From Yoonia sediminilitoris (GTDB lineage: Bacteria; Pseudomonadota; Alphaproteobacteria; Rhodobacterales; Rhodobacteraceae), in contig NZ_QBUD01000001.1 in the NCBI RefSeq assembly GCF_003058085.1, positions 496,001 to 560,000 of the forward strand: a DNA stretch of 64,000 nucleotides. Reading direction: 5' to 3'. The notes beneath the pieces are model-generated. The model was given only the letters and a program-made list of their open reading frames with translations, had not been told where the DNA came from and did not search any database. Positions 1-64,000 of this stretch are shown here, piece by piece (the stretch's first letter is position 1; each line of letters opens with the position of its first letter). The translations under genes were made by a program, and so were the position numbers.

Positions 1-1080
1 AAATTTGAAGCGCATGTGCGCCGTCAGAACGTGCCGTGGCTGACCGCTGATCCGGTCAGTTCGATCAATTTCACGCCGTTGCATGAATTGGATGGCATTA
101 TCACGCCCAACGGGCTGTGCTTTGAACGCCACCATGCAGGTGTCGCTGAGGTGGACCCAAGCCAGCACCGTCTGATGATCAACGGTCTGGTCGACAAGCC
201 GCTGGTTTTCACCATGGAAGACCTGATGCGCTTCCCGCGCGAAAACCACGTGTATTTCCTTGAATGTGCGGCCAACACCGGCATGGAATGGGCCGGTTCA
301 CAGTTGAACGGCTGTCAGTTCACCCACGGCATGATCCACAATGTCATGTATACAGGTGTACCGCTTCGGTTGCTACTTGAGGAAGCTGGCGTCAAGACGT
401 CGGGCAAATGGTTGCTGCCCGAAGGGGCCGATGCCTCTGGTATGACCCGTTCGATCCCGATCGAAAAGGCGATGGATGATTGCCTTGTGGCCTTCAAGAT
501 GAACGGCGAAGCACTGCGCGCCGAGCAGGGCTATCCTGTCAGGCTGGTTGTGCCCGGTTGGGAAGGCAACATGTGGGTCAAATGGCTGCGCCGGATTGAA
601 GTCGGTGATAAGCCTTGGCACCATCGCGAGGAAACCAGCAAATATACCGATCTTCTGGCCAACGGTCAGGCGCGGCGCTTCACCTGGGAGATGGACGCAA
701 AATCCGTCATCACCAGCCCAAGTCCGCAAATGCCAATCAAACACGGCCCCGGTCGGGTGGTCGTCACAGGTGTCGCATGGTCCGGTCGCGGGACGATCCC
801 GCGGGTCGATGTGACCACCGATGGCGGCATGAACTGGCATCAGGCCCGCATGTCCGGCCCGTCTTTGGACAAGTCCATGCACCGGTTCTACTACGACTTT
901 GAATGGGACGGAAAGCCGCTGCTGCTGCAAAGCCGTGCCCATGACAGCACTGGCTATGTGCAGCCGACCAAGGAACAGTTGCGCACTGTGCGCGGCGACA
1001 ACTCAATCTATCATAACAATGGCATCCAGACTTGGGCCGTGAACGAGCAAGGGGTGGCTGAAAATGTCGAAATTTCTTAA
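1..1080 (+). CDS. soxC: SoxC, sulfane dehydrogenase molybdenum subunit (5' truncated)
   Basis: Molybdopterin subunit of the periplasmic Sox(CD)2 sulfane dehydrogenase, which oxidises the SoxY-bound sulfane sulfur. The frame is open from base 1 and already inside the conserved domain, so the start and the expected Tat signal lie upstream; 359 residues remain of a family of about 425. The likely Mo-ligand cysteine is in ECAANTG (codon 265-267). The sulfite-oxidase-type motif PGWEGNMWVKWLRR follows, and the C-terminal half fits the dimerisation (Mo-co) domain. The 3' end overlaps soxD by 17 bases, as expected for coupled subunits. The family call is strong. SoxC rather than another sulfite-oxidase relative rests on the soxD-soxE-soxF neighbours. 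Confidence 0.93.
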   Translation, partial: KFEAHVRRQNVPWLTADPVSSINFTPLHELDGIITPNGLCFERHHAGVAEVDPSQHRLMINGLVDKPLVFTMEDLMRFPRENHVYFLECAANTGMEWAGSQLNGCQFTHGMIHNVMYTGVPLRLLLEEAGVKTSGKWLLPEGADASGMTRSIPIEKAMDDCLVAFKMNGEALRAEQGYPVRLVVPGWEGNMWVKWLRRIEVGDKPWHHREETSKYTDLLANGQARRFTWEMDAKSVITSPSPQMPIKHGPGRVVVTGVAWSGRGTIPRVDVTTDGGMNWHQARMSGPSLDKSMHRFYYDFEWDGKPLLLQSRAHDSTGYVQPTKEQLRTVRGDNSIYHNNGIQTWAVNEQGVAENVEIS

Positions 1081-2110
1081 ATTTGCGGCCCCCGTCGGTG
1101 CGTTGATGCTGGCAGTGCCAGCCATGGCGCAGGACAACTACGGTCTGGGTCGCGCGGCCCTGCCCGAGGAGATTGCGGCGTGGGACATCGACGTGCGCCC
1201 CGATGGGCTTGGCCTGCCTGCTGGTAGCGGTGATGTCTGGACGGGCGAGGAAGTCTATGTCGAGAAATGCGCCGCCTGTCATGGTGACTTTGGTGAAGCC
1301 GTCGGACGCTGGCCGGTTCTGGCCGGTGGTCAAGGCACCCTTAGCGACGAAGATCCGGTCAAGACCATCGGCTCTTACTGGCCCTATCTGTCCACCGTTT
1401 ATGACTATGTGAACCGCGCGATGCCGTTTGGCGAAGCGCAATCGCTTGAACCAGACGAGATTTACGCGATCACCGCCTATCTGCTTTACGTCAACGATCT
1501 GGTCGAGGATGATTTCACGCTCAGCAACGATAACTTCCTCGACGTCGAGATGCCGAACGCGGATAATTTCTACATGGATGACCGTGCGGAAACAGAACTG
1601 CCTTTGTTTGCGTCTGCTGATGTCTGCATGGAAAACTGCAAGGACAGCGTTGAAATCATCATGCGTGCGGCAGTGCTGGATGTGACGCCGGAAACAGACA
1701 CAGAAGCAGAGGTAGTCGTCGAAGAGGCTGCTGCTGAAGCAGAGCCTGCGGTCACGGCTGAAGCCGAACCCGCCGTTGTCGCACCCGACCCTGAGTTGGT
1801 TGCTGCTGGCGAAGGTGCGTTTCGTCAGTGCAAATCCTGCCACCAAGTGGGGGAGGGCGCGAAAAACCGCACCGGTCCGCAGCTGAACGGGATCATGGGC
1901 CGCACCATTGGCGTAGTCGACGGTTTCCGCTACTCGCGCACTTTTGCCGAAGCCGCAGAGGCGGGCGAGGTTTGGGATGTCGACAATATGGCGGCATTCC
2001 TTGCTGATCCCCGCGGCGCGATGGAAGGCACCAAGATGTCCTTCCGTGGCGTCCGTAAGGAAGAGGACATCGCCGCCTTGATCGCTTACCTTCAGTCGTT
2101 TGCTGAATGA
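1064..2110 (+). CDS. soxD: SoxD, diheme c-type cytochrome of sulfane dehydrogenase
   Basis: Electron-accepting cytochrome subunit of Sox(CD)2 in the periplasm. The 348-residue protein has a Sec signal peptide (cleavage near AMAQ, residue 23) and two class I cytochrome c domains. Heme motifs are CAACH at residues 69-73 and CKSCH at 256-260. An Ala/Glu/Val-rich linker (about 208-241) joins the domains, and a likely distal Met ligand lies in GTKMSF (Met325). Two-domain architecture and an acidic linker are typical of SoxD. It overlaps soxC upstream and the next cytochrome gene by ATGA, so it is translationally coupled on both sides. Confidence 0.93.
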   Translation: MSKFLKFAAPVGALMLAVPAMAQDNYGLGRAALPEEIAAWDIDVRPDGLGLPAGSGDVWTGEEVYVEKCAACHGDFGEAVGRWPVLAGGQGTLSDEDPVKTIGSYWPYLSTVYDYVNRAMPFGEAQSLEPDEIYAITAYLLYVNDLVEDDFTLSNDNFLDVEMPNADNFYMDDRAETELPLFASADVCMENCKDSVEIIMRAAVLDVTPETDTEAEVVVEEAAAEAEPAVTAEAEPAVVAPDPELVAAGEGAFRQCKSCHQVGEGAKNRTGPQLNGIMGRTIGVVDGFRYSRTFAEAAEAGEVWDVDNMAAFLADPRGAMEGTKMSFRGVRKEEDIAALIAYLQSFAE

Positions 2111-2805
2111 TAGTGCGGCTGCTTCTTGCTCTTGTTCTGCTTGCTGGTACGACTGCGCAGGCAGAACAAGGTGGAGACGCGGCGCGGGGCGAAGAGTTGT
2201 TCAATCAATGCTCCGGCTGTCATCAGGTCGGGCAGGGTGCGGTCGATAGGATCGGTCCGCACCTAAACTTCATTTTTGACCGCGCCGCTGCCACAGCAGA
2301 CGGTTATCGGTACTCCGCCAGCCTCAAGCGTGCCGCCGATGGCGGTCTGGTCTGGAACTATGAAACGCTAGATGCATTCCTGGAAAATCCGCGCGCTATC
2401 GCATCGCGCACAAGGATGAGCTTTCGGGGCATAGACGACCAGCAAGATCGTGACGATCTGCTGGCGTATTTGCGCAAATTCTCTGACGATCCTCAGAACA
2501 TCCCTGAGTCCGCGCCGACTGCGGCTGCGGTCGATCACACTGTTGCGCCGGAAATCCTCGCCATTGTGGGCGATCCGGCCTATGGTGAATATCTGTCTGG
2601 CGAATGCACGTCTTGCCACCAAACCAGCGGTGCAGGTGAAGGTATTCCGTCAATTACGCGCTGGCCCGCAGACGACTTTGTCACGGCGATGCATGCCTAT
2701 AAGGTTGGCGTGCGGGCGCATCCGGTCATGCAGATGATGGCAGGCCGCTTGTCAGACGAAGAAATTGCAGCCCTCGCTGCATATTTCGAGCAAGTCGAAG
2801 AATGA
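2107..2805 (+). CDS. soxE: SoxE-like diheme cytochrome c
   Basis: Exported diheme cytochrome c of 232 residues with a Sec signal peptide (about residues 1-19). Heme motifs are CSGCH (35-39) and CTSCH (167-171), with a probable Met ligand in RTRMSF (Met104). The N-terminal domain closely resembles the C-terminal domain of the preceding SoxD (both carry FRGI/V after the Met), suggesting domain duplication. Position between soxD and the flavoprotein gene matches soxE of Paracoccus-type clusters, where SoxE is thought to pair with the SoxF flavoprotein as an electron acceptor. The soxE name rests mainly on gene order. Confidence 0.82.
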   Translation: MIVRLLLALVLLAGTTAQAEQGGDAARGEELFNQCSGCHQVGQGAVDRIGPHLNFIFDRAAATADGYRYSASLKRAADGGLVWNYETLDAFLENPRAIASRTRMSFRGIDDQQDRDDLLAYLRKFSDDPQNIPESAPTAAAVDHTVAPEILAIVGDPAYGEYLSGECTSCHQTSGAGEGIPSITRWPADDFVTAMHAYKVGVRAHPVMQMMAGRLSDEEIAALAAYFEQVEE

Positions 2806-2822
2806 ATTTCAGGGAGGAAACC

Positions 2823-4082
2823 ATGGCTTTACAAAGAAGAACATTTCTGGGTGTTGCGGCTGCAACAGCGGGCACGCTGGCGGCGCCGATGGTGCTGGCG
2901 CAAGGCAAACCACGCGTCGTTGTTATTGGCGGCGGCGCGGGCGGGGCGACAGTTGCGCGCTATATCGCCAAAGACAGTGACGGCGCGATTGATGTCACAT
3001 TGGTCGAACCGACACGCGCCTATTACACCTGCTTTTTCTCAAACCTCTACATCGGCGGTTTTCGCGAAATGAACGCGCTTGGCCACAGCTACGGCGGGCT
3101 TGCTGCCGGTGGTGTGAATGTTGTGCATGACTGGGCCGTTGGCGTCGATCGGGACGCCAAGACCGTGACCCTCGCTGGCGGTGCCAGTCTCCCCTATGAT
3201 CGGTTGATCCTGTCGCCGGGGATCGATTTTGTTGATGGATCGGTGCCCGGTTGGGACCTGTCTGCGCAAAACGCGATGCCGCACGCCTACAAGGCCGGAT
3301 CACAGACCGAACTGTTGAAAGCGCAGCTGATGGCGATGCCAGAAGGCGGCGTCTTTGCGATGGTCGCCCCGCCAAACCCTTACCGCTGCCCCCCCGGACC
3401 GTACGAGCGGGTGTCGATGGTGGCGCATCTGCTCAAGTCGGTGAATCCGACAGCAAAGATCCTGATCGCCGATCCCAAGGAAAAATTCTCGAAACAGGGA
3501 TTGTTCGAAGAAGGCTGGGCTAACCATTACGACGGTATGATTGAACGGGTCGGCCCTGACTTTGGCGGCGCGAACACGTCTGTTGATCCAGCCGCAATGA
3601 CGGTTGATATCGATGGCGAAGTTACCAAGGTTGATGTTTGCAACGTCATCCCGGCGATGAAAGCCGGACGCATTGCCGATATCGCCGGTGTGACTGACGG
3701 CAACTGGGCCCCGGTAAATGCGGCTGATATGTCGTCGAAGATCGACCCGAACATCTATGTGCTGGGTGATGCATCCGCGCAGGGCGATATGCCGAAATCG
3801 GGCTTTTCGGCCAACAGTCAGGCCAAGGTCTGCGCCAATGCGGTGCGCGGTGCGCTGACAGGGTCAACCGTATTCCCGGCCCGCTTTGCCAATACCTGCT
3901 GGTCGCTCATTGATACCAATGACGGTGTCAAGGTTGGGGCCACCTACGAGGCAACGGACGAAAAGATCGCCAAGGTCGATGGTTTCATCAGTGCCACCGG
4001 CGAAAGCGCCGATGTGCGTGCCGCCACCTATCGCGAGTCCGAAGGTTGGTATGACGGCATCACAGCCGACATGTTTGGCTAG
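2823..4082 (+). CDS. soxF: SoxF, FAD-dependent sulfide dehydrogenase (flavocytochrome c flavoprotein type)
   Basis: Periplasmic flavoprotein related to the FccB subunit of flavocytochrome c sulfide dehydrogenase; SoxF has sulfide dehydrogenase activity in Paracoccus. I chose ATG 2823 because AGGGAGG sits just upstream and the product then starts with a twin-arginine signal (RRTFLG, residues 5-10); an in-frame ATG at 2802 lies before that Shine-Dalgarno. The 419 residues hold a Rossmann motif GGGAGG (36-41), YYTCFFSN with Cys70 at the position expected to bind FAD covalently, Cys189 in PYRCPPGPYER as one redox cysteine, and Cys359 in ANTCWSLI as its likely partner. The FCSD C-terminal domain closes the protein. 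Confidence 0.92.
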   Translation: MALQRRTFLGVAAATAGTLAAPMVLAQGKPRVVVIGGGAGGATVARYIAKDSDGAIDVTLVEPTRAYYTCFFSNLYIGGFREMNALGHSYGGLAAGGVNVVHDWAVGVDRDAKTVTLAGGASLPYDRLILSPGIDFVDGSVPGWDLSAQNAMPHAYKAGSQTELLKAQLMAMPEGGVFAMVAPPNPYRCPPGPYERVSMVAHLLKSVNPTAKILIADPKEKFSKQGLFEEGWANHYDGMIERVGPDFGGANTSVDPAAMTVDIDGEVTKVDVCNVIPAMKAGRIADIAGVTDGNWAPVNAADMSSKIDPNIYVLGDASAQGDMPKSGFSANSQAKVCANAVRGALTGSTVFPARFANTCWSLIDTNDGVKVGATYEATDEKIAKVDGFISATGESADVRAATYRESEGWYDGITADMFG

Positions 4083-4089
4083 AATATGC

Positions 4090-4119
4090 ACCGGGCCTTG
4101 ATCCAGATCAGGGCCCGGT
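4090..4119 (+). terminator. Hairpin after soxF
   Basis: ACCGGGCC (4090-4097) is the exact reverse complement of GGCCCGGT (4112-4119). The inner TGATC/GATCA can extend the stem towards a minimal loop. No T-run follows, so this may be an mRNA-stabilising or attenuating hairpin between soxF and the DUF302 gene rather than a full terminator. Confidence 0.5.
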
Positions 4120-4161
4120 ACGACCTGCGTGCGATATTGTGATTTCAAAAGAGGAGTTCAA

Positions 4162-4590
4162 ATGAGACAGCTTTTTTCAATTCTCGCACTGGGGTTTCTA
4201 GCGAATGCCGCAGTCGCGCAGGACGCCACAACATATCCCTTTGATGGTTCCTTCGATGATGCAACATTCGCTGTTGAAAATGCGATCATCGGCAAGGGCC
4301 TCGTGATTGATTATGTCAGCCACACCGGAGAGATGCTGAATCGGACCGGTGCTGATGTAGGCAGCGATGTCGAGATTTTTGCGGCGGCCGATATTTTTCT
4401 GTTTTGTTCGGCGCAGCTATCGCGTGAGGTGATGGAAGCAGATCACATGAACATCGCCTACTGTCCCTATGGCATCTTTGTTGCAGACCGTGATGGTGCT
4501 GTCATGGTCGGTTATCGCAACTACCCGGATGGTGCGATGCAAAAGGTGCAGGCGCTGCTGGATGAGATTGTCCAAGAGGCTATTCAATAG
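4162..4590 (+). CDS. Exported DUF302-domain protein
   Basis: Small secreted protein of 142 residues. ATG 4162 is preceded by AGAGGAG at a good distance and begins a clear Sec signal peptide ending at AVAQ (about residue 19); an in-frame GTG at 4129 would spoil the signal. The mature part reads as a single DUF302 domain: the conserved core runs from about residue 35 (VENAI) to the end, with two cysteines (FLFCSAQ and NIAYCPYGI) that could form a disulfide. DUF302 has no settled function but recurs in sulfur-oxidation loci. It follows soxF after a hairpin and precedes a sulfur-compound transporter, suggesting a periplasmic sulfur-handling role. Confidence 0.8.
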   Translation: MRQLFSILALGFLANAAVAQDATTYPFDGSFDDATFAVENAIIGKGLVIDYVSHTGEMLNRTGADVGSDVEIFAAADIFLFCSAQLSREVMEADHMNIAYCPYGIFVADRDGAVMVGYRNYPDGAMQKVQALLDEIVQEAIQ

Positions 4591-4632
4591 CGGCGCACGC
4601 CGAACCCAGTATCATTCCCGGTTGCCCCAACC

Positions 4633-5694
4633 ATGCTTGAACAACTGATCGAAACCTATGGCGAAGGGCCTGTGCTGGTTGCATTTGGTGGCCTCGTCGG
4701 AGCGTTATTCGGCGCGATGGCGCAGCATTCGCGCTTTTGCCTGCGTGCCGCCACAATAGAACTTGCAGACGGTCAGTTGGGCAACCGTATGGCCGTTTGG
4801 CTAGTGGCTTTTTCTGCTGCGGTTGTTTGTGTGCAGTCCGCGATCTGGGCAGGCTGGTTGGATGTCAGCGAAAGCCGCCAGTTGGCCAGTCTGGGCAGCA
4901 TGTCCGGGGCGATCATCGGCGGGCTGATGTTCGGCGTTGGCATGATCCTGGCACGTGGCTGCGCCAGCCGGTTGCTGGTGTTGTCCGCAACTGGAAACCT
5001 GCGTGCGATTGTGACGGGACTTGTGCTCACCCTTGTGGCGCAATCGGCCCTGCGCGGCGCTCTTTCACCTGCCAGAGAAACGCTGGCCAGCCTGTGGTCG
5101 GTGCAAGGCGGGGCCGCGCGTGACTTGTTGGCACAGCTGGGACTGTCATCGGGTGCCGCTGCGCTGATCAGCGTGGGTGTGCTTTGCGGGGCATTGGCAT
5201 TTGCCTATCACAGCCATTCGAAGTTTACGCATATTGCCGCAGCGGCAGGGGTCGGGCTGGCCGTGGCGCTTGGCTGGATCGCGACTTATGCCGTCGCGAT
5301 GAATTCCTTTGAAGTGATCGCGATTTCCTCGATCACTTTTACCGGCCCTTCGACCGATACGCTGATGGGTTTGGTCAATAGCACGCAACTGCCGTTGGTC
5401 TTTGGGGTTGGTCTGGTGCCCGGCGTATTCTTTGGCGCGGGTGGCATGGCGCTTGCCACGAAAGAGGCGAAAATCCAGCGCTTTGAAGCCGATACTCCAA
5501 TGGAATATTACCTGATCGGGGCCGCACTGATGGGCTTTGGCAGTATGCTGGCCGGTGGCTGCGCGGTTGGCGCGGGCATGTCAGGTGGGGCGATCTTTGC
5601 GCTGACTGCATGGGTTGCTGTCGGGGCCATGTGGATTGGGGCGATGATTACCCATACAATCATGCGGCAGGAGGTTCAGCTGCAAAAAGCCTGA
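4633..5694 (+). CDS. YeeE/YedE-family sulfur-compound transporter
   Basis: Polytopic inner-membrane protein of 353 residues with about nine or more hydrophobic segments. Three membrane-embedded cysteine motifs are the family hallmark: SRFCLRAA (Cys36), ARGCASRLL (Cys110) and AGGCAVGAG (Cys310). In the thiosulfate transporter TsuA of this family, equivalent cysteines relay thiosulfate by transient S-S-H contacts. Both halves (one YeeE unit each) are present in one polypeptide. Placed after soxF and the DUF302 gene, it most likely moves thiosulfate or another sulfur species across the membrane. The exact substrate is inference. Confidence 0.88.
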   Translation: MLEQLIETYGEGPVLVAFGGLVGALFGAMAQHSRFCLRAATIELADGQLGNRMAVWLVAFSAAVVCVQSAIWAGWLDVSESRQLASLGSMSGAIIGGLMFGVGMILARGCASRLLVLSATGNLRAIVTGLVLTLVAQSALRGALSPARETLASLWSVQGGAARDLLAQLGLSSGAAALISVGVLCGALAFAYHSHSKFTHIAAAAGVGLAVALGWIATYAVAMNSFEVIAISSITFTGPSTDTLMGLVNSTQLPLVFGVGLVPGVFFGAGGMALATKEAKIQRFEADTPMEYYLIGAALMGFGSMLAGGCAVGAGMSGGAIFALTAWVAVGAMWIGAMITHTIMRQEVQLQKA

Positions 5695-5696
5695 AT

Positions 5697-6641
5697 TTAC
5701 TCAAATTCCATCTGTTCATAGACGCGGCCGGCGTTCTTGGTGGCCAGTTCCTCGAACGTGTCCAGATGGGCATAGGGGGATTGGTCGACGTAATACGCCT
5801 CTGCCAGCCCGCCGCCGCTGTCCAGATGTTCACCGATCTTGCCGCGCAGATATTCCAGATAGCCTTTGGTATATTTGCGCACCTGATCCATGTTGGTCGG
5901 ATGGCCGTGACCGGGGATGACGTAAGTGGCTTTCAATGCCTCGAATTCAGTGTCCCACGTGTCCAGCCAATCAAGGGTATAGGTATCTTCAAAGATCGGC
6001 AGCATCCGTTCGTGAAACGCCATATCACCGGCAATCACAAGGCTTTGGTTCGGTAGCCAGACGACCACGTCACCGGCGCTGTGCGATGGCCCAAGATAGC
6101 GCACTTCGATCCGGTAGTCGCCAAGCTCTGTCACATATTCACCGTCAAAGGTCTCGGTCGGGCCGACCAGCGTGGTGCCTGCGTGACGGTCCTTGTTGAC
6201 CCGTTCGGCGGCTTGCAGGATTTGCGCGCCACGATCTTCGAATTCGGCTGCTGCGTCCACATGTGCGATGATCGGCACGCCCTTTTCGGCCCAGTATGAA
6301 TTGCCCAGCATCGCGTGACCTTGGCCATTTTCATCCACGACCAGCACCACAGGTTCGTCAGTGCGCGCCCTGATTTCATCATGCAACGCCGCCGCCAGCC
6401 CGTATGATCCACCGCCATTGATGACAACAACGCCTTCACCGGTGACGATAAAGCTCAGGTTATTGTTATGGCCCGCATTTTCATAGGTTGGCGGGGCGGT
6501 TGCCCCGATTGCCGAAAAAACGCCAGGGATGAATTCGACAGGTGGGCTGTATAGCAGAGAGCCGGGGTACTGATCGGCGATGTCTTCATTAGCCAGCGCG
6601 GTGGTGGCAAGAAATGTCGCGATGGTAGCCAGCCGAATCAT
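5697..6641 (-). CDS. Exported metallo-beta-lactamase-fold protein with degenerate metal motif
   Basis: Secreted protein of 314 residues with a short Sec signal peptide (to about ALA, residue 17) and an MBL fold. Later metal-site elements are present: His187 and Asp191 in GPSHSAGD, Asp206 in AGDMAF, and His245/His247 in IPGHGHP. The first HxHxDH motif, however, reads ENGQGH (104-109), keeping only the last histidine. It overlaps the upstream MBL gene by ATGA, so the two are a coupled pair. Sox clusters of Paracoccus type carry two such genes, soxG and soxH; this could be the SoxH counterpart, but I cannot prove it. Either a single-metal enzyme or a non-hydrolytic protein is possible. Confidence 0.8.
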   Translation of the reverse strand: MIRLATIATFLATTALANEDIADQYPGSLLYSPPVEFIPGVFSAIGATAPPTYENAGHNNNLSFIVTGEGVVVINGGGSYGLAAALHDEIRARTDEPVVLVVDENGQGHAMLGNSYWAEKGVPIIAHVDAAAEFEDRGAQILQAAERVNKDRHAGTTLVGPTETFDGEYVTELGDYRIEVRYLGPSHSAGDVVVWLPNQSLVIAGDMAFHERMLPIFEDTYTLDWLDTWDTEFEALKATYVIPGHGHPTNMDQVRKYTKGYLEYLRGKIGEHLDSGGGLAEAYYVDQSPYAHLDTFEELATKNAGRVYEQMEFE

Positions 6642-7549
6642 GCGTCTTCTCCCACAAATACATAGCTGTCGGCGCGTCGTTCAACTCGGCCCATGCCGCC
6701 GCCGGGCAAATGGTAGCCGATCATGCGCATCTGTTCCGTGGCCAACTGGTCCAGCAGTGACACGCGTGTGGCAACTGCCATGTCCTGATCCTGATCGGAC
6801 CCGGCACGCCATGTCGGACGCTCGAATGCCAGATGATTATTGAGGATGCTATCCCCCACAATCATGGCACTTTCACTGCCAAGACGTACCTCAAAAGCCA
6901 TGTGGCCCGGCGTATGGCCATGGGTTGCACGCGCGGCAACGCCGGGGGCGATTTCGGCGCCATCGCCAAACAGATTGATCCGGTCCGCCAGAATGCCAAG
7001 CCGGTTTGCCGCCCCGACGGCAAAGGTCTGTCTGGCCTCACCAATGGTCGACACGGTGTTCGGGTCGGTCCAGTAGTCGTATTCTTTCTGGCCGATATGG
7101 TAGTTCGCATCGGGAAAATTCAGATCGCCGAAGTCATCGAGCAACCCCCAGATATGATCGGGGTGCGCATGGGTGAACACAACGTCGGTCACATCAAACG
7201 GGTCGACGCCCAGCATATCAAATGCGTCCATCAGCTTGCCAGCGGTGGGCATGAAATCTGGGCCGGCGCCGACGTCAAACAGGATCGTGCGATCACCTGA
7301 CCGCAATAGCGTGACATTGCAGTCCGGTTCAAAGCTATCACCGGTCAGACCATAGCGGGCGAGAATTTCGTCAGCTTCCGGGCCTGCCACGTCGCCCAGC
7401 GAAAAGGACTTGGGCAAGACAAGGTTTCCGTCGCTCAGGGTGTCCAGTCTGGCACCATCGGCAGTCAGCGAGGATTGCGCCCAGACAAGTTGCGGGGCGA
7501 TCGTGGACAAGGCAGCGCCTTGCAGCAGAAAACGGCGTGTGAATTGCAT
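6638..7549 (-). CDS. Tat-exported metallo-beta-lactamase-fold hydrolase
   Basis: Zinc hydrolase of the MBL superfamily, probably periplasmic. Start ATG at 7549 follows a TGAGG element and gives a twin-arginine leader (TRRFLLQ, residues 4-10). Longer in-frame starts upstream only add unrelated residues. The 303-residue product keeps the full motif set: HAHPDH (127-132), His212 and His216 in THGHTPGH, and Asp233 in VGDS. It is the first gene of a two-gene unit with the degenerate MBL gene at 5697-6641. Paired MBL proteins near sox genes (SoxG/SoxH) are known. A persulfide or glutathione-conjugate substrate is conceivable but not shown. Confidence 0.85.
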   Translation of the reverse strand: MQFTRRFLLQGAALSTIAPQLVWAQSSLTADGARLDTLSDGNLVLPKSFSLGDVAGPEADEILARYGLTGDSFEPDCNVTLLRSGDRTILFDVGAGPDFMPTAGKLMDAFDMLGVDPFDVTDVVFTHAHPDHIWGLLDDFGDLNFPDANYHIGQKEYDYWTDPNTVSTIGEARQTFAVGAANRLGILADRINLFGDGAEIAPGVAARATHGHTPGHMAFEVRLGSESAMIVGDSILNNHLAFERPTWRAGSDQDQDMAVATRVSLLDQLATEQMRMIGYHLPGGGMGRVERRADSYVFVGEDA

Positions 7550-7616
7550 GTCGGCCTCATATTCATGTTTGTGAATGTTAGCACGCCAGGCGACGCGAAG
7601 GCAAGCCGCAAGGTGG

Positions 7617-9476
7617 CTAGACCGTATCCCATTCGGCTTGCGTGATCGCAAAGGACTTGATCCGCGAATAAACCGTTGTGGGCGCTAGCCCCAACAGTTG
7701 CGCGGCACCGCCCGACCCGGACACTTTGCCATTTGACCGTTGCAGGCACCGGATCAGGTTGTCGCGTTCGCGGGCGCGCAAATCAGCATCTGACAGCACC
7801 GCATCGCCGGTGTCGGTATCGTCGTGTGCGCGGGTGTGAAATTCGAACTTCAACTTACCGCCCTGTGCAAGAATTGCGGCACGCTCGATCACATTTTCCA
7901 GCTCGCGCACATTGCCGGGCCAAGGGTAGGCCAACAGGGCCTCTATGTTTGCTTTGCTCAGGCGGGTGGGCGGCAGGCGCAGCCTGCGTGATGTGGCATC
8001 CAGAAAATGTTTGGCCAGATAGGGGATGTCTTCGGGGCGGTCCTGAAGGCGCTCGCAGCGCATCGGAAAGACGCTGAGTTCAAAGAACAGGTCCTGCCTG
8101 AACCGACCCGCCTGCACCTCGGCGGCCAGATCACGGTTGGTGGTGGAAATGATTGTCATCTTGACGGGTATATCCGTTACATCGCCAAGACGCCTGTATT
8201 TCTGCTCTTGCAGGACATTGGCCAGTTTGGCCTGAAACGCCTTGGGCAGGTCCGACACTTCATCCAGATGCAAGGTGCCATTCTGCGCGAGGGTCAGTTT
8301 GCCGACCGTGTCGCGGGTGGCCCCCCGAAACGCGGCCTTGCGATAGCCGAACAGCTCTTGTTCCAGCTGGTCAAGGGACACGTCAGAACAGTTGACCTTG
8401 ACCAGCGGGCGCTTGCGCCTCGCGCTGGCTTCGTGAATGGCCGAAACCGTCAGGCTTTTGCCGGTGCCAGTAGCACCCGTGACAAGAACGTTTGTGTTGG
8501 TGTCCGCGACCAGATCAATCTGGGCGGCAAGGTTGCGCACCGACGGTGAGCGCCCGACAATGCCCGTGTGCGACCTCACGCTGCGGATTTCGGTGAGCAG
8601 ATAATCATTTTCCTGTTCAAGCTGGACACGCAGGTTTTCAACCTCTGCCAGCGCATCGCGCAGTTTCTTTTCATTGTCCTTGCGCTCGGTCACATCGCGA
8701 AAGATCACCACCGCCCCGGCAAGGACACCGTGGTCATAGATCGGCGTCGAGACATATTCGACCAAGATCGGCTTGCCGTCCTTGCGCCAGAAAGCGTCAT
8801 CTTCTACGCGGACGGTTTCGTCACGGCGGAATGATTTATAGATCGGGCAGGTGTGTGACGGAAAAAGTTCGCCATTCAGATGGTGGTGGTGAATGATCGA
8901 ATGCAACTCGCGGCCAATCAGGTCAGCGGCATCCCAACCCAGCATTTCCTGCGCAGCGCGGTTGACGAAAGTGGCTTTGCCTTCGGCGTTGATCCCGTAA
9001 ATCCCTTCACCTGCAGCGTTCAGGATCAGCTGGTTTTGCATTTCGACTTCGCGAAAGAAGCCATAGATGTTCTGCCATTGCATCAGCCCTGCGCGCTGGT
9101 GTGCCTCCTGTTCGGCTTGGGCATTGCGCCTGTCCTGCGCGTCAAGATCCAGAAAACCGAGCATCACGAGTATTTTGTCAGATGATTTGATGTGCGTGCC
9201 ATAGGTCTGGAGCCGCAGCGGGCTGCCATCATCGCGGGCAAAGCCAAGGGTGCCGTCAATGTAGCGCCCGAAATGTATAACAGCGTCCAGAAAGACCGCC
9301 ATTTCAGTTGCGGCGCTCGTTAGGAACGGGCTCAGGTTCTTGTTGCGTAGGCGGGTATTGAACAGCATTGCCGCCTCGGCGTTATGGTCTGCAATCCTGT
9401 CGGCTTGCGTGTCCAGCAGGATCGTGGGCAGGGGACTGAAAGCAAGCGCTGCCAATATGTCGGAATCGCAGTTCAT
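7617..9476 (-). CDS. PAS/AAA+/Fis-type transcriptional regulator, NtrC family with altered sigma-54 loop
   Basis: Cytoplasmic activator of about 619 residues. Domains in order: an N-terminal PAS-like region (about 8-110), a clear PAS domain (about 150-265) with a His-rich HHHH stretch, a coiled segment, an AAA+ module with Walker A GATGTGKS (334-341) and Walker B TLHLDE (401-406), and a Fis-type helix-turn-helix near the C terminus. The GAFTGA loop that touches sigma-54 reads AAFRGA (381-386). I used ATG 9476; a TTG at 9497 adds seven residues and neither start has a strong Shine-Dalgarno. It is divergent from the cyanate-type ABC operon and next to a perfect palindrome, so it probably controls that operon and itself. 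Confidence 0.85.
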   Translation of the reverse strand: MNCDSDILAALAFSPLPTILLDTQADRIADHNAEAAMLFNTRLRNKNLSPFLTSAATEMAVFLDAVIHFGRYIDGTLGFARDDGSPLRLQTYGTHIKSSDKILVMLGFLDLDAQDRRNAQAEQEAHQRAGLMQWQNIYGFFREVEMQNQLILNAAGEGIYGINAEGKATFVNRAAQEMLGWDAADLIGRELHSIIHHHHLNGELFPSHTCPIYKSFRRDETVRVEDDAFWRKDGKPILVEYVSTPIYDHGVLAGAVVIFRDVTERKDNEKKLRDALAEVENLRVQLEQENDYLLTEIRSVRSHTGIVGRSPSVRNLAAQIDLVADTNTNVLVTGATGTGKSLTVSAIHEASARRKRPLVKVNCSDVSLDQLEQELFGYRKAAFRGATRDTVGKLTLAQNGTLHLDEVSDLPKAFQAKLANVLQEQKYRRLGDVTDIPVKMTIISTTNRDLAAEVQAGRFRQDLFFELSVFPMRCERLQDRPEDIPYLAKHFLDATSRRLRLPPTRLSKANIEALLAYPWPGNVRELENVIERAAILAQGGKLKFEFHTRAHDDTDTGDAVLSDADLRARERDNLIRCLQRSNGKVSGSGGAAQLLGLAPTTVYSRIKSFAITQAEWDTV

Positions 9477-9520
9477 GCATGGATTGAGATCATGCAAAGC
9501 GACGTAGCGACAATGGCGAA

Positions 9521-9539
9521 ATTTCGTAAATTACGAAAT
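9521..9539. promoter_or_regulatory. Perfect 19-bp palindrome, probable operator
   Basis: ATTTCGTAA (9521-9529) and TTACGAAAT (9531-9539) are exact inverted repeats around one central A. The site lies in the AT-rich gap between the divergent regulator (start 9476) and the ABC operon (start 9670). It is a good candidate for the Fis-type domain of the regulator. I see no convincing -24/-12 sigma-54 promoter in the gap. Confidence 0.7.
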
Positions 9540-9669
9540 CTCGTCGCAACTGCCAAATATTTTATCATTTTTTTCAGCGACTTGTGAATTCTTAGGCAAA
9601 TGCCAAGACCCCTGTTGGCCCTACAAACAGGATGCCAATCTTATCGCGACAACGCAAATGGGGATCAAG

Positions 9670-11046
9670 ATGACAACGAAAAGTCTGGGCAATCCATACT
9701 CGAAAGATAGCGACCTGCGGCACGGCCAAAGCTGTTCGTGTGACACCTGCAAGGGGGCAAAGGCCGAAGCGGCGCCAACCCACATGTCCAGCGATGATAT
9801 GCTGGAACAAGCGGTGGAAAGCGCGATTGTGCGGTCCGTCTTCGGCCATAGCGACGTGAGCCGTCGGTCCTTCATGGGGATGGTGGGCGGCACAACCGCT
9901 GCCGCAGCGCTCGCGTCCGTATTTCCGCTGGATCAGGCAAAGGCTGCCATTCTTGATAACCTGGGGCCGCCGGAGAAGACCGACTTGAACATCGGCTTTG
10001 TGCCGATCACATGTGCCACGCCAATCATCATGGCGCAGCCGCTGGGCTTTTATGAACGCTACGGTCTGAACGCGCAGGTCATCAAGACAGCCGGCTGGGC
10101 CGTGGCCCGCGACAAGTCGCTTTCGGGCGAATATGACGCGAGCCATATGTTGACCCCGATGCCGCTGGCAATGACTCTGGGTGCAGGTTCCGTCGCTGAA
10201 CCATACATCATGCCCGCCGTGGAAAACATCAACGGGCAGGCGATCGTGCTGTCCAACGAACATCTCGACAAGCGCGACCCCAAGCAGTGGAAGGGTTTTA
10301 CCTTCGGGGTGCCGTTCGAATATTCGATGCACAACTTCCTGCTGCGTTATTACGTTGCTGAATTCGGTCTTGATCCGGATGTGGATATCCAAATCCGCGT
10401 GGTGCCACCGCCAGAGATGGTCGCCAACCTGCGCGCCGGGAACCTTGACGGTTATCTGTCGCCTGATCCTTTCAATCAACGCGCTGTCTATGAAGGCATT
10501 GGCTTTATCCACATTCTGACAAAAGAAATCTGGGAGGGTCACCCATGCTGTGCATTTGCTGCGCCATTGTCTTTCGCGATCGAATTGCCAAATACTTACG
10601 GCGCGTTGCTCAAGTCGATCATTGATGCGACCCAATATGCATCAAACCCCGACAATCGGGTCGAAATTTCCGAGGCGATCGCGCCGACCAACTACCTGAA
10701 CCAACCTGTGACAGTCATTCAGCAAGTTCTGACAGGAACCTACGCGGATGGTCTGGGCGAGGTGCAGCGTGTGCCCGACCGGATCGATTTCGATCCATTC
10801 CCGTGGCACTCAATGGGTGTCTGGATTCTGACCCAGATGAAGCGTTGGGGCTATATCGAAGGCGATGTGGACTACAAGGCGGTGGCCGAGCAGGTCTATC
10901 TGGCAGCGGACGCCAAAAAGGTCATGACAGACCTTGGCTATGACGCGCCGGATATCACCTACAAATCGCACATGATCATGGGCAAGAGTTTTGACCCCGA
11001 AACGCCCGAAGCCTACGTCGATAGTTTTGCGATCAAAGCTGACTGA
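9670..11046 (+). CDS. CmpA/NrtA-family ABC substrate-binding protein, probable cyanate uptake
   Basis: Periplasmic binding protein of 458 residues for a small anion such as cyanate or nitrate. ATG 9670 follows GGGGATC; an in-frame ATG at 9658 precedes that element. An unusual cytoplasmic leader (residues 1-60) with cysteines 22, 24 and 27 (CSCDTC) comes before a twin-arginine signal (SRRSFMG, 64-70). The mature part follows the NrtA/CmpA pattern: IGFVPITCATPIIMA, FGVPFEYSMHNFLLRYY and GHPCCAFAAP. Permease, ATPase and cyanase follow, making cyanate the favoured ligand (CynA role). Nitrate cannot be excluded from sequence alone. Confidence 0.85.
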   Translation: MTTKSLGNPYSKDSDLRHGQSCSCDTCKGAKAEAAPTHMSSDDMLEQAVESAIVRSVFGHSDVSRRSFMGMVGGTTAAAALASVFPLDQAKAAILDNLGPPEKTDLNIGFVPITCATPIIMAQPLGFYERYGLNAQVIKTAGWAVARDKSLSGEYDASHMLTPMPLAMTLGAGSVAEPYIMPAVENINGQAIVLSNEHLDKRDPKQWKGFTFGVPFEYSMHNFLLRYYVAEFGLDPDVDIQIRVVPPPEMVANLRAGNLDGYLSPDPFNQRAVYEGIGFIHILTKEIWEGHPCCAFAAPLSFAIELPNTYGALLKSIIDATQYASNPDNRVEISEAIAPTNYLNQPVTVIQQVLTGTYADGLGEVQRVPDRIDFDPFPWHSMGVWILTQMKRWGYIEGDVDYKAVAEQVYLAADAKKVMTDLGYDAPDITYKSHMIMGKSFDPETPEAYVDSFAIKAD

Positions 11047-11879
11047 TGGGCACCCTTTCTGAAAACAAGAAGGCGGCGCTTCTGTCGATCCTTTTGCTAC
11101 TTGTGGGCTGCGTGATCTGGGAACTGTCAATCCCGGCCCAGAAAGCGGTGGGGGAATTGACGGAATATGAACTGCTGACAGGCGGGGGGCAGCCCAAAGC
11201 GGGCGTGCCACCCCCCAGTCAGGTGCTGGGCAAAGCGTGGGAGCAGCTATCGAATCCGTTTTATGATGCAGGCCCCAATGATAAGGGCATCGGCATCCAG
11301 ATCGGATACTCGATCTATCGCGTCCTGACGGGCTATTTTCTGGCGGCATTGATCGCGATCCCGCTTGGGTTCCTGATTGGCATGTCGTCGGTTGCCTACA
11401 AAGCCCTGAACCCTTTTATTCAGGTGCTGCGCCCCATCTCGCCTTTGGCATGGATGCCGTTGGCCCTGTTCATCATCCAAGATAGCGAAGCCTCGGCCAT
11501 TTTCGTGATATTCATCTGTTCGATCTGGCCAATGCTGATCAACACCGCCTTTGGTGTGGCTGGTGTGCGCGAAGATTGGGTGAATGTCGCCCGGACCCAT
11601 GAGTTGGGTGCCTTCAAGACTGCCTTTACTGTGATCCTGCCAGCGGCGGCCCCAACAATCGTGACGGGTATGCGCATTTCAATTGGGATCGCATGGTTGG
11701 TAATCGTCGCGGCAGAGATGCTCGTCGGGGGAACAGGCATTGGCTACTACGTCTGGAACGAGTGGAACAATCTCGACCTGACCTCGGTTATCTTTTCGAT
11801 CCTGATGATCGGCATTGTCGGCATGCTGCTCGACGCGATGTTCGGCCTGCTGCAACGCGCCGTGGCGTATGTGGAGTAA
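11046..11879 (+). CDS. ABC transporter permease, NrtB/CynB type
   Basis: Inner-membrane permease of 277 residues with about six hydrophobic segments and the BPD-type EAA region around RTHELGAFKTAFTVILPAA. The N-terminal membrane helix is followed by a periplasmic stretch (about residues 30-75) before the core domain. The start codon overlaps the TGA of the binding-protein gene (TGATG), so the two are translationally coupled. The C-terminal half matches nitrate/sulfonate/cyanate permeases. It should form the channel for the ligand delivered by the preceding gene product, probably as a homodimer. Confidence 0.86.
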   Translation: MGTLSENKKAALLSILLLLVGCVIWELSIPAQKAVGELTEYELLTGGGQPKAGVPPPSQVLGKAWEQLSNPFYDAGPNDKGIGIQIGYSIYRVLTGYFLAALIAIPLGFLIGMSSVAYKALNPFIQVLRPISPLAWMPLALFIIQDSEASAIFVIFICSIWPMLINTAFGVAGVREDWVNVARTHELGAFKTAFTVILPAAAPTIVTGMRISIGIAWLVIVAAEMLVGGTGIGYYVWNEWNNLDLTSVIFSILMIGIVGMLLDAMFGLLQRAVAYVE

Positions 11880-11883
11880 GATC

Positions 11884-12780
11884 ATGTCTGCATCATTCCT
11901 GAGCATTGAAAAACTGACGCAAGAGTATCCGGACGGGAAGGGTGATAACTTCACCGTGTTCGAGAACGCCAGCTTCGGGATTGAGAAGGGTGAATTCGTC
12001 TGCATCCTTGGTCATTCGGGCTGCGGAAAATCCACCATCATGAATATCCTCGCAGGTCTGGCTGAACCGACCCGCGGGGTGGTCAAGATGGACGGGGTGG
12101 CCGTGTCCGGCCCCAGTCTGGACCGCGGCGTTGTGTTTCAAAACTATTCGCTGCTGCCGTGGTTGACCGCGCTGAAGAACGTGACCTTCGGCGTTGCCGC
12201 GCGCTTTCCGGACTGGACCAAGAAACAGGTTACAGACCACGCAATCAAGTTCCTTGAAAAGGTCGGACTGACCGGCGATGCGATTCACCGCAAGCCAAGC
12301 CAGCTATCGGGCGGTATGCGCCAGCGCGTTTCAATTGCGCGCGCCTTTGCCAATGAACCCAAGCTGTTGTTGCTGGATGAGCCGTTTGGTGCATTGGACG
12401 CACTAACACGGGGCACCATTCAGGATGAGTTGATCAAGGTCTGGAGCGGGACCGACCAGACCGTGTTCATGATCACTCACGACATTGACGAGGCGATTCT
12501 GCTGGCCGACCGCATTCTGCTGATGACCAACGGACCGCTTGCCCGCGTCGCGGAAAGTGTTGAAATCACAATTCCGCGCCCGCGTAGCCGGACGGATATT
12601 GTCGAACACCCCAACTATTACGCCATCCGCAACCATCTGGTCCATTTTCTTGGCCAGCGGTCGGCAGATATGGCCGGGCAGCCTGCGGACGGCACGACCC
12701 ACAGCCCGAAGACAGTGCGCATCGACACAACCACAACCACGACTGACCCATCGGCCGACCATCTGCGTGCCGTGCAATAA
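11884..12780 (+). CDS. ABC transporter ATP-binding protein, NrtD/CynD type
   Basis: Cytoplasmic ATPase of 298 residues. Walker A is GHSGCGKST, the Q-loop lies in VVFQNYSLLPWLTA, the signature is LSGGMRQRVSIARA, and Walker B LLLLDEPFGALD is followed by a switch His in MITHDIDEAI. ATG 11884 lies four bases after the permease stop. A Thr-rich tail (TTTTTD) ends the protein. It completes the first transporter (binding protein, permease, ATPase) directly upstream of cyanase. Confidence 0.88.
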   Translation: MSASFLSIEKLTQEYPDGKGDNFTVFENASFGIEKGEFVCILGHSGCGKSTIMNILAGLAEPTRGVVKMDGVAVSGPSLDRGVVFQNYSLLPWLTALKNVTFGVAARFPDWTKKQVTDHAIKFLEKVGLTGDAIHRKPSQLSGGMRQRVSIARAFANEPKLLLLDEPFGALDALTRGTIQDELIKVWSGTDQTVFMITHDIDEAILLADRILLMTNGPLARVAESVEITIPRPRSRTDIVEHPNYYAIRNHLVHFLGQRSADMAGQPADGTTHSPKTVRIDTTTTTTDPSADHLRAVQ

Positions 12781-12801
12781 CCAAGGAAGTGAGACCAGCC
12801 C

Positions 12802-13245
12802 ATGATGACCAAAGAAGACGTCACCGCAATGATCCTGTCGGCCAAGAAACAGGCCGGCATGACGTGGGAAGATATCGCAGACAAGATCGGCATGTCACCC
12901 GTCTGGACCCATTCCGCAGCCATGGGGATGAACGCATTTCCGCCCGAAAAGGCTGCCCTGATGGTCACGACCATGGGGCTGCCGCAGGAAGCCGAAAGCG
13001 TGTTGGCCGAAAGCCCGACCAAGATCTGGGAACAGGCCGTGCCGACCGACCCCTGCATCTATCGTTTCTATGAAATTGTAGGGGTTTACGGGCCAACCTT
13101 GAAAGCGTTGATTCAGGAAAAATTCGGCGATGGCATTATGTCAGCGATTGATTTTGACATGTCGGTGACGCGGGTCGAAAACCCCAAGGGCGACCGGGTC
13201 AAGGTCGAGATGTCCGGCAAATACCTTGGCTACAATAGCTGGTAG
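12802..13245 (+). CDS. cynS: Cyanase (cyanate hydratase)
   Basis: Converts cyanate and bicarbonate to ammonia and CO2 in the cytoplasm. The 147-residue product has a lambda-repressor-like N-terminal domain (TWEDIADKIGMS) and the family C-terminal domain with YRFYEIVGVYGPTLKALI. The catalytic triad of the family (Arg96, Glu99, Ser122 in E. coli) maps to Arg88, Glu91 and Ser114, all shifted by eight, so the site is intact. A Shine-Dalgarno (AAGGAAG) precedes the start. It sits between two ABC transporter modules of the nitrate/cyanate/sulfonate type, implying that cyanate is imported or made by the locus. Confidence 0.96.
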   Translation: MMTKEDVTAMILSAKKQAGMTWEDIADKIGMSPVWTHSAAMGMNAFPPEKAALMVTTMGLPQEAESVLAESPTKIWEQAVPTDPCIYRFYEIVGVYGPTLKALIQEKFGDGIMSAIDFDMSVTRVENPKGDRVKVEMSGKYLGYNSW

Positions 13246-13251
13246 ACCGTG

Positions 13252-14055
13252 ATGCAGCATGATCATCCCTCTGCCGAACGCGCGCAGCCAGTCGCAAAAT
13301 CCGGTGATGCAGATGTCCGCATCGCCGGAGTCGCACATACTTATGCCGTCGTTGACGGTCCGGTGCTGTCGGGGATTGATCTGACGATTGCACCAGGGTC
13401 GGTCGTCGCCCTGATCGGGCGCTCTGGCTCTGGTAAATCCACTTTGCTGCACATCATCGCGGGGCTGATCCGTCCGACAGACGGGGCAGTGCGTATTGGG
13501 GGGCAGGCCGTGCAGGGGCCATCGCCGCGATGGGTGATGATGTTTCAGGCGCCATCGCTTTTCCCCTGGATGAGCGTGGCACAGAACGCGGGTCTTGGAC
13601 TGCGCTATGCCGGGCAAAAGGACGGGGCGGCGGAACGTGTTGCTGACGTACTTGATCTGGTGGATCTGGCCAGTTTTGCCGACCGCAACGTGCAGGATCT
13701 GTCAGGTGGCCAGCAACAGCGCGTGGCGCTCGCGCGATCATTGGCCCCAAGCCCTGATGTGCTGCTGTTGGACGAACCTTTTTCCGCGCTCGATATGTTT
13801 ACCCGCCAATCAATGCAAACAGATGTGCGGGCCATCGCCAAACGGCTTGGCCTCACCATGATCCTTGTGACGCATGATGTGTCAGAGGCTGTGCTGATGG
13901 CCGACCGCGCGGTTTTCCTGAAATCAGGGGCAGGGGTCATCGCGGGTGATACAGATATCAACCTCGACGACCGCGCCCGCAATGCTGACGACCCGACGTT
14001 CGATGCCGAACTGGCGCGGCTCAATGAGATTTACACGGGGCTGCAAACTGCCTGA
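13252..14055 (+). CDS. Second ABC transporter ATP-binding protein
   Basis: ATPase of 267 residues in the nitrate/sulfonate/taurine group. Walker A is GRSGSGKST, the signature is LSGGQQQRVALARS, Walker B is DVLLLDEPFSALD, and the switch is VTHDVSEAV. ATG 13252 is used; a GTG one codon earlier is possible. It starts six bases after cynS, so it belongs to the same transcript. The matching binding protein and permease follow immediately, forming a second complete importer whose ligand may be a sulfur- or nitrile-containing small molecule. Confidence 0.87.
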   Translation: MQHDHPSAERAQPVAKSGDADVRIAGVAHTYAVVDGPVLSGIDLTIAPGSVVALIGRSGSGKSTLLHIIAGLIRPTDGAVRIGGQAVQGPSPRWVMMFQAPSLFPWMSVAQNAGLGLRYAGQKDGAAERVADVLDLVDLASFADRNVQDLSGGQQQRVALARSLAPSPDVLLLDEPFSALDMFTRQSMQTDVRAIAKRLGLTMILVTHDVSEAVLMADRAVFLKSGAGVIAGDTDINLDDRARNADDPTFDAELARLNEIYTGLQTA

Positions 14056-14094
14056 CCGAAACAGCCTGTCCCAAAACTGAACGAGAGAGACCCG

Positions 14095-15357
14095 ATGGCA
14101 CATTCCAAAGACCACAATCACCTTGATCTGCATGCCGCCTGCTGCGGGCACGACGGTGTTGACGAAGATAAGCGCAAGACCTTGGATATGCTGGCCTCTG
14201 GTGGGTTGTCCGCCATGTTGGCGGGTCTTGCGGGCAGTCTGCCGTCGATAGCGCAGGCGCAGGACGATGATGTCGTGCGCATTGGCTATCTGCCCATCAC
14301 CGACGCCACGCCCTTGCTTGTGGCCCATGCCAAAGGGTTCTTTGCCGACGAAGGGCTTGAGGCGGAGCGGCCGACGCTCATCCGCGGCTGGGCACCGCTG
14401 ATCGAAGGTTTTACGTCGAACAAGTTCAACCTTGTGCATTTCCTCAAGCCGATCCCGGTCTGGATGCGCTACAACAACAATTTCCCGGTCAAGATCATGG
14501 CCTGGGCGCACACCAATGGCTCTGCCCTTGTGGTTGGCGGTCATACCGACGTGACCGACTTTGCGGGCCTTGGCGGGAAACAGGTTGCGGTGCCGTTCTG
14601 GTATTCGATGCACAACATCGTGCTGCAATATGCCCTGCGCGCGGCAGGTATCAAGGCTGTCATCAAAGCACAGGGCGAACCGCTGGCACCTGATGAATGT
14701 AACCTGCAAGTGCTGCCGCCGCCCGACATGCCGCCCGCTTTGGCCGCCCGCAAGATCGATGCCTATATCGTGGCCGAGCCGTTCAATGCGTTGGGTGAAT
14801 TGCGGGCAGGCGCACGCATGCTGCGCTTTACCGGGGATATCTGGAAAAACCACCCCTGTTGCGTCGTCTGCATGAACGAAGAGGTCACGAACGCAAAGCC
14901 GGAGTGGACGCAGAAGGTGATGAACGCCGTGGTCCGCGGAGCGATTTATGCGAGCCAGAACAAGGCGGAAGTGGCCGAACTTCTTTCAAAGGACGGTGCC
15001 GGGTATCTGCCAGCACCAGCCCCCGTCGTGACCCGCGCGATGACGCTTTATCAGGACAACGCCGACTATATCGACAGTGGTGCGATCAAGAATCAGACAG
15101 AATTTCAGAACGGGCGGATTGATTTCCAGCCATGGCCCTATCCATCGGCCACCAAGCTGATCGTCGAGGCGATGTCAGAGACGGTGGTCAGTGGCGACAC
15201 GACGTTCCTGTCCGATCTGGACTCTGATTTTGTGACACAGGATCTGGTCAACTACGACTTTGTCAAAACAGCACTTGAGGCGAACCCTGAATGGCTGAAC
15301 GATCCGTCGGTTGATCCCGGTGATCCTTACACGCGCGAAGAAATCCTGAAGCTATGA
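14095..15357 (+). CDS. Second CmpA/NrtA-family substrate-binding protein with Cys/His-rich leader
   Basis: Binding protein of 420 residues similar in plan to the one at 9670 but clearly divergent. The leader before the signal is rich in metal-binding residues: His3, His7, His9, His13, Cys16, Cys17 and His19. A signal with KRK (26-28) and a hydrophobic core ends near SIAQA (55). The mature domain has IGYLPITDATPLLVAH, VAVPFWYSMHNIVLQYALR and KNHPCCVVCMNE. GAGAGAGAC precedes the start. It is coupled by ATGA to its permease. Ligand unknown; the downstream sulfur enzymes suggest an organosulfur or thiocyanate-like anion. Confidence 0.84.
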   Translation: MAHSKDHNHLDLHAACCGHDGVDEDKRKTLDMLASGGLSAMLAGLAGSLPSIAQAQDDDVVRIGYLPITDATPLLVAHAKGFFADEGLEAERPTLIRGWAPLIEGFTSNKFNLVHFLKPIPVWMRYNNNFPVKIMAWAHTNGSALVVGGHTDVTDFAGLGGKQVAVPFWYSMHNIVLQYALRAAGIKAVIKAQGEPLAPDECNLQVLPPPDMPPALAARKIDAYIVAEPFNALGELRAGARMLRFTGDIWKNHPCCVVCMNEEVTNAKPEWTQKVMNAVVRGAIYASQNKAEVAELLSKDGAGYLPAPAPVVTRAMTLYQDNADYIDSGAIKNQTEFQNGRIDFQPWPYPSATKLIVEAMSETVVSGDTTFLSDLDSDFVTQDLVNYDFVKTALEANPEWLNDPSVDPGDPYTREEILKL

Positions 15358-16169
15358 CAGCGTCCGCCGACTTATCCGGGGCACGTGTGCTGCCCGCATT
15401 GGGCCGCTACCGGGGGCTGATGAATGCCGTGATTGGCATGTCCCTGCTGGTGTTTCTGTGGTGGCTGGGTGGCCGGGCGGTTGCCAACAATCCTGATATG
15501 TTTGCCTTTGCCAGCTTTGCGCCGGGCCCAACCCTTTCGCGCCTGTGGGTGATGATTACCAGTGGCGAGGTCTGGGACATGACCCTGCCGTCGCTGTACC
15601 GCGTGGGACTGGGGATGCTGATTGCCGCCGTGATTGGGGTGCCGATGGGTATCCTGATCGGGCGGGTGGCACAGCTGCGCGAGATCACGAACATTCCTTT
15701 CCAGTTCCTACGAATGATTTCGCCGCTTAGCTGGATGCCAATTGCCGTAATGGCGTTTGATACATGGGACGGGGCGATCATCTTTCTGATCGCCGTCGCT
15801 GCGATCTGGCCCATTCTGTTTGCCACTGCCGCGGGCGTGCGCCGGATTGATGCCGCATGGATCAAGGTCGCGCGCAATCTGGGTGCTAATCCGTGGCACA
15901 TGCTGACCACCGTGATCCTGCCTGCCGTGGCCACCGACATTCTGACAGGGATCAGGCTGGCGCTTGGGGTCGCATGGGTCGTCCTGGTGCCTGCCGAATA
16001 TCTGGGCGTCACGTCCGGGCTTGGCTACGCCATCAACGACGCCCGCGACACGCTGGAATATGACCGACTGTCCGCCACCGTCGTGGTGATCGGCGTCATC
16101 GGCTTTGCACTCGATACACTGTGTCAGAAGGCCATCGGCCGTCTGAACTGGAACCGCACATCTGAATAA
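15354..16169 (+). CDS. Second ABC transporter permease
   Basis: Polytopic membrane protein of 271 residues, BPD-type permease of the nitrate/sulfonate/taurine family. Hydrophobic segments begin at about residue 22, and the EAA-like loop is near KVARNLGANPWHMLTTVILPA. It overlaps the binding-protein gene by ATGA. Sequence differs clearly from the permease at 11046, so the operon contains two separate importers rather than one duplicated recently. Confidence 0.87.
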   Translation: MTASADLSGARVLPALGRYRGLMNAVIGMSLLVFLWWLGGRAVANNPDMFAFASFAPGPTLSRLWVMITSGEVWDMTLPSLYRVGLGMLIAAVIGVPMGILIGRVAQLREITNIPFQFLRMISPLSWMPIAVMAFDTWDGAIIFLIAVAAIWPILFATAAGVRRIDAAWIKVARNLGANPWHMLTTVILPAVATDILTGIRLALGVAWVVLVPAEYLGVTSGLGYAINDARDTLEYDRLSATVVVIGVIGFALDTLCQKAIGRLNWNRTSE

Positions 16170-16187
16170 ACCAAAGAGGAGAGATCA

Positions 16188-16724
16188 ATGTCTGAACCCG
16201 CAACCGCGCTTACCGGCTGTCTTGCCCCGATTGACAAGGATGGGTTGAACACCCTGATTGCCAACGGCAAGGCCAACCCGCAGGCGATCAAGACGCTGAA
16301 ATGCAAAACCGTCGCCGAAGGACGCTTTCGCCATGCCAACTACATCCGCGACCTGGAACCGTACATCGTCGACGAACCCCCCGGTCTACTGGGCGATGAC
16401 ACCGCGCCCAACCCGTCAGAGGCATCGCTTGCCGCGCTGGGGTCTTGCGTTGCCGTGGGTCTGCACGCCAATGCGATCCACCGTGGCATTACCATCGAAA
16501 GCCTCGAAGTTGAAATGGAAGGTGACCTGAATATCACGGGTGTCTGGGGCACAGGTGATCTGGGTGAAAAGCCCGTTGGTTTCACGGACGTGCGTATCAA
16601 CGTCGCGATGAAAGCGGACTGCCCACAGGAAACCATTGATGAACTGATTGCCCATGTCATCCAATGGTCGCCGGTCTTCAACACATTCTCGCGCCCGGTG
16701 AACATGGTTGCCGTAAGCCTCTGA
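16188..16724 (+). CDS. OsmC-family protein
   Basis: Cytoplasmic OsmC/Ohr-fold protein of 178 residues. The first redox cysteine is present in ALGSCVAVGL after NPSEASLAA. The usual second Cys-Pro-Val motif reads WSPVFNTF, so the resolving cysteine is replaced by serine, as in some OsmC-like branches. Classical two-cysteine peroxidase chemistry is therefore unlikely; a persulfide- or thiol-handling role fits better with the rhodanese nearby, but that is inference. AGAGGAGAG precedes the start, 18 bases after the permease gene. Confidence 0.82.
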   Translation: MSEPATALTGCLAPIDKDGLNTLIANGKANPQAIKTLKCKTVAEGRFRHANYIRDLEPYIVDEPPGLLGDDTAPNPSEASLAALGSCVAVGLHANAIHRGITIESLEVEMEGDLNITGVWGTGDLGEKPVGFTDVRINVAMKADCPQETIDELIAHVIQWSPVFNTFSRPVNMVAVSL

Positions 16725-16742
16725 CCCAAGATGGAGACCGCA

Positions 16743-17843
16743 ATGACACTTCAGGAAAGAATACCTGAACCAACAGCCATGCTGACCCGCGTTGATGCGG
16801 TCGCCTCATCCCAGCTTATGCCGATTGTGCGCGACATTGATGCGGGGCTTTACCCCGAAAACATCATGCGCGCCTTTGGTGAGGCGGGTGCCTATGGCAC
16901 ACATGTGACGTCTGATCTGGATATGGGCCAGACTATTCAGGCTATCGCACGTGGCGGCGAGGAATGTATTTCCACGGCCTTTTGCATGTGGTGCCAGAAT
17001 GCGCTGGCCTGGTATATCGCGTCTTCTGACAATGCTGCGCTGAAAGCGACTTTGTTGCCCAAAGTGGCAGCAGGCCAAGCGCTTGGCGGCACGGGCCTGT
17101 CAAATCCGATGAAGACTTTCTTTGGCATCGAAAAGATGCGCCTGAAAGGGACCCGGACCGCGAACGGCTACACCGTCAGAGGCTCGCTGCCGTGGGTGTC
17201 GAACGTGGGCGAGGATGGCTATTTCGGGATCGTCTTTTCGGTGGACGAGGGCGATAGTGTCAAACATGTCATGGCCGTGGCGCGTGCCGATCAACCCGGT
17301 GTCAAAACGGCTCTTGATCATGACTTCATGTCGATGGCCGGGACGGCGACTCGCACCGTCCAGTTCCGCGATGCACAGATCGAAGATATGTTCGTGTTGG
17401 CTGATCCGATTGACGGCTACCTGCAAAAAATACGCCCCGGATTTGTACTGATGCAAACCGGCATGGCGCTGGGCATGATCCGCAGCTCTATAAAGTTGAT
17501 GGAGCAGGTGCGCGGGCAGTTGGGTCATGTGAACAGATACCTCGAAATGCAGCCCGAGGATTTCCAGAAAGCGCTTGACGAACTAGAAGCGGAAATCATG
17601 GACCTTGCTCAAACGCCCTATGATACCTCCATCGCTTATTTTCGCCGCGTGATTACTGCGCGGCTCAAGGGCGGCGAATATTCAACCAAGGCTGCGCATT
17701 TCGCCATGCTGCATTGTGGCGCGCGCGGCTTCGTCAGTCAGGGGGCCGCACAGCGCCGCCTGCGCGAAAGCTACTTCATCGCCGTGGTGACGCCTGCCAC
17801 AAAACAACTTCGTAAAATGCTGGCCGAATTGCCTGCTGCCTGA
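16743..17843 (+). CDS. Acyl-CoA-dehydrogenase-fold flavoprotein without the usual catalytic Glu
   Basis: Flavoprotein of 366 residues with the three-part acyl-CoA dehydrogenase fold: helical N-terminal part, a middle beta domain containing GGTGLSNPMKTF and GYTVRGSLPWVSN, and a C-terminal helical part. The catalytic glutamate expected in an IYEGT-like segment is absent; the region reads YFIAVVTPATKQL. Related ACAD-fold enzymes such as DszC and other flavin monooxygenases also lack this base and use reduced flavin with oxygen. ATG 16743 is used because GGAG lies between it and an ATG at 16731. It sits between OsmC and rhodanese genes, so a desulfurising or oxygenating reaction is a reasonable guess. 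Confidence 0.8.
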   Translation: MTLQERIPEPTAMLTRVDAVASSQLMPIVRDIDAGLYPENIMRAFGEAGAYGTHVTSDLDMGQTIQAIARGGEECISTAFCMWCQNALAWYIASSDNAALKATLLPKVAAGQALGGTGLSNPMKTFFGIEKMRLKGTRTANGYTVRGSLPWVSNVGEDGYFGIVFSVDEGDSVKHVMAVARADQPGVKTALDHDFMSMAGTATRTVQFRDAQIEDMFVLADPIDGYLQKIRPGFVLMQTGMALGMIRSSIKLMEQVRGQLGHVNRYLEMQPEDFQKALDELEAEIMDLAQTPYDTSIAYFRRVITARLKGGEYSTKAAHFAMLHCGARGFVSQGAAQRRLRESYFIAVVTPATKQLRKMLAELPAA

Positions 17844-17860
17844 TCCAGAAAGGAAATAAC

Positions 17861-18718
17861 ATGACGTCGGTACTTATTTCACCTGCTGAACTTGCCGCAA
17901 TGCCATCCGAAGAGATCGTGATTATCGACACCCGCGCACCGGAAAGTTTTGCCGCAGGCCACATTCCAGGTGCGGTCAACCTGCATGACATTTTTACCTA
18001 TTTGGCTACCTCCGATTCCGAAGGCATGGCCGAACTGACCCAGAAGTTCGCTGATGCATTTGGCGCTGCCGGGCTGGATGGGACGAAAATGGCCGTGATT
18101 TATGAACAATCCATGGACAGCGGATTTGGCCAGTCCTGTCGGGGTTATTTCTTGCTCAGCTATCTGGGCTACCCCAAGATCAACGTTCTGCATGGTGGCT
18201 TTGCTGCATGGGAGGCCGCAGACATGCCAACCACCACCGAAGCGCAGTCGCCGCAACCAGCGGAATTCTCGATTGATCCGGCGGCAGCAGACCTGATGCT
18301 GACTGTCGATGACGTCAAAGCGGCCCTTGATATGCCAGAGGTCACATTGCTGGATGTACGCGATGTGGACGAATGGGTCGCGACCAGCTCGTCCCCCTAT
18401 GGCAAGGATTTCTGCCCGCGCAAAGGCCGCATCCCCGGTGCAAAATGGATCGAATGGTACCGCATGATGAAGCCGACCGCCGATGGGCCGATGATGAAAT
18501 CGTCAGAGGAAGTTCTGGCGGAATGCGCCAGTGTCGGGATCGAAACCGATACGCCAGTCTACATTTACTGCTTCAAGGGCGCGCGTGCATCCAACACATT
18601 CCTTGCGTTGAAAGAAGCAGGCGTGAAGGACGTGCGCATCTATTTCGGGTCGTGGAACGAATGGTCGCGCGACACGAGCCTGCCCATTGAAGAAGGGTTG
18701 CCGTTTGCCAGCCACTAA
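17861..18718 (+). CDS. Tandem-domain rhodanese (sulfurtransferase)
   Basis: Sulfurtransferase of 285 residues with two rhodanese domains. Domain 1 (about 1-125) is structural. Domain 2 (about 145-280) carries the active loop CFKGAR with Cys237 and Arg242, the six-residue size typical of sulfur rather than phosphate substrates. The loop differs from CRKGVT (thiosulfate) and CGSGVT (mercaptopyruvate) enzymes, so the donor cannot be named. No export signal is visible. It is preceded by AGAAAGGAAA and overlaps the next gene. Next to cyanase and an OsmC protein it could move sulfane sulfur between cyanide/cyanate-related compounds and a thiol acceptor. Confidence 0.87.
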   Translation: MTSVLISPAELAAMPSEEIVIIDTRAPESFAAGHIPGAVNLHDIFTYLATSDSEGMAELTQKFADAFGAAGLDGTKMAVIYEQSMDSGFGQSCRGYFLLSYLGYPKINVLHGGFAAWEAADMPTTTEAQSPQPAEFSIDPAAADLMLTVDDVKAALDMPEVTLLDVRDVDEWVATSSSPYGKDFCPRKGRIPGAKWIEWYRMMKPTADGPMMKSSEEVLAECASVGIETDTPVYIYCFKGARASNTFLALKEAGVKDVRIYFGSWNEWSRDTSLPIEEGLPFASH

Positions 18719-19307
18719 GGTCGTTGACTATTACTTTGCGCCGATGTCGGGTTATGCCTATCTGGGGCATGCCCGCTTTGCGGAAATTGCGACCGGGGCG
18801 GGGGCCAAGGTGCGTTATCATCCGCTTGATATGGCACAGGTTTTTGCGGCTGCGGGGTCTTTCCCGCCCGCGAAATACCCCGACGTGCGCCAGAAGCACC
18901 GCAAGGCGGACATGGCCCGCTGGGCGGCAAAGCTGGGCCTGCCGATCAACACGTCACCCGCATTTTGGCCTGTGCCGATGGCTTTGGCCTGTCGCGTGAT
19001 TGTCGGGGCCGGAACAATCGGCGCGGATCAGGGGGCCGTGGTCAATGCTGTGCTGTCCGCAGTCTGGGTTCACGATCTGAATATCGCAGAGGTTGATGAC
19101 ATGGCCAAGGCATTGGACCTGCACGGTCTGGATGCTGAACCCGTTCTGGCAGCGGCGTCTGATCGGAATGTGGTTGCATCGGCAGAGGCTGAAACCAAAG
19201 CGGCGATAGACAAGGGCATTTTCGGCTCGCCCACATATATGCTGGGCGATGACTGGTTCTTTGGGCAAGACCGGCTGGATTTCCTCGGGGACCTGCTGGC
19301 GCGCTAG
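18705..19307 (+). CDS. DsbA-fold 2-hydroxychromene-2-carboxylate isomerase family protein
   Basis: Kappa-GST/DsbA-fold protein of about 200 residues. Features of the HCCA-isomerase family are FAPMSGYAYLGHARF near the N terminus (the active Ser position of SPYSYL), and FGSPTYMLGDDWFFGQDRL near the C terminus. I place the start at TTG 18705 because AGAAGGG lies seven bases upstream, within the end of the rhodanese gene, giving a 14-base overlap; TTG 18687 would precede that element. Family members bind glutathione, so it may act on a glutathione adduct or persulfide in this pathway. True isomerase substrates are not indicated by the neighbours. Confidence 0.82.
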   Translation: MPATKVVDYYFAPMSGYAYLGHARFAEIATGAGAKVRYHPLDMAQVFAAAGSFPPAKYPDVRQKHRKADMARWAAKLGLPINTSPAFWPVPMALACRVIVGAGTIGADQGAVVNAVLSAVWVHDLNIAEVDDMAKALDLHGLDAEPVLAAASDRNVVASAEAETKAAIDKGIFGSPTYMLGDDWFFGQDRLDFLGDLLAR

Positions 19308-20248
19308 GCACAGACCGGCGCATCGGCGGACCAGCGGTGAATCGGGATATGCGGTTCGCTGGCAAGCGTTGCGCGGGCGTCTTCCCAGCCTAGTTTCCAT
19401 TTGCGCCAGTCCGTCAGCACAGTTTCGGGTGCGGCTGCACTTCGCGCAATGAATTTGGGGAAATGCTCGCGCCCGGTATGTTGCCCGGTCACGTTAAATC
19501 GCAGGTCAAACGACCAGCGGAAACCGTCCGATAGATTGGGCAGCGACGCATGAGCCACCAGCGGATGAAACAACACAACACCGCCCGACGGGACGGGCAG
19601 GGGAACGGCCTTGCTCTTGTCCAGCGCGCCCGGCGCGATCGCGGTTTGTTTTTGCGGGCAATGGGGCAGCAGGCCTGCGTCAATGCCCGGCACCGCCTGC
19701 AAACATCCGTTTTCAACGGTTGCGTCGGTGATCGCGACCCAAGCAGTGATCATTTCCGTGCTATCCGCCTGTTCATGGCCCACGCCGCGATCCTGATGCC
19801 ATTCGGTGCTGGTGACATGCGCGCGGATTTCATCATCGCTCAGTTGCGGGGCAGGCGGCTTGATCCGCACATGCTGAATGGGATTGAGCGTGATTTCAGG
19901 GCCAATCAAAGCCTCAATGATGCCCAACAGACGGTCATGCATGACCAGATCAAAGATCGCAGGTCCAAAATGCATTGGCGTGCCGGTGGTAATCACGTCG
20001 CCGGGCAGGCTGATATCCATCGGCTGAAACCAGTCACATCCGGCAGCATATGACAGGCTGAGCTTGTCCCAAAAGCTCAGGCCCGGGCTGTCGGTGACGC
20101 GCCCTTCGCGGACCCATCCGGCAAAAAGGTCATCCATCAGCGTCGCATACTCTTGCCTGACCGCGGCAATGACGTCCTGTGGGATGATATCGGGCAGCAC
20201 CAGATACCCATTCTGTTCGAAGTCCTGCTTTTGTGCCTGTGTCAGCAT
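19304..20248 (-). CDS. Phytanoyl-CoA dioxygenase (PhyH) family protein
   Basis: Fe(II)/2-oxoglutarate-dependent dioxygenase-like protein of 314 residues. The metal triad is visible as HQD in TEWHQDRGVGHE and a distal His in HPLVAHASLP, with a later Arg in GFRWSFDLRFN for 2-oxoglutarate. The 3' end overlaps the convergent HCCA-type gene by four bases. It starts divergently from the dehydrogenase at 20442, with a TGGTATACCA site between, so it may belong to the sugar-acid regulon rather than the sulfur operon. The substrate cannot be read from the sequence. Confidence 0.82.
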   Translation of the reverse strand: MLTQAQKQDFEQNGYLVLPDIIPQDVIAAVRQEYATLMDDLFAGWVREGRVTDSPGLSFWDKLSLSYAAGCDWFQPMDISLPGDVITTGTPMHFGPAIFDLVMHDRLLGIIEALIGPEITLNPIQHVRIKPPAPQLSDDEIRAHVTSTEWHQDRGVGHEQADSTEMITAWVAITDATVENGCLQAVPGIDAGLLPHCPQKQTAIAPGALDKSKAVPLPVPSGGVVLFHPLVAHASLPNLSDGFRWSFDLRFNVTGQHTGREHFPKFIARSAAAPETVLTDWRKWKLGWEDARATLASEPHIPIHRWSADAPVCA

Positions 20249-20404
20249 GTCATACGCTCCGCTTATAGTGGTTTGCCAAGTCCTCGTCGGGCGTGACCCA
20301 ATCCCACTTCTTCGGGCAGATCATTCTGCAGAACATGGCTGGTCACGCGGGTGATTTTCATAAGACTTTGCCCTTGTTACAGGCGCTTGGCTTGCCGTCC
20401 TGCT

Positions 20405-20414
20405 TGGTATACCA
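20405..20414. promoter_or_regulatory. GntR-type operator TGGTATACCA, copy 1
   Basis: Perfect 10-bp palindrome TGGTATACCA with T-rich flanks, 28 bases before the ATG at 20442 and in the divergent gap with the PhyH gene. The same core recurs at 27169, 27224 and 37081, always at promoters of this island. Confidence 0.75.
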
Positions 20415-20441
20415 TTTTAAGAATGACAAGGGAGACAGGCA

Positions 20442-21341
20442 ATGGCAAGCGGCGCGGTGGCAATATTTGGGTTGGGTGCAATGGGGGCAGGCATGGCCGG
20501 TGCGTTGCTGCGGGCGGGTCTGACGACACATGGCTATGATATCAATGCCGATGCGGTTGCGCGGTTTCAGGCGGCGGGCGGTGCTACCGGTTCAGTAGAA
20601 GAGGTGGCCGAAACCCTTGATGCTGTTGTTGTGGTCGTCGTGAACGCGGCCCAGACAGAGGCCGTGTTGTTCGGCGACAACGGGATTGCGGCCAAGCTGT
20701 CTGCGGGCACTGTGGTCGTAGCCTGCGCGACGGTTGCGCCTGATGTGGCGCGCGATCTGGCCGCCCGCTGCGCTGATCTGGGGCTGCTTTATCTGGATGC
20801 GCCCGTGTCAGGTGGCACAATCCGGGCCGCCGATGGCACACTGTCCATTCTGGCCTCTGGCAGCCGTGCGGCATTTGCCAAGGCGCAACCTGCGCTGGAT
20901 GCGATGGCGTCACAGTTGTTTGATCTGGGTGATGAAGTCGGTGCTGGGTCGTCGATGAAGGCGGTCAACCAGATGCTGGTTGGTATCCAGATTGCGGCGA
21001 TGGGCGAGGCGCTGACCTTTGGCATGACCCAAGGGGTCGCGCCTGACAAATTCCTCGAGATCATCAGCCAATGCGCTGGCACAAGCTGGGCGCTGGAAAG
21101 CCGCGCGCCGCACGTGATCGCGGGCGATTACACGCCATTGAGTGCTGTTGATATCTGGCTCAAGGATCTTGGGATCGTGCTCGACATTGCCAAAGGGGCC
21201 AAGTTTGGCGCGCCTCTGACAGCCGCCGCTTTGCAGCAATATCTGGCAGCGTCAGGTTCTGGCCTTGGCAAAGAGGACGACGCGGCAGTGGCCAAAGTCT
21301 ATGCGCGCAATGCCGGATTGACGCTGCCGGGCGGTGAATAG
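20442..21341 (+). CDS. NAD(P)-dependent beta-hydroxyacid dehydrogenase (LtnD/HIBADH family)
   Basis: Cytoplasmic dehydrogenase of 299 residues. An N-terminal Rossmann motif GLGAMGAGMAG, the substrate-binding stretch DAPVSGGT and the catalytic Lys in GSSMKAVNQML place it in the 3-hydroxyisobutyrate/tartronate-semialdehyde/L-threonate dehydrogenase family. GGGAGACAGG precedes the start. An operator of the GntR regulon lies in its promoter. Linked to a DUF1537 kinase, it resembles LtnD, which oxidises a C4 acid sugar at C2 before phosphorylation; the exact acid is not determined. Confidence 0.87.
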   Translation: MASGAVAIFGLGAMGAGMAGALLRAGLTTHGYDINADAVARFQAAGGATGSVEEVAETLDAVVVVVVNAAQTEAVLFGDNGIAAKLSAGTVVVACATVAPDVARDLAARCADLGLLYLDAPVSGGTIRAADGTLSILASGSRAAFAKAQPALDAMASQLFDLGDEVGAGSSMKAVNQMLVGIQIAAMGEALTFGMTQGVAPDKFLEIISQCAGTSWALESRAPHVIAGDYTPLSAVDIWLKDLGIVLDIAKGAKFGAPLTAAALQQYLAASGSGLGKEDDAAVAKVYARNAGLTLPGGE

Positions 21342-21342
21342 G

Positions 21343-22674
21343 CTATCCGTCGAGGAACGTTTTCTGTTCGTCCCGCAATTTGAAGATATCTTGGTCGTCA
21401 ATGATCACGACGTCGTCGAGACTGACAATCTGATCTTTTTTGATGGGTCTCTTGAGCTTGATGTGATGCGCCAGACCAATCGGTAGGGCATTGCGCGCAC
21501 GCGACACGGCCGCAGGGATCGCCTTGGCCCAGACCTTGTAGCCGCCCTCGCCATCCAGATAGTCACCGGCGGCGAAGTCTCCTTTGGCGGTTGCGACTGC
21601 ATCCCCCCGCCAGCGGGACGAACGGCCCGTGGCCTCGCCCCGCAAACAGGCTGACAGCACCGAAACGGACGTTTCCAGCCCGATCAAATGGAACGGCCGC
21701 CACATCGATCCGTACCAGCCCGATGCATCTGTCAGCAGGCCATATTGCTGGAAGCAGGCGCGCGTATACGCATTGGGCGCACGGAATGTCACGAACATCC
21801 CGTACTGGATATTGTTCAACACAACACGCCCATCCGGTTCGCGGCTGGAGGCGATATCGACAAGGCCGGGGCGTGCCAATTGGCCGCCATCGCGTTGCGG
21901 TTTGAACACGGTCGCAAGGTCTTGCAGGCCCGCTGGATGAAAGGCGAGCCCGTCATCAGGGCAGTCCAGCCCTGTCGCGTTGGCCACAGCCGCCATCTCA
22001 ATCGCTGCCTTGGTGCCGTCGGTGAAGGAATTGTACATTTTGGGGTTAAAATCCCCGGCGGCGACCTCTTCCTCTGTCCAGCCGAAATAGTCCCATACCG
22101 TGTCAGGGGTTGAATAGCGGTAGGGGGGCGCAAAGTTCATGCCCTTGCCCGCCGCGACCAGTTCAAACCCGCAGGCGTGGACCCAATCGACCAATTCGCA
22201 AATCGCCGCGGGCTGGTCACCATAGGCCATGGAATAGACCACACCAGCCTGCCGTGCGCGGTCTGCCAGCACGGCACCGCACAGCACGTCAGCCTCGACA
22301 TTCACCATCACCACATGCTTGCCCGCCGCAATCGCGGCAAGGGCATGGCGCGTGCCTGCAAGCGGGTGGCCGGTTGCCTCTATTATGCAGTCTATCTCAG
22401 CCGTGGCGAACAGGTCAGCGGCATCCTCTGTCAGGCAGGTGGTGCCGCCCTTGACGGCATCCTGCATCGACTTGGCGGCATATTGGTCCGCATCCCATCC
22501 GGTGCGGGCCAGCGATGCTTTGGCCTTTTCCATATCCAGATCGGCAATGCCTACGATGTGGTAATTCTGGATGTGTTTCGCCTGCGCAAGGATCATTGAT
22601 CCGAACTTGCCAGCTCCGATCAGACCAATGCGCACCGGCGTTTCACGCGCGGCAAGAAGTGAAGACAAATTCAT
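21343..22674 (-). CDS. Homoserine-dehydrogenase-like oxidoreductase with C-terminal SAF-type domain
   Basis: Protein of 443 residues with an N-terminal Rossmann fold (GLIGAGKFGSMI, about residues 17-28), a middle region resembling the homoserine-dehydrogenase/Gfo-Idh group, and a C-terminal SAF-like part (ALPIGLAHHIKLKRPIKKDQ to the end). Such proteins are often misnamed flagellar FlgA relatives because of the SAF domain. It is convergent with the dehydrogenase at 20442 (one base between stop codons) and divergent from the transketolase operon. A role as an oxidoisomerase or reductase in sugar-acid breakdown is plausible. I do not recognise a characterised close homologue. Confidence 0.78.
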   Translation of the reverse strand: MNLSSLLAARETPVRIGLIGAGKFGSMILAQAKHIQNYHIVGIADLDMEKAKASLARTGWDADQYAAKSMQDAVKGGTTCLTEDAADLFATAEIDCIIEATGHPLAGTRHALAAIAAGKHVVMVNVEADVLCGAVLADRARQAGVVYSMAYGDQPAAICELVDWVHACGFELVAAGKGMNFAPPYRYSTPDTVWDYFGWTEEEVAAGDFNPKMYNSFTDGTKAAIEMAAVANATGLDCPDDGLAFHPAGLQDLATVFKPQRDGGQLARPGLVDIASSREPDGRVVLNNIQYGMFVTFRAPNAYTRACFQQYGLLTDASGWYGSMWRPFHLIGLETSVSVLSACLRGEATGRSSRWRGDAVATAKGDFAAGDYLDGEGGYKVWAKAIPAAVSRARNALPIGLAHHIKLKRPIKKDQIVSLDDVVIIDDQDIFKLRDEQKTFLDG

Positions 22675-22723
22675 CGTGACCCTCCTGTTCCGGCTTTATA
22701 GCACGCTGAGGCATTCAGGTATG

Positions 22724-22738
22724 TGAAGCTGTGCTTCA
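22724..22738. promoter_or_regulatory. Inverted repeat TGAAGC-N3-GCTTCA, candidate operator
   Basis: Exact 6-bp arms separated by TGT in the 137-bp gap between the divergent SAF oxidoreductase and transketolase genes. It begins with T and ends with A in a dyad, as LysR-type boxes often do, and a LysR gene ends the transketolase locus. Assignment to that regulator is a guess. Confidence 0.4.
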
Positions 22739-22811
22739 TTAATGATTAAGAAAATTATATTGATTTGCCATAGCCGTCATGGCCTGCTGTCCGCCACAAG
22801 GGGGGCATCCG

Positions 22812-23651
22812 ATGAATGTGAGCGGATCAAACGTCAGTCTGGCGCAACGGGCTTGGGCGATCAGACGCAATGCGCTGTTGATGGGAGAGGTGCAGGGCCA
22901 AGGCTATATCGGGCAGGCGCTGGGCGTGGCTGACGTGCTGGCTGTGTCCTACTTCCACGCTTTGTCCTACCGCGCGGACGATCCCGAATGGGAGGGCCGC
23001 GACCGTTTTTATCTGTCGATCGGGCACTATGCCATCGCACTTTACGCTGCAATGATCGAGGCAGGGATCCTTCCCGAAGATGAGATCGGCACCTATGGCA
23101 TGGATGACAGCCGGATGCCGATGTCGGGCATGGCGGCCTATACTCCGGGGATGGAAATTACCGGCGGGTCGCTGGGTCATGGTCTGGGAATTGCGGTTGG
23201 CGCCGCATTGGGCCTCAAGCGCAAGAAGAACCCGGCCTTTGTCTATAACATGCTGTCCGATGGCGAATTGGGCGAGGGTTCAACATGGGAGGCGGTGATG
23301 TCCGCCGTGCAGTGGAAGCTGGATAATCTGATTGCCATTGTCGATTTCAACAACCAGCAGGCGGATGGCGCCACGACGCATGCGCTGGCCCAGGTGCCAG
23401 AGGCAGCAAAATGGGAAGCGTTCGGCTGGTTCGCCCAAACCGTCGATGGCAACGACATGGACGCGGTGGTTGCGGCCTTTGATGCCGCGCGCGCGCATGA
23501 GGGCGCGCAGCCGCGCGTCATTATCTGCAACACCAAGATGTGCAAGGGTGTGCCGTTTCTGGAGGATCGCGAAATCACCCATTTCGTGCGCGTCGAACCT
23601 GATGAATGGGCCAAGGCGCTTGCCATACTGGATGAGGAGAAACCGCAATGA
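22812..23651 (+). CDS. Transketolase, N-terminal (TPP-binding) subunit
   Basis: First half of a split, two-subunit transketolase, 279 residues. The TPP motif region is intact: SDGELGEGS followed by WEAVMSAVQWKLDNLIAIVDFNNQQADG-like residues ending the motif. ATG 22812 follows AAGGGGGG; an in-frame ATG at 22779 lacks a ribosome site. It is coupled by ATGA to the C-terminal subunit. Split transketolases are frequent in catabolic islands; one known case is apulose-4-phosphate transketolase (AptA/AptB). With ketose phosphates made nearby, it would transfer a C2 unit to an aldose phosphate. Confidence 0.88.
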   Translation: MNVSGSNVSLAQRAWAIRRNALLMGEVQGQGYIGQALGVADVLAVSYFHALSYRADDPEWEGRDRFYLSIGHYAIALYAAMIEAGILPEDEIGTYGMDDSRMPMSGMAAYTPGMEITGGSLGHGLGIAVGAALGLKRKKNPAFVYNMLSDGELGEGSTWEAVMSAVQWKLDNLIAIVDFNNQQADGATTHALAQVPEAAKWEAFGWFAQTVDGNDMDAVVAAFDAARAHEGAQPRVIICNTKMCKGVPFLEDREITHFVRVEPDEWAKALAILDEEKPQ

Positions 23652-24685
23652 ACGCGCAGGAACTTTCGCGCAGGCAGTCGAAGTATACGGCACGCAAAGC
23701 GCCCAAAGGCGAACGGTTGGCGACCTCGGCGATGATCGCGTCGCTTGACAGCGAGGGGCGCGACACGGTTGCGGCCCCCTTCGGGCACGCGCTGGTCGAT
23801 ATTGCCCAAACCCGCGATGACATCGTGGGCCTGACCGCTGATCTGTCAAAATACACCGACCTGCATGTCTTTGCCAAAGCTTATCCCGACCGTTTTTACC
23901 AGATGGGCATGGCCGAAGCGGTGATGATAAGTGCCGCTGCCGGACTTGCCCGCGAAGGCTTTACACCCTTTGCCACGACCTATGCGGTTTTCGCGTCGCG
24001 TCGCGCCTATGACTTTATCATCATGGCGATCGCAGAGGAAAACCTGCCGGTCAAGATCGTCTGCGCGCTGCCCGGACTAACGACGGGCTATGGCCCCAGC
24101 CATCAGGCAACCGAGGATCTGGCGATCATGCGCGGGATGCCGAACCTGACGATCATCGACCCTTGCGACGCGACAGAGATTGATCAGGCAACACGCGCCA
24201 TCGCGGATCATCCGGGACCGGTTTATATGCGTCTGCTGCGCGGGCAGGTGCCCGATGTGCTGGGCGAATACGGCTATCAGTTCAAGTTGGGTAAGGCGCA
24301 GATGTTGCGCGACGGCAAGGATGTGCTGTTTGTGTCGTCCGGCTTCATGACCATGCGGGTGCTGGATGCGGCCGGTAAATTGCGGGCCGATGGGATTGAT
24401 TGCGGCGTGCTGCATGTGCCCACGATCAAACCACTGGATACCGCGACGATCATCGCAGAGGCCGGCAAGGGCGGGCGGTTGGTGGTCACGGCTGAAAACC
24501 ATTCCGTCACCGGTGGCTTGGGAGAGGCGGTCGCGGCCACCCTGATGCGGGCCGGAGTGCATGTGCCCTTCCGCCAGATTGGCCTGCCTGATGCCTTCCT
24601 CGATTCGGGCGCATTGCCGACCCTGCACGATCAGTATGGCATTTCGGTCGATGCGGTGACGACCTCGGTCAAGGGATGGATGTGA
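23648..24685 (+). CDS. Transketolase, C-terminal subunit
   Basis: Second subunit of the split transketolase, 345 residues, with the pyrimidine-binding domain (YQMGMAEAVMISAAAGLA, including the Glu that activates TPP) and the C-terminal transketolase domain (GRLVVTAENHSVTGGLG). The first about 40 residues form a charged extension. Overlaps of ATGA upstream and TGATG downstream tie it to the N-terminal subunit and to the SDR gene. Confidence 0.88.
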   Translation: MNAQELSRRQSKYTARKAPKGERLATSAMIASLDSEGRDTVAAPFGHALVDIAQTRDDIVGLTADLSKYTDLHVFAKAYPDRFYQMGMAEAVMISAAAGLAREGFTPFATTYAVFASRRAYDFIIMAIAEENLPVKIVCALPGLTTGYGPSHQATEDLAIMRGMPNLTIIDPCDATEIDQATRAIADHPGPVYMRLLRGQVPDVLGEYGYQFKLGKAQMLRDGKDVLFVSSGFMTMRVLDAAGKLRADGIDCGVLHVPTIKPLDTATIIAEAGKGGRLVVTAENHSVTGGLGEAVAATLMRAGVHVPFRQIGLPDAFLDSGALPTLHDQYGISVDAVTTSVKGWM

Positions 24686-25440
24686 TGAAATTACTGGACG
24701 GAAAGACTGCGATTATCACAGGTGCAGCAAGCCCGCGCGGCTTGGGCAAGGCGACCGCTTTGCTGTTCGCGCAGCACGGTGCGCGCGTTGCAATCCTTGA
24801 TCTGGATATGGATGAGGCCAGCGAGGCTGCGGCCGATTTGCCGGGGCAGGGGCATCAGGGATTCGTGTGCGATGTCACTGACAGGGCTGCCTGTATGGTT
24901 GTCGCAGAAGAGGTCATCGCACAGTTCGGCCACGTCGATATTGTCGTCAACAACGCGGGGATTACCCAGCCTTTGAAGTTGATGGATATTCAGCCCGATA
25001 ACTATGATGCGGTACTGGATGTGAATCTGCGTGGCACGCTTTATATGTCGCAGGCGTTGATCCCGCATTTCAGGGCGCGTCAGAACGGGAGCATCGTCAA
25101 CATGTCTTCGGTGTCGGCGCAAAGGGGCGGTGGCATCTTTGGCGGGCCGCATTATTCAGCGGCCAAGGCTGGAATTCTGGGCCTGACCAAGGCGATGGCG
25201 CGCGAACTGGCACCCGACGGGGTGCGGGCCAATGCGATCTGTCCCGGTTTCATTGATACCGATATCACCGCCGGCAAACTGACAAATGACATGCGCGCGC
25301 AGGTTCTGGCGGGCATTCCCCTAGGCCGCGCGGGCACCGCGCAGGATGTGGCGGGCTGCTGTCTGTTTCTGGCGTCTGACCTGTCGGCCTATGTCACGGG
25401 GTCAGAGGTTGACGTGAATGGCGGCTCGCTCATTCACTGA
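24685..25440 (+). CDS. Short-chain dehydrogenase/reductase
   Basis: SDR of 251 residues. NAD(P) motif TGAASPRGLGKA near the N terminus, NNAG at the start of strand 4, catalytic Ser in NMSSVSAQRG, and YSAAK for Tyr and Lys. I use ATG 24685, which overlaps the transketolase TGA and follows AAGGGA, rather than ATG 24676. The Asp at the end of beta2 (LDLDMDEA) suggests NAD over NADP. It is third in the transketolase operon, so a polyol or sugar-acid oxidation that feeds the transketolase is likely. The stop overlaps the convergent LysR gene. Confidence 0.87.
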   Translation: MKLLDGKTAIITGAASPRGLGKATALLFAQHGARVAILDLDMDEASEAAADLPGQGHQGFVCDVTDRAACMVVAEEVIAQFGHVDIVVNNAGITQPLKLMDIQPDNYDAVLDVNLRGTLYMSQALIPHFRARQNGSIVNMSSVSAQRGGGIFGGPHYSAAKAGILGLTKAMARELAPDGVRANAICPGFIDTDITAGKLTNDMRAQVLAGIPLGRAGTAQDVAGCCLFLASDLSAYVTGSEVDVNGGSLIH

Positions 25441-26399
25441 TCGGGGCGCAATTGGGCAGAGGCATCCACCTGCGTGACCGTCAGCCCGTTGTCGGCCAGC
25501 AGCCGTTCAATTCTGTGCTGGTGCGCGGCGGCCTGCCCCTGTGCCCAATCCATGAACAGCCTGACCGGGCGGCGTTTGAGAAAGCGCGCAGGGGACAGCA
25601 TCCAATAGGCTGGAAACGACAGGACCGGCAGCGCCGGGGTCAGCGGAACAAGGCGACCATCGGTCAGTTCAGCCTCAGCCAGGGCAAGTGATTCCAGCAC
25701 CACGCCCGCGCCGTCACAAGCCAGTTGCAGCGCCATGGAAGACCGGTCCATCAGTACCGATTTGACATTGGTCGCACGGGTTTGGCCATGGTGCCACAAC
25801 CAGAAATCCCATTGGCACAAAGCCCGCGCACTGTCGATCAGACGGGCCTTTGACAGGGGGTCATCAGGTGGCAGGCGCGCCAGGTAGGCAGGGCTGACCA
25901 ATGGCAGGACATGATCGGCAACCAACGGTGTGCTGTGCAAACCCGCCCAGTTTCCGGTGCCATAGCGCACCTCGATATCCATGATCTCGCGGTCAAAATC
26001 GGTGGGGTCAGGGGCGGCATCCACGCGCAGGTCAAAATCAGGATATTGCCGGATGAAATCGGAAAGACGCGGGCCAAGCCAGCGCACGCCAAAACTGGGG
26101 GATACGCGCAGGTTCAGTCGGGCGGCGTTGCGGGTGCCGCGCAGGTTCGCCTGCACATCCGACAGCATCCTGAGCGCGGTGCCGGTGGTCTGGGCCAGCA
26201 ATTCGCCTTCAAGCGTCAGGGACAGGTTGCGGCCCGCCCGACGGAACAGTTTCACGCCAAGCTGTTGTTCGAGCAGTTTGATTTGCTGGCTGACACCGGA
26301 AGGCGAAATCGATAATTCCTCGGCGGCGCGGGTGATACTGCCCCGGCGCGCGACCGCTTCGAAATAGGGGAGTGCGTTCAGGTTCGGCGGGCGTGTCAT
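25434..26399 (-). CDS. LysR-family transcriptional regulator (GcvA-like)
   Basis: Regulator of 321 residues. N-terminal winged helix-turn-helix (NALPYFEAVARRGSITRAAEE, then SPSGVSQQIKLLE) and a LysR effector domain. The wording around LNALPYFEAVA resembles the GcvA/AmpR branch. ATG 26399 is chosen so that the protein begins MTRPPNLNAL; longer starts extend into the end of the GntR gene. It follows the GntR gene by four bases on the same strand, so both regulators share a transcript. It may control the transketolase or SAF genes, which lack the TGGTATACCA site. Confidence 0.86.
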   Translation of the reverse strand: MTRPPNLNALPYFEAVARRGSITRAAEELSISPSGVSQQIKLLEQQLGVKLFRRAGRNLSLTLEGELLAQTTGTALRMLSDVQANLRGTRNAARLNLRVSPSFGVRWLGPRLSDFIRQYPDFDLRVDAAPDPTDFDREIMDIEVRYGTGNWAGLHSTPLVADHVLPLVSPAYLARLPPDDPLSKARLIDSARALCQWDFWLWHHGQTRATNVKSVLMDRSSMALQLACDGAGVVLESLALAEAELTDGRLVPLTPALPVLSFPAYWMLSPARFLKRRPVRLFMDWAQGQAAAHQHRIERLLADNGLTVTQVDASAQLRPDQ

Positions 26400-26403
26400 G
26401 GGC

Positions 26404-27087
26404 CTAGCCGTTGTCTGTGGCCGGATCATCAGATGCGGAGGCAAGATCTTCTTTTACGCAGGTGATGATGTCCTCGCGCAGGTTGGCAAGATGCTTGCCG
26501 ATGGTGGCGCGGATTGCTTGCGGGTCGCGGGCGCGCAAGGCGTCAACAATGCTGCTGTGATGGTCGATCACCCGTTCGCGGTTGCGCCGCTGTACAGCAG
26601 CAAGGTAGCGGGCGCGCCAAAGACGTGCCAGAAACTTGTGATGGATTTCGGACAGTGGCACATTATGGGCGGCATTTGCCAGCGCGCTGTGAAAGCTCAT
26701 GTCGGTTTCGAACATATCCAGCGGATCGGCGGTATCGAACCGCGCGGCCATGTCATCAACGATGTCGGCAATGCTTGCGATCTCTTCCTCTGTCGCGCGC
26801 GCGCAGGCCAACTCGCCTGACAGCTTCTCGACCGAAAGCAGTACCTCGACGTCATCCGATATCTGTTTGATGGTGGGAATTGACACAATCGGGCTGCGCG
26901 CCGGGCGCAATTCGACCAGCCCTTCGGTGGCAAGGATGCGGATCGCTTCGCGCAAGGGGGTGCGACTTACGCCCAGTTCAGCCGCATTGTCACGTTCCTT
27001 GATGGCGGAACCGGGTGGTAATTTACCTTGCAGAATATCACGTCGAAGCTGATTGGCGATTTGGGCAGCAAGGATTTTCTGTGTCAT
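26404..27087 (-). CDS. GntR-family (FCD) transcriptional regulator of the sugar-acid island
   Basis: Regulator of 227 residues: GntR winged helix-turn-helix (about 8-75, with ELGVSRTPLREAIRILATEGLVEL) and an FCD effector domain with metal/ligand-type histidines (FHSALANAAHN and DHHSSIVDAL). It is divergent from the TRAP transporter operon, and two TGGTATACC(A/G) palindromes lie in the shared gap. The other two copies stand in front of the dehydrogenase at 20442 and the LysE/DenD-dehydrogenase promoters. FCD GntR proteins commonly bind such TNGTNNNACNA dyads, so this is the best candidate for the repressor. Confidence 0.9.
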   Translation of the reverse strand: MTQKILAAQIANQLRRDILQGKLPPGSAIKERDNAAELGVSRTPLREAIRILATEGLVELRPARSPIVSIPTIKQISDDVEVLLSVEKLSGELACARATEEEIASIADIVDDMAARFDTADPLDMFETDMSFHSALANAAHNVPLSEIHHKFLARLWRARYLAAVQRRNRERVIDHHSSIVDALRARDPQAIRATIGKHLANLREDIITCVKEDLASASDDPATDNG

Positions 27088-27168
27088 TCAGCAGCATCCG
27101 CTCTGGAAGGTGTCGCGCGTGGCGCCGATTTTTCAAATCTCGCAAGCGAAAGACCGTTTCTTACGATT

Positions 27169-27178
27169 TGGTATACCG
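27169..27178. promoter_or_regulatory. GntR-type operator, copy 2 (one mismatch)
   Basis: TGGTATACCG, one base off the palindrome TGGTATACCA, flanked by TT and AAAA. It lies nearer to the divergent GntR gene, so it probably serves autoregulation. It is 55 bases from copy 3. Confidence 0.68.
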
Positions 27179-27223
27179 AAAATCGTTGATTGTCGAGATT
27201 GCACTCGCTACGCTCTGCCTCGA

Positions 27224-27233
27224 TGGTATACCA
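27224..27233. promoter_or_regulatory. GntR-type operator TGGTATACCA, copy 3
   Basis: Perfect palindrome within GATGGTATACCATC (a 14-bp perfect dyad), 75 bases before the TRAP binding-protein start at 27309. It is likely to control the operon running to the RuBisCO-like gene. Confidence 0.75.
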
Positions 27234-27308
27234 TCTTACGTCACGCCAGTGGAGGGGCGTGTTACCAAAAACGGCGATCAAAAAATCGCACAGGGAGGAA
27301 ATAAAAAT

Positions 27309-28319
27309 ATGTCACTAAAATCATTACTGACAACGGCAGCCGCTGTGGGCATTCTCGCAGCACCGACATTCGCGGAAGATGTTACGCTGCGGATCCAGAC
27401 ACACTATGCCACTGAGCACCCAACCGGCAAAGCTATTGCTCAATGGATCGATGACGTTCAAACGATGTCTGATGGCAGTATTACAATCGAGATGTTTTAT
27501 TCGTCCTCCGTTGTGGCAACTGTCGAAACATTTGATGCTGCAATAAACGGCATTCTCGATTGTGACATGACAGGTGGGTCTTACCAAACTGGAAAAAACC
27601 CAGCCTTTCAGTTCGTGAGCGACCCAATGGGCGGCTATAACACCGCATGGCAGCAATACACTTGGTTTTACCACGGCGATGGATATGACGCAGCTCAGGC
27701 TCTCTATAATGAGCAAAATATGCAACTGATAGGTTGGATGCTTTACGGGCAGGAATCGTTAAGCTCTTCCAAGCCTTTGGCTGGTTTTGCAGACTTAGAG
27801 GGATGGAAATTCCGGTCCCCTCCTGGTCTCGAAACTGAAATATTCGAAGGGCTGGGCGCTTCGCCTATCGTGATGGATTTCACAGAAATATTTACTGCGC
27901 TCGAGACTGGCATCATCGACGGTGCAGATGCGTCAGGCTTGGCCAACAACGTCGGACTTGGCATTTACGATATTGTCAAGCACGCTACTTATCCTGGGTT
28001 CCACTCGATGCCCTCTGACCACCTTGCCTGTAATAAGGACGTTTGGGAGGGCCTTACTGAAGCTCAGCGCCGTATTATCGACACTGCTGTCCAAAAACTC
28101 GGGTTTCAAATCGCTCTCTTGAATGAAAAAGCGAATACTGAGGCCGCAGCAGCATTGCAGGCACAAGGCGTGACTTTGTACGATTGGTCTGCTGAAGACC
28201 GGGCAGAATTTCGTCGCATTGCGCAAGAAGCTTGGGATGGCTGGGCGGAAAAGAACGATGAAACGAAAGCTTTGGTTGAAAGTCATCGCGCCTTCTTGAA
28301 ACAGCTTGGTTTACTTTGA
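27309..28319 (+). CDS. TRAP transporter substrate-binding protein (DctP)
   Basis: Periplasmic binding protein of 336 residues with a Sec signal (cleavage near TFAE, residue 22) and DctP features: THYATEHPTGKAIAQW, LEGWKFRSPPGLETEIFEGLGASPIVMDFTEIFTALETGIIDGAD-like region containing the conserved Arg that binds a carboxylate. ATG 27309 follows CAGGGAGG. The coding sequence is visibly lower in GC than its neighbours (for example 25 of 60 bases in 27481-27540), with different codon choice, so it may have been exchanged separately from its permease genes. Ligand probably a sugar acid. Confidence 0.9.
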   Translation: MSLKSLLTTAAAVGILAAPTFAEDVTLRIQTHYATEHPTGKAIAQWIDDVQTMSDGSITIEMFYSSSVVATVETFDAAINGILDCDMTGGSYQTGKNPAFQFVSDPMGGYNTAWQQYTWFYHGDGYDAAQALYNEQNMQLIGWMLYGQESLSSSKPLAGFADLEGWKFRSPPGLETEIFEGLGASPIVMDFTEIFTALETGIIDGADASGLANNVGLGIYDIVKHATYPGFHSMPSDHLACNKDVWEGLTEAQRRIIDTAVQKLGFQIALLNEKANTEAAAALQAQGVTLYDWSAEDRAEFRRIAQEAWDGWAEKNDETKALVESHRAFLKQLGLL

Positions 28320-28355
28320 GCTTCCCAGCAGAGGTTCTCTGATAGAATGACAGCT

Positions 28356-28384
28356 AGGCGGGCCTGATTTGGGCCCGCCTTTCC
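28356..28384 (+). terminator. Hairpin between TRAP binding-protein and permease genes
   Basis: AGGCGGGCC (28356-28364) pairs exactly with GGCCCGCCT (28372-28380) around a 7-base loop, followed by TTCC. Partial termination here would let the binding protein be made in excess over the permease, a common arrangement. Confidence 0.7.
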
Positions 28385-28428
28385 TAACCGGGCGTACCGT
28401 CCGGGAGTGGCATGAGGGGAGGCATGTG

Positions 28429-29241
28429 ATGCAGGGTAATTCGCTTTTTCTGGGGCGACTGCGCGGACCAATCAAGAGCGCGATGATCTTGTTCATCGGT
28501 CTGACGCTGGTGTTGTACGCCTATCTGGTCGGCCAGCGGATCCTTTCGGAAGAGTCCTATGGCATGTTCGAAATGATCCGGCCTGCGGGGCGGCCTTTGG
28601 TGCAGGTTATGCTTGCATCACTTTCGGCGGCGCTGATCTTTGCGTCCCTGTTCCTGTCTGACACCAAAGGCGCCATCGAGACGCCGCCCGACGGCTTTTT
28701 TGACCTTGTGTCGGTGATACTTGGCCGGCTCGCCATGATCATGACCGCGTTTATTGTGCTGGTTATGTTTTATGAAGTTGTCTCTCGTTACGTCTTTTCG
28801 CGACCGACCCTGTGGGCGAATGAATTGTCGCTTTGGATCGCTTGCTTTGTCTTCCTGCTGGCCGGGCTTTACGCCATGCAGCAGCGCAGTCATATCCGGA
28901 TTTACATCATCTACGACATGATGCCGTGGTGGGCGCAAAAGGCCTCTGATATGATCTCAGTCCTGCTGATCGTCGGATTCACCTTTGCGCTGGTCTGGGG
29001 CGGCTACACCGATGCCGAAAACCGCTTTATGCGGATGGAGACATTCGGCACCGCATGGGATCCACCAATTCCGGGGATCGTCAAACCCGCACTTTTGATC
29101 ATCATTGTGCTGGTCTGCATTCAGGCGGTATCGAACCTGATTGCCGACTGGAACAAAGTGCCTGAATCGCACACGCCCGCGGACGAAATCGACGAGGTCG
29201 AGATCGAAAATATCCGTCGCACGCTTGAGGACAAGAACTGA
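28429..29241 (+). CDS. TRAP transporter small permease (DctQ), extended form
   Basis: Membrane protein of 270 residues, longer than the usual 160-190. It carries an extra N-terminal pair of hydrophobic segments (about residues 15-40 and 65-85) before the standard four-helix DctQ core (from about 100, with FYEVVSRYVFSRPTLWANEL). ATG 28429 has GAGGGGAGG six bases upstream. The end overlaps the DctM start (TGATG). The enlarged small subunit pairs with an enlarged large subunit. Confidence 0.87.
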   Translation: MQGNSLFLGRLRGPIKSAMILFIGLTLVLYAYLVGQRILSEESYGMFEMIRPAGRPLVQVMLASLSAALIFASLFLSDTKGAIETPPDGFFDLVSVILGRLAMIMTAFIVLVMFYEVVSRYVFSRPTLWANELSLWIACFVFLLAGLYAMQQRSHIRIYIIYDMMPWWAQKASDMISVLLIVGFTFALVWGGYTDAENRFMRMETFGTAWDPPIPGIVKPALLIIIVLVCIQAVSNLIADWNKVPESHTPADEIDEVEIENIRRTLEDKN

Positions 29242-30836
29242 TGGTCGATATTGGTACACTTTCACTTATCATTCTTTTGTCCATGTTTGCCTTGCTCGCC
29301 ATCGGGATGCCCCTTGGCTTTGCATCTGCCTTTCTGGCGGTCGTCACGCTTTCCCTGAAGTTCCCCCCCGATCTGCTGTGGGGTGATTTCGGGCGCGGTC
29401 CGCTGTCTGTGCTGGGGCAGGCGGTCTACCGGCAATTGACCAATTATGTGCTGATTTCGGTGCCGCTTTTCATCTTTATGGCGGCCCTGCTGGAACGGTC
29501 GGGCATTGCGCGCGACATGTATTCGTCGCTGAACGTCTGGATGAGCAGAACGCGCGGCGGGATTGCGATTGTGACATCCATCATGGCGGTGATCATGGCC
29601 GCGATGTCCGGCATCATTGGTGGAGAGGTCGTCTTGCTGGGACTGATCGCGCTGCCGCAAATGCTGCGCCTTGGCTATGACCGCAACCTTGCCATCGGGA
29701 CTATCTGCGCATCAGGGTCACTGGGCACCATGATCCCGCCATCGATCGTTCTGATCTTTTACGGGTTGGTCACGGAAACCTCGATCAAGGCGCTGTTTAC
29801 AGCGTCCTTCCTGCCGGGTTTCATGCTGGCAACCTTCTTTATTCTCTATATTGTCATCCGTACCCGGATGAACCATTCGCTTGCCCCTTTACCAGAGCCT
29901 GTTCCGGGAGAGGCCGAAGGCCGCGAGAAAAGCCTGATGTTTCTTGGATTCCTGTCGCGCTTTTTCATGTGGGTAACGGGCGTGTTGCTTTTGCGGGCCC
30001 TGTTTTTCACGGCGACCGGCGACAATGCCATCCGCGAAGGGCAAGATCCCATTCCACTTGGCATGGTGGCTGACATTCCGTGGATCATCGGCGCATTTGT
30101 TATCTTTACCGTGATCGTCTTTGCGATCGTCGGACGAGAGCGCACCGCGCGTGGCTGGGAAATGGGCAAGGGGCTGATTGCGCCCATTGTTGTGATCGGC
30201 GTTGTTCTGGGCTCGATCTATGGCGGTATCACCGGCATCACCGAAGCCGCAGGTATGGGGGTGATCGCGGTCTTTACCATTGGCATGATCCGCCGCGAAA
30301 TGACCTTTGAAATCGTCTGGGACAGTCTGATCCGCACGCTGAAATCCACCGGCACGATCATCTGGGTGACAATTGGCGCCGCAGCCCTTGCCGCTGCTTA
30401 TACGCTGGTCGGCGGGCCGACTTTTGTGGCGAACCTGATCGTGGGTGCGGACATGCCAACAATGGGAATCATTCTGGTGATGATGCTGGTGTTCCTGATC
30501 ATGGGCATGTTCATGGACTGGGTTGGTATCGTGCTGCTGATCATGCCGGTTTTCCTGCCCATCGTCGTGCGCCTGCCTGCCGAAGAAATCGGCTTTCTGG
30601 GCAGCGTCGATGCGCGTTACATTCCGATCTGGTTCGGGGTTGTGTTCTGTATGAACATGCAGGTCAGCTTCCTTTCGCCGCCCTTTGGTCCGGCGGCCTT
30701 CTACCTCAAGTCCGTGGCCCCGCCCGAGATTTCGCTGACGGATATCTTCCGTGGGTTCCTGCCATTCATTGCGCTGCAACTGTGTGCATTGTCGGTGCTT
30801 CTGATCTGGCCGCCGATCATTACGCTCTTCCTCTGA
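29241..30836 (+). CDS. TRAP transporter large permease (DctM), extended form
   Basis: Large TRAP membrane subunit of 531 residues, about 100 more than typical. The extra length lies between about residues 215 and 320, where a hydrophilic stretch and additional hydrophobic segments interrupt the DctM core. Family motifs are present: MPLGFASAFLAV near the N terminus, GTMIPPSIVLIFYG, and GITEAAGMG at the second repeat. It couples to sodium and works with DctP and DctQ to import a carboxylate. Confidence 0.9.
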   Translation: MVDIGTLSLIILLSMFALLAIGMPLGFASAFLAVVTLSLKFPPDLLWGDFGRGPLSVLGQAVYRQLTNYVLISVPLFIFMAALLERSGIARDMYSSLNVWMSRTRGGIAIVTSIMAVIMAAMSGIIGGEVVLLGLIALPQMLRLGYDRNLAIGTICASGSLGTMIPPSIVLIFYGLVTETSIKALFTASFLPGFMLATFFILYIVIRTRMNHSLAPLPEPVPGEAEGREKSLMFLGFLSRFFMWVTGVLLLRALFFTATGDNAIREGQDPIPLGMVADIPWIIGAFVIFTVIVFAIVGRERTARGWEMGKGLIAPIVVIGVVLGSIYGGITGITEAAGMGVIAVFTIGMIRREMTFEIVWDSLIRTLKSTGTIIWVTIGAAALAAAYTLVGGPTFVANLIVGADMPTMGIILVMMLVFLIMGMFMDWVGIVLLIMPVFLPIVVRLPAEEIGFLGSVDARYIPIWFGVVFCMNMQVSFLSPPFGPAAFYLKSVAPPEISLTDIFRGFLPFIALQLCALSVLLIWPPIITLFL

Positions 30837-30843
30837 GCGGCTG

Positions 30844-31884
30844 ATGGGGGCACCGCTTGCGATATGCGTTGTGGGGGGCGGTTCGATAGGGATGCGCCAT
30901 ATCGGCTGCGCGCAGGCCTCGGACCTTGTGCGCCTTTCGGCGGTGGTCGAGGCCGACGCGGCCCGTCGCGATGCGCTGGCTGCCATGGGCCTGCCTGTTG
31001 TAGCAGACATTGATGCGGTCCCGGCAGACACCAAAGCCGCGGTGATCGCAACCCCAACGCCCAACCATGCGCAGGTTGGGCTGGATTGTCTTGCAAAGGG
31101 TTGGGGCGTTCTGGTTGAAAAGCCGCTGACCGAAACATTGGCGGATGCGGATTTGCTTTGCGCACGGGCCGCAGCTTTGGGCCTGCCGCTTGTGGCGGGT
31201 CATCATCGCCGCTGCCACCCGTTTGTCGCGCACGCCCGGACCCGGTTGCAGGACATTGGCGATATGGTCGCGGTGCAGGGGATCTGGGCGCTGCGCAAGC
31301 ACGACAGCTACTATGATGTTGCATGGCGCCGCGCGCCGGGGGCGGGGCCGATCCTGACCAACCTGAGCCACGAAATTGATTTGCTGCACTGTCTGGCGGG
31401 GCCCATCACCGAAGTCACGGCGATGAACAGCAATGCGACCCGCGGCTTTGCGGTTGAGGACACGTCAGCCATTTCCCTGCGGTTCGCCAGCGGCGCGCTG
31501 GGGACTTTCATTCTGTCGGATGCGGGGGTATCGCCATGGGCGTTCGAGGCCGCAACCGGCGAAAACCCCGCCATTGCCGTGCGGGGTGAAGACCCGTTGC
31601 GGTTTATCGGCACGGCAGGCGCGCTGTCCTTTCCGACACTGCAGATGTGGAAAGGTGACGGGCAGGCGGCCCCCGACTGGCAGCATCCCTTGAACAAGAT
31701 CGCAGCACCCGAACTGCCCCGCGTTGACGCAATCGCCGAGCAGCTTGACCGCTTTGCCGCTGTGGTTGGCGGCGCAGAGGATGATCTGATCGCAACCGGT
31801 GACGACGGACGGCGGACAATGCAGGTGCTTGATGCGATCCACAAGGCCGCGCACACCGGACAATCGCAAGCGATCAGCCCATGA
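30844..31884 (+). CDS. Gfo/Idh/MocA-family oxidoreductase
   Basis: NAD(P)-dependent oxidoreductase of 346 residues. N-terminal Rossmann motif VVGGGSIGMRHIG, the EKPLTETLADA motif with the catalytic-region Lys, and a C-terminal substrate domain containing SHEIDLLHCLAGP. Members act on sugars, inositols and sugar acids; D-apiose dehydrogenase belongs to this superfamily. It is placed directly after the TRAP genes and before EamA, kinase and RuBisCO-like genes in one tight operon, so it probably oxidises the imported compound. ATGA overlap with the next gene. Confidence 0.87.
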   Translation: MGAPLAICVVGGGSIGMRHIGCAQASDLVRLSAVVEADAARRDALAAMGLPVVADIDAVPADTKAAVIATPTPNHAQVGLDCLAKGWGVLVEKPLTETLADADLLCARAAALGLPLVAGHHRRCHPFVAHARTRLQDIGDMVAVQGIWALRKHDSYYDVAWRRAPGAGPILTNLSHEIDLLHCLAGPITEVTAMNSNATRGFAVEDTSAISLRFASGALGTFILSDAGVSPWAFEAATGENPAIAVRGEDPLRFIGTAGALSFPTLQMWKGDGQAAPDWQHPLNKIAAPELPRVDAIAEQLDRFAAVVGGAEDDLIATGDDGRRTMQVLDAIHKAAHTGQSQAISP

Positions 31885-32801
31885 AGCAGCTTGTCGCCCC
31901 GCGCGAGGAACGCACAGCCGTGGGGCTTTTCGCGATGGCGGGCGCTGTGTTTTTCTTTACGCTGATCGATACTTCGGCCAAATGGCTGGTGATGGCCGGA
32001 CTGCCAGCCATTCAGGTGGTTTTCGTGCGCTACCTTGTCCATCTGTTGATGTCTCTGGCTGTTTTTCTGCCGCGCGACGGGTTTGCGGCCTTGCGCTCAA
32101 ACGCGCCCAAGCGGCAGGCCCTGCGTTCGCTTTTTTTGTTTTGCAGTACGGCGCTTAATTTCACGGCCCTGAAATACCTGCCGATAACAGTGACCACGAC
32201 AATCATGTTTGCGGGTCCCATCGTGGTGACGCTGCTGGCCATCCCCATTTTGGGCGAACGGGTCGGATGGCACCGGATTATGGCGGTTTGCGTCGGCTTT
32301 GTGGGTGTTGTGCTTGTCATGCAGCCATGGGGTGTGGGGTTTCATCCGGCCATGTTCCTCAACATCGGCGCGCTCTGTCTGGCCGCGCTCTATTTTGTGA
32401 TGACGCGACTTCTGGCGGGGGTCGAAAGCAACGCGACCAGCCAAATCTGGGCATCGGGGCTTGCGGCCATTTGCTTGCTGCCTTTCGCGCTGACACAATG
32501 GGGTTGGCCGGGAACCGCCGCTGACTGGGCATTTTTCCTTCTCATCGGGATATTTGGCGGCAGTGGACATATTCTGGCGACGGCGGCACACCGTATGGCT
32601 GATGCATCCATTCTGGCACCAGTTGTCTATATCCAGATTTTCCTCGCGTCCTTGGCGGGGATCGTCTTTTTTGGCACATGGCCCACTATTTGGACGCTCG
32701 GAGGTGGGCTGATCATTATCGCGGCTGGAATCTATATCTGGCATCGCGAACGTCATAACAAAGTCTCCACCGCGACTATCGCAAAGATCACGCCAAAATG
32801 A
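31881..32801 (+). CDS. EamA/DMT-family transporter
   Basis: Membrane protein of 306 residues with about ten hydrophobic helices and two EamA repeats (first repeat starts VGLFAMAGAVFFFTLIDTSAK; second at about residue 155). The family exports or imports small metabolites. It lies inside a catabolic operon, coupled by ATGA on both sides, so it may relieve toxic intermediates or provide a second uptake route. The charged C terminus lies after the last helix. Confidence 0.85.
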   Translation: MKQLVAPREERTAVGLFAMAGAVFFFTLIDTSAKWLVMAGLPAIQVVFVRYLVHLLMSLAVFLPRDGFAALRSNAPKRQALRSLFLFCSTALNFTALKYLPITVTTTIMFAGPIVVTLLAIPILGERVGWHRIMAVCVGFVGVVLVMQPWGVGFHPAMFLNIGALCLAALYFVMTRLLAGVESNATSQIWASGLAAICLLPFALTQWGWPGTAADWAFFLLIGIFGGSGHILATAAHRMADASILAPVVYIQIFLASLAGIVFFGTWPTIWTLGGGLIIIAAGIYIWHRERHNKVSTATIAKITPK

Positions 32802-34144
32802 CAAAGCCGGTGCCAGACCCGCTGTTGGCCTGGCTCGGTGATGACTTCACCGGTGCGGCGGCTGTGATGGAGGTGCTTGCCTTTGCGGGTTTGCCTGCGG
32901 TCTTGTTCCTCAAGCCACCATCGCCTGACCGGTTGGCGGCCTTTCCGGGCATGCGCGGCATCGGGGTTGCATCCATGGCCCGCACGCGGTCGCCTGCGTG
33001 GATGGATGAAAACCTGCCCGACATATTCGCTTTGCTGGCGGATACGGGGGCGGAATTCGTGCAGTACAAGATCTGTTCAACGCTGGATTCAGCCCCGCAT
33101 ATCGGGTCTGTCGGACGCGCCATGGATATCGGCGCGGCACGCTTTGGACCTGCCGCCATTCCCATTCTCGTGGCCGCCCCTAAAATGCGCCGCTATCAGG
33201 CTTTTGGCCAGCTCTTCGCAGGCACTGATGCTGGCGTGTTCCGGCTGGACCGCCACCCGGTCATGGCACGCCATCCCGTCACCCCCATGACCGAAGCGGA
33301 TGTTGCGCGCCACCTGCAAGCGCAAACGGATATGCCCGTTACTTGTCTGGATATTGAGGCGCTGGCCGATCCGGTCCGTGCCGATGTGTCCCTTGTTGCG
33401 GGGCATGGCGTCACGATTGATCAGATGACACCGGCTGATGTCGCTGCCGCCGGGCGGTTGTTGTGGGACCACAGGGAGACGCACCGGTTTGTCGTGGGAT
33501 CGCAGGGCATCGCCTATGCACTGGTCGCGCATTTGCGTCACTTGGGAATTTTGCCCGCTGAAATCCCGGTGGCGGGCATCGCGGGGGCCAATCGTATGGC
33601 GGTCGTGTCAGGGTCAGTCTCGTCCACCACACAAAATCAGATCGACTGGGCGCGTGGCAACGGGTTTGCCTGCATTCCGTTTGATGCTGTGTCATTGTGT
33701 GGCGACGGCCCGGATGCTGCCGACGCGCAGGCGATGGCCATCAAGACCGGATTGTGCGCGATAGAACAAGGGCAGGTGCCGTTGATCTATACTGCGTCGG
33801 GGCCTGACGACCCTGCGGTCGCACGGCTGCGCGCGGCAGCGGGCGATGCTTTGTCAGCGGTGAACGACAGGATTGGTCAGGCACTTGGGCGGATCATGTC
33901 CGCCATAGTACAGCAGGGGCAACTCGACCGAGTGGTCGTGTCTGGCGGCGACACATCGGGCCATGTTTGCCAGGCCTTGGGAATTGACGCGCTCTCGGCG
34001 GTTGCGCCGACCATTCCGGGGGCTGCGATCTGCAGGGCGCATGGAACAGGCCCAATCAATGGGCTGACGGTGGCACTCAAGGGTGGGCAAATGGGCAGCC
34101 ACGACTATTTCGGCTGGGTTCAGGCCGGAGGAGGTACCAGATGA
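32798..34144 (+). CDS. DUF1537-family four-carbon acid sugar kinase (OtnK/OiaK-like)
   Basis: Sugar-acid kinase of 448 residues. The N-terminal substrate domain starts with WLGDDFTGAAAVMEVLA (GDDFTGA motif, about residues 10-16). The C-terminal nucleotide-binding domain has VVSGGDTSGHV and a Gly-rich end (GPINGLTVALKGGQMG). Family members phosphorylate C4 acids (OtnK, DtnK) or 3-oxo-isoapionate (OiaK). Coupling by ATGA to a RuBisCO-like gene is the arrangement known for the OiaK/OiaC and OiaX apionate pathways, which makes a 3-oxo acid the favoured substrate. No OtnC aldolase or OtnI isomerase is nearby. Confidence 0.87.
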   Translation: MTKPVPDPLLAWLGDDFTGAAAVMEVLAFAGLPAVLFLKPPSPDRLAAFPGMRGIGVASMARTRSPAWMDENLPDIFALLADTGAEFVQYKICSTLDSAPHIGSVGRAMDIGAARFGPAAIPILVAAPKMRRYQAFGQLFAGTDAGVFRLDRHPVMARHPVTPMTEADVARHLQAQTDMPVTCLDIEALADPVRADVSLVAGHGVTIDQMTPADVAAAGRLLWDHRETHRFVVGSQGIAYALVAHLRHLGILPAEIPVAGIAGANRMAVVSGSVSSTTQNQIDWARGNGFACIPFDAVSLCGDGPDAADAQAMAIKTGLCAIEQGQVPLIYTASGPDDPAVARLRAAAGDALSAVNDRIGQALGRIMSAIVQQGQLDRVVVSGGDTSGHVCQALGIDALSAVAPTIPGAAICRAHGTGPINGLTVALKGGQMGSHDYFGWVQAGGGTR

Positions 34145-35400
34145 CACGTTTGCAAGCCACATATGACATCGAAAGCCCGGTAGGCGTGGCGCAAGCCGCT
34201 GCCGTGCTGGCGGGCGAACAATCAACCGGCACCTTCATCAGGCTAGCCGCCGAGACCGACAGCCTGCGCGACCGGGCCGCGGCACGGGTCGAAGCGGTCA
34301 CAATCACGGGCAAATCGGATCACCCCGCACTACCGTGCCGCCTTTCGGCTGACTGCTATGAACAGGGCACAGTCACGATCAGCTGGCCGGTCGATACATT
34401 CGGTGCGTCACTCCCCAACATACTGGCGACCATTGCGGGCAATCTGTTCGAGTTGGCCGAAGTGTCCGCCATTCGGCTGGTATCGCTGGACGTGCCCGAT
34501 AGCATTGCCGCAGCACTGCCCGGCCCGCAGTTTGGTATCACCGGCAGCCGCCGCCTGATGGGGGTCGATACCGGCCCGATGATTGGAACGATCATCAAAC
34601 CCAGCGTGGGGCTAAGCGCAGATGAGACCGCAGAACTGGCCAAAAATCTGGCGCTGGCGGGCATTGATTTCATCAAGGACGATGAGTTGCAGGGCAATGG
34701 CCCCGCCTGTCCGCTGAAGGACCGGGCCATGGCCGTGATGGGCGCACTTGATGCCGCAGCCCAGAAAACCGGACGCAAGGTGATGTATGCCTTCAACATT
34801 ACCGACGAAATCACCGACATGTGGCGCCATCTTGAGATGCTTGAAAAACTGGGGGCCACCTGCGCGATGGTGTCGCTCAACTCTATCGGACTGGCTGGCC
34901 TGCGCGCCGTGCGCGACCAAAGCCCGCTGCCTGTTCACGCCCACCGAAACGGCTGGGGGCTGATGTCACGGTCCCCGCACATCGGGGTGGCCTATCCGGT
35001 CATGCAAAAGCTGTGGCGCATGGCGGGGGCGGACCACCTGCATGTGAACGGGCTTGCCAGCAAATTCACCGAACCTGACAGCGTGGTCGCCGAAGCCGCA
35101 GTGTCAGTGCAGGCCCCGGTCAGCGCAGGGCACGCCCAAACCGCGTTGCCTGTCTTTTCATCTGGCCAGACCGCGTGGCAGGTTGGCCCGTCAATGGCAT
35201 TGCTGGGCAATGACGATTTTCTGTTTTGCGCAGGCGGCGGCATCATGAGCCATCCGGGCGGCCCGGCGGCGGGGATCGCCAGCCTGCGGCAGGCGGCAGA
35301 GGCACAAAAGCTGGGGCTGACCCCACATGACTATGCCCGCGACCACCCCGAACTGGCCGCGGCACTGGACAGTTTCAAAGGCGCGGTCAACCGAGGCTAG
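34141..35400 (+). CDS. RuBisCO-like protein (form IV, acid-sugar catabolic type)
   Basis: RuBisCO large-subunit-fold enzyme of 419 residues. Catalytic positions look complete: Lys153 in GTIIKPS, the carbamylation motif IKDDE with Lys179, Asp181 and Glu182, HAHRNGWG (266-273), DHLHVNG (His299/His301), Lys308 in LASKFTE and Ser341 in SSGQTAW. Surroundings differ from true RuBisCO, and no small subunit or phosphoribulokinase is present, so carbon fixation is unlikely. With the upstream DUF1537 kinase it resembles OiaC (3-oxo-isoapionate-4-phosphate decarboxylase) or OiaX (transcarboxylase/hydrolase giving 3-phosphoglycerate and glycolate). The stop overlaps the convergent DenD-like gene. Confidence 0.88.
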   Translation: MTRLQATYDIESPVGVAQAAAVLAGEQSTGTFIRLAAETDSLRDRAAARVEAVTITGKSDHPALPCRLSADCYEQGTVTISWPVDTFGASLPNILATIAGNLFELAEVSAIRLVSLDVPDSIAAALPGPQFGITGSRRLMGVDTGPMIGTIIKPSVGLSADETAELAKNLALAGIDFIKDDELQGNGPACPLKDRAMAVMGALDAAAQKTGRKVMYAFNITDEITDMWRHLEMLEKLGATCAMVSLNSIGLAGLRAVRDQSPLPVHAHRNGWGLMSRSPHIGVAYPVMQKLWRMAGADHLHVNGLASKFTEPDSVVAEAAVSVQAPVSAGHAQTALPVFSSGQTAWQVGPSMALLGNDDFLFCAGGGIMSHPGGPAAGIASLRQAAEAQKLGLTPHDYARDHPELAAALDSFKGAVNRG

Positions 35401-36362
35401 GCCGCGGGTTTATCGTCTTCCAGATAATAGCGGATATTATCTTCGAAACTGTCGTCTGCGGACAGCCCCAGCGCCTCTGCCCGGTCGGCATGGATGTCCC
35501 ATTTCCAGCCTGACACGATGCGCTTGACCTCTGGCTGTGCGTCCCAGCGGATAAGTTGGGCGGGGGCGTCGCCTGCGACAGCGGTCATCGCCTCAATCAG
35601 TTGCGCAATCGACCAGACCCGCCCCGGCATCTGCATCACGCGGTTTGTGCCAAGGTCCATGGCCTGCAATTCCGCCCCTTTGATCAGGTTTTCCACGCAT
35701 TTGCGCGGGCTGAGGTAGTAATGCAGAAAGTCGGGAGCGACCGGGCAGATCGCCTCTTGGCCATTCAGGGGCTCGCGCAAGATCGACGACATAAAGCCGG
35801 ACGCCGCCCGGTTCGGTTTGCCCGGACGGACCGAGATTGTGGGCAACCGGAAGGCGCGCCCATCAACGTAACCCTTGCGGGAATAGTCGTTGATCAGGAT
35901 TTCTCCGATGGCCTTTTGACCGCCATAGGATGTCTGCGGATTGGGGTAGCTGTGATCGCCCAACGGGTTGGGAATATCGCCGCCATAGACCGCAATGGAA
36001 GATGTGAACACGACAACAGGTGCTGTGCCCAGGGCGCGGCACCGTTCCAGCACATTGTAAGTGCCAAACAGGTTGATATTCATGCCCGCCTCAAAATCCT
36101 CTTCGGCATGGGCCGACACGATGGCAGCCAACAGGTAGATCACGTCGGTATCGGCCTTGATCAGCTGATTGACAGAGGCCGCATCGGCAATGTCACAGGT
36201 TACGGTTTCCACATCAAAGGGGGCGTCCAGACCGGTTGGGTCTTTCACGTCGGCAAGCGTCAGCCGGGTGATTGCATCGCCGCGCAGCGTCCCTTTTGCA
36301 GCCAGCGCGTGGGCCAGTTTTTGCCCCACAACGCCACCGCCGCCGATAATCAGAATGTTCAT
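35397..36362 (-). CDS. NAD-dependent dehydrogenase/epimerase, D-erythronate dehydrogenase (DenD)-like
   Basis: Extended-SDR protein of 321 residues. Rossmann motif GGGGVVGQKLA, catalytic Ser/Thr region VFTSSIAVYGG and the active-site pair in SYGGQK (Tyr and Lys). The family includes DenD, which oxidises D-erythronate to 2-oxo-tetronate before a DUF1537 kinase acts. AAGGACACGAG precedes the ATG. It is transcribed after the LysE gene from a promoter with a GntR operator. The DenD role is supported by context, but substrate identity is inference. Confidence 0.82.
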   Translation of the reverse strand: MNILIIGGGGVVGQKLAHALAAKGTLRGDAITRLTLADVKDPTGLDAPFDVETVTCDIADAASVNQLIKADTDVIYLLAAIVSAHAEEDFEAGMNINLFGTYNVLERCRALGTAPVVVFTSSIAVYGGDIPNPLGDHSYPNPQTSYGGQKAIGEILINDYSRKGYVDGRAFRLPTISVRPGKPNRAASGFMSSILREPLNGQEAICPVAPDFLHYYLSPRKCVENLIKGAELQAMDLGTNRVMQMPGRVWSIAQLIEAMTAVAGDAPAQLIRWDAQPEVKRIVSGWKWDIHADRAEALGLSADDSFEDNIRYYLEDDKPAA

Positions 36363-36396
36363 CTCGTGTCCTTTCAGTATTGCTCGCAGGGTGGGG

Positions 36397-37011
36397 TCAT
36401 GCTGCCCGCAGCCCCGAAATCAGGGCCAGCGCCACAACGGCCAGCATTGACGCGGCCATGGCATAGTTGATCTTGCGTTGCGCGCTGTCTGACAGGTTCA
36501 GCCGATGCAGGCTGGCCCCGGCCCAGAGCCACGCCAGATGGATCGGTATCCAGATTGCGTTGACAATCAGCAGCTTGGTAATCGTTTCATAGGTCAGGTT
36601 CTCTGGGGCGTAGGGAAAGCCTGTGAACAGGCTGGTGTTCACCGCATAGGCTTTGGGGTTGATGGCCTGCAAAAGGACACCAGCCCCGATTCCGGGCGCG
36701 ACGGTTGCGGCAATGAAGGCGATTTTTGAGCCCGCAAAGGCGATGCGTGCGGCCAGATACAGCAGATAAAGCAACGACGCCGCCATCAGCACCCAGCGGA
36801 TCACCGGAACGGACAGGACAATCGCGGCCAATCCGGTGATAACCCCAAGTGCGACGATGTTGGTCCCCAAGAACAGCCCCGCCACATAGCGAAGCCCTTT
36901 GCCAAAACCATATCCCGCACCGACGCCAGCCGTTGACAACACACCCGGTCCGGGTGTTGCAATCAGGAAAAAGACCGCAAGGGCAAAGGTAATCACGGGC
37001 AGGACCCCCAC
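36397..37011 (-). CDS. LysE/RhtB-family exporter
   Basis: Small polytopic membrane protein of 204 residues with about six hydrophobic segments and the family-type start FLIATPGPGVLSTAG. GTG 37011 is the only reasonable in-frame start, because a stop codon lies just upstream in frame. LysE members export amino acids or related small acids. It heads a two-gene unit with the DenD-like gene and is divergent from the dehydrogenase at 37228. Confidence 0.8.
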   Translation of the reverse strand: MGVLPVITFALAVFFLIATPGPGVLSTAGVGAGYGFGKGLRYVAGLFLGTNIVALGVITGLAAIVLSVPVIRWVLMAASLLYLLYLAARIAFAGSKIAFIAATVAPGIGAGVLLQAINPKAYAVNTSLFTGFPYAPENLTYETITKLLIVNAIWIPIHLAWLWAGASLHRLNLSDSAQRKINYAMAASMLAVVALALISGLRAA

Positions 37012-37080
37012 GGCATCACGGGATCAAAACACTCTGATCTGGTCGGAAACTGCACAGCGGTCCTTGCATCACTTGATGAA

Positions 37081-37090
37081 TGGTATACCA
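37081..37090. promoter_or_regulatory. GntR-type operator TGGTATACCA, copy 4, inside a longer dyad
   Basis: Perfect TGGTATACCA flanked by CTTGATGAA on the left (37072-37080) and TTTCATCAAG on the right (37091-37100). The outer arms are complementary with a one-base offset, making a roughly 29-bp dyad. It lies between LysE/DenD-like genes and the divergent dehydrogenase gene. Confidence 0.75.
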
Positions 37091-37227
37091 TTTCATCAAG
37101 GCCGTTGGCACAAGGTTTGTCAATGCGGAAACGGTCAATTCATAATGCCTGCCGGGCACGGGTATAACCGTGTGGGTGAAATTTGACAGCGGCCCATCAC
37201 CTGCCCGCGATCAAAAAGGGAAGAGAC

Positions 37228-38145
37228 ATGAGCGACATGAAAATCGGCTTTATCGGCGTGGGCTACATGGGCCACGGCATGGCGAAGAACCTTGTTGAAA
37301 AGGGCTATCCACTGTGGGTCAAGGCCAACCGCAACCGAGAACCCGTCGATAACCTGGTCGCCAAAGGGGCGACAGAAGTCACGACAGCCAAAGAAATGGC
37401 CGCAACCTGTGATGTAATTCATCTGTGCTTGTCAAATTCGCCGCAGGTCGAATCCGTGTTTCGCGGGCCTGACGGCATTCTGGCGGGCGCACGGCCGGGG
37501 TTGATCGTGATTGATACCACCACCGCTGATCCAACCTCGACTGCCGCACTCGCCGCAGAACTTGAAGCCAAGGGTGGCACCATCGTTGACGCGCCTCTGG
37601 GCCGGACACCGAAGGAAGCCGAAGCCGGAACTCTGGACGCGATGGTGGGCTGCGACGACGCGACATTTGCCAAGGTCAAGCCGATCCTTGACTGCTGGGC
37701 AGGCAACATCACCCATGTCGGCCCCACCGGGAGCGGCCACAAGATGAAGCTGTTGATGAACTTCATCTCGATGAGTTATGCCGCCCTTTATGCCGAGGCG
37801 ACAGTGCTGGGCGCTGCCGTCGGCATCACGCCCTCAAAGGTGCGCGAAGTCATCGGGTCCAGCCGTTTGTCGAACGGTTTCTTTGACACATTCATGACCT
37901 ATGCCGTGGACCGCGAAGAGGTGCATAAATTCACCATCTCGAACGCGGCGAAAGACCTGCGGTATCTCAATGCCATGGCCGATGATGCCGGTTTGATGAC
38001 GGTCATGGCGTCGGCGGCCAAACAGTATTTCGCCCATGTCGAGGCATCTGGCAATGGCGGTGACTTTGTGCCCAAAATCACCGACCATGTTGCCCTGCTG
38101 AACGGATTGGATATGGAAAAGGAAGCGGCCAAAGGGCGCAGTTGA
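37228..38145 (+). CDS. NAD(P)-dependent beta-hydroxyacid dehydrogenase (GarR/HIBADH family)
   Basis: Second 6-phosphogluconate-dehydrogenase-type enzyme of the island, 305 residues. Rossmann motif GVGYMGHGMA (about 8-17), a substrate motif near VDAPLGRTPKEAEAG, and the catalytic Lys in GSGHKMKLLMNF. ATG 37228 follows AAGGGAAGAGAC. The substrate loop reads PLGRTP rather than PVSGG as in the gene at 20442, so the two dehydrogenases probably act on different acids. Expression should follow operator copy 4. Confidence 0.87.
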   Translation: MSDMKIGFIGVGYMGHGMAKNLVEKGYPLWVKANRNREPVDNLVAKGATEVTTAKEMAATCDVIHLCLSNSPQVESVFRGPDGILAGARPGLIVIDTTTADPTSTAALAAELEAKGGTIVDAPLGRTPKEAEAGTLDAMVGCDDATFAKVKPILDCWAGNITHVGPTGSGHKMKLLMNFISMSYAALYAEATVLGAAVGITPSKVREVIGSSRLSNGFFDTFMTYAVDREEVHKFTISNAAKDLRYLNAMADDAGLMTVMASAAKQYFAHVEASGNGGDFVPKITDHVALLNGLDMEKEAAKGRS

Positions 38146-38226
38146 TGTGAACCGTCCCTTTGGCGGGCGTGCTGCCAACAGCAGCTTTTTCCGCTGCAAT
38201 GGTCTGAAGTGTTTTTTCAAACCTCT

Positions 38227-38607
38227 CTATGGTAGGTGGCAAACCGCCTCGATGTTGTGTCCGTCAGGGTCCAGAACGAAGGCAGCATAATAATCCGCGT
38301 GATAGTGGTGGCGAAGACCCGGCGGGCCATTATCTGTTCCGCCAGCACCTATCGCAGCAGCATGAAAGGCATCCACGTCAGCGCGACATGTCGCCTGAAA
38401 GGCAATATGCAGCAACCCGGTTGTCGCATTTTCCTCGGCCAGTCAGAACCATGGGTGATCATCACCGTAGCCCGTCACCTTCACGCTACCGGACTGCTCT
38501 TTGGGTACATCAAACAGGCGTTTGATCTCCAAAGGGGTAAAAGTCCGATCATGAAAAGCCGTAGGCCGCCCGAAATCGCTTACTCCAGAAGTAATGTGAT
38601 CTATCAA
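38227..38607 (-). pseudogene. VOC (glyoxalase/bleomycin-resistance) family gene with internal TGA
   Basis: Reading from TTG 38607 gives a start IDHITSGVSDF typical of a VOC protein of about 126 residues, through TGYGDDHPWF, then a TGA at 38443-38445 (codon 55) where relatives usually have Trp. The same frame continues without change with LAEENATTGLLHIAFQA and a normal end HYHADYYAAFVLDPDGHN. Only one base change is needed to restore it. It looks like a recent nonsense mutation or a sequence error. The start codon is TTG with GAGGGG nine bases upstream. Confidence 0.8.
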
Positions 38608-38742
38608 TTTTTACCCCTCGCTTTTGCACACTGCTTGCGGGCACCGCGCACCGCAATAGGCGAAGGTGCGCGACTTTAGCCCCTGCATTGTGGTGATTGC
38701 GGAATAACGCTGCCCTGCGCGCCCAATCGCGGACGCCGGGGG

Positions 38743-39324
38743 TTAATCCTGCGTCAAGACACTGAACTCGATCGCGGCATACCAAGAGGCAAGCGCGCGG
38801 ATGTCCTGATCGCTCAACTCTGCGGCAATGTCGGACATGATGTCATGGGTGCGTTTGCCATTGCGAAACGCCTTGAGCTGCGTTTCCAGATAGATCGTCG
38901 ACTCGCCAGCGAGGTTGGGCACATCAGGTGCGCCCGAAAGCCCGTCGGCGCCATGACAGCTGACGCAGGCCTCGGGTGCGTCCTCCGCTGGCGCGGACAA
39001 GACCACCTGCACCTGCTGTTGCGCATACCATGCCGCCAGATTCGCAATCGCCTGATCCGTCAGCCCCCTGGCAACGACGGTCATCATTTCATGTTCGCGC
39101 GTGCCCTCCCGAAATGCGGTCAACTGCGCCGTCAGATAGGGCATGGGCTCACCGCCGATATGTGGCGCAATCGGAATTCGTGCAACACCATCACGCCCGT
39201 GGCAGGTTTGACACTGCCGGACGAGCTTGCGACCCTCTTCGGGATCACCCGCCAACTTTTCTTGCGCAAGGCCGGCCCCGGCGAGGATAACCCCGCCGAG
39301 AGCCAAGAGAATGGGCCTGATCAT
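38743..39324 (-). CDS. Diheme cytochrome c (c4/c553 type)
   Basis: Secreted cytochrome of 193 residues. Sec signal to about GLAQ (residue 21), heme motifs CQTCH (38-42) and CVSCH (120-124), and repeated domain features (YLTAQLTAFREGTREHEMM and YLETQLKAFRNGKRTHDIM), showing the two-domain cytochrome c4 plan. It overlaps the upstream beta-propeller dehydrogenase by four bases. It probably accepts electrons from the periplasmic dehydrogenases encoded upstream on the same strand and hands them to an oxidase. Confidence 0.88.
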   Translation of the reverse strand: MIRPILLALGGVILAGAGLAQEKLAGDPEEGRKLVRQCQTCHGRDGVARIPIAPHIGGEPMPYLTAQLTAFREGTREHEMMTVVARGLTDQAIANLAAWYAQQQVQVVLSAPAEDAPEACVSCHGADGLSGAPDVPNLAGESTIYLETQLKAFRNGKRTHDIMSDIAAELSDQDIRALASWYAAIEFSVLTQD

Positions 39325-40577
39325 TCGCTGTAGCTGATGCGATAAAGCGCACCGGCCAAATCATCAGAGACAAGCAGCGAGCCGTCGCGCAATTGCTCTA
39401 CATCGACGGGGCGGCCAAGATATTCGCCGTTTTCGTCGATCCAGCCTTCGGCAAACGGCTCTGTGCTGGCGTTGCCTTCTTCGTCAATGAAGGTGACCAT
39501 TACCCGTGCGCCAACTGGCGTTGTCCGGTTCCATGACCCGTGCTGCGCCGAGAAGATGGCGTTTTTGTATTTGTCCGGGAACATGTTGCCCGTGTAGAAA
39601 CGCATGCCCAGATCGGCGGCGTGGGCAATCGTTTCGGACGCAGGCATCACGACGTCAACCGGCACTTCCTGACCGGCGTATTCGTTGGTGCGTACATCGC
39701 CACCGCCATACCAAGGGTGTCCAAAATGCTGGCCCATGGCGGTCTGGTGGTTGATTTCGCCTGGCGGAATATCATCGCCCATACCGTCTACCTGATTGTC
39801 CGTGAACCACAGGTCGCCAGTGACTGGATGGTGGTCATGTCCGACCGAGTTGCGCACACCGTATGTATACACCTCGCGGTCGGTCCCGTCCAAATTCATC
39901 CGGATGATGCCACCAATACCGACTTCGTTATACAGGTCCAGCTTTTCGGGTGGGGCCACATTGAACGGCTGCCCAAGCGATACATAGAGTTTGCCATCCG
40001 GACCAATGTCGCAGACCCGCGCGGTGTGGTTGTAGCTTTCTTCATCCGGCGGAATCAGCTCACCACCGGCGATGATGGGTTCGGCCACCACATCGGGGCT
40101 TTCGTAAAAGAACTCTGCGGCGGGGTATTTCAGGATGCGGTTCTGCTCTGCGATGATCAGAAATCCATCGGCGGTAAAGCAGGGCCCGTTCGGGATCGCC
40201 TTGGGCAGCGACGGGGCAAAGTTCTTGACCTCGTCTGCGATACGATCCTTGTTGCGGTCGGTCACGGCCCAGACTTCTGTCTTGCGGGTGCCAACGAACG
40301 TCACAATCCCTTGTGGGCCGACAGCGATGTGGCGCGCGTCCGGGACAATCGCGTAAAGCTCGATCTTGAAGCCTTCGGGCAGGGTGATGCGTTCCAGCGT
40401 CGCCTTGATCCCATCGGCATAATCACCGGTTTGGTCGATATAGGTAAAGTCGGTTGTGCCGACAGTCTTCATCGCGCCAAGTGTTGCAAGGGTATCGGGT
40501 GCCTCCTCGGCGTTTTGCGCATTCGCGCCTGTTGCACAAAGACATGCAACGGCAACGGAACTTAATAATCGTTTCAT
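39321..40577 (-). CDS. PQQ-type sugar dehydrogenase (sorbosone/glucose dehydrogenase family)
   Basis: Periplasmic beta-propeller protein of 418 residues with a Sec signal (cleavage near ANAQ, residue 21). ATG 40577 follows GGGGAGAAAAACC. Motifs of the soluble PQQ dehydrogenase/sorbosone dehydrogenase family include VGHDHHPVTGDLWFTDNQVD, GQHFGHPWYGGGD and FSAQHGSWNRTTPVG. PQQ biosynthesis genes are not in the window. With the downstream cytochrome and upstream GMC enzyme it forms a periplasmic aldose- or alcohol-oxidising set. Some family members are structural only, so activity is inferred. Confidence 0.85.
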   Translation of the reverse strand: MKRLLSSVAVACLCATGANAQNAEEAPDTLATLGAMKTVGTTDFTYIDQTGDYADGIKATLERITLPEGFKIELYAIVPDARHIAVGPQGIVTFVGTRKTEVWAVTDRNKDRIADEVKNFAPSLPKAIPNGPCFTADGFLIIAEQNRILKYPAAEFFYESPDVVAEPIIAGGELIPPDEESYNHTARVCDIGPDGKLYVSLGQPFNVAPPEKLDLYNEVGIGGIIRMNLDGTDREVYTYGVRNSVGHDHHPVTGDLWFTDNQVDGMGDDIPPGEINHQTAMGQHFGHPWYGGGDVRTNEYAGQEVPVDVVMPASETIAHAADLGMRFYTGNMFPDKYKNAIFSAQHGSWNRTTPVGARVMVTFIDEEGNASTEPFAEGWIDENGEYLGRPVDVEQLRDGSLLVSDDLAGALYRISYSE

Positions 40578-40634
40578 GGTTTTTCTCCCCAAGCGAAAAG
40601 CTGCACCCTCGGAAGTGAGGGGGCAGGTGTTTTA

Positions 40635-42206
40635 TCAGATGTTGCCTTGCGACATTTCGCTGGCCAAATGGTCGGCCTGCCGGATCGCCAGTGCGACGAT
40701 TGTCAGTGTCGGGTTTTCAGCAGCACCCGTTGTGAATTGCGACCCGTCAGAGACATAAAGGTTCGCGATATCATGGGTTTGTCCCCATTTGTTGACGACA
40801 CCGTCACGCGGATTTTCAGACATCCGGTTGGTGCCAAGGTTATGCGTAGAGGGGTAGGGTGGTGTCGGGAACACACGAGTCGCACCCACGGCCTCATAGA
40901 CGGCCGCCCCCTGTTGATAGGCGTGGTCACGCATCGCCACATCGTTGGGATGGTCGCTGAAATGTACGTTGGCGACAGGCAGGCCCCATTGGTCGGTCAC
41001 ATCGTGGTTGAGTGTCACGCGGTTGGTTTCCTGTGGCATATCCTCGCCCACGATCCACATGCCCGCCATGTTTTCGTATGAATCCAGCGCAGAGGTAAAT
41101 TCGCGTCCCCAGCCGCCCGGATCAAGGAAGGCCGCCATGAAGGGCAGACCAAGGGCGAGCGTCTCCAGTTCATATCCGCCGACAAAGCCCCGCGATGGGT
41201 CGTGCCGCGCCTCATCCTGTATGATGCCTGCCATCGTTGTCCCGCGCCACATTTTCACCGGCTTGTCGAAGGTCGCATAGACCGACCCGGTCATGTGCCG
41301 CATATAGTTGCGCCCGACTTGCCCTGACGAATTGGCCAGCCCATCGGGAAACATGGATGTGGCCGAATTGAGAAGCATGCGCGGGCTTTCAAAGGAATTC
41401 CCTGCCACGCAGACCACACGTGCCGCCTGCATGTGCAAATTGCCGTCGCTGTCGAAATATTCGACGCCTGTGACTTTGCCCGCCTCATTATGCAAGATGC
41501 GCGCCACATGCGCTTTTTCGCGCACTTCCAGATTGCCTGTTGCTTCGCCTTGGGGGATGTCTGTGTAGGCGGCGGACCATTTCGCCCCCCATTTGCAGCC
41601 CTGAAAGCAAAAGCCGGTTTGCTGGCACATGGCCCGGTCGCGGTTTTCGTCCGCATTGATCGCCATGCGGCCGGTGTGGACGTCTTTGTAACCCAGCGCC
41701 TTTGCGCCTGCCTCGAACACCTTGTAGTTGTTGTTGCCGGGCAGTCCCGGGCGGTCGCCGGTACGGGTCACGCCCAGCTTGTTTTCGGCCTTGGTGTAGT
41801 AGTCGTCCAACTCGCGCGGATCTATCGGCCAATCCAGCAGGCTTGCGCCTTGCACATTGCCATAAGTCGTTTTGGCTTTGAATTCATGGTCCTGAATCCG
41901 CAAGCTCGCGCCCGCCCAGTGGGTCGTGGTGCCGCCCACCGCCTTGACGATCCACGCGGGCAGGCCCGAGAAATCCTTTGCCACCCGCCAGTCGCCGGAC
42001 GTTGTGCGCGGGTCAAGCCATGCCAATTGCCCGAAGCTTTCCCATTCATCATTTACGTAATCCTGTGGCAGGTAACGCCCGCCTGCTTCCAACGCGACAA
42101 CGCTGATGCCCTTTTGGGCCAGTTCGTTGGCCAGTACGCCACCGCCAGCGCCGGTGCCGATGACGACGACAACGTTGTCGTCGGTAAGTTCAAAGGGTGC
42201 CGTCAT
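40635..42206 (-). CDS. GMC-family FAD oxidoreductase (gluconate 2-dehydrogenase large-subunit type)
   Basis: FAD-dependent oxidoreductase of 523 residues. N-terminal dinucleotide motif GTGAGGGVLANELA, a GMC-type middle domain, and C-terminal active-site His in YPSTHNLGTNRMS followed by the closing motif TTGAAENPTLTIVALAI. No signal peptide, so export probably depends on the Tat signal of the small partner at 42222. Preceded by GGGAGGGA. Family relatives oxidise gluconate, sorbitol, fructose or choline-like compounds with a cytochrome acceptor. Confidence 0.88.
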   Translation of the reverse strand: MTAPFELTDDNVVVVIGTGAGGGVLANELAQKGISVVALEAGGRYLPQDYVNDEWESFGQLAWLDPRTTSGDWRVAKDFSGLPAWIVKAVGGTTTHWAGASLRIQDHEFKAKTTYGNVQGASLLDWPIDPRELDDYYTKAENKLGVTRTGDRPGLPGNNNYKVFEAGAKALGYKDVHTGRMAINADENRDRAMCQQTGFCFQGCKWGAKWSAAYTDIPQGEATGNLEVREKAHVARILHNEAGKVTGVEYFDSDGNLHMQAARVVCVAGNSFESPRMLLNSATSMFPDGLANSSGQVGRNYMRHMTGSVYATFDKPVKMWRGTTMAGIIQDEARHDPSRGFVGGYELETLALGLPFMAAFLDPGGWGREFTSALDSYENMAGMWIVGEDMPQETNRVTLNHDVTDQWGLPVANVHFSDHPNDVAMRDHAYQQGAAVYEAVGATRVFPTPPYPSTHNLGTNRMSENPRDGVVNKWGQTHDIANLYVSDGSQFTTGAAENPTLTIVALAIRQADHLASEMSQGNI

Positions 42207-42221
42207 GATGCATTCCCTCCC

Positions 42222-42749
42222 TTAAAGCCAGTTGATGTCGTTGAAGCCGCGGTCGATGTAGCCGCCTTGATCAAAAGACGCGCCCTCGTAGCCAAAGATC
42301 GGCCAGACTGCCTTTTGGTTATAAAGCCCGGTGACCAGACCACCGCGGATTTGCTGAAAGAACGCGCTGTCTTCCATGCCGCGCAGAATGTCGACGCGGT
42401 CACGTTCCCAGCCCATTGCAAGATAGCTTGCGTGCCCCTTGCCCCGAGCGGCGGCATTCAATCCGGCGACCCCGGCTTCGACCATGTCTGCGGTCGTGTC
42501 CGCGTCATAGCCTTTCACGGCCACGACATAGAATTCGTCGCCCACCTTGTCATGTGGGTAGATATCGCGCGCCATCTGGACCAGCGTCGCAAAGGTTTCA
42601 GGCTTCAGGGTCGTTGTTTCGACGGCCCACGCCGCGTTGGGCGCGGCAAGAAAGCCCGCGCCGACAACGAATGTCGCGCCTGCGGCGGTGCTCCGCGACA
42701 ACAATTCGCGCCGGGTCAGTCCCTTTGGACCAGTGGTGTCCTGCATCAT
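42222..42749 (-). CDS. Gluconate 2-dehydrogenase subunit 3 family protein
   Basis: Small partner (175 residues) of the GMC oxidoreductase. A twin-arginine signal (LTRRELLSRS, about residues 11-20, cleavage near AAWA) allows co-export of the FAD subunit. The remaining domain matches the subunit-3 family, which stabilises the dehydrogenase. Start at 42749 follows GGGGAGGAGAC; an ATG one codon later is possible. It ends 15 bases before the GMC start, so they are one unit. Confidence 0.86.
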   Translation of the reverse strand: MMQDTTGPKGLTRRELLSRSTAAGATFVVGAGFLAAPNAAWAVETTTLKPETFATLVQMARDIYPHDKVGDEFYVVAVKGYDADTTADMVEAGVAGLNAAARGKGHASYLAMGWERDRVDILRGMEDSAFFQQIRGGLVTGLYNQKAVWPIFGYEGASFDQGGYIDRGFNDINWL

Positions 42750-42766
42750 GTCTCCTCCCCTTGATG

Positions 42767-43162
42767 TCATTTGAAGCGCCCGCTGCGTTCAAGCACTTCG
42801 ATCTGGTAGCCGTCCGGGTCCGCCACAAAGAAGAACCGCGCCACAAGCTGACCATCGGGGGCGAACTCCACGATTTTGCGCGGGTTCATCCCTCCTGATG
42901 TCAGCCTGTCATGGGACGCCTGAAGGTCATCGACGGAAACGGCCAGATGCCCGTAGCCATCACCCAGATCGTAGGGTTCTGTCCGGTCTTTGTTGATGGT
43001 CAATTCCAGCTCGAACGCGATTTCGGCGTTCGACATGTACACAAGCGTGAAATCGGTGAAATCCAGCCGATCCACGACCTGTAAATCAAATGCTGTCTGA
43101 TAAAAGTCGATCGCGCGCTGTTCTTCCAGCACACGGATCATCATATGTATCGCTTTGGCCAA
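42767..43162 (-). CDS. Glyoxalase I-like VOC protein
   Basis: VOC-fold protein of 132 residues close to lactoylglutathione lyase in pattern: AKAIHMMIRVLEEQRAID at the start (His6 as metal ligand), NAEIAFELEL (Glu), GYGHLAVSVDD (His) and DPDGYQIEVLE (Glu). All four metal ligands of glyoxalase I are present. I place the start at TTG 43162, which follows GGAGGGGG; TTG 43174 lies before that element. It precedes the dehydrogenase set on the same strand and may detoxify reactive 2-oxoaldehydes made by sugar oxidation. Confidence 0.8.
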   Translation of the reverse strand: MAKAIHMMIRVLEEQRAIDFYQTAFDLQVVDRLDFTDFTLVYMSNAEIAFELELTINKDRTEPYDLGDGYGHLAVSVDDLQASHDRLTSGGMNPRKIVEFAPDGQLVARFFFVADPDGYQIEVLERSGRFK

Positions 43163-43221
43163 GGCCCCCTCCAACTTACCCAGCGTTGACTTTTAGCCTA
43201 GAGGTTGTTTAGGGCGGGGCT

Positions 43222-43241
43222 GGTAGTATCAGCTTACTACC
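43222..43241. repeat. Inverted repeat GGTAGTA-N6-TACTACC
   Basis: Exact 7-bp arms (43222-43228 and 43235-43241) in the 110-bp gap between the ribbon-helix-helix gene and the VOC gene. No T-run follows on either strand, so an operator is more likely than a terminator. Confidence 0.45.
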
Positions 43242-43272
43242 CGCAATGATTTTTGGGCCTTATAATGTTGTC

Positions 43273-43566
43273 CTATTCTGCGGCGATCACTGCGGGGCCA
43301 CCTGCGGCACGGATTTCAACAAATTTCAGGCATGCGCAGCGCAACAGCGATGTGAAATTGTCCGGTTCCCCACGTTGTTCCAAAACCTCTGCATGAAGTT
43401 TCGAGATGAAGGTAGGCGTGGTCACCCCGTCATTTTCTGAAATCTTATCAATAACTTCCCAGAAGGCATTTTCCAGTCTGATACTCGTACTTTGCCCATT
43501 CAGGCGCAAACGCCGCGTTGTGCTGGCATATCGTTCAGGGTCTTTTCCGGCAAAAACTTGGCACAT
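43273..43566 (-). CDS. Ribbon-helix-helix domain protein
   Basis: Small protein of 97 residues with an RHH_4-type core (STSIRLENAFWEVIDKISENDGVTTPTFISKLHAEV) typical of a short DNA-binding family seen in Rhodobacteraceae. ATG 43566 follows AGGAGG by eight bases; a GTG one codon earlier is also possible. It is divergent from the GntR gene at 43726. Target unknown; the inverted repeat at 43222 lies just downstream. Confidence 0.75.
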   Translation of the reverse strand: MCQVFAGKDPERYASTTRRLRLNGQSTSIRLENAFWEVIDKISENDGVTTPTFISKLHAEVLEQRGEPDNFTSLLRCACLKFVEIRAAGGPAVIAAE

Positions 43567-43643
43567 CACTACATCCTCCTATTGGCGCATTTGTGGTCAA
43601 TAGCGCACAGGTTTTCAGCGATTCTCAGTTTGACTATCGTATT

Positions 43644-43653
43644 TCGTATACGA
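43644..43653. promoter_or_regulatory. Palindrome TCGTATACGA, probable GntR operator
   Basis: Perfect 10-bp palindrome in the 159-bp gap between the divergent RHH and GntR genes. GACTA (43632-43636) and TAGTC (43658-43662) give outer complementary arms. The core shares GTATAC with the TGGTATACCA sites but not the outer bases, as expected for a different FCD regulator. Confidence 0.6.
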
Positions 43654-43725
43654 GACCTAGTCACGAGTCCACACGCAAGAAGGGAGTTGATATACCGGCG
43701 CTAGGGCAAAGGAACGAGAAACAAG

Positions 43726-48168
<4,443 letters not shown>

Positions 48169-48176
48169 GCGTCCTG

Positions 48177-49613
48177 TCAGTCTTGGGCTGCTTCGAATAT
48201 AGCGCGGTAGGCAGCGGCTGACACATCCCACCCCACAGGGTGCCGCATGGCACGGCGCATCATCGCCGTCCAGTGCTTTGGCTGCCGATAAAGCGCGCAG
48301 GTCCTGGCAATGGCATAGCTAAGCATGGCTGCGTTGATCGGGGCAAACTGCACACCTGTCGCGCAGCCCGCTTGCAGGGCCGCGTCATTGGCATCAATCA
48401 CCGTGTCCGCCAGCCCGCCTGTGCGCGCGACGACCGGCAAGGTGCCATAACGCAACCCATAAAGCTGCGTCAGCCCGCATGGTTCAAAGCGCGACGGGAT
48501 CAGGATCGCATCGCTGCCACCCTGCATCAGATGCGACAGCGCCTCGTCATAGCCGATGATCGTGCCAACCGCCCCATTGTAGCGGTTGGAGGCATCGATG
48601 AAGGCCTTTTCCAGACCCGGCTCGCCCGAGCCAAGCAGGGCCAGTCTGCCGCCTTGATCAACAAGGCCGGGCAGACAGTCGAGCAGCAAATCAAGCCCTT
48701 TTTGCGATGTCAGGCGGCTGACCACACAAAAAAGCGGTCCTTCGGAGGGGGTAAGCCCAAAGCGCTTTTCGACTTCGGCGCGGTTTGCGGCTTTGCCTTT
48801 GAAGCTGCGGGCAGAGTAGGGGGCAACAAGGTCGGGGTCGGTTTCGGGCGACCAGACATCCAGATCAATCCCGTTCAGAATTCCCACCATGTCGCTGCTG
48901 CGACTGGCCAGCAACCCCTCCAGACCCATGCCGAATTCCGGCATCATCAGTTCTGCGGCATAGGTCGGGCTGACGGTGGTGATCTTGTCACACAGTGCCA
49001 GTCCGCCTTTGAGAAACCCGATCTTGCCGAAATACTCGACCCCGTCCGGGTGGAACATATCTGCTGTCAGGCCCAAGGCAGCCAGCCGATGCCCTTCGAA
49101 CAGGCCCTGAAAAGCGATATTGTGGATGGTCATGACAACAGGGGGTGGCTTTGCTGCACCGCTTTGGCGCAGGTAGACAGGCACAAGGCCTGCTTGCCAG
49201 TCATGGGCGTTGATCACGTCAGGACGCCATTCTCCGAGGCCATCCAGCCCGATCCGGGCCCCTGCAAAGGACAGCGCGGCAAAGCGCAAATCATTGTCGG
49301 GCCAGTCATTGCCGTCCGGTCCCAGATAGATGCTGCCGGGCCTGTCATACAGATGCGCGGCTTCAAGCAGCAACAGGTCAAGCCCCTCTGCCTGCACGGC
49401 GACAATACGGGCAGGGCCGCCGAAAAGGTCGGCGAAGTCCATGACCGCCTGACCCTTTGCAACCAAGGGGGCCAAGGCCGGATAAGCCGGGATCAGCACC
49501 TTGACACTGACATCCGTTGCAGCCAGCGCCTTGGGAATAGCGCCAATCACATCGGCCAACCCGCCGGTCTTTACGAATGGCGCACATTCCGAGGCAACGA
49601 ACAGAACGTTCAT
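48177..49613 (-). CDS. glgA: Glycogen synthase GlgA (ADP-glucose)
   Basis: GT5 glycosyltransferase of 478 residues that extends the glucan chain from ADP-glucose. Key motifs: KTGGLADV near residue 16 (ADP-glucose binding), HNIAFQG, and the C-terminal PSRFEPCGLTQLYG with the catalytic Glu. The start follows the glgC stop by one base, so the two are coupled, giving synthesis of ADP-glucose and its use from one message. Confidence 0.95.
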   Translation of the reverse strand: MNVLFVASECAPFVKTGGLADVIGAIPKALAATDVSVKVLIPAYPALAPLVAKGQAVMDFADLFGGPARIVAVQAEGLDLLLLEAAHLYDRPGSIYLGPDGNDWPDNDLRFAALSFAGARIGLDGLGEWRPDVINAHDWQAGLVPVYLRQSGAAKPPPVVMTIHNIAFQGLFEGHRLAALGLTADMFHPDGVEYFGKIGFLKGGLALCDKITTVSPTYAAELMMPEFGMGLEGLLASRSSDMVGILNGIDLDVWSPETDPDLVAPYSARSFKGKAANRAEVEKRFGLTPSEGPLFCVVSRLTSQKGLDLLLDCLPGLVDQGGRLALLGSGEPGLEKAFIDASNRYNGAVGTIIGYDEALSHLMQGGSDAILIPSRFEPCGLTQLYGLRYGTLPVVARTGGLADTVIDANDAALQAGCATGVQFAPINAAMLSYAIARTCALYRQPKHWTAMMRRAMRHPVGWDVSAAAYRAIFEAAQD

Positions 49614-49614
49614 A

Positions 49615-50874
49615 TCACATATCCAGCTTGTCGATCATGGGTTGGGTGATCAGGCAAATGCCGTTGGCGGTGCGACGGAAGCGTTTGGCATCCAGTTCAG
49701 GGTCTTCGCCAACCACCAGTCCTTGTGGGATTTGCACGCCTCGGTCGATGACCGCATTCTTGATCTTTGCGTTGCGGTTGATCTCGACGTAAGGCATCGC
49801 GACCACCCCTTCGAGTTCGGAAAAGGAATGTGTGCGCACGCCGGTAAACATCAGGCAGCGATCCAATGTCGAGCCGGAGATGATACAGCCCCCCGACACC
49901 ATCGACGACACCGCATGGCCTTTGCGCCCCTCTTCGTTGTGAATGAATTTTGCGGGCGGTGTCAGTTCTGAATAGGTCCAGATCGGCCAGGTGTTGTCAT
50001 AAAGATCCAATTCCGGTTTGAAATCGGTCAGGTCCACATTTGCCTGCCAGAATGCATCGACCGTACCCACATCGCGCCAGTAGGGTTTTTCTTCCAGACC
50101 TGACCGCACGCAAGAGCGGCTGAAGGGATGGGCAACAGCTTTGCCCGTTTTGACGATCGCGGGAATGATATCCCCGCCAAAATCATGAGCCGAATTCGGG
50201 TTTTCTGCATCCTCACGCAAGAGCTTGCACAGATATTCTGTTTCAAAAACATAAATCCCCATGCTCGCCAGTGCCATATCAGGATGACCGGGCATCGGGG
50301 GCGGGTCGGCTGGCTTTTCGACAAAATCAAGAATCTTGTCGTTTTCGTCCACCTTCATGACGCCGAATCCGGTCGCTTCCATACGGGGCACTTCAATGCA
50401 GCCGACGGTCACATCCGCACCGCTGTCCACGTGATGTTTGACCATCAGCGAATAGTCCTGCTTGTAAATATGATCCCCTGCCAAAATGATGATATATTTG
50501 GGATCATAACCGCGAATGATGTCGATATTCTGCGTGACGGCGTCAGCGGTGCCTTTGTACCAGTTTTCATTGTTCAACTGTTGCGAGGCGGGCAGAATAT
50601 CCAGCGACTCATTGCGTTCGGCCCGAAAGAAACTCCAGCCGCGCTGCAGGTGCCGGATAAGGGAATGGGCCTTGTACTGTGTGGCGACCCCAATGCGGCG
50701 AATGCCGGAATTCACGGCATTCGACAGTGCAAAGTCGATGATCCTGCTTTTGCCGCCGAAATACATCGCCGGCTTGGCGCGTATGTCGGTCAGTTCATAA
50801 AGCCGGCTGCCGCGTCCACCTGCCAGAACGAAAGCCATCGTCTGTTGTGCAAGCCTTTGTGATTCATTGTCCAT
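49615..50874 (-). CDS. glgC: Glucose-1-phosphate adenylyltransferase GlgC
   Basis: Makes ADP-glucose from glucose 1-phosphate and ATP, the regulated step of glycogen synthesis. The 419 residues contain the nucleotide motif [13 protein letters not shown], the activator-site style [14 protein letters not shown], the WYKGTADAV substrate loop and a C-terminal left-handed beta-helix. Bacterial enzymes of this kind are controlled by fructose 6-phosphate or pyruvate; the effector cannot be read here. Confidence 0.95.
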
Positions 50875-50908
50875 ATGTCGTCCTCCCAGAAGTCCCTGTT
50901 TTATTTAA

Positions 50909-53107
50909 TTAGTGCGGCTCATCCAATTCAAAGAAGAGCGTTGAAAGGGGGGGAATCGTCAGCAGGATCGAATCCGGCCTGCCGGATGCCGCAATTTGTT
51001 CACTGTCAGCAAAACCCATGTTGCCGCGATTGCCTCCCGCGTAGGCCGCCGCATCGGTGTTCAGCTTTTCCACCCAGCGACCGGAATAAGGGACGCCGAT
51101 CCGGCGCGCGCTACGTTCGATCGGGGTGAAATTGCTGACGACAAGCACGGGCTTGGTCCCATCCTCGCCCTTGCGCACCCATGCATAGATGGATTCCTCT
51201 GCCGCGCCTTCTTCGATCCACTCAAATCCGTCTGGCTTGCTATCAAGCTGGTGCAATGCGGGCGTGCTCCGTAGCAGTGCGTTCAAATCACGGATCAGGC
51301 TTTGGACCCCACGGTGCTGCGGATGATCCAGCAGGTGCCAGTCGAGACTGCTGTTGTGGTTCCATTCGACCCCTTGCGCGAATTCGCATCCCATGAACAA
51401 CAGTTTCTTGCCCGGATGCCCCCACATATACCCGTAGTAGGCGCGCAAATTGGCGAACTTGTCATCGCCCGCGCCGGGCATCTTGTCGATCATGGAGCCC
51501 TTGCCATGCACAACCTCATCGTGGCTGATCGGCAGCACGAAATTTTCGGTAAAGGCGTAATGCAGGCCAAAGGTCATCTTGTGATGGTGATATTTCCGGT
51601 TGATCGGGTCCTCTTGCATATAGGACAGCGTGTCGTTCATCCAGCCCATGTTCCATTTGAACCCAAAGCCAAGCCCGCTTTGATCAACGGGGGCGCTGAC
51701 ACCGGGAAAGGCTGTGGATTCCTCGGCGATGGTCATGATGCCGGGCACTTGCCCATAGGCAATCGTGTTGGTGCGTTGTAAAAATGCGATCGCTTCCAGA
51801 TTTTCGCGACCGCCATGCACGTTGGGAATCCATTCGCCATCCTTGCGCGAATAGTCGCGGTAAAGCATCGAGGCGACCGCATCGACCCGCAGCGCGTCTA
51901 CATGATGTTCGCGCAGCCAATAAAGCGCGTTGGCCACAAGGAAATTCGACACCTCGCGCCGCCCATAGTTATAAATCAACGTGTTCCAGTCGGGGTGGAA
52001 GCCTTCCTTGCGGTCTGCATATTCAAACAGGGCAGTGCCATCGAAATTGCCAAGCCCGTGAATGTCTTCGGGGAAGTGGCCTGGCACCCAATCAAGGATC
52101 AGCCCCAGATCAGCAGCATGGCAGGCCTGCACAAAGGCGCGGAATTCTTCCAGCGTGCCGTGCCGGATGGTGGGCGCATAAAGCCCGATGGGCTGGTAGC
52201 CCCACGATCCGTCAAAGGGATATTCCGAGATCGGCATCAGTTCGATATGGGTAAAGCCCATATCCTTGGCGTAGTTCACCAGTTCGGTTGCGTGCTCTTG
52301 ATAGGACAGCGGGCGGTTGCCGTCCTCTGGCACACGTCGCCACGAGCCCAGATGGACCTCGTAAATTGAAATCGGCTGGTCAATGCGTTGCAGCGCGTCG
52401 CGCTTTGCGATCCAGCCTGCATCGGTCCAGTCGTGCCCGTCCAGTTTGCGCACAACTGACGCGGTCTTGGGCGGATGCTCTGCCCCAAAGCCGAAAGGGT
52501 CGGCCTTTTGCGGCAGCAGGTTGCCATTGCCATCAAGCAGTTCGTATTTATAGGCCTCGCCGTCGCCCAGACCGGGCATAAAGATTTCCCAGACGCCGGT
52601 ATGGCCGCGCTGGCGCATCGGATTGCGCCGCCCGTCCCAGCCGTTGAAATCGCCAATGACCGACACGCGCCGCGCATTGGGTGCCCAGACGGCAAAATGC
52701 GTGCCTGCAACCCCTTCATGGGTCATCACATGCGCGCCCAGCACTTTCCACAGGTCCAGATGCGCGCCTTCAGAAATCAGATGCTCGTCCAGCGCGCCCA
52801 GAACAGGGCCAAAGCGGTAGGGGTCATCCGATTCCCACACATGTGGCCCTTTGGAAAAGCGCAGCCTGTAGGCAAAGGGTTTTTTGCGCCGGGCGGCGAT
52901 CCCCGCAAAGACCCCAAGCGCATCAGGGACAGGGTCAAGCGCAAGCACCTTGCGCCCGGTCTTGGCGTCCAGAACATCAACGGCTTCTGCTTCGGGGTGG
53001 AAAACACGCAGGGTGATCTTGTTATCGATTTGATGGATGCCAAGAACGGAGAACGGGTCAGAATGCGTACCTGTCGAAATCTTTGTTGCGTCTTTCGGAT
53101 GGATCAA
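50909..53107 (-). CDS. glgB: 1,4-alpha-glucan branching enzyme GlgB
   Basis: Introduces alpha-1,6 branches in glycogen; 732 residues. N-terminal GlgB-specific and CBM48 domains (about 1-220), GH13 barrel with the nucleophile Asp in ALRVDAVASM, Glu in TIAEESTAF and a late Asp in PISHDEVVHG, and a C-terminal beta domain. The start is TTG 53107 with AAGGGG seven bases upstream; no better ATG is in frame. It lies 31 bases after glgP. Confidence 0.94.
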   Translation of the reverse strand: MIHPKDATKISTGTHSDPFSVLGIHQIDNKITLRVFHPEAEAVDVLDAKTGRKVLALDPVPDALGVFAGIAARRKKPFAYRLRFSKGPHVWESDDPYRFGPVLGALDEHLISEGAHLDLWKVLGAHVMTHEGVAGTHFAVWAPNARRVSVIGDFNGWDGRRNPMRQRGHTGVWEIFMPGLGDGEAYKYELLDGNGNLLPQKADPFGFGAEHPPKTASVVRKLDGHDWTDAGWIAKRDALQRIDQPISIYEVHLGSWRRVPEDGNRPLSYQEHATELVNYAKDMGFTHIELMPISEYPFDGSWGYQPIGLYAPTIRHGTLEEFRAFVQACHAADLGLILDWVPGHFPEDIHGLGNFDGTALFEYADRKEGFHPDWNTLIYNYGRREVSNFLVANALYWLREHHVDALRVDAVASMLYRDYSRKDGEWIPNVHGGRENLEAIAFLQRTNTIAYGQVPGIMTIAEESTAFPGVSAPVDQSGLGFGFKWNMGWMNDTLSYMQEDPINRKYHHHKMTFGLHYAFTENFVLPISHDEVVHGKGSMIDKMPGAGDDKFANLRAYYGYMWGHPGKKLLFMGCEFAQGVEWNHNSSLDWHLLDHPQHRGVQSLIRDLNALLRSTPALHQLDSKPDGFEWIEEGAAEESIYAWVRKGEDGTKPVLVVSNFTPIERSARRIGVPYSGRWVEKLNTDAAAYAGGNRGNMGFADSEQIAASGRPDSILLTIPPLSTLFFELDEPH

Positions 53108-53138
53108 CCTGTCGCCCCTTGCTCTGTCGCCGTTTGCG

Positions 53139-55532
53139 CTACCATACTGACTTTATGGACCAAATGTCATCCGCATATCCGCGAATTGTGCGATCTGATG
53201 AAAACCAACCCATTCCAGCGGTGTTCGCGGCCGCCATGCGGGCCCATCCGGTTGGGTCGGCATATGCTGCGTCTACCTGCCTTTGGGCGTCGTAATATTC
53301 GTCAAAATCGCAGGTCACGAGGAAGTAGTCGTGTTCATAAAGATTGTGCAGAATGTCGGAATAGCGGTGCCTGTCGCCCCCTGAAAAGACCCCTTCGGCA
53401 ATTTGCCCCAGCACGCGTGATAAGCGCGGGCTGGCTTCAATGGCCCGCCGGGCATAGCCGTGGTGGTTCCGTGTTGCCTCGGCCTGATCTGCGGTCAGCC
53501 CGAACAAAAAGAAGTTTTCAGCCCCCACGTGCTCGCGGATTTCCACGTTCGCCCCGTCCAGTGTGCCAATGGTCGGACTGCCATTGAGCGACAGTTTCAT
53601 GTTGCCGGTGCCGGATGCTTCCTTGCCCGCGGTCGAGATTTGTTCCGACAGGTCAGAGGCCGGAATCAGGATTTCAGCCATCGTGACGTTGTAGTTTTCA
53701 GGATAGACCACTTGCAGAAGGTCGCGCGTCACCGGATCATTGTTGATCGTTGTAGCCACATCGTTGATCAGCCGGATGATGGATTTGGCCAGCATGTAGC
53801 CGGGGGCTGCCTTGCCGCCGAATATCTTGACCCGTGGTGTCCAGTTGCCGTTTGGATTATCGCGGATGTCGTTCCACAGCGCGATGGTCTCCAGAATATT
53901 CATATGCTGGCGCTTGTACTCGTGGATACGTTTTATCTGAATGTCGAACATTGCCTGCGTGTTGATGGTCACATCATGCTTTGCCTTCAGCCACTGCGCC
54001 AACCGGTCCTTGTTGTCTGATTTTGCGTGGCGGTATGCCTCTAGGAATGCAGCATCGCCTAAGTGCGCATTCAGGTCACTCAGCTTGCCAAGGTCGGTTT
54101 GCCAGCCGGTGCCGATGGTGTCGTTGATCAAACCCCGCAGTGCCGGGTTGCAGCTATAAAGCCACCGCCGGGGGGTCACACCATTGGTCTGGTTGATGAT
54201 CCGGTTGGGGTAGGCTTTGTTCAGGTCCGCAAAAACGGTGGTTTTGACAAGGTCGGAATGTAGCGCCGACACGCCATTGACACGGTGGGCCATGACAAAG
54301 GCCAGTTCGCCCATATTCACATTCCCATGGTCGATGATACGCACGTCACTGCCGGTCGCCGCAAGATGGCGGTCTTGAATATGCGCGATGATGTGGAAAT
54401 GGCGGGGCAGGACACGGGCAAACAGCCCCTCTGGCCACCGTTCCAAAGCTTCGGGTAGCAAGGTGTGGTTGGTATAGCCCAGACAATTGCGGGCAATCTC
54501 GATTGCCTCGTCCAGATCAAGCCCATGTTCATCCGCCAGAATGCGCACAAGTTCGGGGCCTGCGATGGCCGGGTGCGTGTCGTTCAACTGGATCGCCACA
54601 TGGTCGTGCAGTTGCTTCAGGTCGTGACCCTCCGACAAGAACCGCCGCAGCACATCCTTGATCGACGCGGCGGTAAAGAAATACTCCTGCTTGAGCCGCA
54701 GTTCTTTGCCGACCTCGGTGGTGTCATCCGGGTACAGCACCCGCGAGATAGTGCGCGCCAGCCGTTCTGGCGCATTTGCACCGACGTAGTCGCCACGGTT
54801 AAAGGCCTCCAGATCAAACAGTTTGATCGGTTTTGCCGCCCAAAGCCGCAGCGTATTGGCCCATTTCCCTTGCCAGCCGACGGTGGGCGTATCATATGCA
54901 GAGGCCACAATCGTTTCCGCTGGATGCCAGACCGTTTTGCCATCTGTTTCAGACACATGTCCGCCAAAGTGAATGTGATAGGATACCTCCGGCCGCTCAA
55001 ATTCCCAGGCGTGGCGCTGGGTGAGCCAGCCTTCCGGGGTCTCAATTTGCTGGCCGTTTTCGAAATGCTGTTCGAAAAGCCCATGCTCATAGCGAATACC
55101 ATAGCCATAGGCCGGGATCGCCAGCGTTGACAGGCTATCCATAAAGCAGGCGGCTAACCGGCCCAGACCACCATTACCCAGTGCCGCATCAGGCTCATCC
55201 TTGACGACCTGATCATAGTCCTGACCAAGTGCGGCAATCGCCTCTCGGGCGGGTTCTTCGAGGTTGAGGTTGATGGTGACATCTTCGATCAGGCGGCCGA
55301 TCAGGAATTCCATCGACAGGTAATAGACGCGCTTGTGCTTGCCTTCGTATGTCTTGCGCGTTGAGTCGAACCAAGGCCCGACCACGCGGTCGCGCAATGC
55401 AAGCGAAAGGGACATGCGCCAGTCATAAAGCGTGGCGTGGCGCGCATCCTTGCCCAGAGATGTGTTGAGGTGTTTCAGAATATCGGCCTGAAGGTCCTGT
55501 GCCGATGTGGCAGGGTTGTTTTGCGCTCGCAT
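53139..55532 (-). CDS. glgP: Glycogen phosphorylase GlgP
   Basis: Releases glucose 1-phosphate from glycogen; 797 residues. The PLP Lys lies in ASGTGNMKLSLNGSPTIGTLDGANVE-type segment (Lys in NMKLSLN). Earlier hallmarks are EFLIGRLIEDVTINL, GNGGLGRLAACFMDSL and YGYGIRYEHGLF. I use ATG 55532; GTG 55541 is three codons upstream. It is the first gene of the six-gene glycogen operon, so both synthesis and breakdown are on one transcript, and pgm closes the cycle. Confidence 0.95.
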   Translation of the reverse strand: MRAQNNPATSAQDLQADILKHLNTSLGKDARHATLYDWRMSLSLALRDRVVGPWFDSTRKTYEGKHKRVYYLSMEFLIGRLIEDVTINLNLEEPAREAIAALGQDYDQVVKDEPDAALGNGGLGRLAACFMDSLSTLAIPAYGYGIRYEHGLFEQHFENGQQIETPEGWLTQRHAWEFERPEVSYHIHFGGHVSETDGKTVWHPAETIVASAYDTPTVGWQGKWANTLRLWAAKPIKLFDLEAFNRGDYVGANAPERLARTISRVLYPDDTTEVGKELRLKQEYFFTAASIKDVLRRFLSEGHDLKQLHDHVAIQLNDTHPAIAGPELVRILADEHGLDLDEAIEIARNCLGYTNHTLLPEALERWPEGLFARVLPRHFHIIAHIQDRHLAATGSDVRIIDHGNVNMGELAFVMAHRVNGVSALHSDLVKTTVFADLNKAYPNRIINQTNGVTPRRWLYSCNPALRGLINDTIGTGWQTDLGKLSDLNAHLGDAAFLEAYRHAKSDNKDRLAQWLKAKHDVTINTQAMFDIQIKRIHEYKRQHMNILETIALWNDIRDNPNGNWTPRVKIFGGKAAPGYMLAKSIIRLINDVATTINNDPVTRDLLQVVYPENYNVTMAEILIPASDLSEQISTAGKEASGTGNMKLSLNGSPTIGTLDGANVEIREHVGAENFFLFGLTADQAEATRNHHGYARRAIEASPRLSRVLGQIAEGVFSGGDRHRYSDILHNLYEHDYFLVTCDFDEYYDAQRQVDAAYADPTGWARMAAANTAGMGWFSSDRTIRGYADDIWSIKSVW

Positions 55533-56085
55533 GATTTTCACTCGTAGTAATGTCCAATTTGGGGCCTGTCGGAGTTATGGCGATCATGCGGTCTTGCAGA
55601 CTTTGATTCCAAACAACGCGGGCATGGTAGTTGTCTCTTACAGAATGGCTGTGGTGGTTTACAGGGCTGTCTTAGGTGCGGGCGGTTCACCGGGTATGAA
55701 TTTGAAACCCGAGCGTAGAAGCGCCTGCGACAATCGAAGGCACGCGGAGTGTAACGCCAGCAGGCTATGGTCGGCATCTGTTGGCGTGTAGGTGCTTGTA
55801 TCGTTTCACATAATCGCTGTTAATCTTCAGACATGAAGTGGCTCAGGGCTCGGCAAATCGGACATCGGTCCGACCTTGCGAACATCCTTTTACAGCGTTT
55901 CGCCTTTATCTGATGCCTCAGGTTAAAGGCGAAACGCTTTCGATAGGGACAATTTGATTTTTGCGTGTATTTTGAACCGAAGAGGCGTGCGTCGGCCGCG
56001 CCGCTTTGCGTGGCGGAGAACTGCTGGTCTATCTCTTTCAGGCAAACCCAGCACCTTACAGCACGCAAGAGGCGGGGTCCTGAAC
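55533..56085. other. 553-bp spacer upstream of glgP
   Basis: No convincing gene. A short open frame at 55820-56068 (minus) has no Shine-Dalgarno, no recognisable domain and runs through the inverted repeat described separately. The part next to 55532 should hold the glgP promoter, but no clear -35/-10 pair stands out. Confidence 0.5.
55894..55938. repeat. Large inverted repeat (15-bp arms, nested inner dyad)
   Basis: AGCGTTTCGCCTTTA (55894-55908) and TAAAGGCGAAACGCT (55924-55938) are exact reverse complements. The 15-base centre contains CTGA and TCAG, which can pair to extend the hairpin. It lies downstream of the FAD monooxygenase gene and upstream of glgP. It may be a REP-like dispersed element or a strong bidirectional hairpin. 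Confidence 0.75.
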
Positions 56086-57363
56086 CTAGGCCAGGGCAAG
56101 CCCATGTGGCAGGGTTGGTGGCGCGCGATTGAGCGTTTCAATCGCAAATCCAGCCGCTGCTTTGTATTTCGCCATGAAGGCGGCCCTTTCCGCTGCGGGA
56201 ATGACAGTTTCAATATCGTCAAAGACACCGCCGCATCGCTCATCAAGCAAATTGAGCAGCCCGAATGGCCCGGCGCCCCGGTTGCGCAGGACCAATTCGG
56301 AAACCGGCCCGCAAAGCTGTTTATCATAGGCTGCCAGCGCAGCAGGAGTGAGACGGTGTTCAATGATTTGCGCGCCCAAGACGCGGGCGTCGATGATCGC
56401 CTGACTGGCACCGTTTGACCCGGTTGGGTACATCGCATGTGCGGCGTCACCCATCAGGGCAACTGGCCCATCAACCCAAGTGGGAATTGGATCGCGATCA
56501 ATCATCGGGTTTTCGTAGGCGTTCTGGGTCGCCGCCAGCATTTGCGGCACATCCAGCCAGTCATAGCGGAAATCGTCGAAGTGATGGACAAAACTGTCAA
56601 CATCGGTCGGGCGGAACCACCCCTGCTCTTGCCAGCCACCCGTGTTGTCGCGCGTCACCTCGGCGATCCAGTTGATCAGGGCGGTACCGTCGGCATCAGG
56701 TTTGGAGATTGGATAGATCACCATTCGGTGCCGATGTGTGCCCAGTCCGATAAACGAAGACCCGGTGCGCATCGGTTTGGCACGCACCGTGCCGCGCCAC
56801 ATGACCGCGCCGCCCCAATGGATTGGGGGCTGATCTGGATGCATTTGAGCCCGGATGGCGGAATGAATCCCGTCGGCCCCAATCAACAGCTTGCCTGACA
56901 GGCTGCTTGTACCGCCATCGCCATGCACCAGCGTTGCGGTGACGCCTGTGGTCGTGCGTTGGTATCCGGTCGCCTTCGTGTTCAATAAAACCGCGTCCTC
57001 ACCCAGCCGCGCAACCACCTTGTCATAAAGCATCATGTGGAACGCGCCGCGATGAGCAGCATATTGCGGCCACTTGTAGCCCGCGTCAGTGCCGCGCGGC
57101 TCTGCATAAACTTCTTTGCCGTTCAGGCCCACGAGCACCCATTCTTTCGCAGGAACGCCCACCGCATCAAGGTCGGATGCGGTGATGCCCAGATCAAACA
57201 ATTCGCGCACGGCGTTGGGCTGTATGTTGATCCCCACGCCCAGCGGCTTCATTTCGGCAGAGGTTTCGACCACCCGGCACGGCACGCCGATCTGATGCAA
57301 GGTGAGCGCCATGACAAGGCCGCCGATGCCGCCGCCTGCGATGATAACGTCAGTGTTTGTCAT
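56086..57363 (-). CDS. FAD-dependent aromatic monooxygenase
   Basis: Class A flavin monooxygenase of 425 residues, related to 3-hydroxybenzoate 6-hydroxylase and salicylate hydroxylase. FAD motif GGGIGG (10-15), the DG motif in LIGADGIHSAIR, and the GD motif in LMGDAAHAMYPTGSNGASQAI. ATG 57363 overlaps the stop of the acyl-CoA dehydrogenase gene by ATGA; longer starts would extend into it. It is the last gene of a P450-dehydrogenase-monooxygenase operon, pointing to ring hydroxylation of a xenobiotic or plant-derived acid. Confidence 0.87.
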   Translation of the reverse strand: MTNTDVIIAGGGIGGLVMALTLHQIGVPCRVVETSAEMKPLGVGINIQPNAVRELFDLGITASDLDAVGVPAKEWVLVGLNGKEVYAEPRGTDAGYKWPQYAAHRGAFHMMLYDKVVARLGEDAVLLNTKATGYQRTTTGVTATLVHGDGGTSSLSGKLLIGADGIHSAIRAQMHPDQPPIHWGGAVMWRGTVRAKPMRTGSSFIGLGTHRHRMVIYPISKPDADGTALINWIAEVTRDNTGGWQEQGWFRPTDVDSFVHHFDDFRYDWLDVPQMLAATQNAYENPMIDRDPIPTWVDGPVALMGDAAHAMYPTGSNGASQAIIDARVLGAQIIEHRLTPAALAAYDKQLCGPVSELVLRNRGAGPFGLLNLLDERCGGVFDDIETVIPAAERAAFMAKYKAAAGFAIETLNRAPPTLPHGLALA

Positions 57364-58904
57364 GATGCTGCAATGTCCTGGGGTGAAATGATGGGCTGCG
57401 CCAGCCGGTATAGCATATCCGGCGACCCGTGATGGGCTGCAACCGCCGCGATCCGCACCCATGAAGCGGCAAAGAACAGGTCTGCTGTTTGTTGAGCAAA
57501 TGCATGGGCGTGTGGCAACGGGTCGGCGATCCGGGTCATCGTCTCCCGCATCTGTTGCCAGTCTGACAGAAGGTCAGCGATCCGCGGTGAGCCTGCGCCC
57601 AATTCAGCGATCAACGCAGCAAAGCCATCGGCACCACCACCCGCCCGCAATCCACGGGTCGCAATTGTGCGTGCGTGGATGCCATTTGCCCCTTCGTAGA
57701 TCGCGCATATGCGGGCGTCGCGCCATGTCTGGCTTAACCCGTATTCATCCAGATAGCCGTAGCCACCAAGTATCTGGATGCCAAGATCGGCAGCCTCGAT
57801 ACCCGCCTTAGACCCGAATATCTTGCACAGCGGCGTGAGGAAGTCACACACGGCAGGGTCATCGCCGCGTTCAAGCGCCATCAGCGCGATATGGCACATC
57901 GCGCGGGCACCGATCACAAGCCGCTGTTGTGCGTCCAGCATCCGCTGCACATCGGCATGATCATGGAGGTATGCGGGGGATTTGTCGGGCTTGCGGCCCT
58001 GAATGCGCTCGGCTGCATAGGCGCGGGCGATCTGGCTGGCGCGCGCGGCATGGGCCACACCCTGTAAGGCCACATCAAGGCGCGCGTGGTTCATCAGGGT
58101 GAACATCGCGTTCAGCCCTTCACCTTCGATACCGATCAGTTCGCCCCGTGCCTGGTCAAATCGCATCTGGCAGGTTGGCGAGGCATGCAGCCCCATCTTT
58201 TCCTCAAGGCGGGTGACGACAACGCCGCTTTGGGCAGGGCACAGAAATAGCGATAGCCCGCCAAGTCCCGCACCACCGCTGCGCGCCAGTACCAGATGCA
58301 GGATGTCTGAAGACATGTCCTGATCACCGCCGGAGATAAAGATTTTCTCACCGGTTATCTGCCAGCCGTCGCCACTTGGTTCGGCCTTGCAGCGGATCGC
58401 CGACAGATCAGATCCGGCCTGTGGTTCGGTCAGGCACATCGTTGATAGGGCATCACCCGCGACCAGTTTGGGAATCCACTGGTCCTGCTGTGCCTTTGAT
58501 CCAAATTTCAAAAGGGTTTTGATCGCGCCCGGCACCAGATTGCAGACCATTTGCATTGCATGATTGGCACCCGAAAACACCTCTGACACGCCAGCGCCGA
58601 TCAGGGCAGACGCCCCCATGCCGCCGGCCTCTTCGGGGGCGGTCAGTCCCTGCCAACCACCTTCGGCCAGTTGCGTATAAGCAGCAGTAAACCCATCGGG
58701 CATCCTGACCCGGCCATTTTCAAGCCGGGCGTGCTGGCTGTCGCCAACGGCGTTGAGGGGCGCAAGGACCTGTTCTGCGAAATGGGCGAAATGCGCCAGA
58801 ATGTCGCTGGCCAGCGCGTCATCCCAGTCCGCAAGCTGGTCAGCGCCTGCCACATGGCGCAGCGAAAACAGGATATCGTCGGTCGGGGCGGCAAAGGCAG
58901 TCAT
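57360..58904 (-). CDS. Acyl-CoA dehydrogenase (long form with extra C-terminal domain)
   Basis: FAD acyl-CoA dehydrogenase of 514 residues. Conserved CLTEPQAGSDLSAI and KIFISGGDQDM in the middle domain, and the catalytic Glu in AIYEGANGIHA. The extra C-terminal part of about 100 residues matches the long-form family with acetyl-CoA-dehydrogenase-like ending. It starts six bases after the P450 stop, so the same transcript carries them. It should introduce a double bond into a CoA ester derived from the compound hydroxylated by P450. Confidence 0.88.
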   Translation of the reverse strand: MTAFAAPTDDILFSLRHVAGADQLADWDDALASDILAHFAHFAEQVLAPLNAVGDSQHARLENGRVRMPDGFTAAYTQLAEGGWQGLTAPEEAGGMGASALIGAGVSEVFSGANHAMQMVCNLVPGAIKTLLKFGSKAQQDQWIPKLVAGDALSTMCLTEPQAGSDLSAIRCKAEPSGDGWQITGEKIFISGGDQDMSSDILHLVLARSGGAGLGGLSLFLCPAQSGVVVTRLEEKMGLHASPTCQMRFDQARGELIGIEGEGLNAMFTLMNHARLDVALQGVAHAARASQIARAYAAERIQGRKPDKSPAYLHDHADVQRMLDAQQRLVIGARAMCHIALMALERGDDPAVCDFLTPLCKIFGSKAGIEAADLGIQILGGYGYLDEYGLSQTWRDARICAIYEGANGIHARTIATRGLRAGGGADGFAALIAELGAGSPRIADLLSDWQQMRETMTRIADPLPHAHAFAQQTADLFFAASWVRIAAVAAHHGSPDMLYRLAQPIISPQDIAAS

Positions 58905-58910
58905 TGCGGA

Positions 58911-60089
58911 TTACTTCAGCAAGACGGGTATCTGCACGGCCCCACGAAAGCCGAAGCCGCGCCAGATCACGGCGTCGGTGTCAGGGATCTCCATGTCGGG
59001 GAAGCGGTCAAACAAAATCGGCAGCATCACCCGACCCACGGCGCGGCGCGCCACATGGGTGCCCTGACAGAAGTGCGGGCCATTGCCGAATGATTGATGC
59101 GGGTTGCTATCGCGGTAGACCTGAAAGTTTTCACCATTCTCGAACAGTTCTTCGTCGCGGTTGGCGCTGGCTTGGATGGTCATGACAGTGTCACCCTTGG
59201 GGATCAGGCAGCCGCGAATTTCGGTATCTTCTGTCACCAGTCGCGATGAGGCGGAAATCGGGGCCACCCAGCGCACTCCTTCCTCAAACGCCTTGTCCCA
59301 GTCACCGTTGCGTTTGACCTCATCGAGTTGGTTTTTGTTGGTCAGCAAGCCATAAAGGATGGTGTTCAGCGCATCTCGCGGTTCATTGATCCCGCCACCG
59401 ATCGCGATTTTGATGTTTGCATAGATTTGCGACATCTCAATCGGATCATCGGCATTCAACATGACGGAAAAGGCCGAATTATTCGGCGCAGCGCGGTGAC
59501 GGTCCTGTATGCTGTCAAGGAGCGCGTCGATGGCGTCATTTGCACGATCAGACCACGCGAAAGGCGCATCGCGCCAGCCGAAATTGCCCGCCCCTTCGAT
59601 CAGGGCCTGCGACCATTCCAGCATGTCCTCGTCGCTGGCTTCCTCCATGCCAAGCAAAACCGCAAGACCACGGGCGGCGTAGGCCCCTGACAAGATCGAA
59701 AACAGGTCCACAACTTCGCCACGCGGCAGGCGCGAGACATAATCGTGGGCGATCTTTTCATAGCGCGGCATCCAGTCGTTCTGGATCACCTTGGCCCCGA
59801 AAGCGGGTGCCATGGCCATCCGCTCACGGCGGTGGGCCTCGCCGTCTTTGCGCATCAGCGTATGTGCGCGAAAGGCGCGTTGCATTGGCGTATTGGGGTC
59901 GTCGGAGCTGAAGATCGCAGGGTTGTCTTTGACGAACTTTGTGTCCGCCGCCTTGGTCAGGAATGTGCGCCCAGCGGCCTTGACGCGCAAGACCGGGCTT
60001 TCGGCGCGCAGGCGTTTGTAAATCGGGAAGGGATCACGATCGAGCTGATCAAGCGTGATGCTGTCGTCGAGAGGGGCTGGATTTGCCAT
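58911..60089 (-). CDS. Cytochrome P450
   Basis: Soluble bacterial P450 of 392 residues. Heme-binding motif FGNGPHFCQG with Cys341; ExxR helix region near the middle of the C-terminal half. The I-helix reads IGGGINEPRD, where the usual acid-Thr pair is absent. ATG 60089 follows AGAAGGAAG. A redox partner (ferredoxin) is not in the window. It is the first gene of the three-gene unit with the acyl-CoA dehydrogenase and monooxygenase. Confidence 0.88.
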   Translation of the reverse strand: MANPAPLDDSITLDQLDRDPFPIYKRLRAESPVLRVKAAGRTFLTKAADTKFVKDNPAIFSSDDPNTPMQRAFRAHTLMRKDGEAHRRERMAMAPAFGAKVIQNDWMPRYEKIAHDYVSRLPRGEVVDLFSILSGAYAARGLAVLLGMEEASDEDMLEWSQALIEGAGNFGWRDAPFAWSDRANDAIDALLDSIQDRHRAAPNNSAFSVMLNADDPIEMSQIYANIKIAIGGGINEPRDALNTILYGLLTNKNQLDEVKRNGDWDKAFEEGVRWVAPISASSRLVTEDTEIRGCLIPKGDTVMTIQASANRDEELFENGENFQVYRDSNPHQSFGNGPHFCQGTHVARRAVGRVMLPILFDRFPDMEIPDTDAVIWRGFGFRGAVQIPVLLK

Positions 60090-60180
60090 TTTGTTACTTC
60101 CTTCTGATCGGGGGCGACCGCAGTTAAATTGTCTATTGTGCTGCGTTCGGACCCCACCTGTCGTTTGCTCCGGTGGCAGA

Positions 60181-61077
60181 TTATGCCCCGTCTTGCGCCA
60201 CACCGAGAATACGCATCGCATTTTCCTTCAGGATCAACGGGCGCACTTCATCCTTGAAGGGGGCTTTTTCGAAATCGGCCAGCCAGCGGTCAGGTGTGAT
60301 AGCGGGCCAGTCAGAGCCGAAAAGCATCTTTTTCTTCAGGATCGAGTTGGCATACCGGATGAATATGTCGGGGAAATATTTGGGGGACCAGCCAGACATA
60401 TCATAATACACATTCGGTTTGTGCTGGGCAACGGCCAGACCCTCTTCGGTCCAGGGAAACGACGGGTGGGCCAGCACGATCGACATATCTGGAAAATCGA
60501 CGGCCACGTCATCCAGATACATCGGGTTGGAATATTTCAGCCGCATCCCCATACCGCCGCGCATCCCCGACCCGACACCTGTTTGCCCGGTATGAAACAA
60601 GGTAATTACGCCTTCTTCGGCGCAGGCTTCCAGCACTGTATAACAAGCTTCACGATCATTGGGGTAAAATCCTTGCATCGTTGGGTGGAACTTGAACCCG
60701 CGTACGCCAAAGTCGCGGACCAAACGGCGGACCTCGCGCGCGCCTGCCTTGCCTTTGTGTGGGTCCACAGACGCAAAGGGAATCAGGATGTCGTCATTTT
60801 CGGCGCAGATACCGGCAACTTCTTCGTTGGAGTAGCGGCGAAAGCCTGTCTCTCGTTCTGCGTCCACCGGAAAAATGACAGCGGCAATGTTGCGTTCGCG
60901 GTAGTAGGCGGCGGTGTCCTGCACCGTGGGCAGCATGCCAGACGCCCCGGCTGGATTCTTGAAGTAAGCAGCCATGCCAGCCTGAAATTCATTGTAGCCA
61001 TCATCGCGATGATCGCAGCACGGCTCTTCGGCGTGGGTGTGAAAATCGATGGCCTTGACCTTTGCGAAATCGACCAT
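60181..61077 (-). CDS. Amidohydrolase-family hydrolase/decarboxylase (Amidohydro_2)
   Basis: TIM-barrel metal enzyme of 298 residues. HxH motif in IDFHTH (about residues 9-14), a metal His in FKFHPTMQGF and in VLAHPSFPW, and an Asp in FGSDWPAITPDRW. Members include gamma-resorcylate decarboxylase, aminocarboxymuconate-semialdehyde decarboxylase and lactonases. ATG 61077 follows GGAGGACAGC. Next to an enoyl-CoA hydratase and P450, it fits ring cleavage or decarboxylation of an aromatic acid, but the reaction is not certain. Confidence 0.85.
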   Translation of the reverse strand: MVDFAKVKAIDFHTHAEEPCCDHRDDGYNEFQAGMAAYFKNPAGASGMLPTVQDTAAYYRERNIAAVIFPVDAERETGFRRYSNEEVAGICAENDDILIPFASVDPHKGKAGAREVRRLVRDFGVRGFKFHPTMQGFYPNDREACYTVLEACAEEGVITLFHTGQTGVGSGMRGGMGMRLKYSNPMYLDDVAVDFPDMSIVLAHPSFPWTEEGLAVAQHKPNVYYDMSGWSPKYFPDIFIRYANSILKKKMLFGSDWPAITPDRWLADFEKAPFKDEVRPLILKENAMRILGVAQDGA

Positions 61078-61112
61078 GCTGTCCTCCGGCATTCAAGAGT
61101 GCTACGAAAATG

Positions 61113-61146
61113 CTATACAGCAAAACTGTTAATCTATACAACAGTT
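61113..61146. promoter_or_regulatory. CTATACA direct repeats and AACTGTT/AACAGTT inverted repeat
   Basis: CTATACA occurs at 61113-61119 and 61134-61140, exactly 21 bases (two helical turns) apart. AACTGTT (61124-61130) and AACAGTT (61140-61146) are inverted repeats. All lie in the 97-bp gap between divergent amidohydrolase and enoyl-CoA hydratase genes, so an operator is likely. Confidence 0.6.
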
Positions 61147-61174
61147 ATCAAGATTTGCATATTTGGAGAGATCA

Positions 61175-61957
61175 ATGCAAAAGCCGGAAATGGATACCTC
61201 GGTCACACGTGTGGAAATCGACGGCGATATCGCAACGATCATCTTTAACCGCCCCGACAAGCGGAACGCGATGAATGATGCTCTGGTAGATGCGCTTGAT
61301 GCCTTTTTCTCGGACCCGCCCCAGGGGGTGAATGCCGTGATTCTGCGCGGCGAGGGTGGGCATTTTTGTTCCGGTCTTGATCTGGCGGAACATGAAAGCC
61401 GGCAGCCGATCGAAGGGGTCTACCACTCGCGCAACTGGCACCGGGTTTCCGAGATGATTGAATTCGGCGGCCTGCCTGTCATTTCCGTGCTGACTGGCGC
61501 CGTGATTGGCGGCGGACTTGAAATTGCGACGTCGACCCATGTGCGCATTGCCGAGCCGTCCGTGAGGTTCCAGTTGCCCGAAGGGCGCAGGGGTATTTTC
61601 GTGGGCGGCGGCGCCACCGTGCGTGTCGGCCGGATTCTGGGGGCTGACCGGATGCGTGAAATGATGCTGACCGGGCGTAACTACGGAGCCGAGGACGGTT
61701 TGGCCTTTGGTTTGGCACATTATTCTGTTGGCGAAGGCGAAGGTTTGCCGTTGGCGCAAAAGCTTGCCCGCCGGATCGCGGATAATGCGCCATTCTCTAA
61801 CTACCTGATGATCAACGCGATTTCGCGCATCGGGGACATGTCGCGCAGCGACGGGCTGTTCACAGAAAGCCTTGCCGCAGCGATGTCGCAATCATCGGAT
61901 GGCGCGAAGGAAGGCCTGCGCGCGTTTCTTGAAAAACGGGAGCCCAAATTCAGGTAA
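61175..61957 (+). CDS. Enoyl-CoA hydratase/isomerase (crotonase family)
   Basis: Crotonase-fold protein of 260 residues. The oxyanion-hole motif GGHFCSGLDLAEHE and second GAVIGGGLEIATSTH are present. The Glu of hydratases (normally in the second motif) is replaced by neutral residues, so an isomerase, hydrolase or dehalogenase-like activity is possible. ATG 61175 follows GGAGAG. It opens the rightward operon with the TRAP transporter genes. Confidence 0.85.
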   Translation: MQKPEMDTSVTRVEIDGDIATIIFNRPDKRNAMNDALVDALDAFFSDPPQGVNAVILRGEGGHFCSGLDLAEHESRQPIEGVYHSRNWHRVSEMIEFGGLPVISVLTGAVIGGGLEIATSTHVRIAEPSVRFQLPEGRRGIFVGGGATVRVGRILGADRMREMMLTGRNYGAEDGLAFGLAHYSVGEGEGLPLAQKLARRIADNAPFSNYLMINAISRIGDMSRSDGLFTESLAAAMSQSSDGAKEGLRAFLEKREPKFR

Positions 61958-62031
61958 CTTTAAATAGGTTTGACGTTCGGGACGGAATAGCATCGATTAA
62001 CTTCAATCACTCATCTTTGGGAGGAGAAACC

Positions 62032-63081
62032 ATGAAAAGAAGAGACTTTCTGAAAACCACAGCCGCAGGCGCACTTGCCGCAGGTGTTGGAACAAATGCA
62101 GCATTCGCGCAGGATGCCAATTTGCGGTTCCACCAGTTCCTGCCGCCCGTGGCCCCGCTGCCTGCACATGCGTTCAAGCCTTGGGGCGAGCGTCTTGCGG
62201 CGGCGTCCGGAGGCCGTTTGAACGTGCAGCACTTTGACGCGATGGCCCTTGGCGGTCGCCCGCCAGAGTTGCTTGACCAAGCCCGCGACGGCGTTGTTGA
62301 CATTGCGATGTCGGTTGTCGGCTACACCCCCGGTCGCTTCCCGCGTACCGAAGTGTTCGAACTGCCCTTCATGATGAAAAATCCCATCGCAACATCGCTG
62401 GCGTTCCAGCAGATGATCGAGGACGACTTCCAGGACAGCGAATACAGCGACTTCAAAGTGCTGGGTGGCTGGGTCCATGGTCCCGGCCTGATTCACACGG
62501 AAGAGCCGGTCGAAAAGCTGGAAGATATGGCTGGCAAGACCCTGCGCGGTCCGACCCGTATCATTAACGACCTGCTGTCTGAACTGGGTGCAGAGCCTGT
62601 TGGCATGCCGCTGCCAGCGATCCCGGAAGCCCTGTCAAAGGGTGTTATCAATGGCACTGTGATCCCATGGGAAGTGACACCGTCGATCCGCCTGACCGAG
62701 TTGATCTCGAATCACACGGAGTTCGCCGGTGAAGAAGCTCTCTATACCGCGACGATCATCATGGTCATGAACCGTCAGGCCTATGATGCATTGCCCGATG
62801 ATCTGCGCGAGATTCTGGATGCGGAAAGTGGTGCGGCCATGGCGCAGGCCTTTTCACAGGTGATGCTCGATTACGATGTGCCGGGACGTGAGATCGCAGT
62901 GGCTGCGGGCAACAACCTGATCACGCTCGACGAGGCCGAAGTGGCACGCTGGAAAGCGGCTGCGCAACCGGTCATTGATCGTTGGATTGCCGACATGGAA
63001 GGCAAAGGTATCGACGGGCAAGCCCTGATTGATCGCGCAAAGGCGCTGATTGATGAAAAGACCAAGATGCTTGCAGGCTAA
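62032..63081 (+). CDS. TRAP transporter substrate-binding protein (DctP), second system
   Basis: Periplasmic binding protein of 349 residues with a twin-arginine-type leader (MKRRDFLKTTAAG) ending near AFAQ (residue 25). DctP features include a conserved Arg in KTLRGPTRIINDLLSELGAEPVGMP-type region and the TRAP pattern AIPEALSKGVINGTVIPWE. ATG 62032 follows GGGAGGAG. It should deliver an aromatic or alicyclic carboxylate to the permease genes that follow. Confidence 0.9.
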   Translation: MKRRDFLKTTAAGALAAGVGTNAAFAQDANLRFHQFLPPVAPLPAHAFKPWGERLAAASGGRLNVQHFDAMALGGRPPELLDQARDGVVDIAMSVVGYTPGRFPRTEVFELPFMMKNPIATSLAFQQMIEDDFQDSEYSDFKVLGGWVHGPGLIHTEEPVEKLEDMAGKTLRGPTRIINDLLSELGAEPVGMPLPAIPEALSKGVINGTVIPWEVTPSIRLTELISNHTEFAGEEALYTATIIMVMNRQAYDALPDDLREILDAESGAAMAQAFSQVMLDYDVPGREIAVAAGNNLITLDEAEVARWKAAAQPVIDRWIADMEGKGIDGQALIDRAKALIDEKTKMLAG

Positions 63082-63089
63082 GGCCTGCC

Positions 63090-63127
63090 AAGGGGCACCC
63101 GAGAAAGGGGTGCCCCTTTTCTTTCTA
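63090..63127 (+). terminator. Rho-independent terminator-like hairpin
   Basis: AAGGGGCACCC (63090-63100) pairs with GGGTGCCCCTT (63108-63118), an 11-bp perfect stem with a 7-base loop, followed by TTCTTTCT. It lies between the TRAP binding-protein and permease genes, as at 28356, and so probably attenuates rather than ends the operon. Confidence 0.8.
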
Positions 63128-63152
63128 CCTTACAATATTTTCGGGGTTGGCG

Positions 63153-63683
63153 ATGTATGTGATCCTATCACGACTGGCTGAAATCATTGCACGTTGGATG
63201 GCGATTGCAGGGGGGCTGCTGCTTCTGGTGATTATCGCTTTGACCTGTGTGTCAATCGCCGGGCGTGCGCTATTCTCAGCCGGGATATGTTGCGGCCCGA
63301 TCCGGGGCATCTATGACTATACCGAGATTGGCGTCGGGGCAGCGATTTTCGCGTTTCTGCCGTGGTGTCAGGTCAAGTCCGCCCATGCAACTGTCGACCT
63401 GTTCAAATCGGCCATGCCGGACGTCGTGAACCGGGCACTTGATGTTGTGATGAATACGGGGCTGCTGGTCATGGCCTACCTGATCGCAGACCGCCTGCGC
63501 CTGGGGATGCTGGACAAGTTGCGCTACGGTGAGACCACTTTGATCGCGCAGGTGCCGGTCTGGATTGGCTATGCGGCCTGCCTTGTAGGGGCCGTTGGCT
63601 TTGTCGTTGTAGCAGCGTTTTGTGTGCTCAGGTCGGTGCGGCAACTGGCCTTCAACAGACCCGCCTCGGAGGGCCAGTCGTGA
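63153..63683 (+). CDS. TRAP transporter small permease (DctQ), second system
   Basis: Small TRAP membrane subunit of 176 residues with four hydrophobic helices (about 12-34, 46-68, 90-110, 130-155). ATG 63153 follows TCGGGG; a TTG two codons earlier is possible. It overlaps the DctM start by GTGA. Size is standard, unlike the extended subunit at 28429. Confidence 0.88.
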   Translation: MYVILSRLAEIIARWMAIAGGLLLLVIIALTCVSIAGRALFSAGICCGPIRGIYDYTEIGVGAAIFAFLPWCQVKSAHATVDLFKSAMPDVVNRALDVVMNTGLLVMAYLIADRLRLGMLDKLRYGETTLIAQVPVWIGYAACLVGAVGFVVVAAFCVLRSVRQLAFNRPASEGQS

Positions 63684-64000
63684 CTGAACTACAGCTGGCC
63701 ATCTGGTCATTCCCCGTCCTGCTGCTGCTTGTTTTCCTGCGGATGCCAATTGCGCTGGCCATGGCGGCCGTCGGTTTTGGCGGGTCCTACATGATTTATG
63801 GCACGGCATTGCCGGTGCTGAATTCGCTTAAGAACCTGACCTACGGGACTTTTTCGAATTATTCCTTTTCGATCATCCCGCTGTTCCTGTTGATGGGGCA
63901 GTTTGCAACCCTGTCAGGTATGTCGGCATCCCTGTTTCGTGCCGCCGAAAGCTTTTTGGGGCACAGGCGCGGCGGTGTGGCGATGTCCGCCATCGGGGCA
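63680..64000 (+). CDS. TRAP transporter large permease (DctM), second system (3' truncated by the window)
   Basis: The first 107 codons of a DctM protein, starting at GTG 63680 with CGGAGGG upstream. It shows hydrophobic helices and the motif MPIALAMAAVGFGGSYM, then PLFLLMGQFA and HRRGGVAMSA. It has no stop before the window end. Confidence 0.9.
   Translation, partial: MTELQLAIWSFPVLLLLVFLRMPIALAMAAVGFGGSYMIYGTALPVLNSLKNLTYGTFSNYSFSIIPLFLLMGQFATLSGMSASLFRAAESFLGHRRGGVAMSAIGA

Follow-up and report, generated by a model that had tools for sequence, protein, structure and literature searches.

We tentatively read a TRAP-fed gene island of Yoonia sediminilitoris as a possible system for breaking down D-apionate, or a branched sugar acid much like it, via two predicted branches. 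The island lies in a window of 64,000 nucleotides (the whole stretch of DNA that was analysed), and it would likely enable the use of branched-chain sugar acids from plants as food, in part by a predicted new route. Profile searches recovered all genes named in an earlier note on this DNA, at the positions given there and with families that agree. The list in that note had not recognised the 443-aa product of 21343-22674(-) as a member of the DXR-II-like family (PF21135), and its single Gfo/Idh/MocA entry is ambiguous: such a gene is present at 30844-31884, but the entry may mean 21343-22674(-) instead. The genes of the island are:

19304-20248, reverse strand: PhyH-type protein, phytanoyl-CoA dioxygenase family (PF05721, 91 bits)
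20442-21341, forward strand: LtnD-type (L-threonate dehydrogenase) HIBADH-family dehydrogenase (NF043037, 395.7 bits, cutoff 350)
21343-22674, reverse strand: DRL, DXR-II-like oxidoreductase of DLO2 type, predicted oxidoisomerase, 443 aa (PF21135, 3UPL/3UPY, tree, residues)
22779-23651, forward strand: TkA, N-terminal half of a split transketolase (PF00456; nearest solved chain 6YAK)
23648-24685, forward strand: TkB, C-terminal half of the split transketolase (PF02779, PF02780; 35% to AptB)
24676-25440, forward strand: SDR dehydrogenase, predicted oxidiser of a linear sugar acid (PF13561)
25434-26444, reverse strand: LysR-type regulator (PF00126, PF03466)
26404-27087, reverse strand: GntR/FCD-type regulator (PF00392, PF07729)
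27300-28319, forward strand: TRAP solute-binding protein DctP (PF03480; the open frame starts at 27015)
28369-29241, forward strand: TRAP small permease DctQ (open reading frame; synteny with and homology to the TRAP genes of contig C25)
29241-30836, forward strand: TRAP large permease DctM (homology to the C25 TRAP genes; 90-91% in L021 and L022)
30844-31884, forward strand: Gfo/Idh/MocA oxidoreductase (PF01408, PF22725)
31881-32801, forward strand: EamA-type transporter (PF00892)
32798-34144, forward strand: DUF1537 kinase, OiaK-like (PF07005, PF17042; OiaK model, 435 bits, cutoff 700)
34141-35400, forward strand: RuBisCO-like protein (form IV), OiaX-like (OiaX model, 390 bits, cutoff 700; 3NWR, 371 bits; tree)
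35397-36362, reverse strand: DenD-type (D-erythronate dehydrogenase) protein (NF043036, 393.3 bits, cutoff 325)
36397-37011, reverse strand: LysE-type exporter (PF01810)
37183-38145, forward strand: second HIBADH-family dehydrogenase (best model TIGR01505, tartronate semialdehyde reductase, 181 bits, cutoff 341)

The PhyH gene lies outside the range of the earlier note, yet is counted here as an island member; homologues (54-62%) occur in 9 of 12 clusters that combine DRL with TkA and TkB (TkAB). Homologues of the Gfo/Idh/MocA oxidoreductase (50-58%) were found in 16 other genomes of the 341 sampled, 11 of them inside the DRL-TkAB region. Among solved structures, DctP is best matched by 4PE3 (178 bits), followed by lactate, keto-acid and polyol binders. 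A ligand assignment from these structures was dropped, since 4PE3 names no ligand and the next matches bind differing ones.

DRL scores 187 bits against PF21135, and its nearest solved chains (194 bits) are 3UPL and 3UPY, the Brucella DXR-II/DRL structures, with which it shares the fold family and many invariant positions. It differs from them in clade, in adjoining TkAB, in belonging to a genome that separately encodes a canonical DXR, and in the residues that anchor the phosphonate fosmidomycin in DXR-II, given in the cited part of PMC3847144 as Lys191, Lys193 and Thr229. At these positions the window DRL has Lys177, Met179 and Ala223 (in an alignment with one gap at the spot), and Lys, Met and Ala recur in 23/23 rows of its clade. 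The loss of two of the three anchors counts for a kinase-free branch through the DLO2 enzyme. Position 229 is Ala in all 23 clade rows, and Ala (23), Ser (43) or Pro (8) among 74 DLO2-like rows; the window protein thus carries one of the residues (Pro, Ser or Ala) that mark DLO2. In a quick maximum-likelihood tree, to be read with a long-branch warning, it falls outside the DXR-II clade, with the seven DXR-II-type rows apart, and clusters with L213, a gene of C. necator N-1 that is a candidate for a published DLO2 member. The DLO2 family was described in 2013, with no function assigned in the cited part of that work (PMC3847144). Ala at 229 and, probably, clade position are what the window DRL has in common with the DLO2 oxidoreductases treated there, and its tie to a split transketolase is what sets it apart. 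In all, 45 positions invariant in the seven DXR-II rows are retained in at least 96% of the 74 DLO2-like rows, which hints that DXR-II and DLO2 share more than the cofactor site. In the sister DXR-II clade, genes for E1-alpha, E1-beta and E2, likewise thiamine-diphosphate enzymes as beside the window DRL, follow in 7/7 loci, a point in favour of the kinase-free branch.

The nearest solved chain to TkA is the N-terminal part of a split transketolase (6YAK, 193 bits). DRL adjoins the split transketolase in 13 of the 15 sampled genomes that carry it at 73% identity or more, or 12 of 14 besides the window. In these 12 the SDR is also present, its homologue (75-84%) adjoining TkAB in every cluster, and all 12 have TRAP genes. 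Across the 341 genomes sampled, a RuBisCO-like protein co-occurs with TkA (22/31 genomes with TkA, 25/309 without) and with DRL (12/14 against 35/326). The more distant DRLs, taken as a control, show no such enrichment (5/30 against 30/296). By these counts, the island is assembled beyond chance. TkAB, SDR and TRAP genes are joined to ApnO, kinase and RuBisCO-like genes in L021, L022 and L096, and L055 has DRL, kinase, RuBisCO-like protein and ApnO all together. The pairing of DRL with ApnO in L055 rules out DRL as a straight ApnO substitute, and it also counts against the two-branch reading. Also against it, two other DRLs of the window's clade, those of L186 and L187, occur without TkAB. TkAB for its part does not require DRL, since 19 of 32 TkA-bearing genomes have no DRL at 73% identity or more. 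A further point against is that each of the other 12 DRL-TkAB clusters includes a fumarylacetoacetate-hydrolase-type gene; a galactarate-dehydratase-like gene occurs in 10 of them and a talarate-dehydratase-like gene in 8, and the window has none of the three. Judged from these hydrolase and dehydratase genes, the common TRAP substrate of the clusters may instead take a route via a 2-keto-3-deoxy acid.

The kinase and RuBisCO-like genes overlap by 4 nt. A D-apionate route of ApnO, OiaK (DUF1537) and OiaX (RuBisCO-like) is annotated in Rhodobacteraceae strain LCG007, according to the cited part of PMC11747546. The window has a comparable overlapping pair, nested in an ApnO-linked clade, and differs from LCG007 in that its locus is without ApnO, its scores lie under the OiaK and OiaX cutoffs, and the pair is joined to TkAB and DRL. 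In a FastTree phylogeny of 85 RuBisCO-like rows, 74 of them with ApnO in their loci, the window protein and that of L017 fall within a group in which the remaining rows are ApnO-linked, a position that rules out a new clade. The earlier note had made its reading depend in part on this protein not falling with a known function; on that half the tree goes against it, as the protein groups with the apionate type. Its closest relatives are in L017-L020, loci without TkAB in the stretch examined. ApnO is present in 71 of 80 kinase-RuBisCO-like loci. The low OiaK and OiaX scores are no sign of new function, because a Roseibium pair adjoining ApnO scores alike (424 and 416 bits, also under 700). A tblastn search of the window with the L013 ApnO gave no match (best E 2.8). 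The same genome has an ApnO on contig C25 (59% to that of L013), with a kinase, a second RuBisCO-like protein (62-63%) and TRAP genes; the DctP adjoining ApnO there is 55% identical to that of the window. With this complete set on C25, apionate breakdown has no need of the window pair, unless the set points to another substrate for the pair; this counts against the two-branch reading. An in-frame TGA in related RuBisCO-like genes was considered and set aside, as it proved to be the C-terminal stop in the two loci resolved, L107 and L116.

In the scheme that we propose, substrate, direction, carbon shift and products are predictions, built on the observed gene content, families, synteny, co-occurrence and loss of two of the three anchor residues. 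The first branch, of the known OiaK/OiaX type, would begin with C25 ApnO forming 3-oxo-isoapionate, which the DUF1537 kinase would phosphorylate before the RuBisCO-like protein decarboxylates or splits the product. In the second branch, which would be new and kinase-free, the DXR-type carbon shift would proceed in its oxidising direction on the DLO2 enzyme: D-apionate, HOOC-CHOH-C(OH)(CH2OH)2, would have one hydroxymethyl arm oxidised and its skeleton shifted to the straight 4-keto-pentonate HOCH2-CO-CHOH-CHOH-COOH before cleavage. TkAB would then transfer the two-carbon ketol to glyceraldehyde-3-phosphate, yielding xylulose-5-phosphate and the C3 acid tartronate semialdehyde. Reduction of the latter by a hydroxyacid dehydrogenase would give glycerate, and linear pentonates would enter at the same 4-keto acid through the SDR. 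Both LtnD and the second HIBADH-family protein score far under the tartronate semialdehyde reductase cutoff, which counts against this scheme. If the scheme holds, DLO2, uncharacterised as of 2013 in the cited part of PMC3847144, gains its first function, and branched sugar acids, for example from plant cell-wall apiose, gain a kinase-free, carbon-saving route of use. It would also make a catabolic rather than isoprenoid-synthesis origin of DXR-like enzymes testable. A wider and rather unlikely extension is that catabolism employs the DXR-type rearrangement in reverse, with DLO2 straightening unphosphorylated branched sugar acids that split transketolase cuts without a kinase. On this view the whole DXR-II/DLO superfamily may have arisen for catabolism, every member working with an enzyme that takes up its ketol. 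DXR-II with E1/E2 would break methylerythritol phosphate down to acetyl-CoA and glyceraldehyde-3-phosphate, its part in isoprenoid synthesis being a borrowed one.

The strongest competitor, although itself doubtful, takes DLO2 for a plain aldonate dehydrogenase that oxidises C2 or C3 of a linear C4-C5 sugar acid with no carbon shift. The keto acid would then pass to TkAB or to the kinase/RuBisCO-like pair, and the island would serve erythronate, threonate or pentonates. DRL proteins do resemble homoserine dehydrogenase-type oxidoreductases, and the window LtnD and DenD pass their models. L193, moreover, has a DLO2 gene where LtnD/DenD would otherwise stand, ahead of OtnK and OtnC (each above its cutoff) and an OtnI-like gene; the DLO2 enzyme should therefore supply an oxo acid there, a point that the two-branch reading likewise has in its favour. 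Against this stand the 45 DXR-II-invariant positions kept in DLO2-like rows, and the window already has two tetronate dehydrogenases. Still less probable is a reading of the island as two adjacent but unrelated modules. One would be an apionate outlet whose ApnO was lost because C25 supplies it, the other a TkAB/SDR/DRL set for a different acid, brought together by chance or through a regulator and transporter in common. Each does occur alone, TkAB-SDR-TRAP-LysR as a stand-alone module in L015 and the ApnO-kinase-RuBisCO-like genes in most of the 80 loci, and the closest relatives of the window RuBisCO-like protein fit this picture; the co-occurrence across genomes and genera and the repeated joining in L021, L022, L096 and, with DRL, L055 argue against it.

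It is quite improbable that TkAB acts like AptAB in cleaving apulose or its phosphate, the SDR forming apulose out of apiitol and DRL having a side role. AptA/AptB of D-apiose use in E. coli SE15 are likewise a two-gene transketolase within a sugar catabolic cluster (cited part of PMC13001218), and TkA and TkB are each 35% identical to their counterparts; the identity of TkA to AptA is little over its 32% to ordinary transketolase. On two plasmids (L014 and L016) a dihydroxyacetone kinase adjoins TkAB, which fits apulose cleavage better than the two-branch scheme. The window, by comparison, has no dihydroxyacetone kinase (no blast match) and no FGGY or apulose kinase among the annotated island genes, and its transporter is of TRAP type, not a sugar ABC system. 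The least credible account, already disfavoured, makes DRL a spare isoprenoid enzyme (DXR-II), a proposal that its family membership would favour. A role in MEP synthesis was rejected on account of the canonical DXR and the two lost anchor residues, and the position outside the DXR-II clade speaks against it as well. According to the cited part of PMC3847144, complementation of a DXR mutant failed with four DLO1/DLO2 proteins. A search at E 1e-60 in 19 further sampled genomes of the genus found DRL in none.

The earlier note had read the island as a hybrid of parts of the apionate and C4-acid routes, and this is borne out by the nesting of the kinase/RuBisCO-like pair with ApnO loci and by DenD and LtnD passing curated models. 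Its suggestion of an unknown pathway is plausible for a different reason, namely the DLO2-family DXR-like enzyme adjoining the split transketolase, which it did not mention. Its statement that OtnC and OtnI are lacking holds for the window (no blast match to OtnC at E 1e-5) but not for the genome. The window shares DenD and LtnD with the D-erythronate/L-threonate route (DenD, LtnD, OtnI, OtnK, OtnC), and differs in that OtnI, OtnK and OtnC are absent beside them by profile search and blast. OtnK and OtnC lie on contig C4, with an in-frame stop in OtnC, and an OtnI-like gene is on contig C16 (302 bits, cutoff 325). In L018, an LtnD homologue 84% identical to that of the window stands by OtnK- and OtnC-like genes.

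The gene at 21343-22674 on the minus strand, whose identity the earlier note had missed, encodes a DXR-II-like oxidoreductase (DRL). Its catalytic domain is that of DRL proteins (PF21135; 187 bits against a cutoff of 27), and the only solved chains that it matched were 3UPL and 3UPY (194 bits), the latter being Brucella DXR-II in the available text of PMC3847144. The gene list already drawn up for the island proved correct in its open reading frames and family assignments, and the island is best delimited in the window at 19304-38145.

Genes of the island, in order
PhyH, minus strand
LtnD, plus strand
21343-22674, minus strand, DRL
22779-23651, plus strand, TkA, split transketolase (with TkB, TkAB)
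23648-24685, plus strand, TkB
SDR, plus strand
LysR, minus strand
GntR, minus strand
DctP, DctQ and DctM, plus strand, TRAP genes
Gfo
EamA
32798-34144, OiaK-like DUF1537 kinase
34141-35400, OiaX-like RuBisCO-like protein, form IV
DenD, minus strand
LysE, minus strand
Second hydroxyacid dehydrogenase, plus strand

The run from Gfo to the RuBisCO-like protein is compact, with neighbours sharing 4-nt overlaps. We read the island as a TRAP-fed system that would serve D-apionate or a close branched acid through two outlets, one of the OiaK/OiaX type and a predicted one formed by the DRL and the transketolase.

The genome carries one DRL-type gene and one canonical DXR, so the DRL is not needed for isoprenoids. 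The available text of PMC3847144 divides the family into DXR-II, able to make MEP, and the uncharacterised DLO1 and DLO2, four members of which did not complement a DXR mutant; it gives Lys191, Lys193 and Thr229 as the fosmidomycin anchors of DXR-II, and Pro, Ser or Ala at position 229 in DLO2. A quick maximum-likelihood tree, built on 83 rows with a midpoint root and carrying a long-branch warning, placed the window DRL within a 23-row clade (SH-aLRT 100) enclosed by a 74-row group that contains the C. necator N-1 gene; seven DXR-II rows, including the S. fredii NGR234 gene, were separate from the clade. The same source lists S. fredii NGR234 under DXR-II and C. necator N-1 under DLO2, which matches our rows at the level of organism. 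At the three anchor positions the window DRL has Lys, Met and Ala in an alignment with a one-column gap at Lys193, as do 23/23 clade rows, and position 229 across the 74 rows is Ala in 23, Ser in 43 and Pro in 8. The 45 columns invariant in the seven DXR-II rows are kept in at least 96% of the 74. Judged from these residues, a DLO2-type DRL probably retains the core chemistry of DXR-II and acts on a substrate without phosphate.

DXR-type enzymes convert a straight ketol to a branched aldehyde, which is then reduced. The steps that we infer for DRL, TkAB and SDR would begin with the reverse reaction, in which a hydroxymethyl arm is oxidised and the skeleton straightened; because the tertiary carbon of D-apionate bears two such arms, the product would be a 4-keto-pentonate. 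This is a plausible transketolase donor, from which TkAB, with glyceraldehyde-3-phosphate, would form xylulose-5-phosphate and tartronate semialdehyde. Alternatively, TkAB might cut 3-oxo-isoapionate to give hydroxypyruvate, and both routes would be kinase-free. Starting from a linear acid, the SDR may yield a keto acid of this kind, which would account for a Sulfitobacter plasmid (L015) on which TkAB, SDR, TRAP and LysR stand alone as a unit. TkA and TkB align with AptAB and ordinary transketolase over the thiamine-diphosphate region, and are 35% identical to AptA and AptB of E. coli SE15, the D-apiose pair in the available part of PMC13001218. Dihydroxyacetone kinase lies near TkAB on two other plasmids (L014 and L016), favouring an apulose-type substrate there.

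Of the 341 genomes sampled across the order, a DRL at E <= 1e-60 is present in 45; in 15 of these, the own genome counted, its identity is >=73%, a line set after the hits were seen. Around the other 14 such hits ∼20 kb was taken, together with six regions around Gfo or RuBisCO-like hits. The DRL adjoins TkAB and SDR in 12 of the 14, and these clusters have TRAP genes (12/12, DctP 68-82%), a fumarylacetoacetate-hydrolase-type gene (12/12), GntR (11/12), Gfo (11/12), LysR (10/12), PhyH (9/12), galactarate-dehydratase-like (10/12) and talarate-dehydratase-like (8/12) genes, and a hydroxyacid dehydrogenase between TkB and SDR (8/12). NCBIfam scores in the relatives lie below cutoff: 395 vs 500 for the hydrolase (2,4-didehydro-3-deoxy-L-rhamnonate hydrolase), 380 vs 731 for galactarate dehydratase, 241 vs 500 for talarate dehydratase and 335 vs 350 for the LtnD-like gene. 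The hydrolase-type gene and both dehydratase-like genes were not found in the window, so the relatives may handle the TRAP substrate differently, or more than one acid may be served. The remaining two genomes (L186 and L187) have a smaller unit of DRL, quinol-monooxygenase-like gene, hydroxyacid dehydrogenase and TRAP genes, which recurs on three plasmids (L004, L005, L006) and, without adjoining TRAP, on L003. Since the 19 further genomes sampled from the genus yielded neither DRL (E <= 1e-60) nor TkA (E <= 1e-70), the island is accessory.

TkA is present in 32/341 genomes at E <= 1e-70, and 48/341 have the RuBisCO-like protein at E <= 1e-90. With the own genome omitted, the latter occurs in 22/31 TkA genomes vs 25/309 others (one-sided Fisher p 7e-15) and in 12/14 genomes with a DRL at >=73% vs 35/326 (p 9e-10), the related genomes in these and the following counts being non-independent. 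By genus, scored positive if any sampled genome has the gene, the figures are 15/21 vs 14/103 (p 2e-7) and 7/8 vs 22/116 (p 1e-4). In the control of 30 genomes with only more distant DRLs, the RuBisCO-like protein (5/30 vs 30/296, p 0.21) and TkA (3/30 vs 16/296, p 0.25) showed no such association. Against a tight DRL-TkAB bond, 19/32 TkA genomes lack a DRL at >=73%. The 23 genomes with TkA and RuBisCO-like protein (own counted) have them within 125 kb (10), farther apart on one contig (4) or on different contigs (9).

The apionate half of the island is of a known kind. As query for D-apionate oxidoisomerase (ApnO) we used a Roseibium gene annotated as phosphogluconate-dehydrogenase C-terminal protein, which we take to be ApnO. 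Homologues occur in 71 of the best 80 of 574 RuBisCO-like loci, including all eight closest (L017-L024), the six closest of which also have DenD and a second hydroxyacid dehydrogenase; three of the nine loci without it (L027, L029, L092) end at contig ends. Three loci (L021, L022, L096) join TkAB-SDR-GntR-TRAP genes to ApnO-kinase-RuBisCO-like genes, the L021 sequence including, of TkAB, only the end of TkB, and L055 combines DRL, RuBisCO-like protein, kinase, ApnO and DenD. ApnO was not found in the window (best tblastn E 2.8). Contig C25 of the same genome carries ApnO (the homologue bearing PF16896), kinase, RuBisCO-like protein and TRAP, its DctP being 55% identical to that of the window.

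The DLO2 enzyme might instead be a plain aldonate dehydrogenase, oxidising a linear acid without a carbon shift. L193:5301-12479 bears on this: it is a compact operon of the tetronate type that lacks LtnD and DenD, ordered as TRAP genes, DLO2 gene (52%), a small gene that we read as monooxygenase-like, OtnK (379.5 vs cutoff 350), OtnC (267.3 vs 250) and an OtnI-like gene (216.6 vs 325). Placed before OtnK and OtnC, the DLO2 enzyme should supply 2- or 3-oxo-tetronate. Because this context is as compatible with a plain tetronate dehydrogenase as with an oxidoisomerase whose substrate is 2-C-(hydroxymethyl)glycerate, we keep the dehydrogenase as an unlikely but serious alternative to oxidoisomerisation of a branched acid. 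If the branched-acid reading is true, the DLO2-transketolase half would be new: in a literature search covering few subscription papers, no publication appeared to tie DLO2 to a function, to link a DXR-like enzyme to transketolase, or to connect a DXR-II operon with methylerythritol use.

In the sister DXR-II clade, E1-alpha, E1-beta and E2 genes lie directly downstream in 7/7 examined loci (L206, L212, L214, L247, L248, L249, L250); in the single locus scored in full, they reach the pyruvate dehydrogenase cutoffs or fall slightly short of them. They are of the pyruvate/acetoin dehydrogenase type, and PTS glucitol, sugar kinase or sugar ABC genes are present in several of the loci. Such operons would suit a pathway that degrades methylerythritol phosphate through DXP, yielding acetyl-CoA and glyceraldehyde-3-phosphate. 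In L010, L209 and L213 a DLO2-type gene directly follows dihydroxy-acid dehydratase and LtnD-like genes, an order reminiscent of branched amino acid synthesis, with its reductoisomerase and dehydratase steps. On a haloarchaeal plasmid of Natronosalvus rutilus (L011), the DRL adjoins dihydroxy-acid dehydratase and TRAP genes, with a RuBisCO-like/four-carbon-acid kinase pair ∼20 kb away. Contig C4 of the own genome carries OtnK and OtnC (L286:7940-9867), the latter divided in two by an in-frame stop that could reflect a pseudogene or a sequencing error.

In the window, 38743-42770 is one run of cytochrome c, glucose/sorbosone dehydrogenase-like, GMC oxidoreductase and small genes, perhaps a periplasmic sugar oxidation supplying TRAP. 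From translations, one flank of the island holds genes for sulfur oxidation together with nitrate/sulfonate-type ABC genes, and the other holds genes for glycogen metabolism (1-16200 and 44399-55541).
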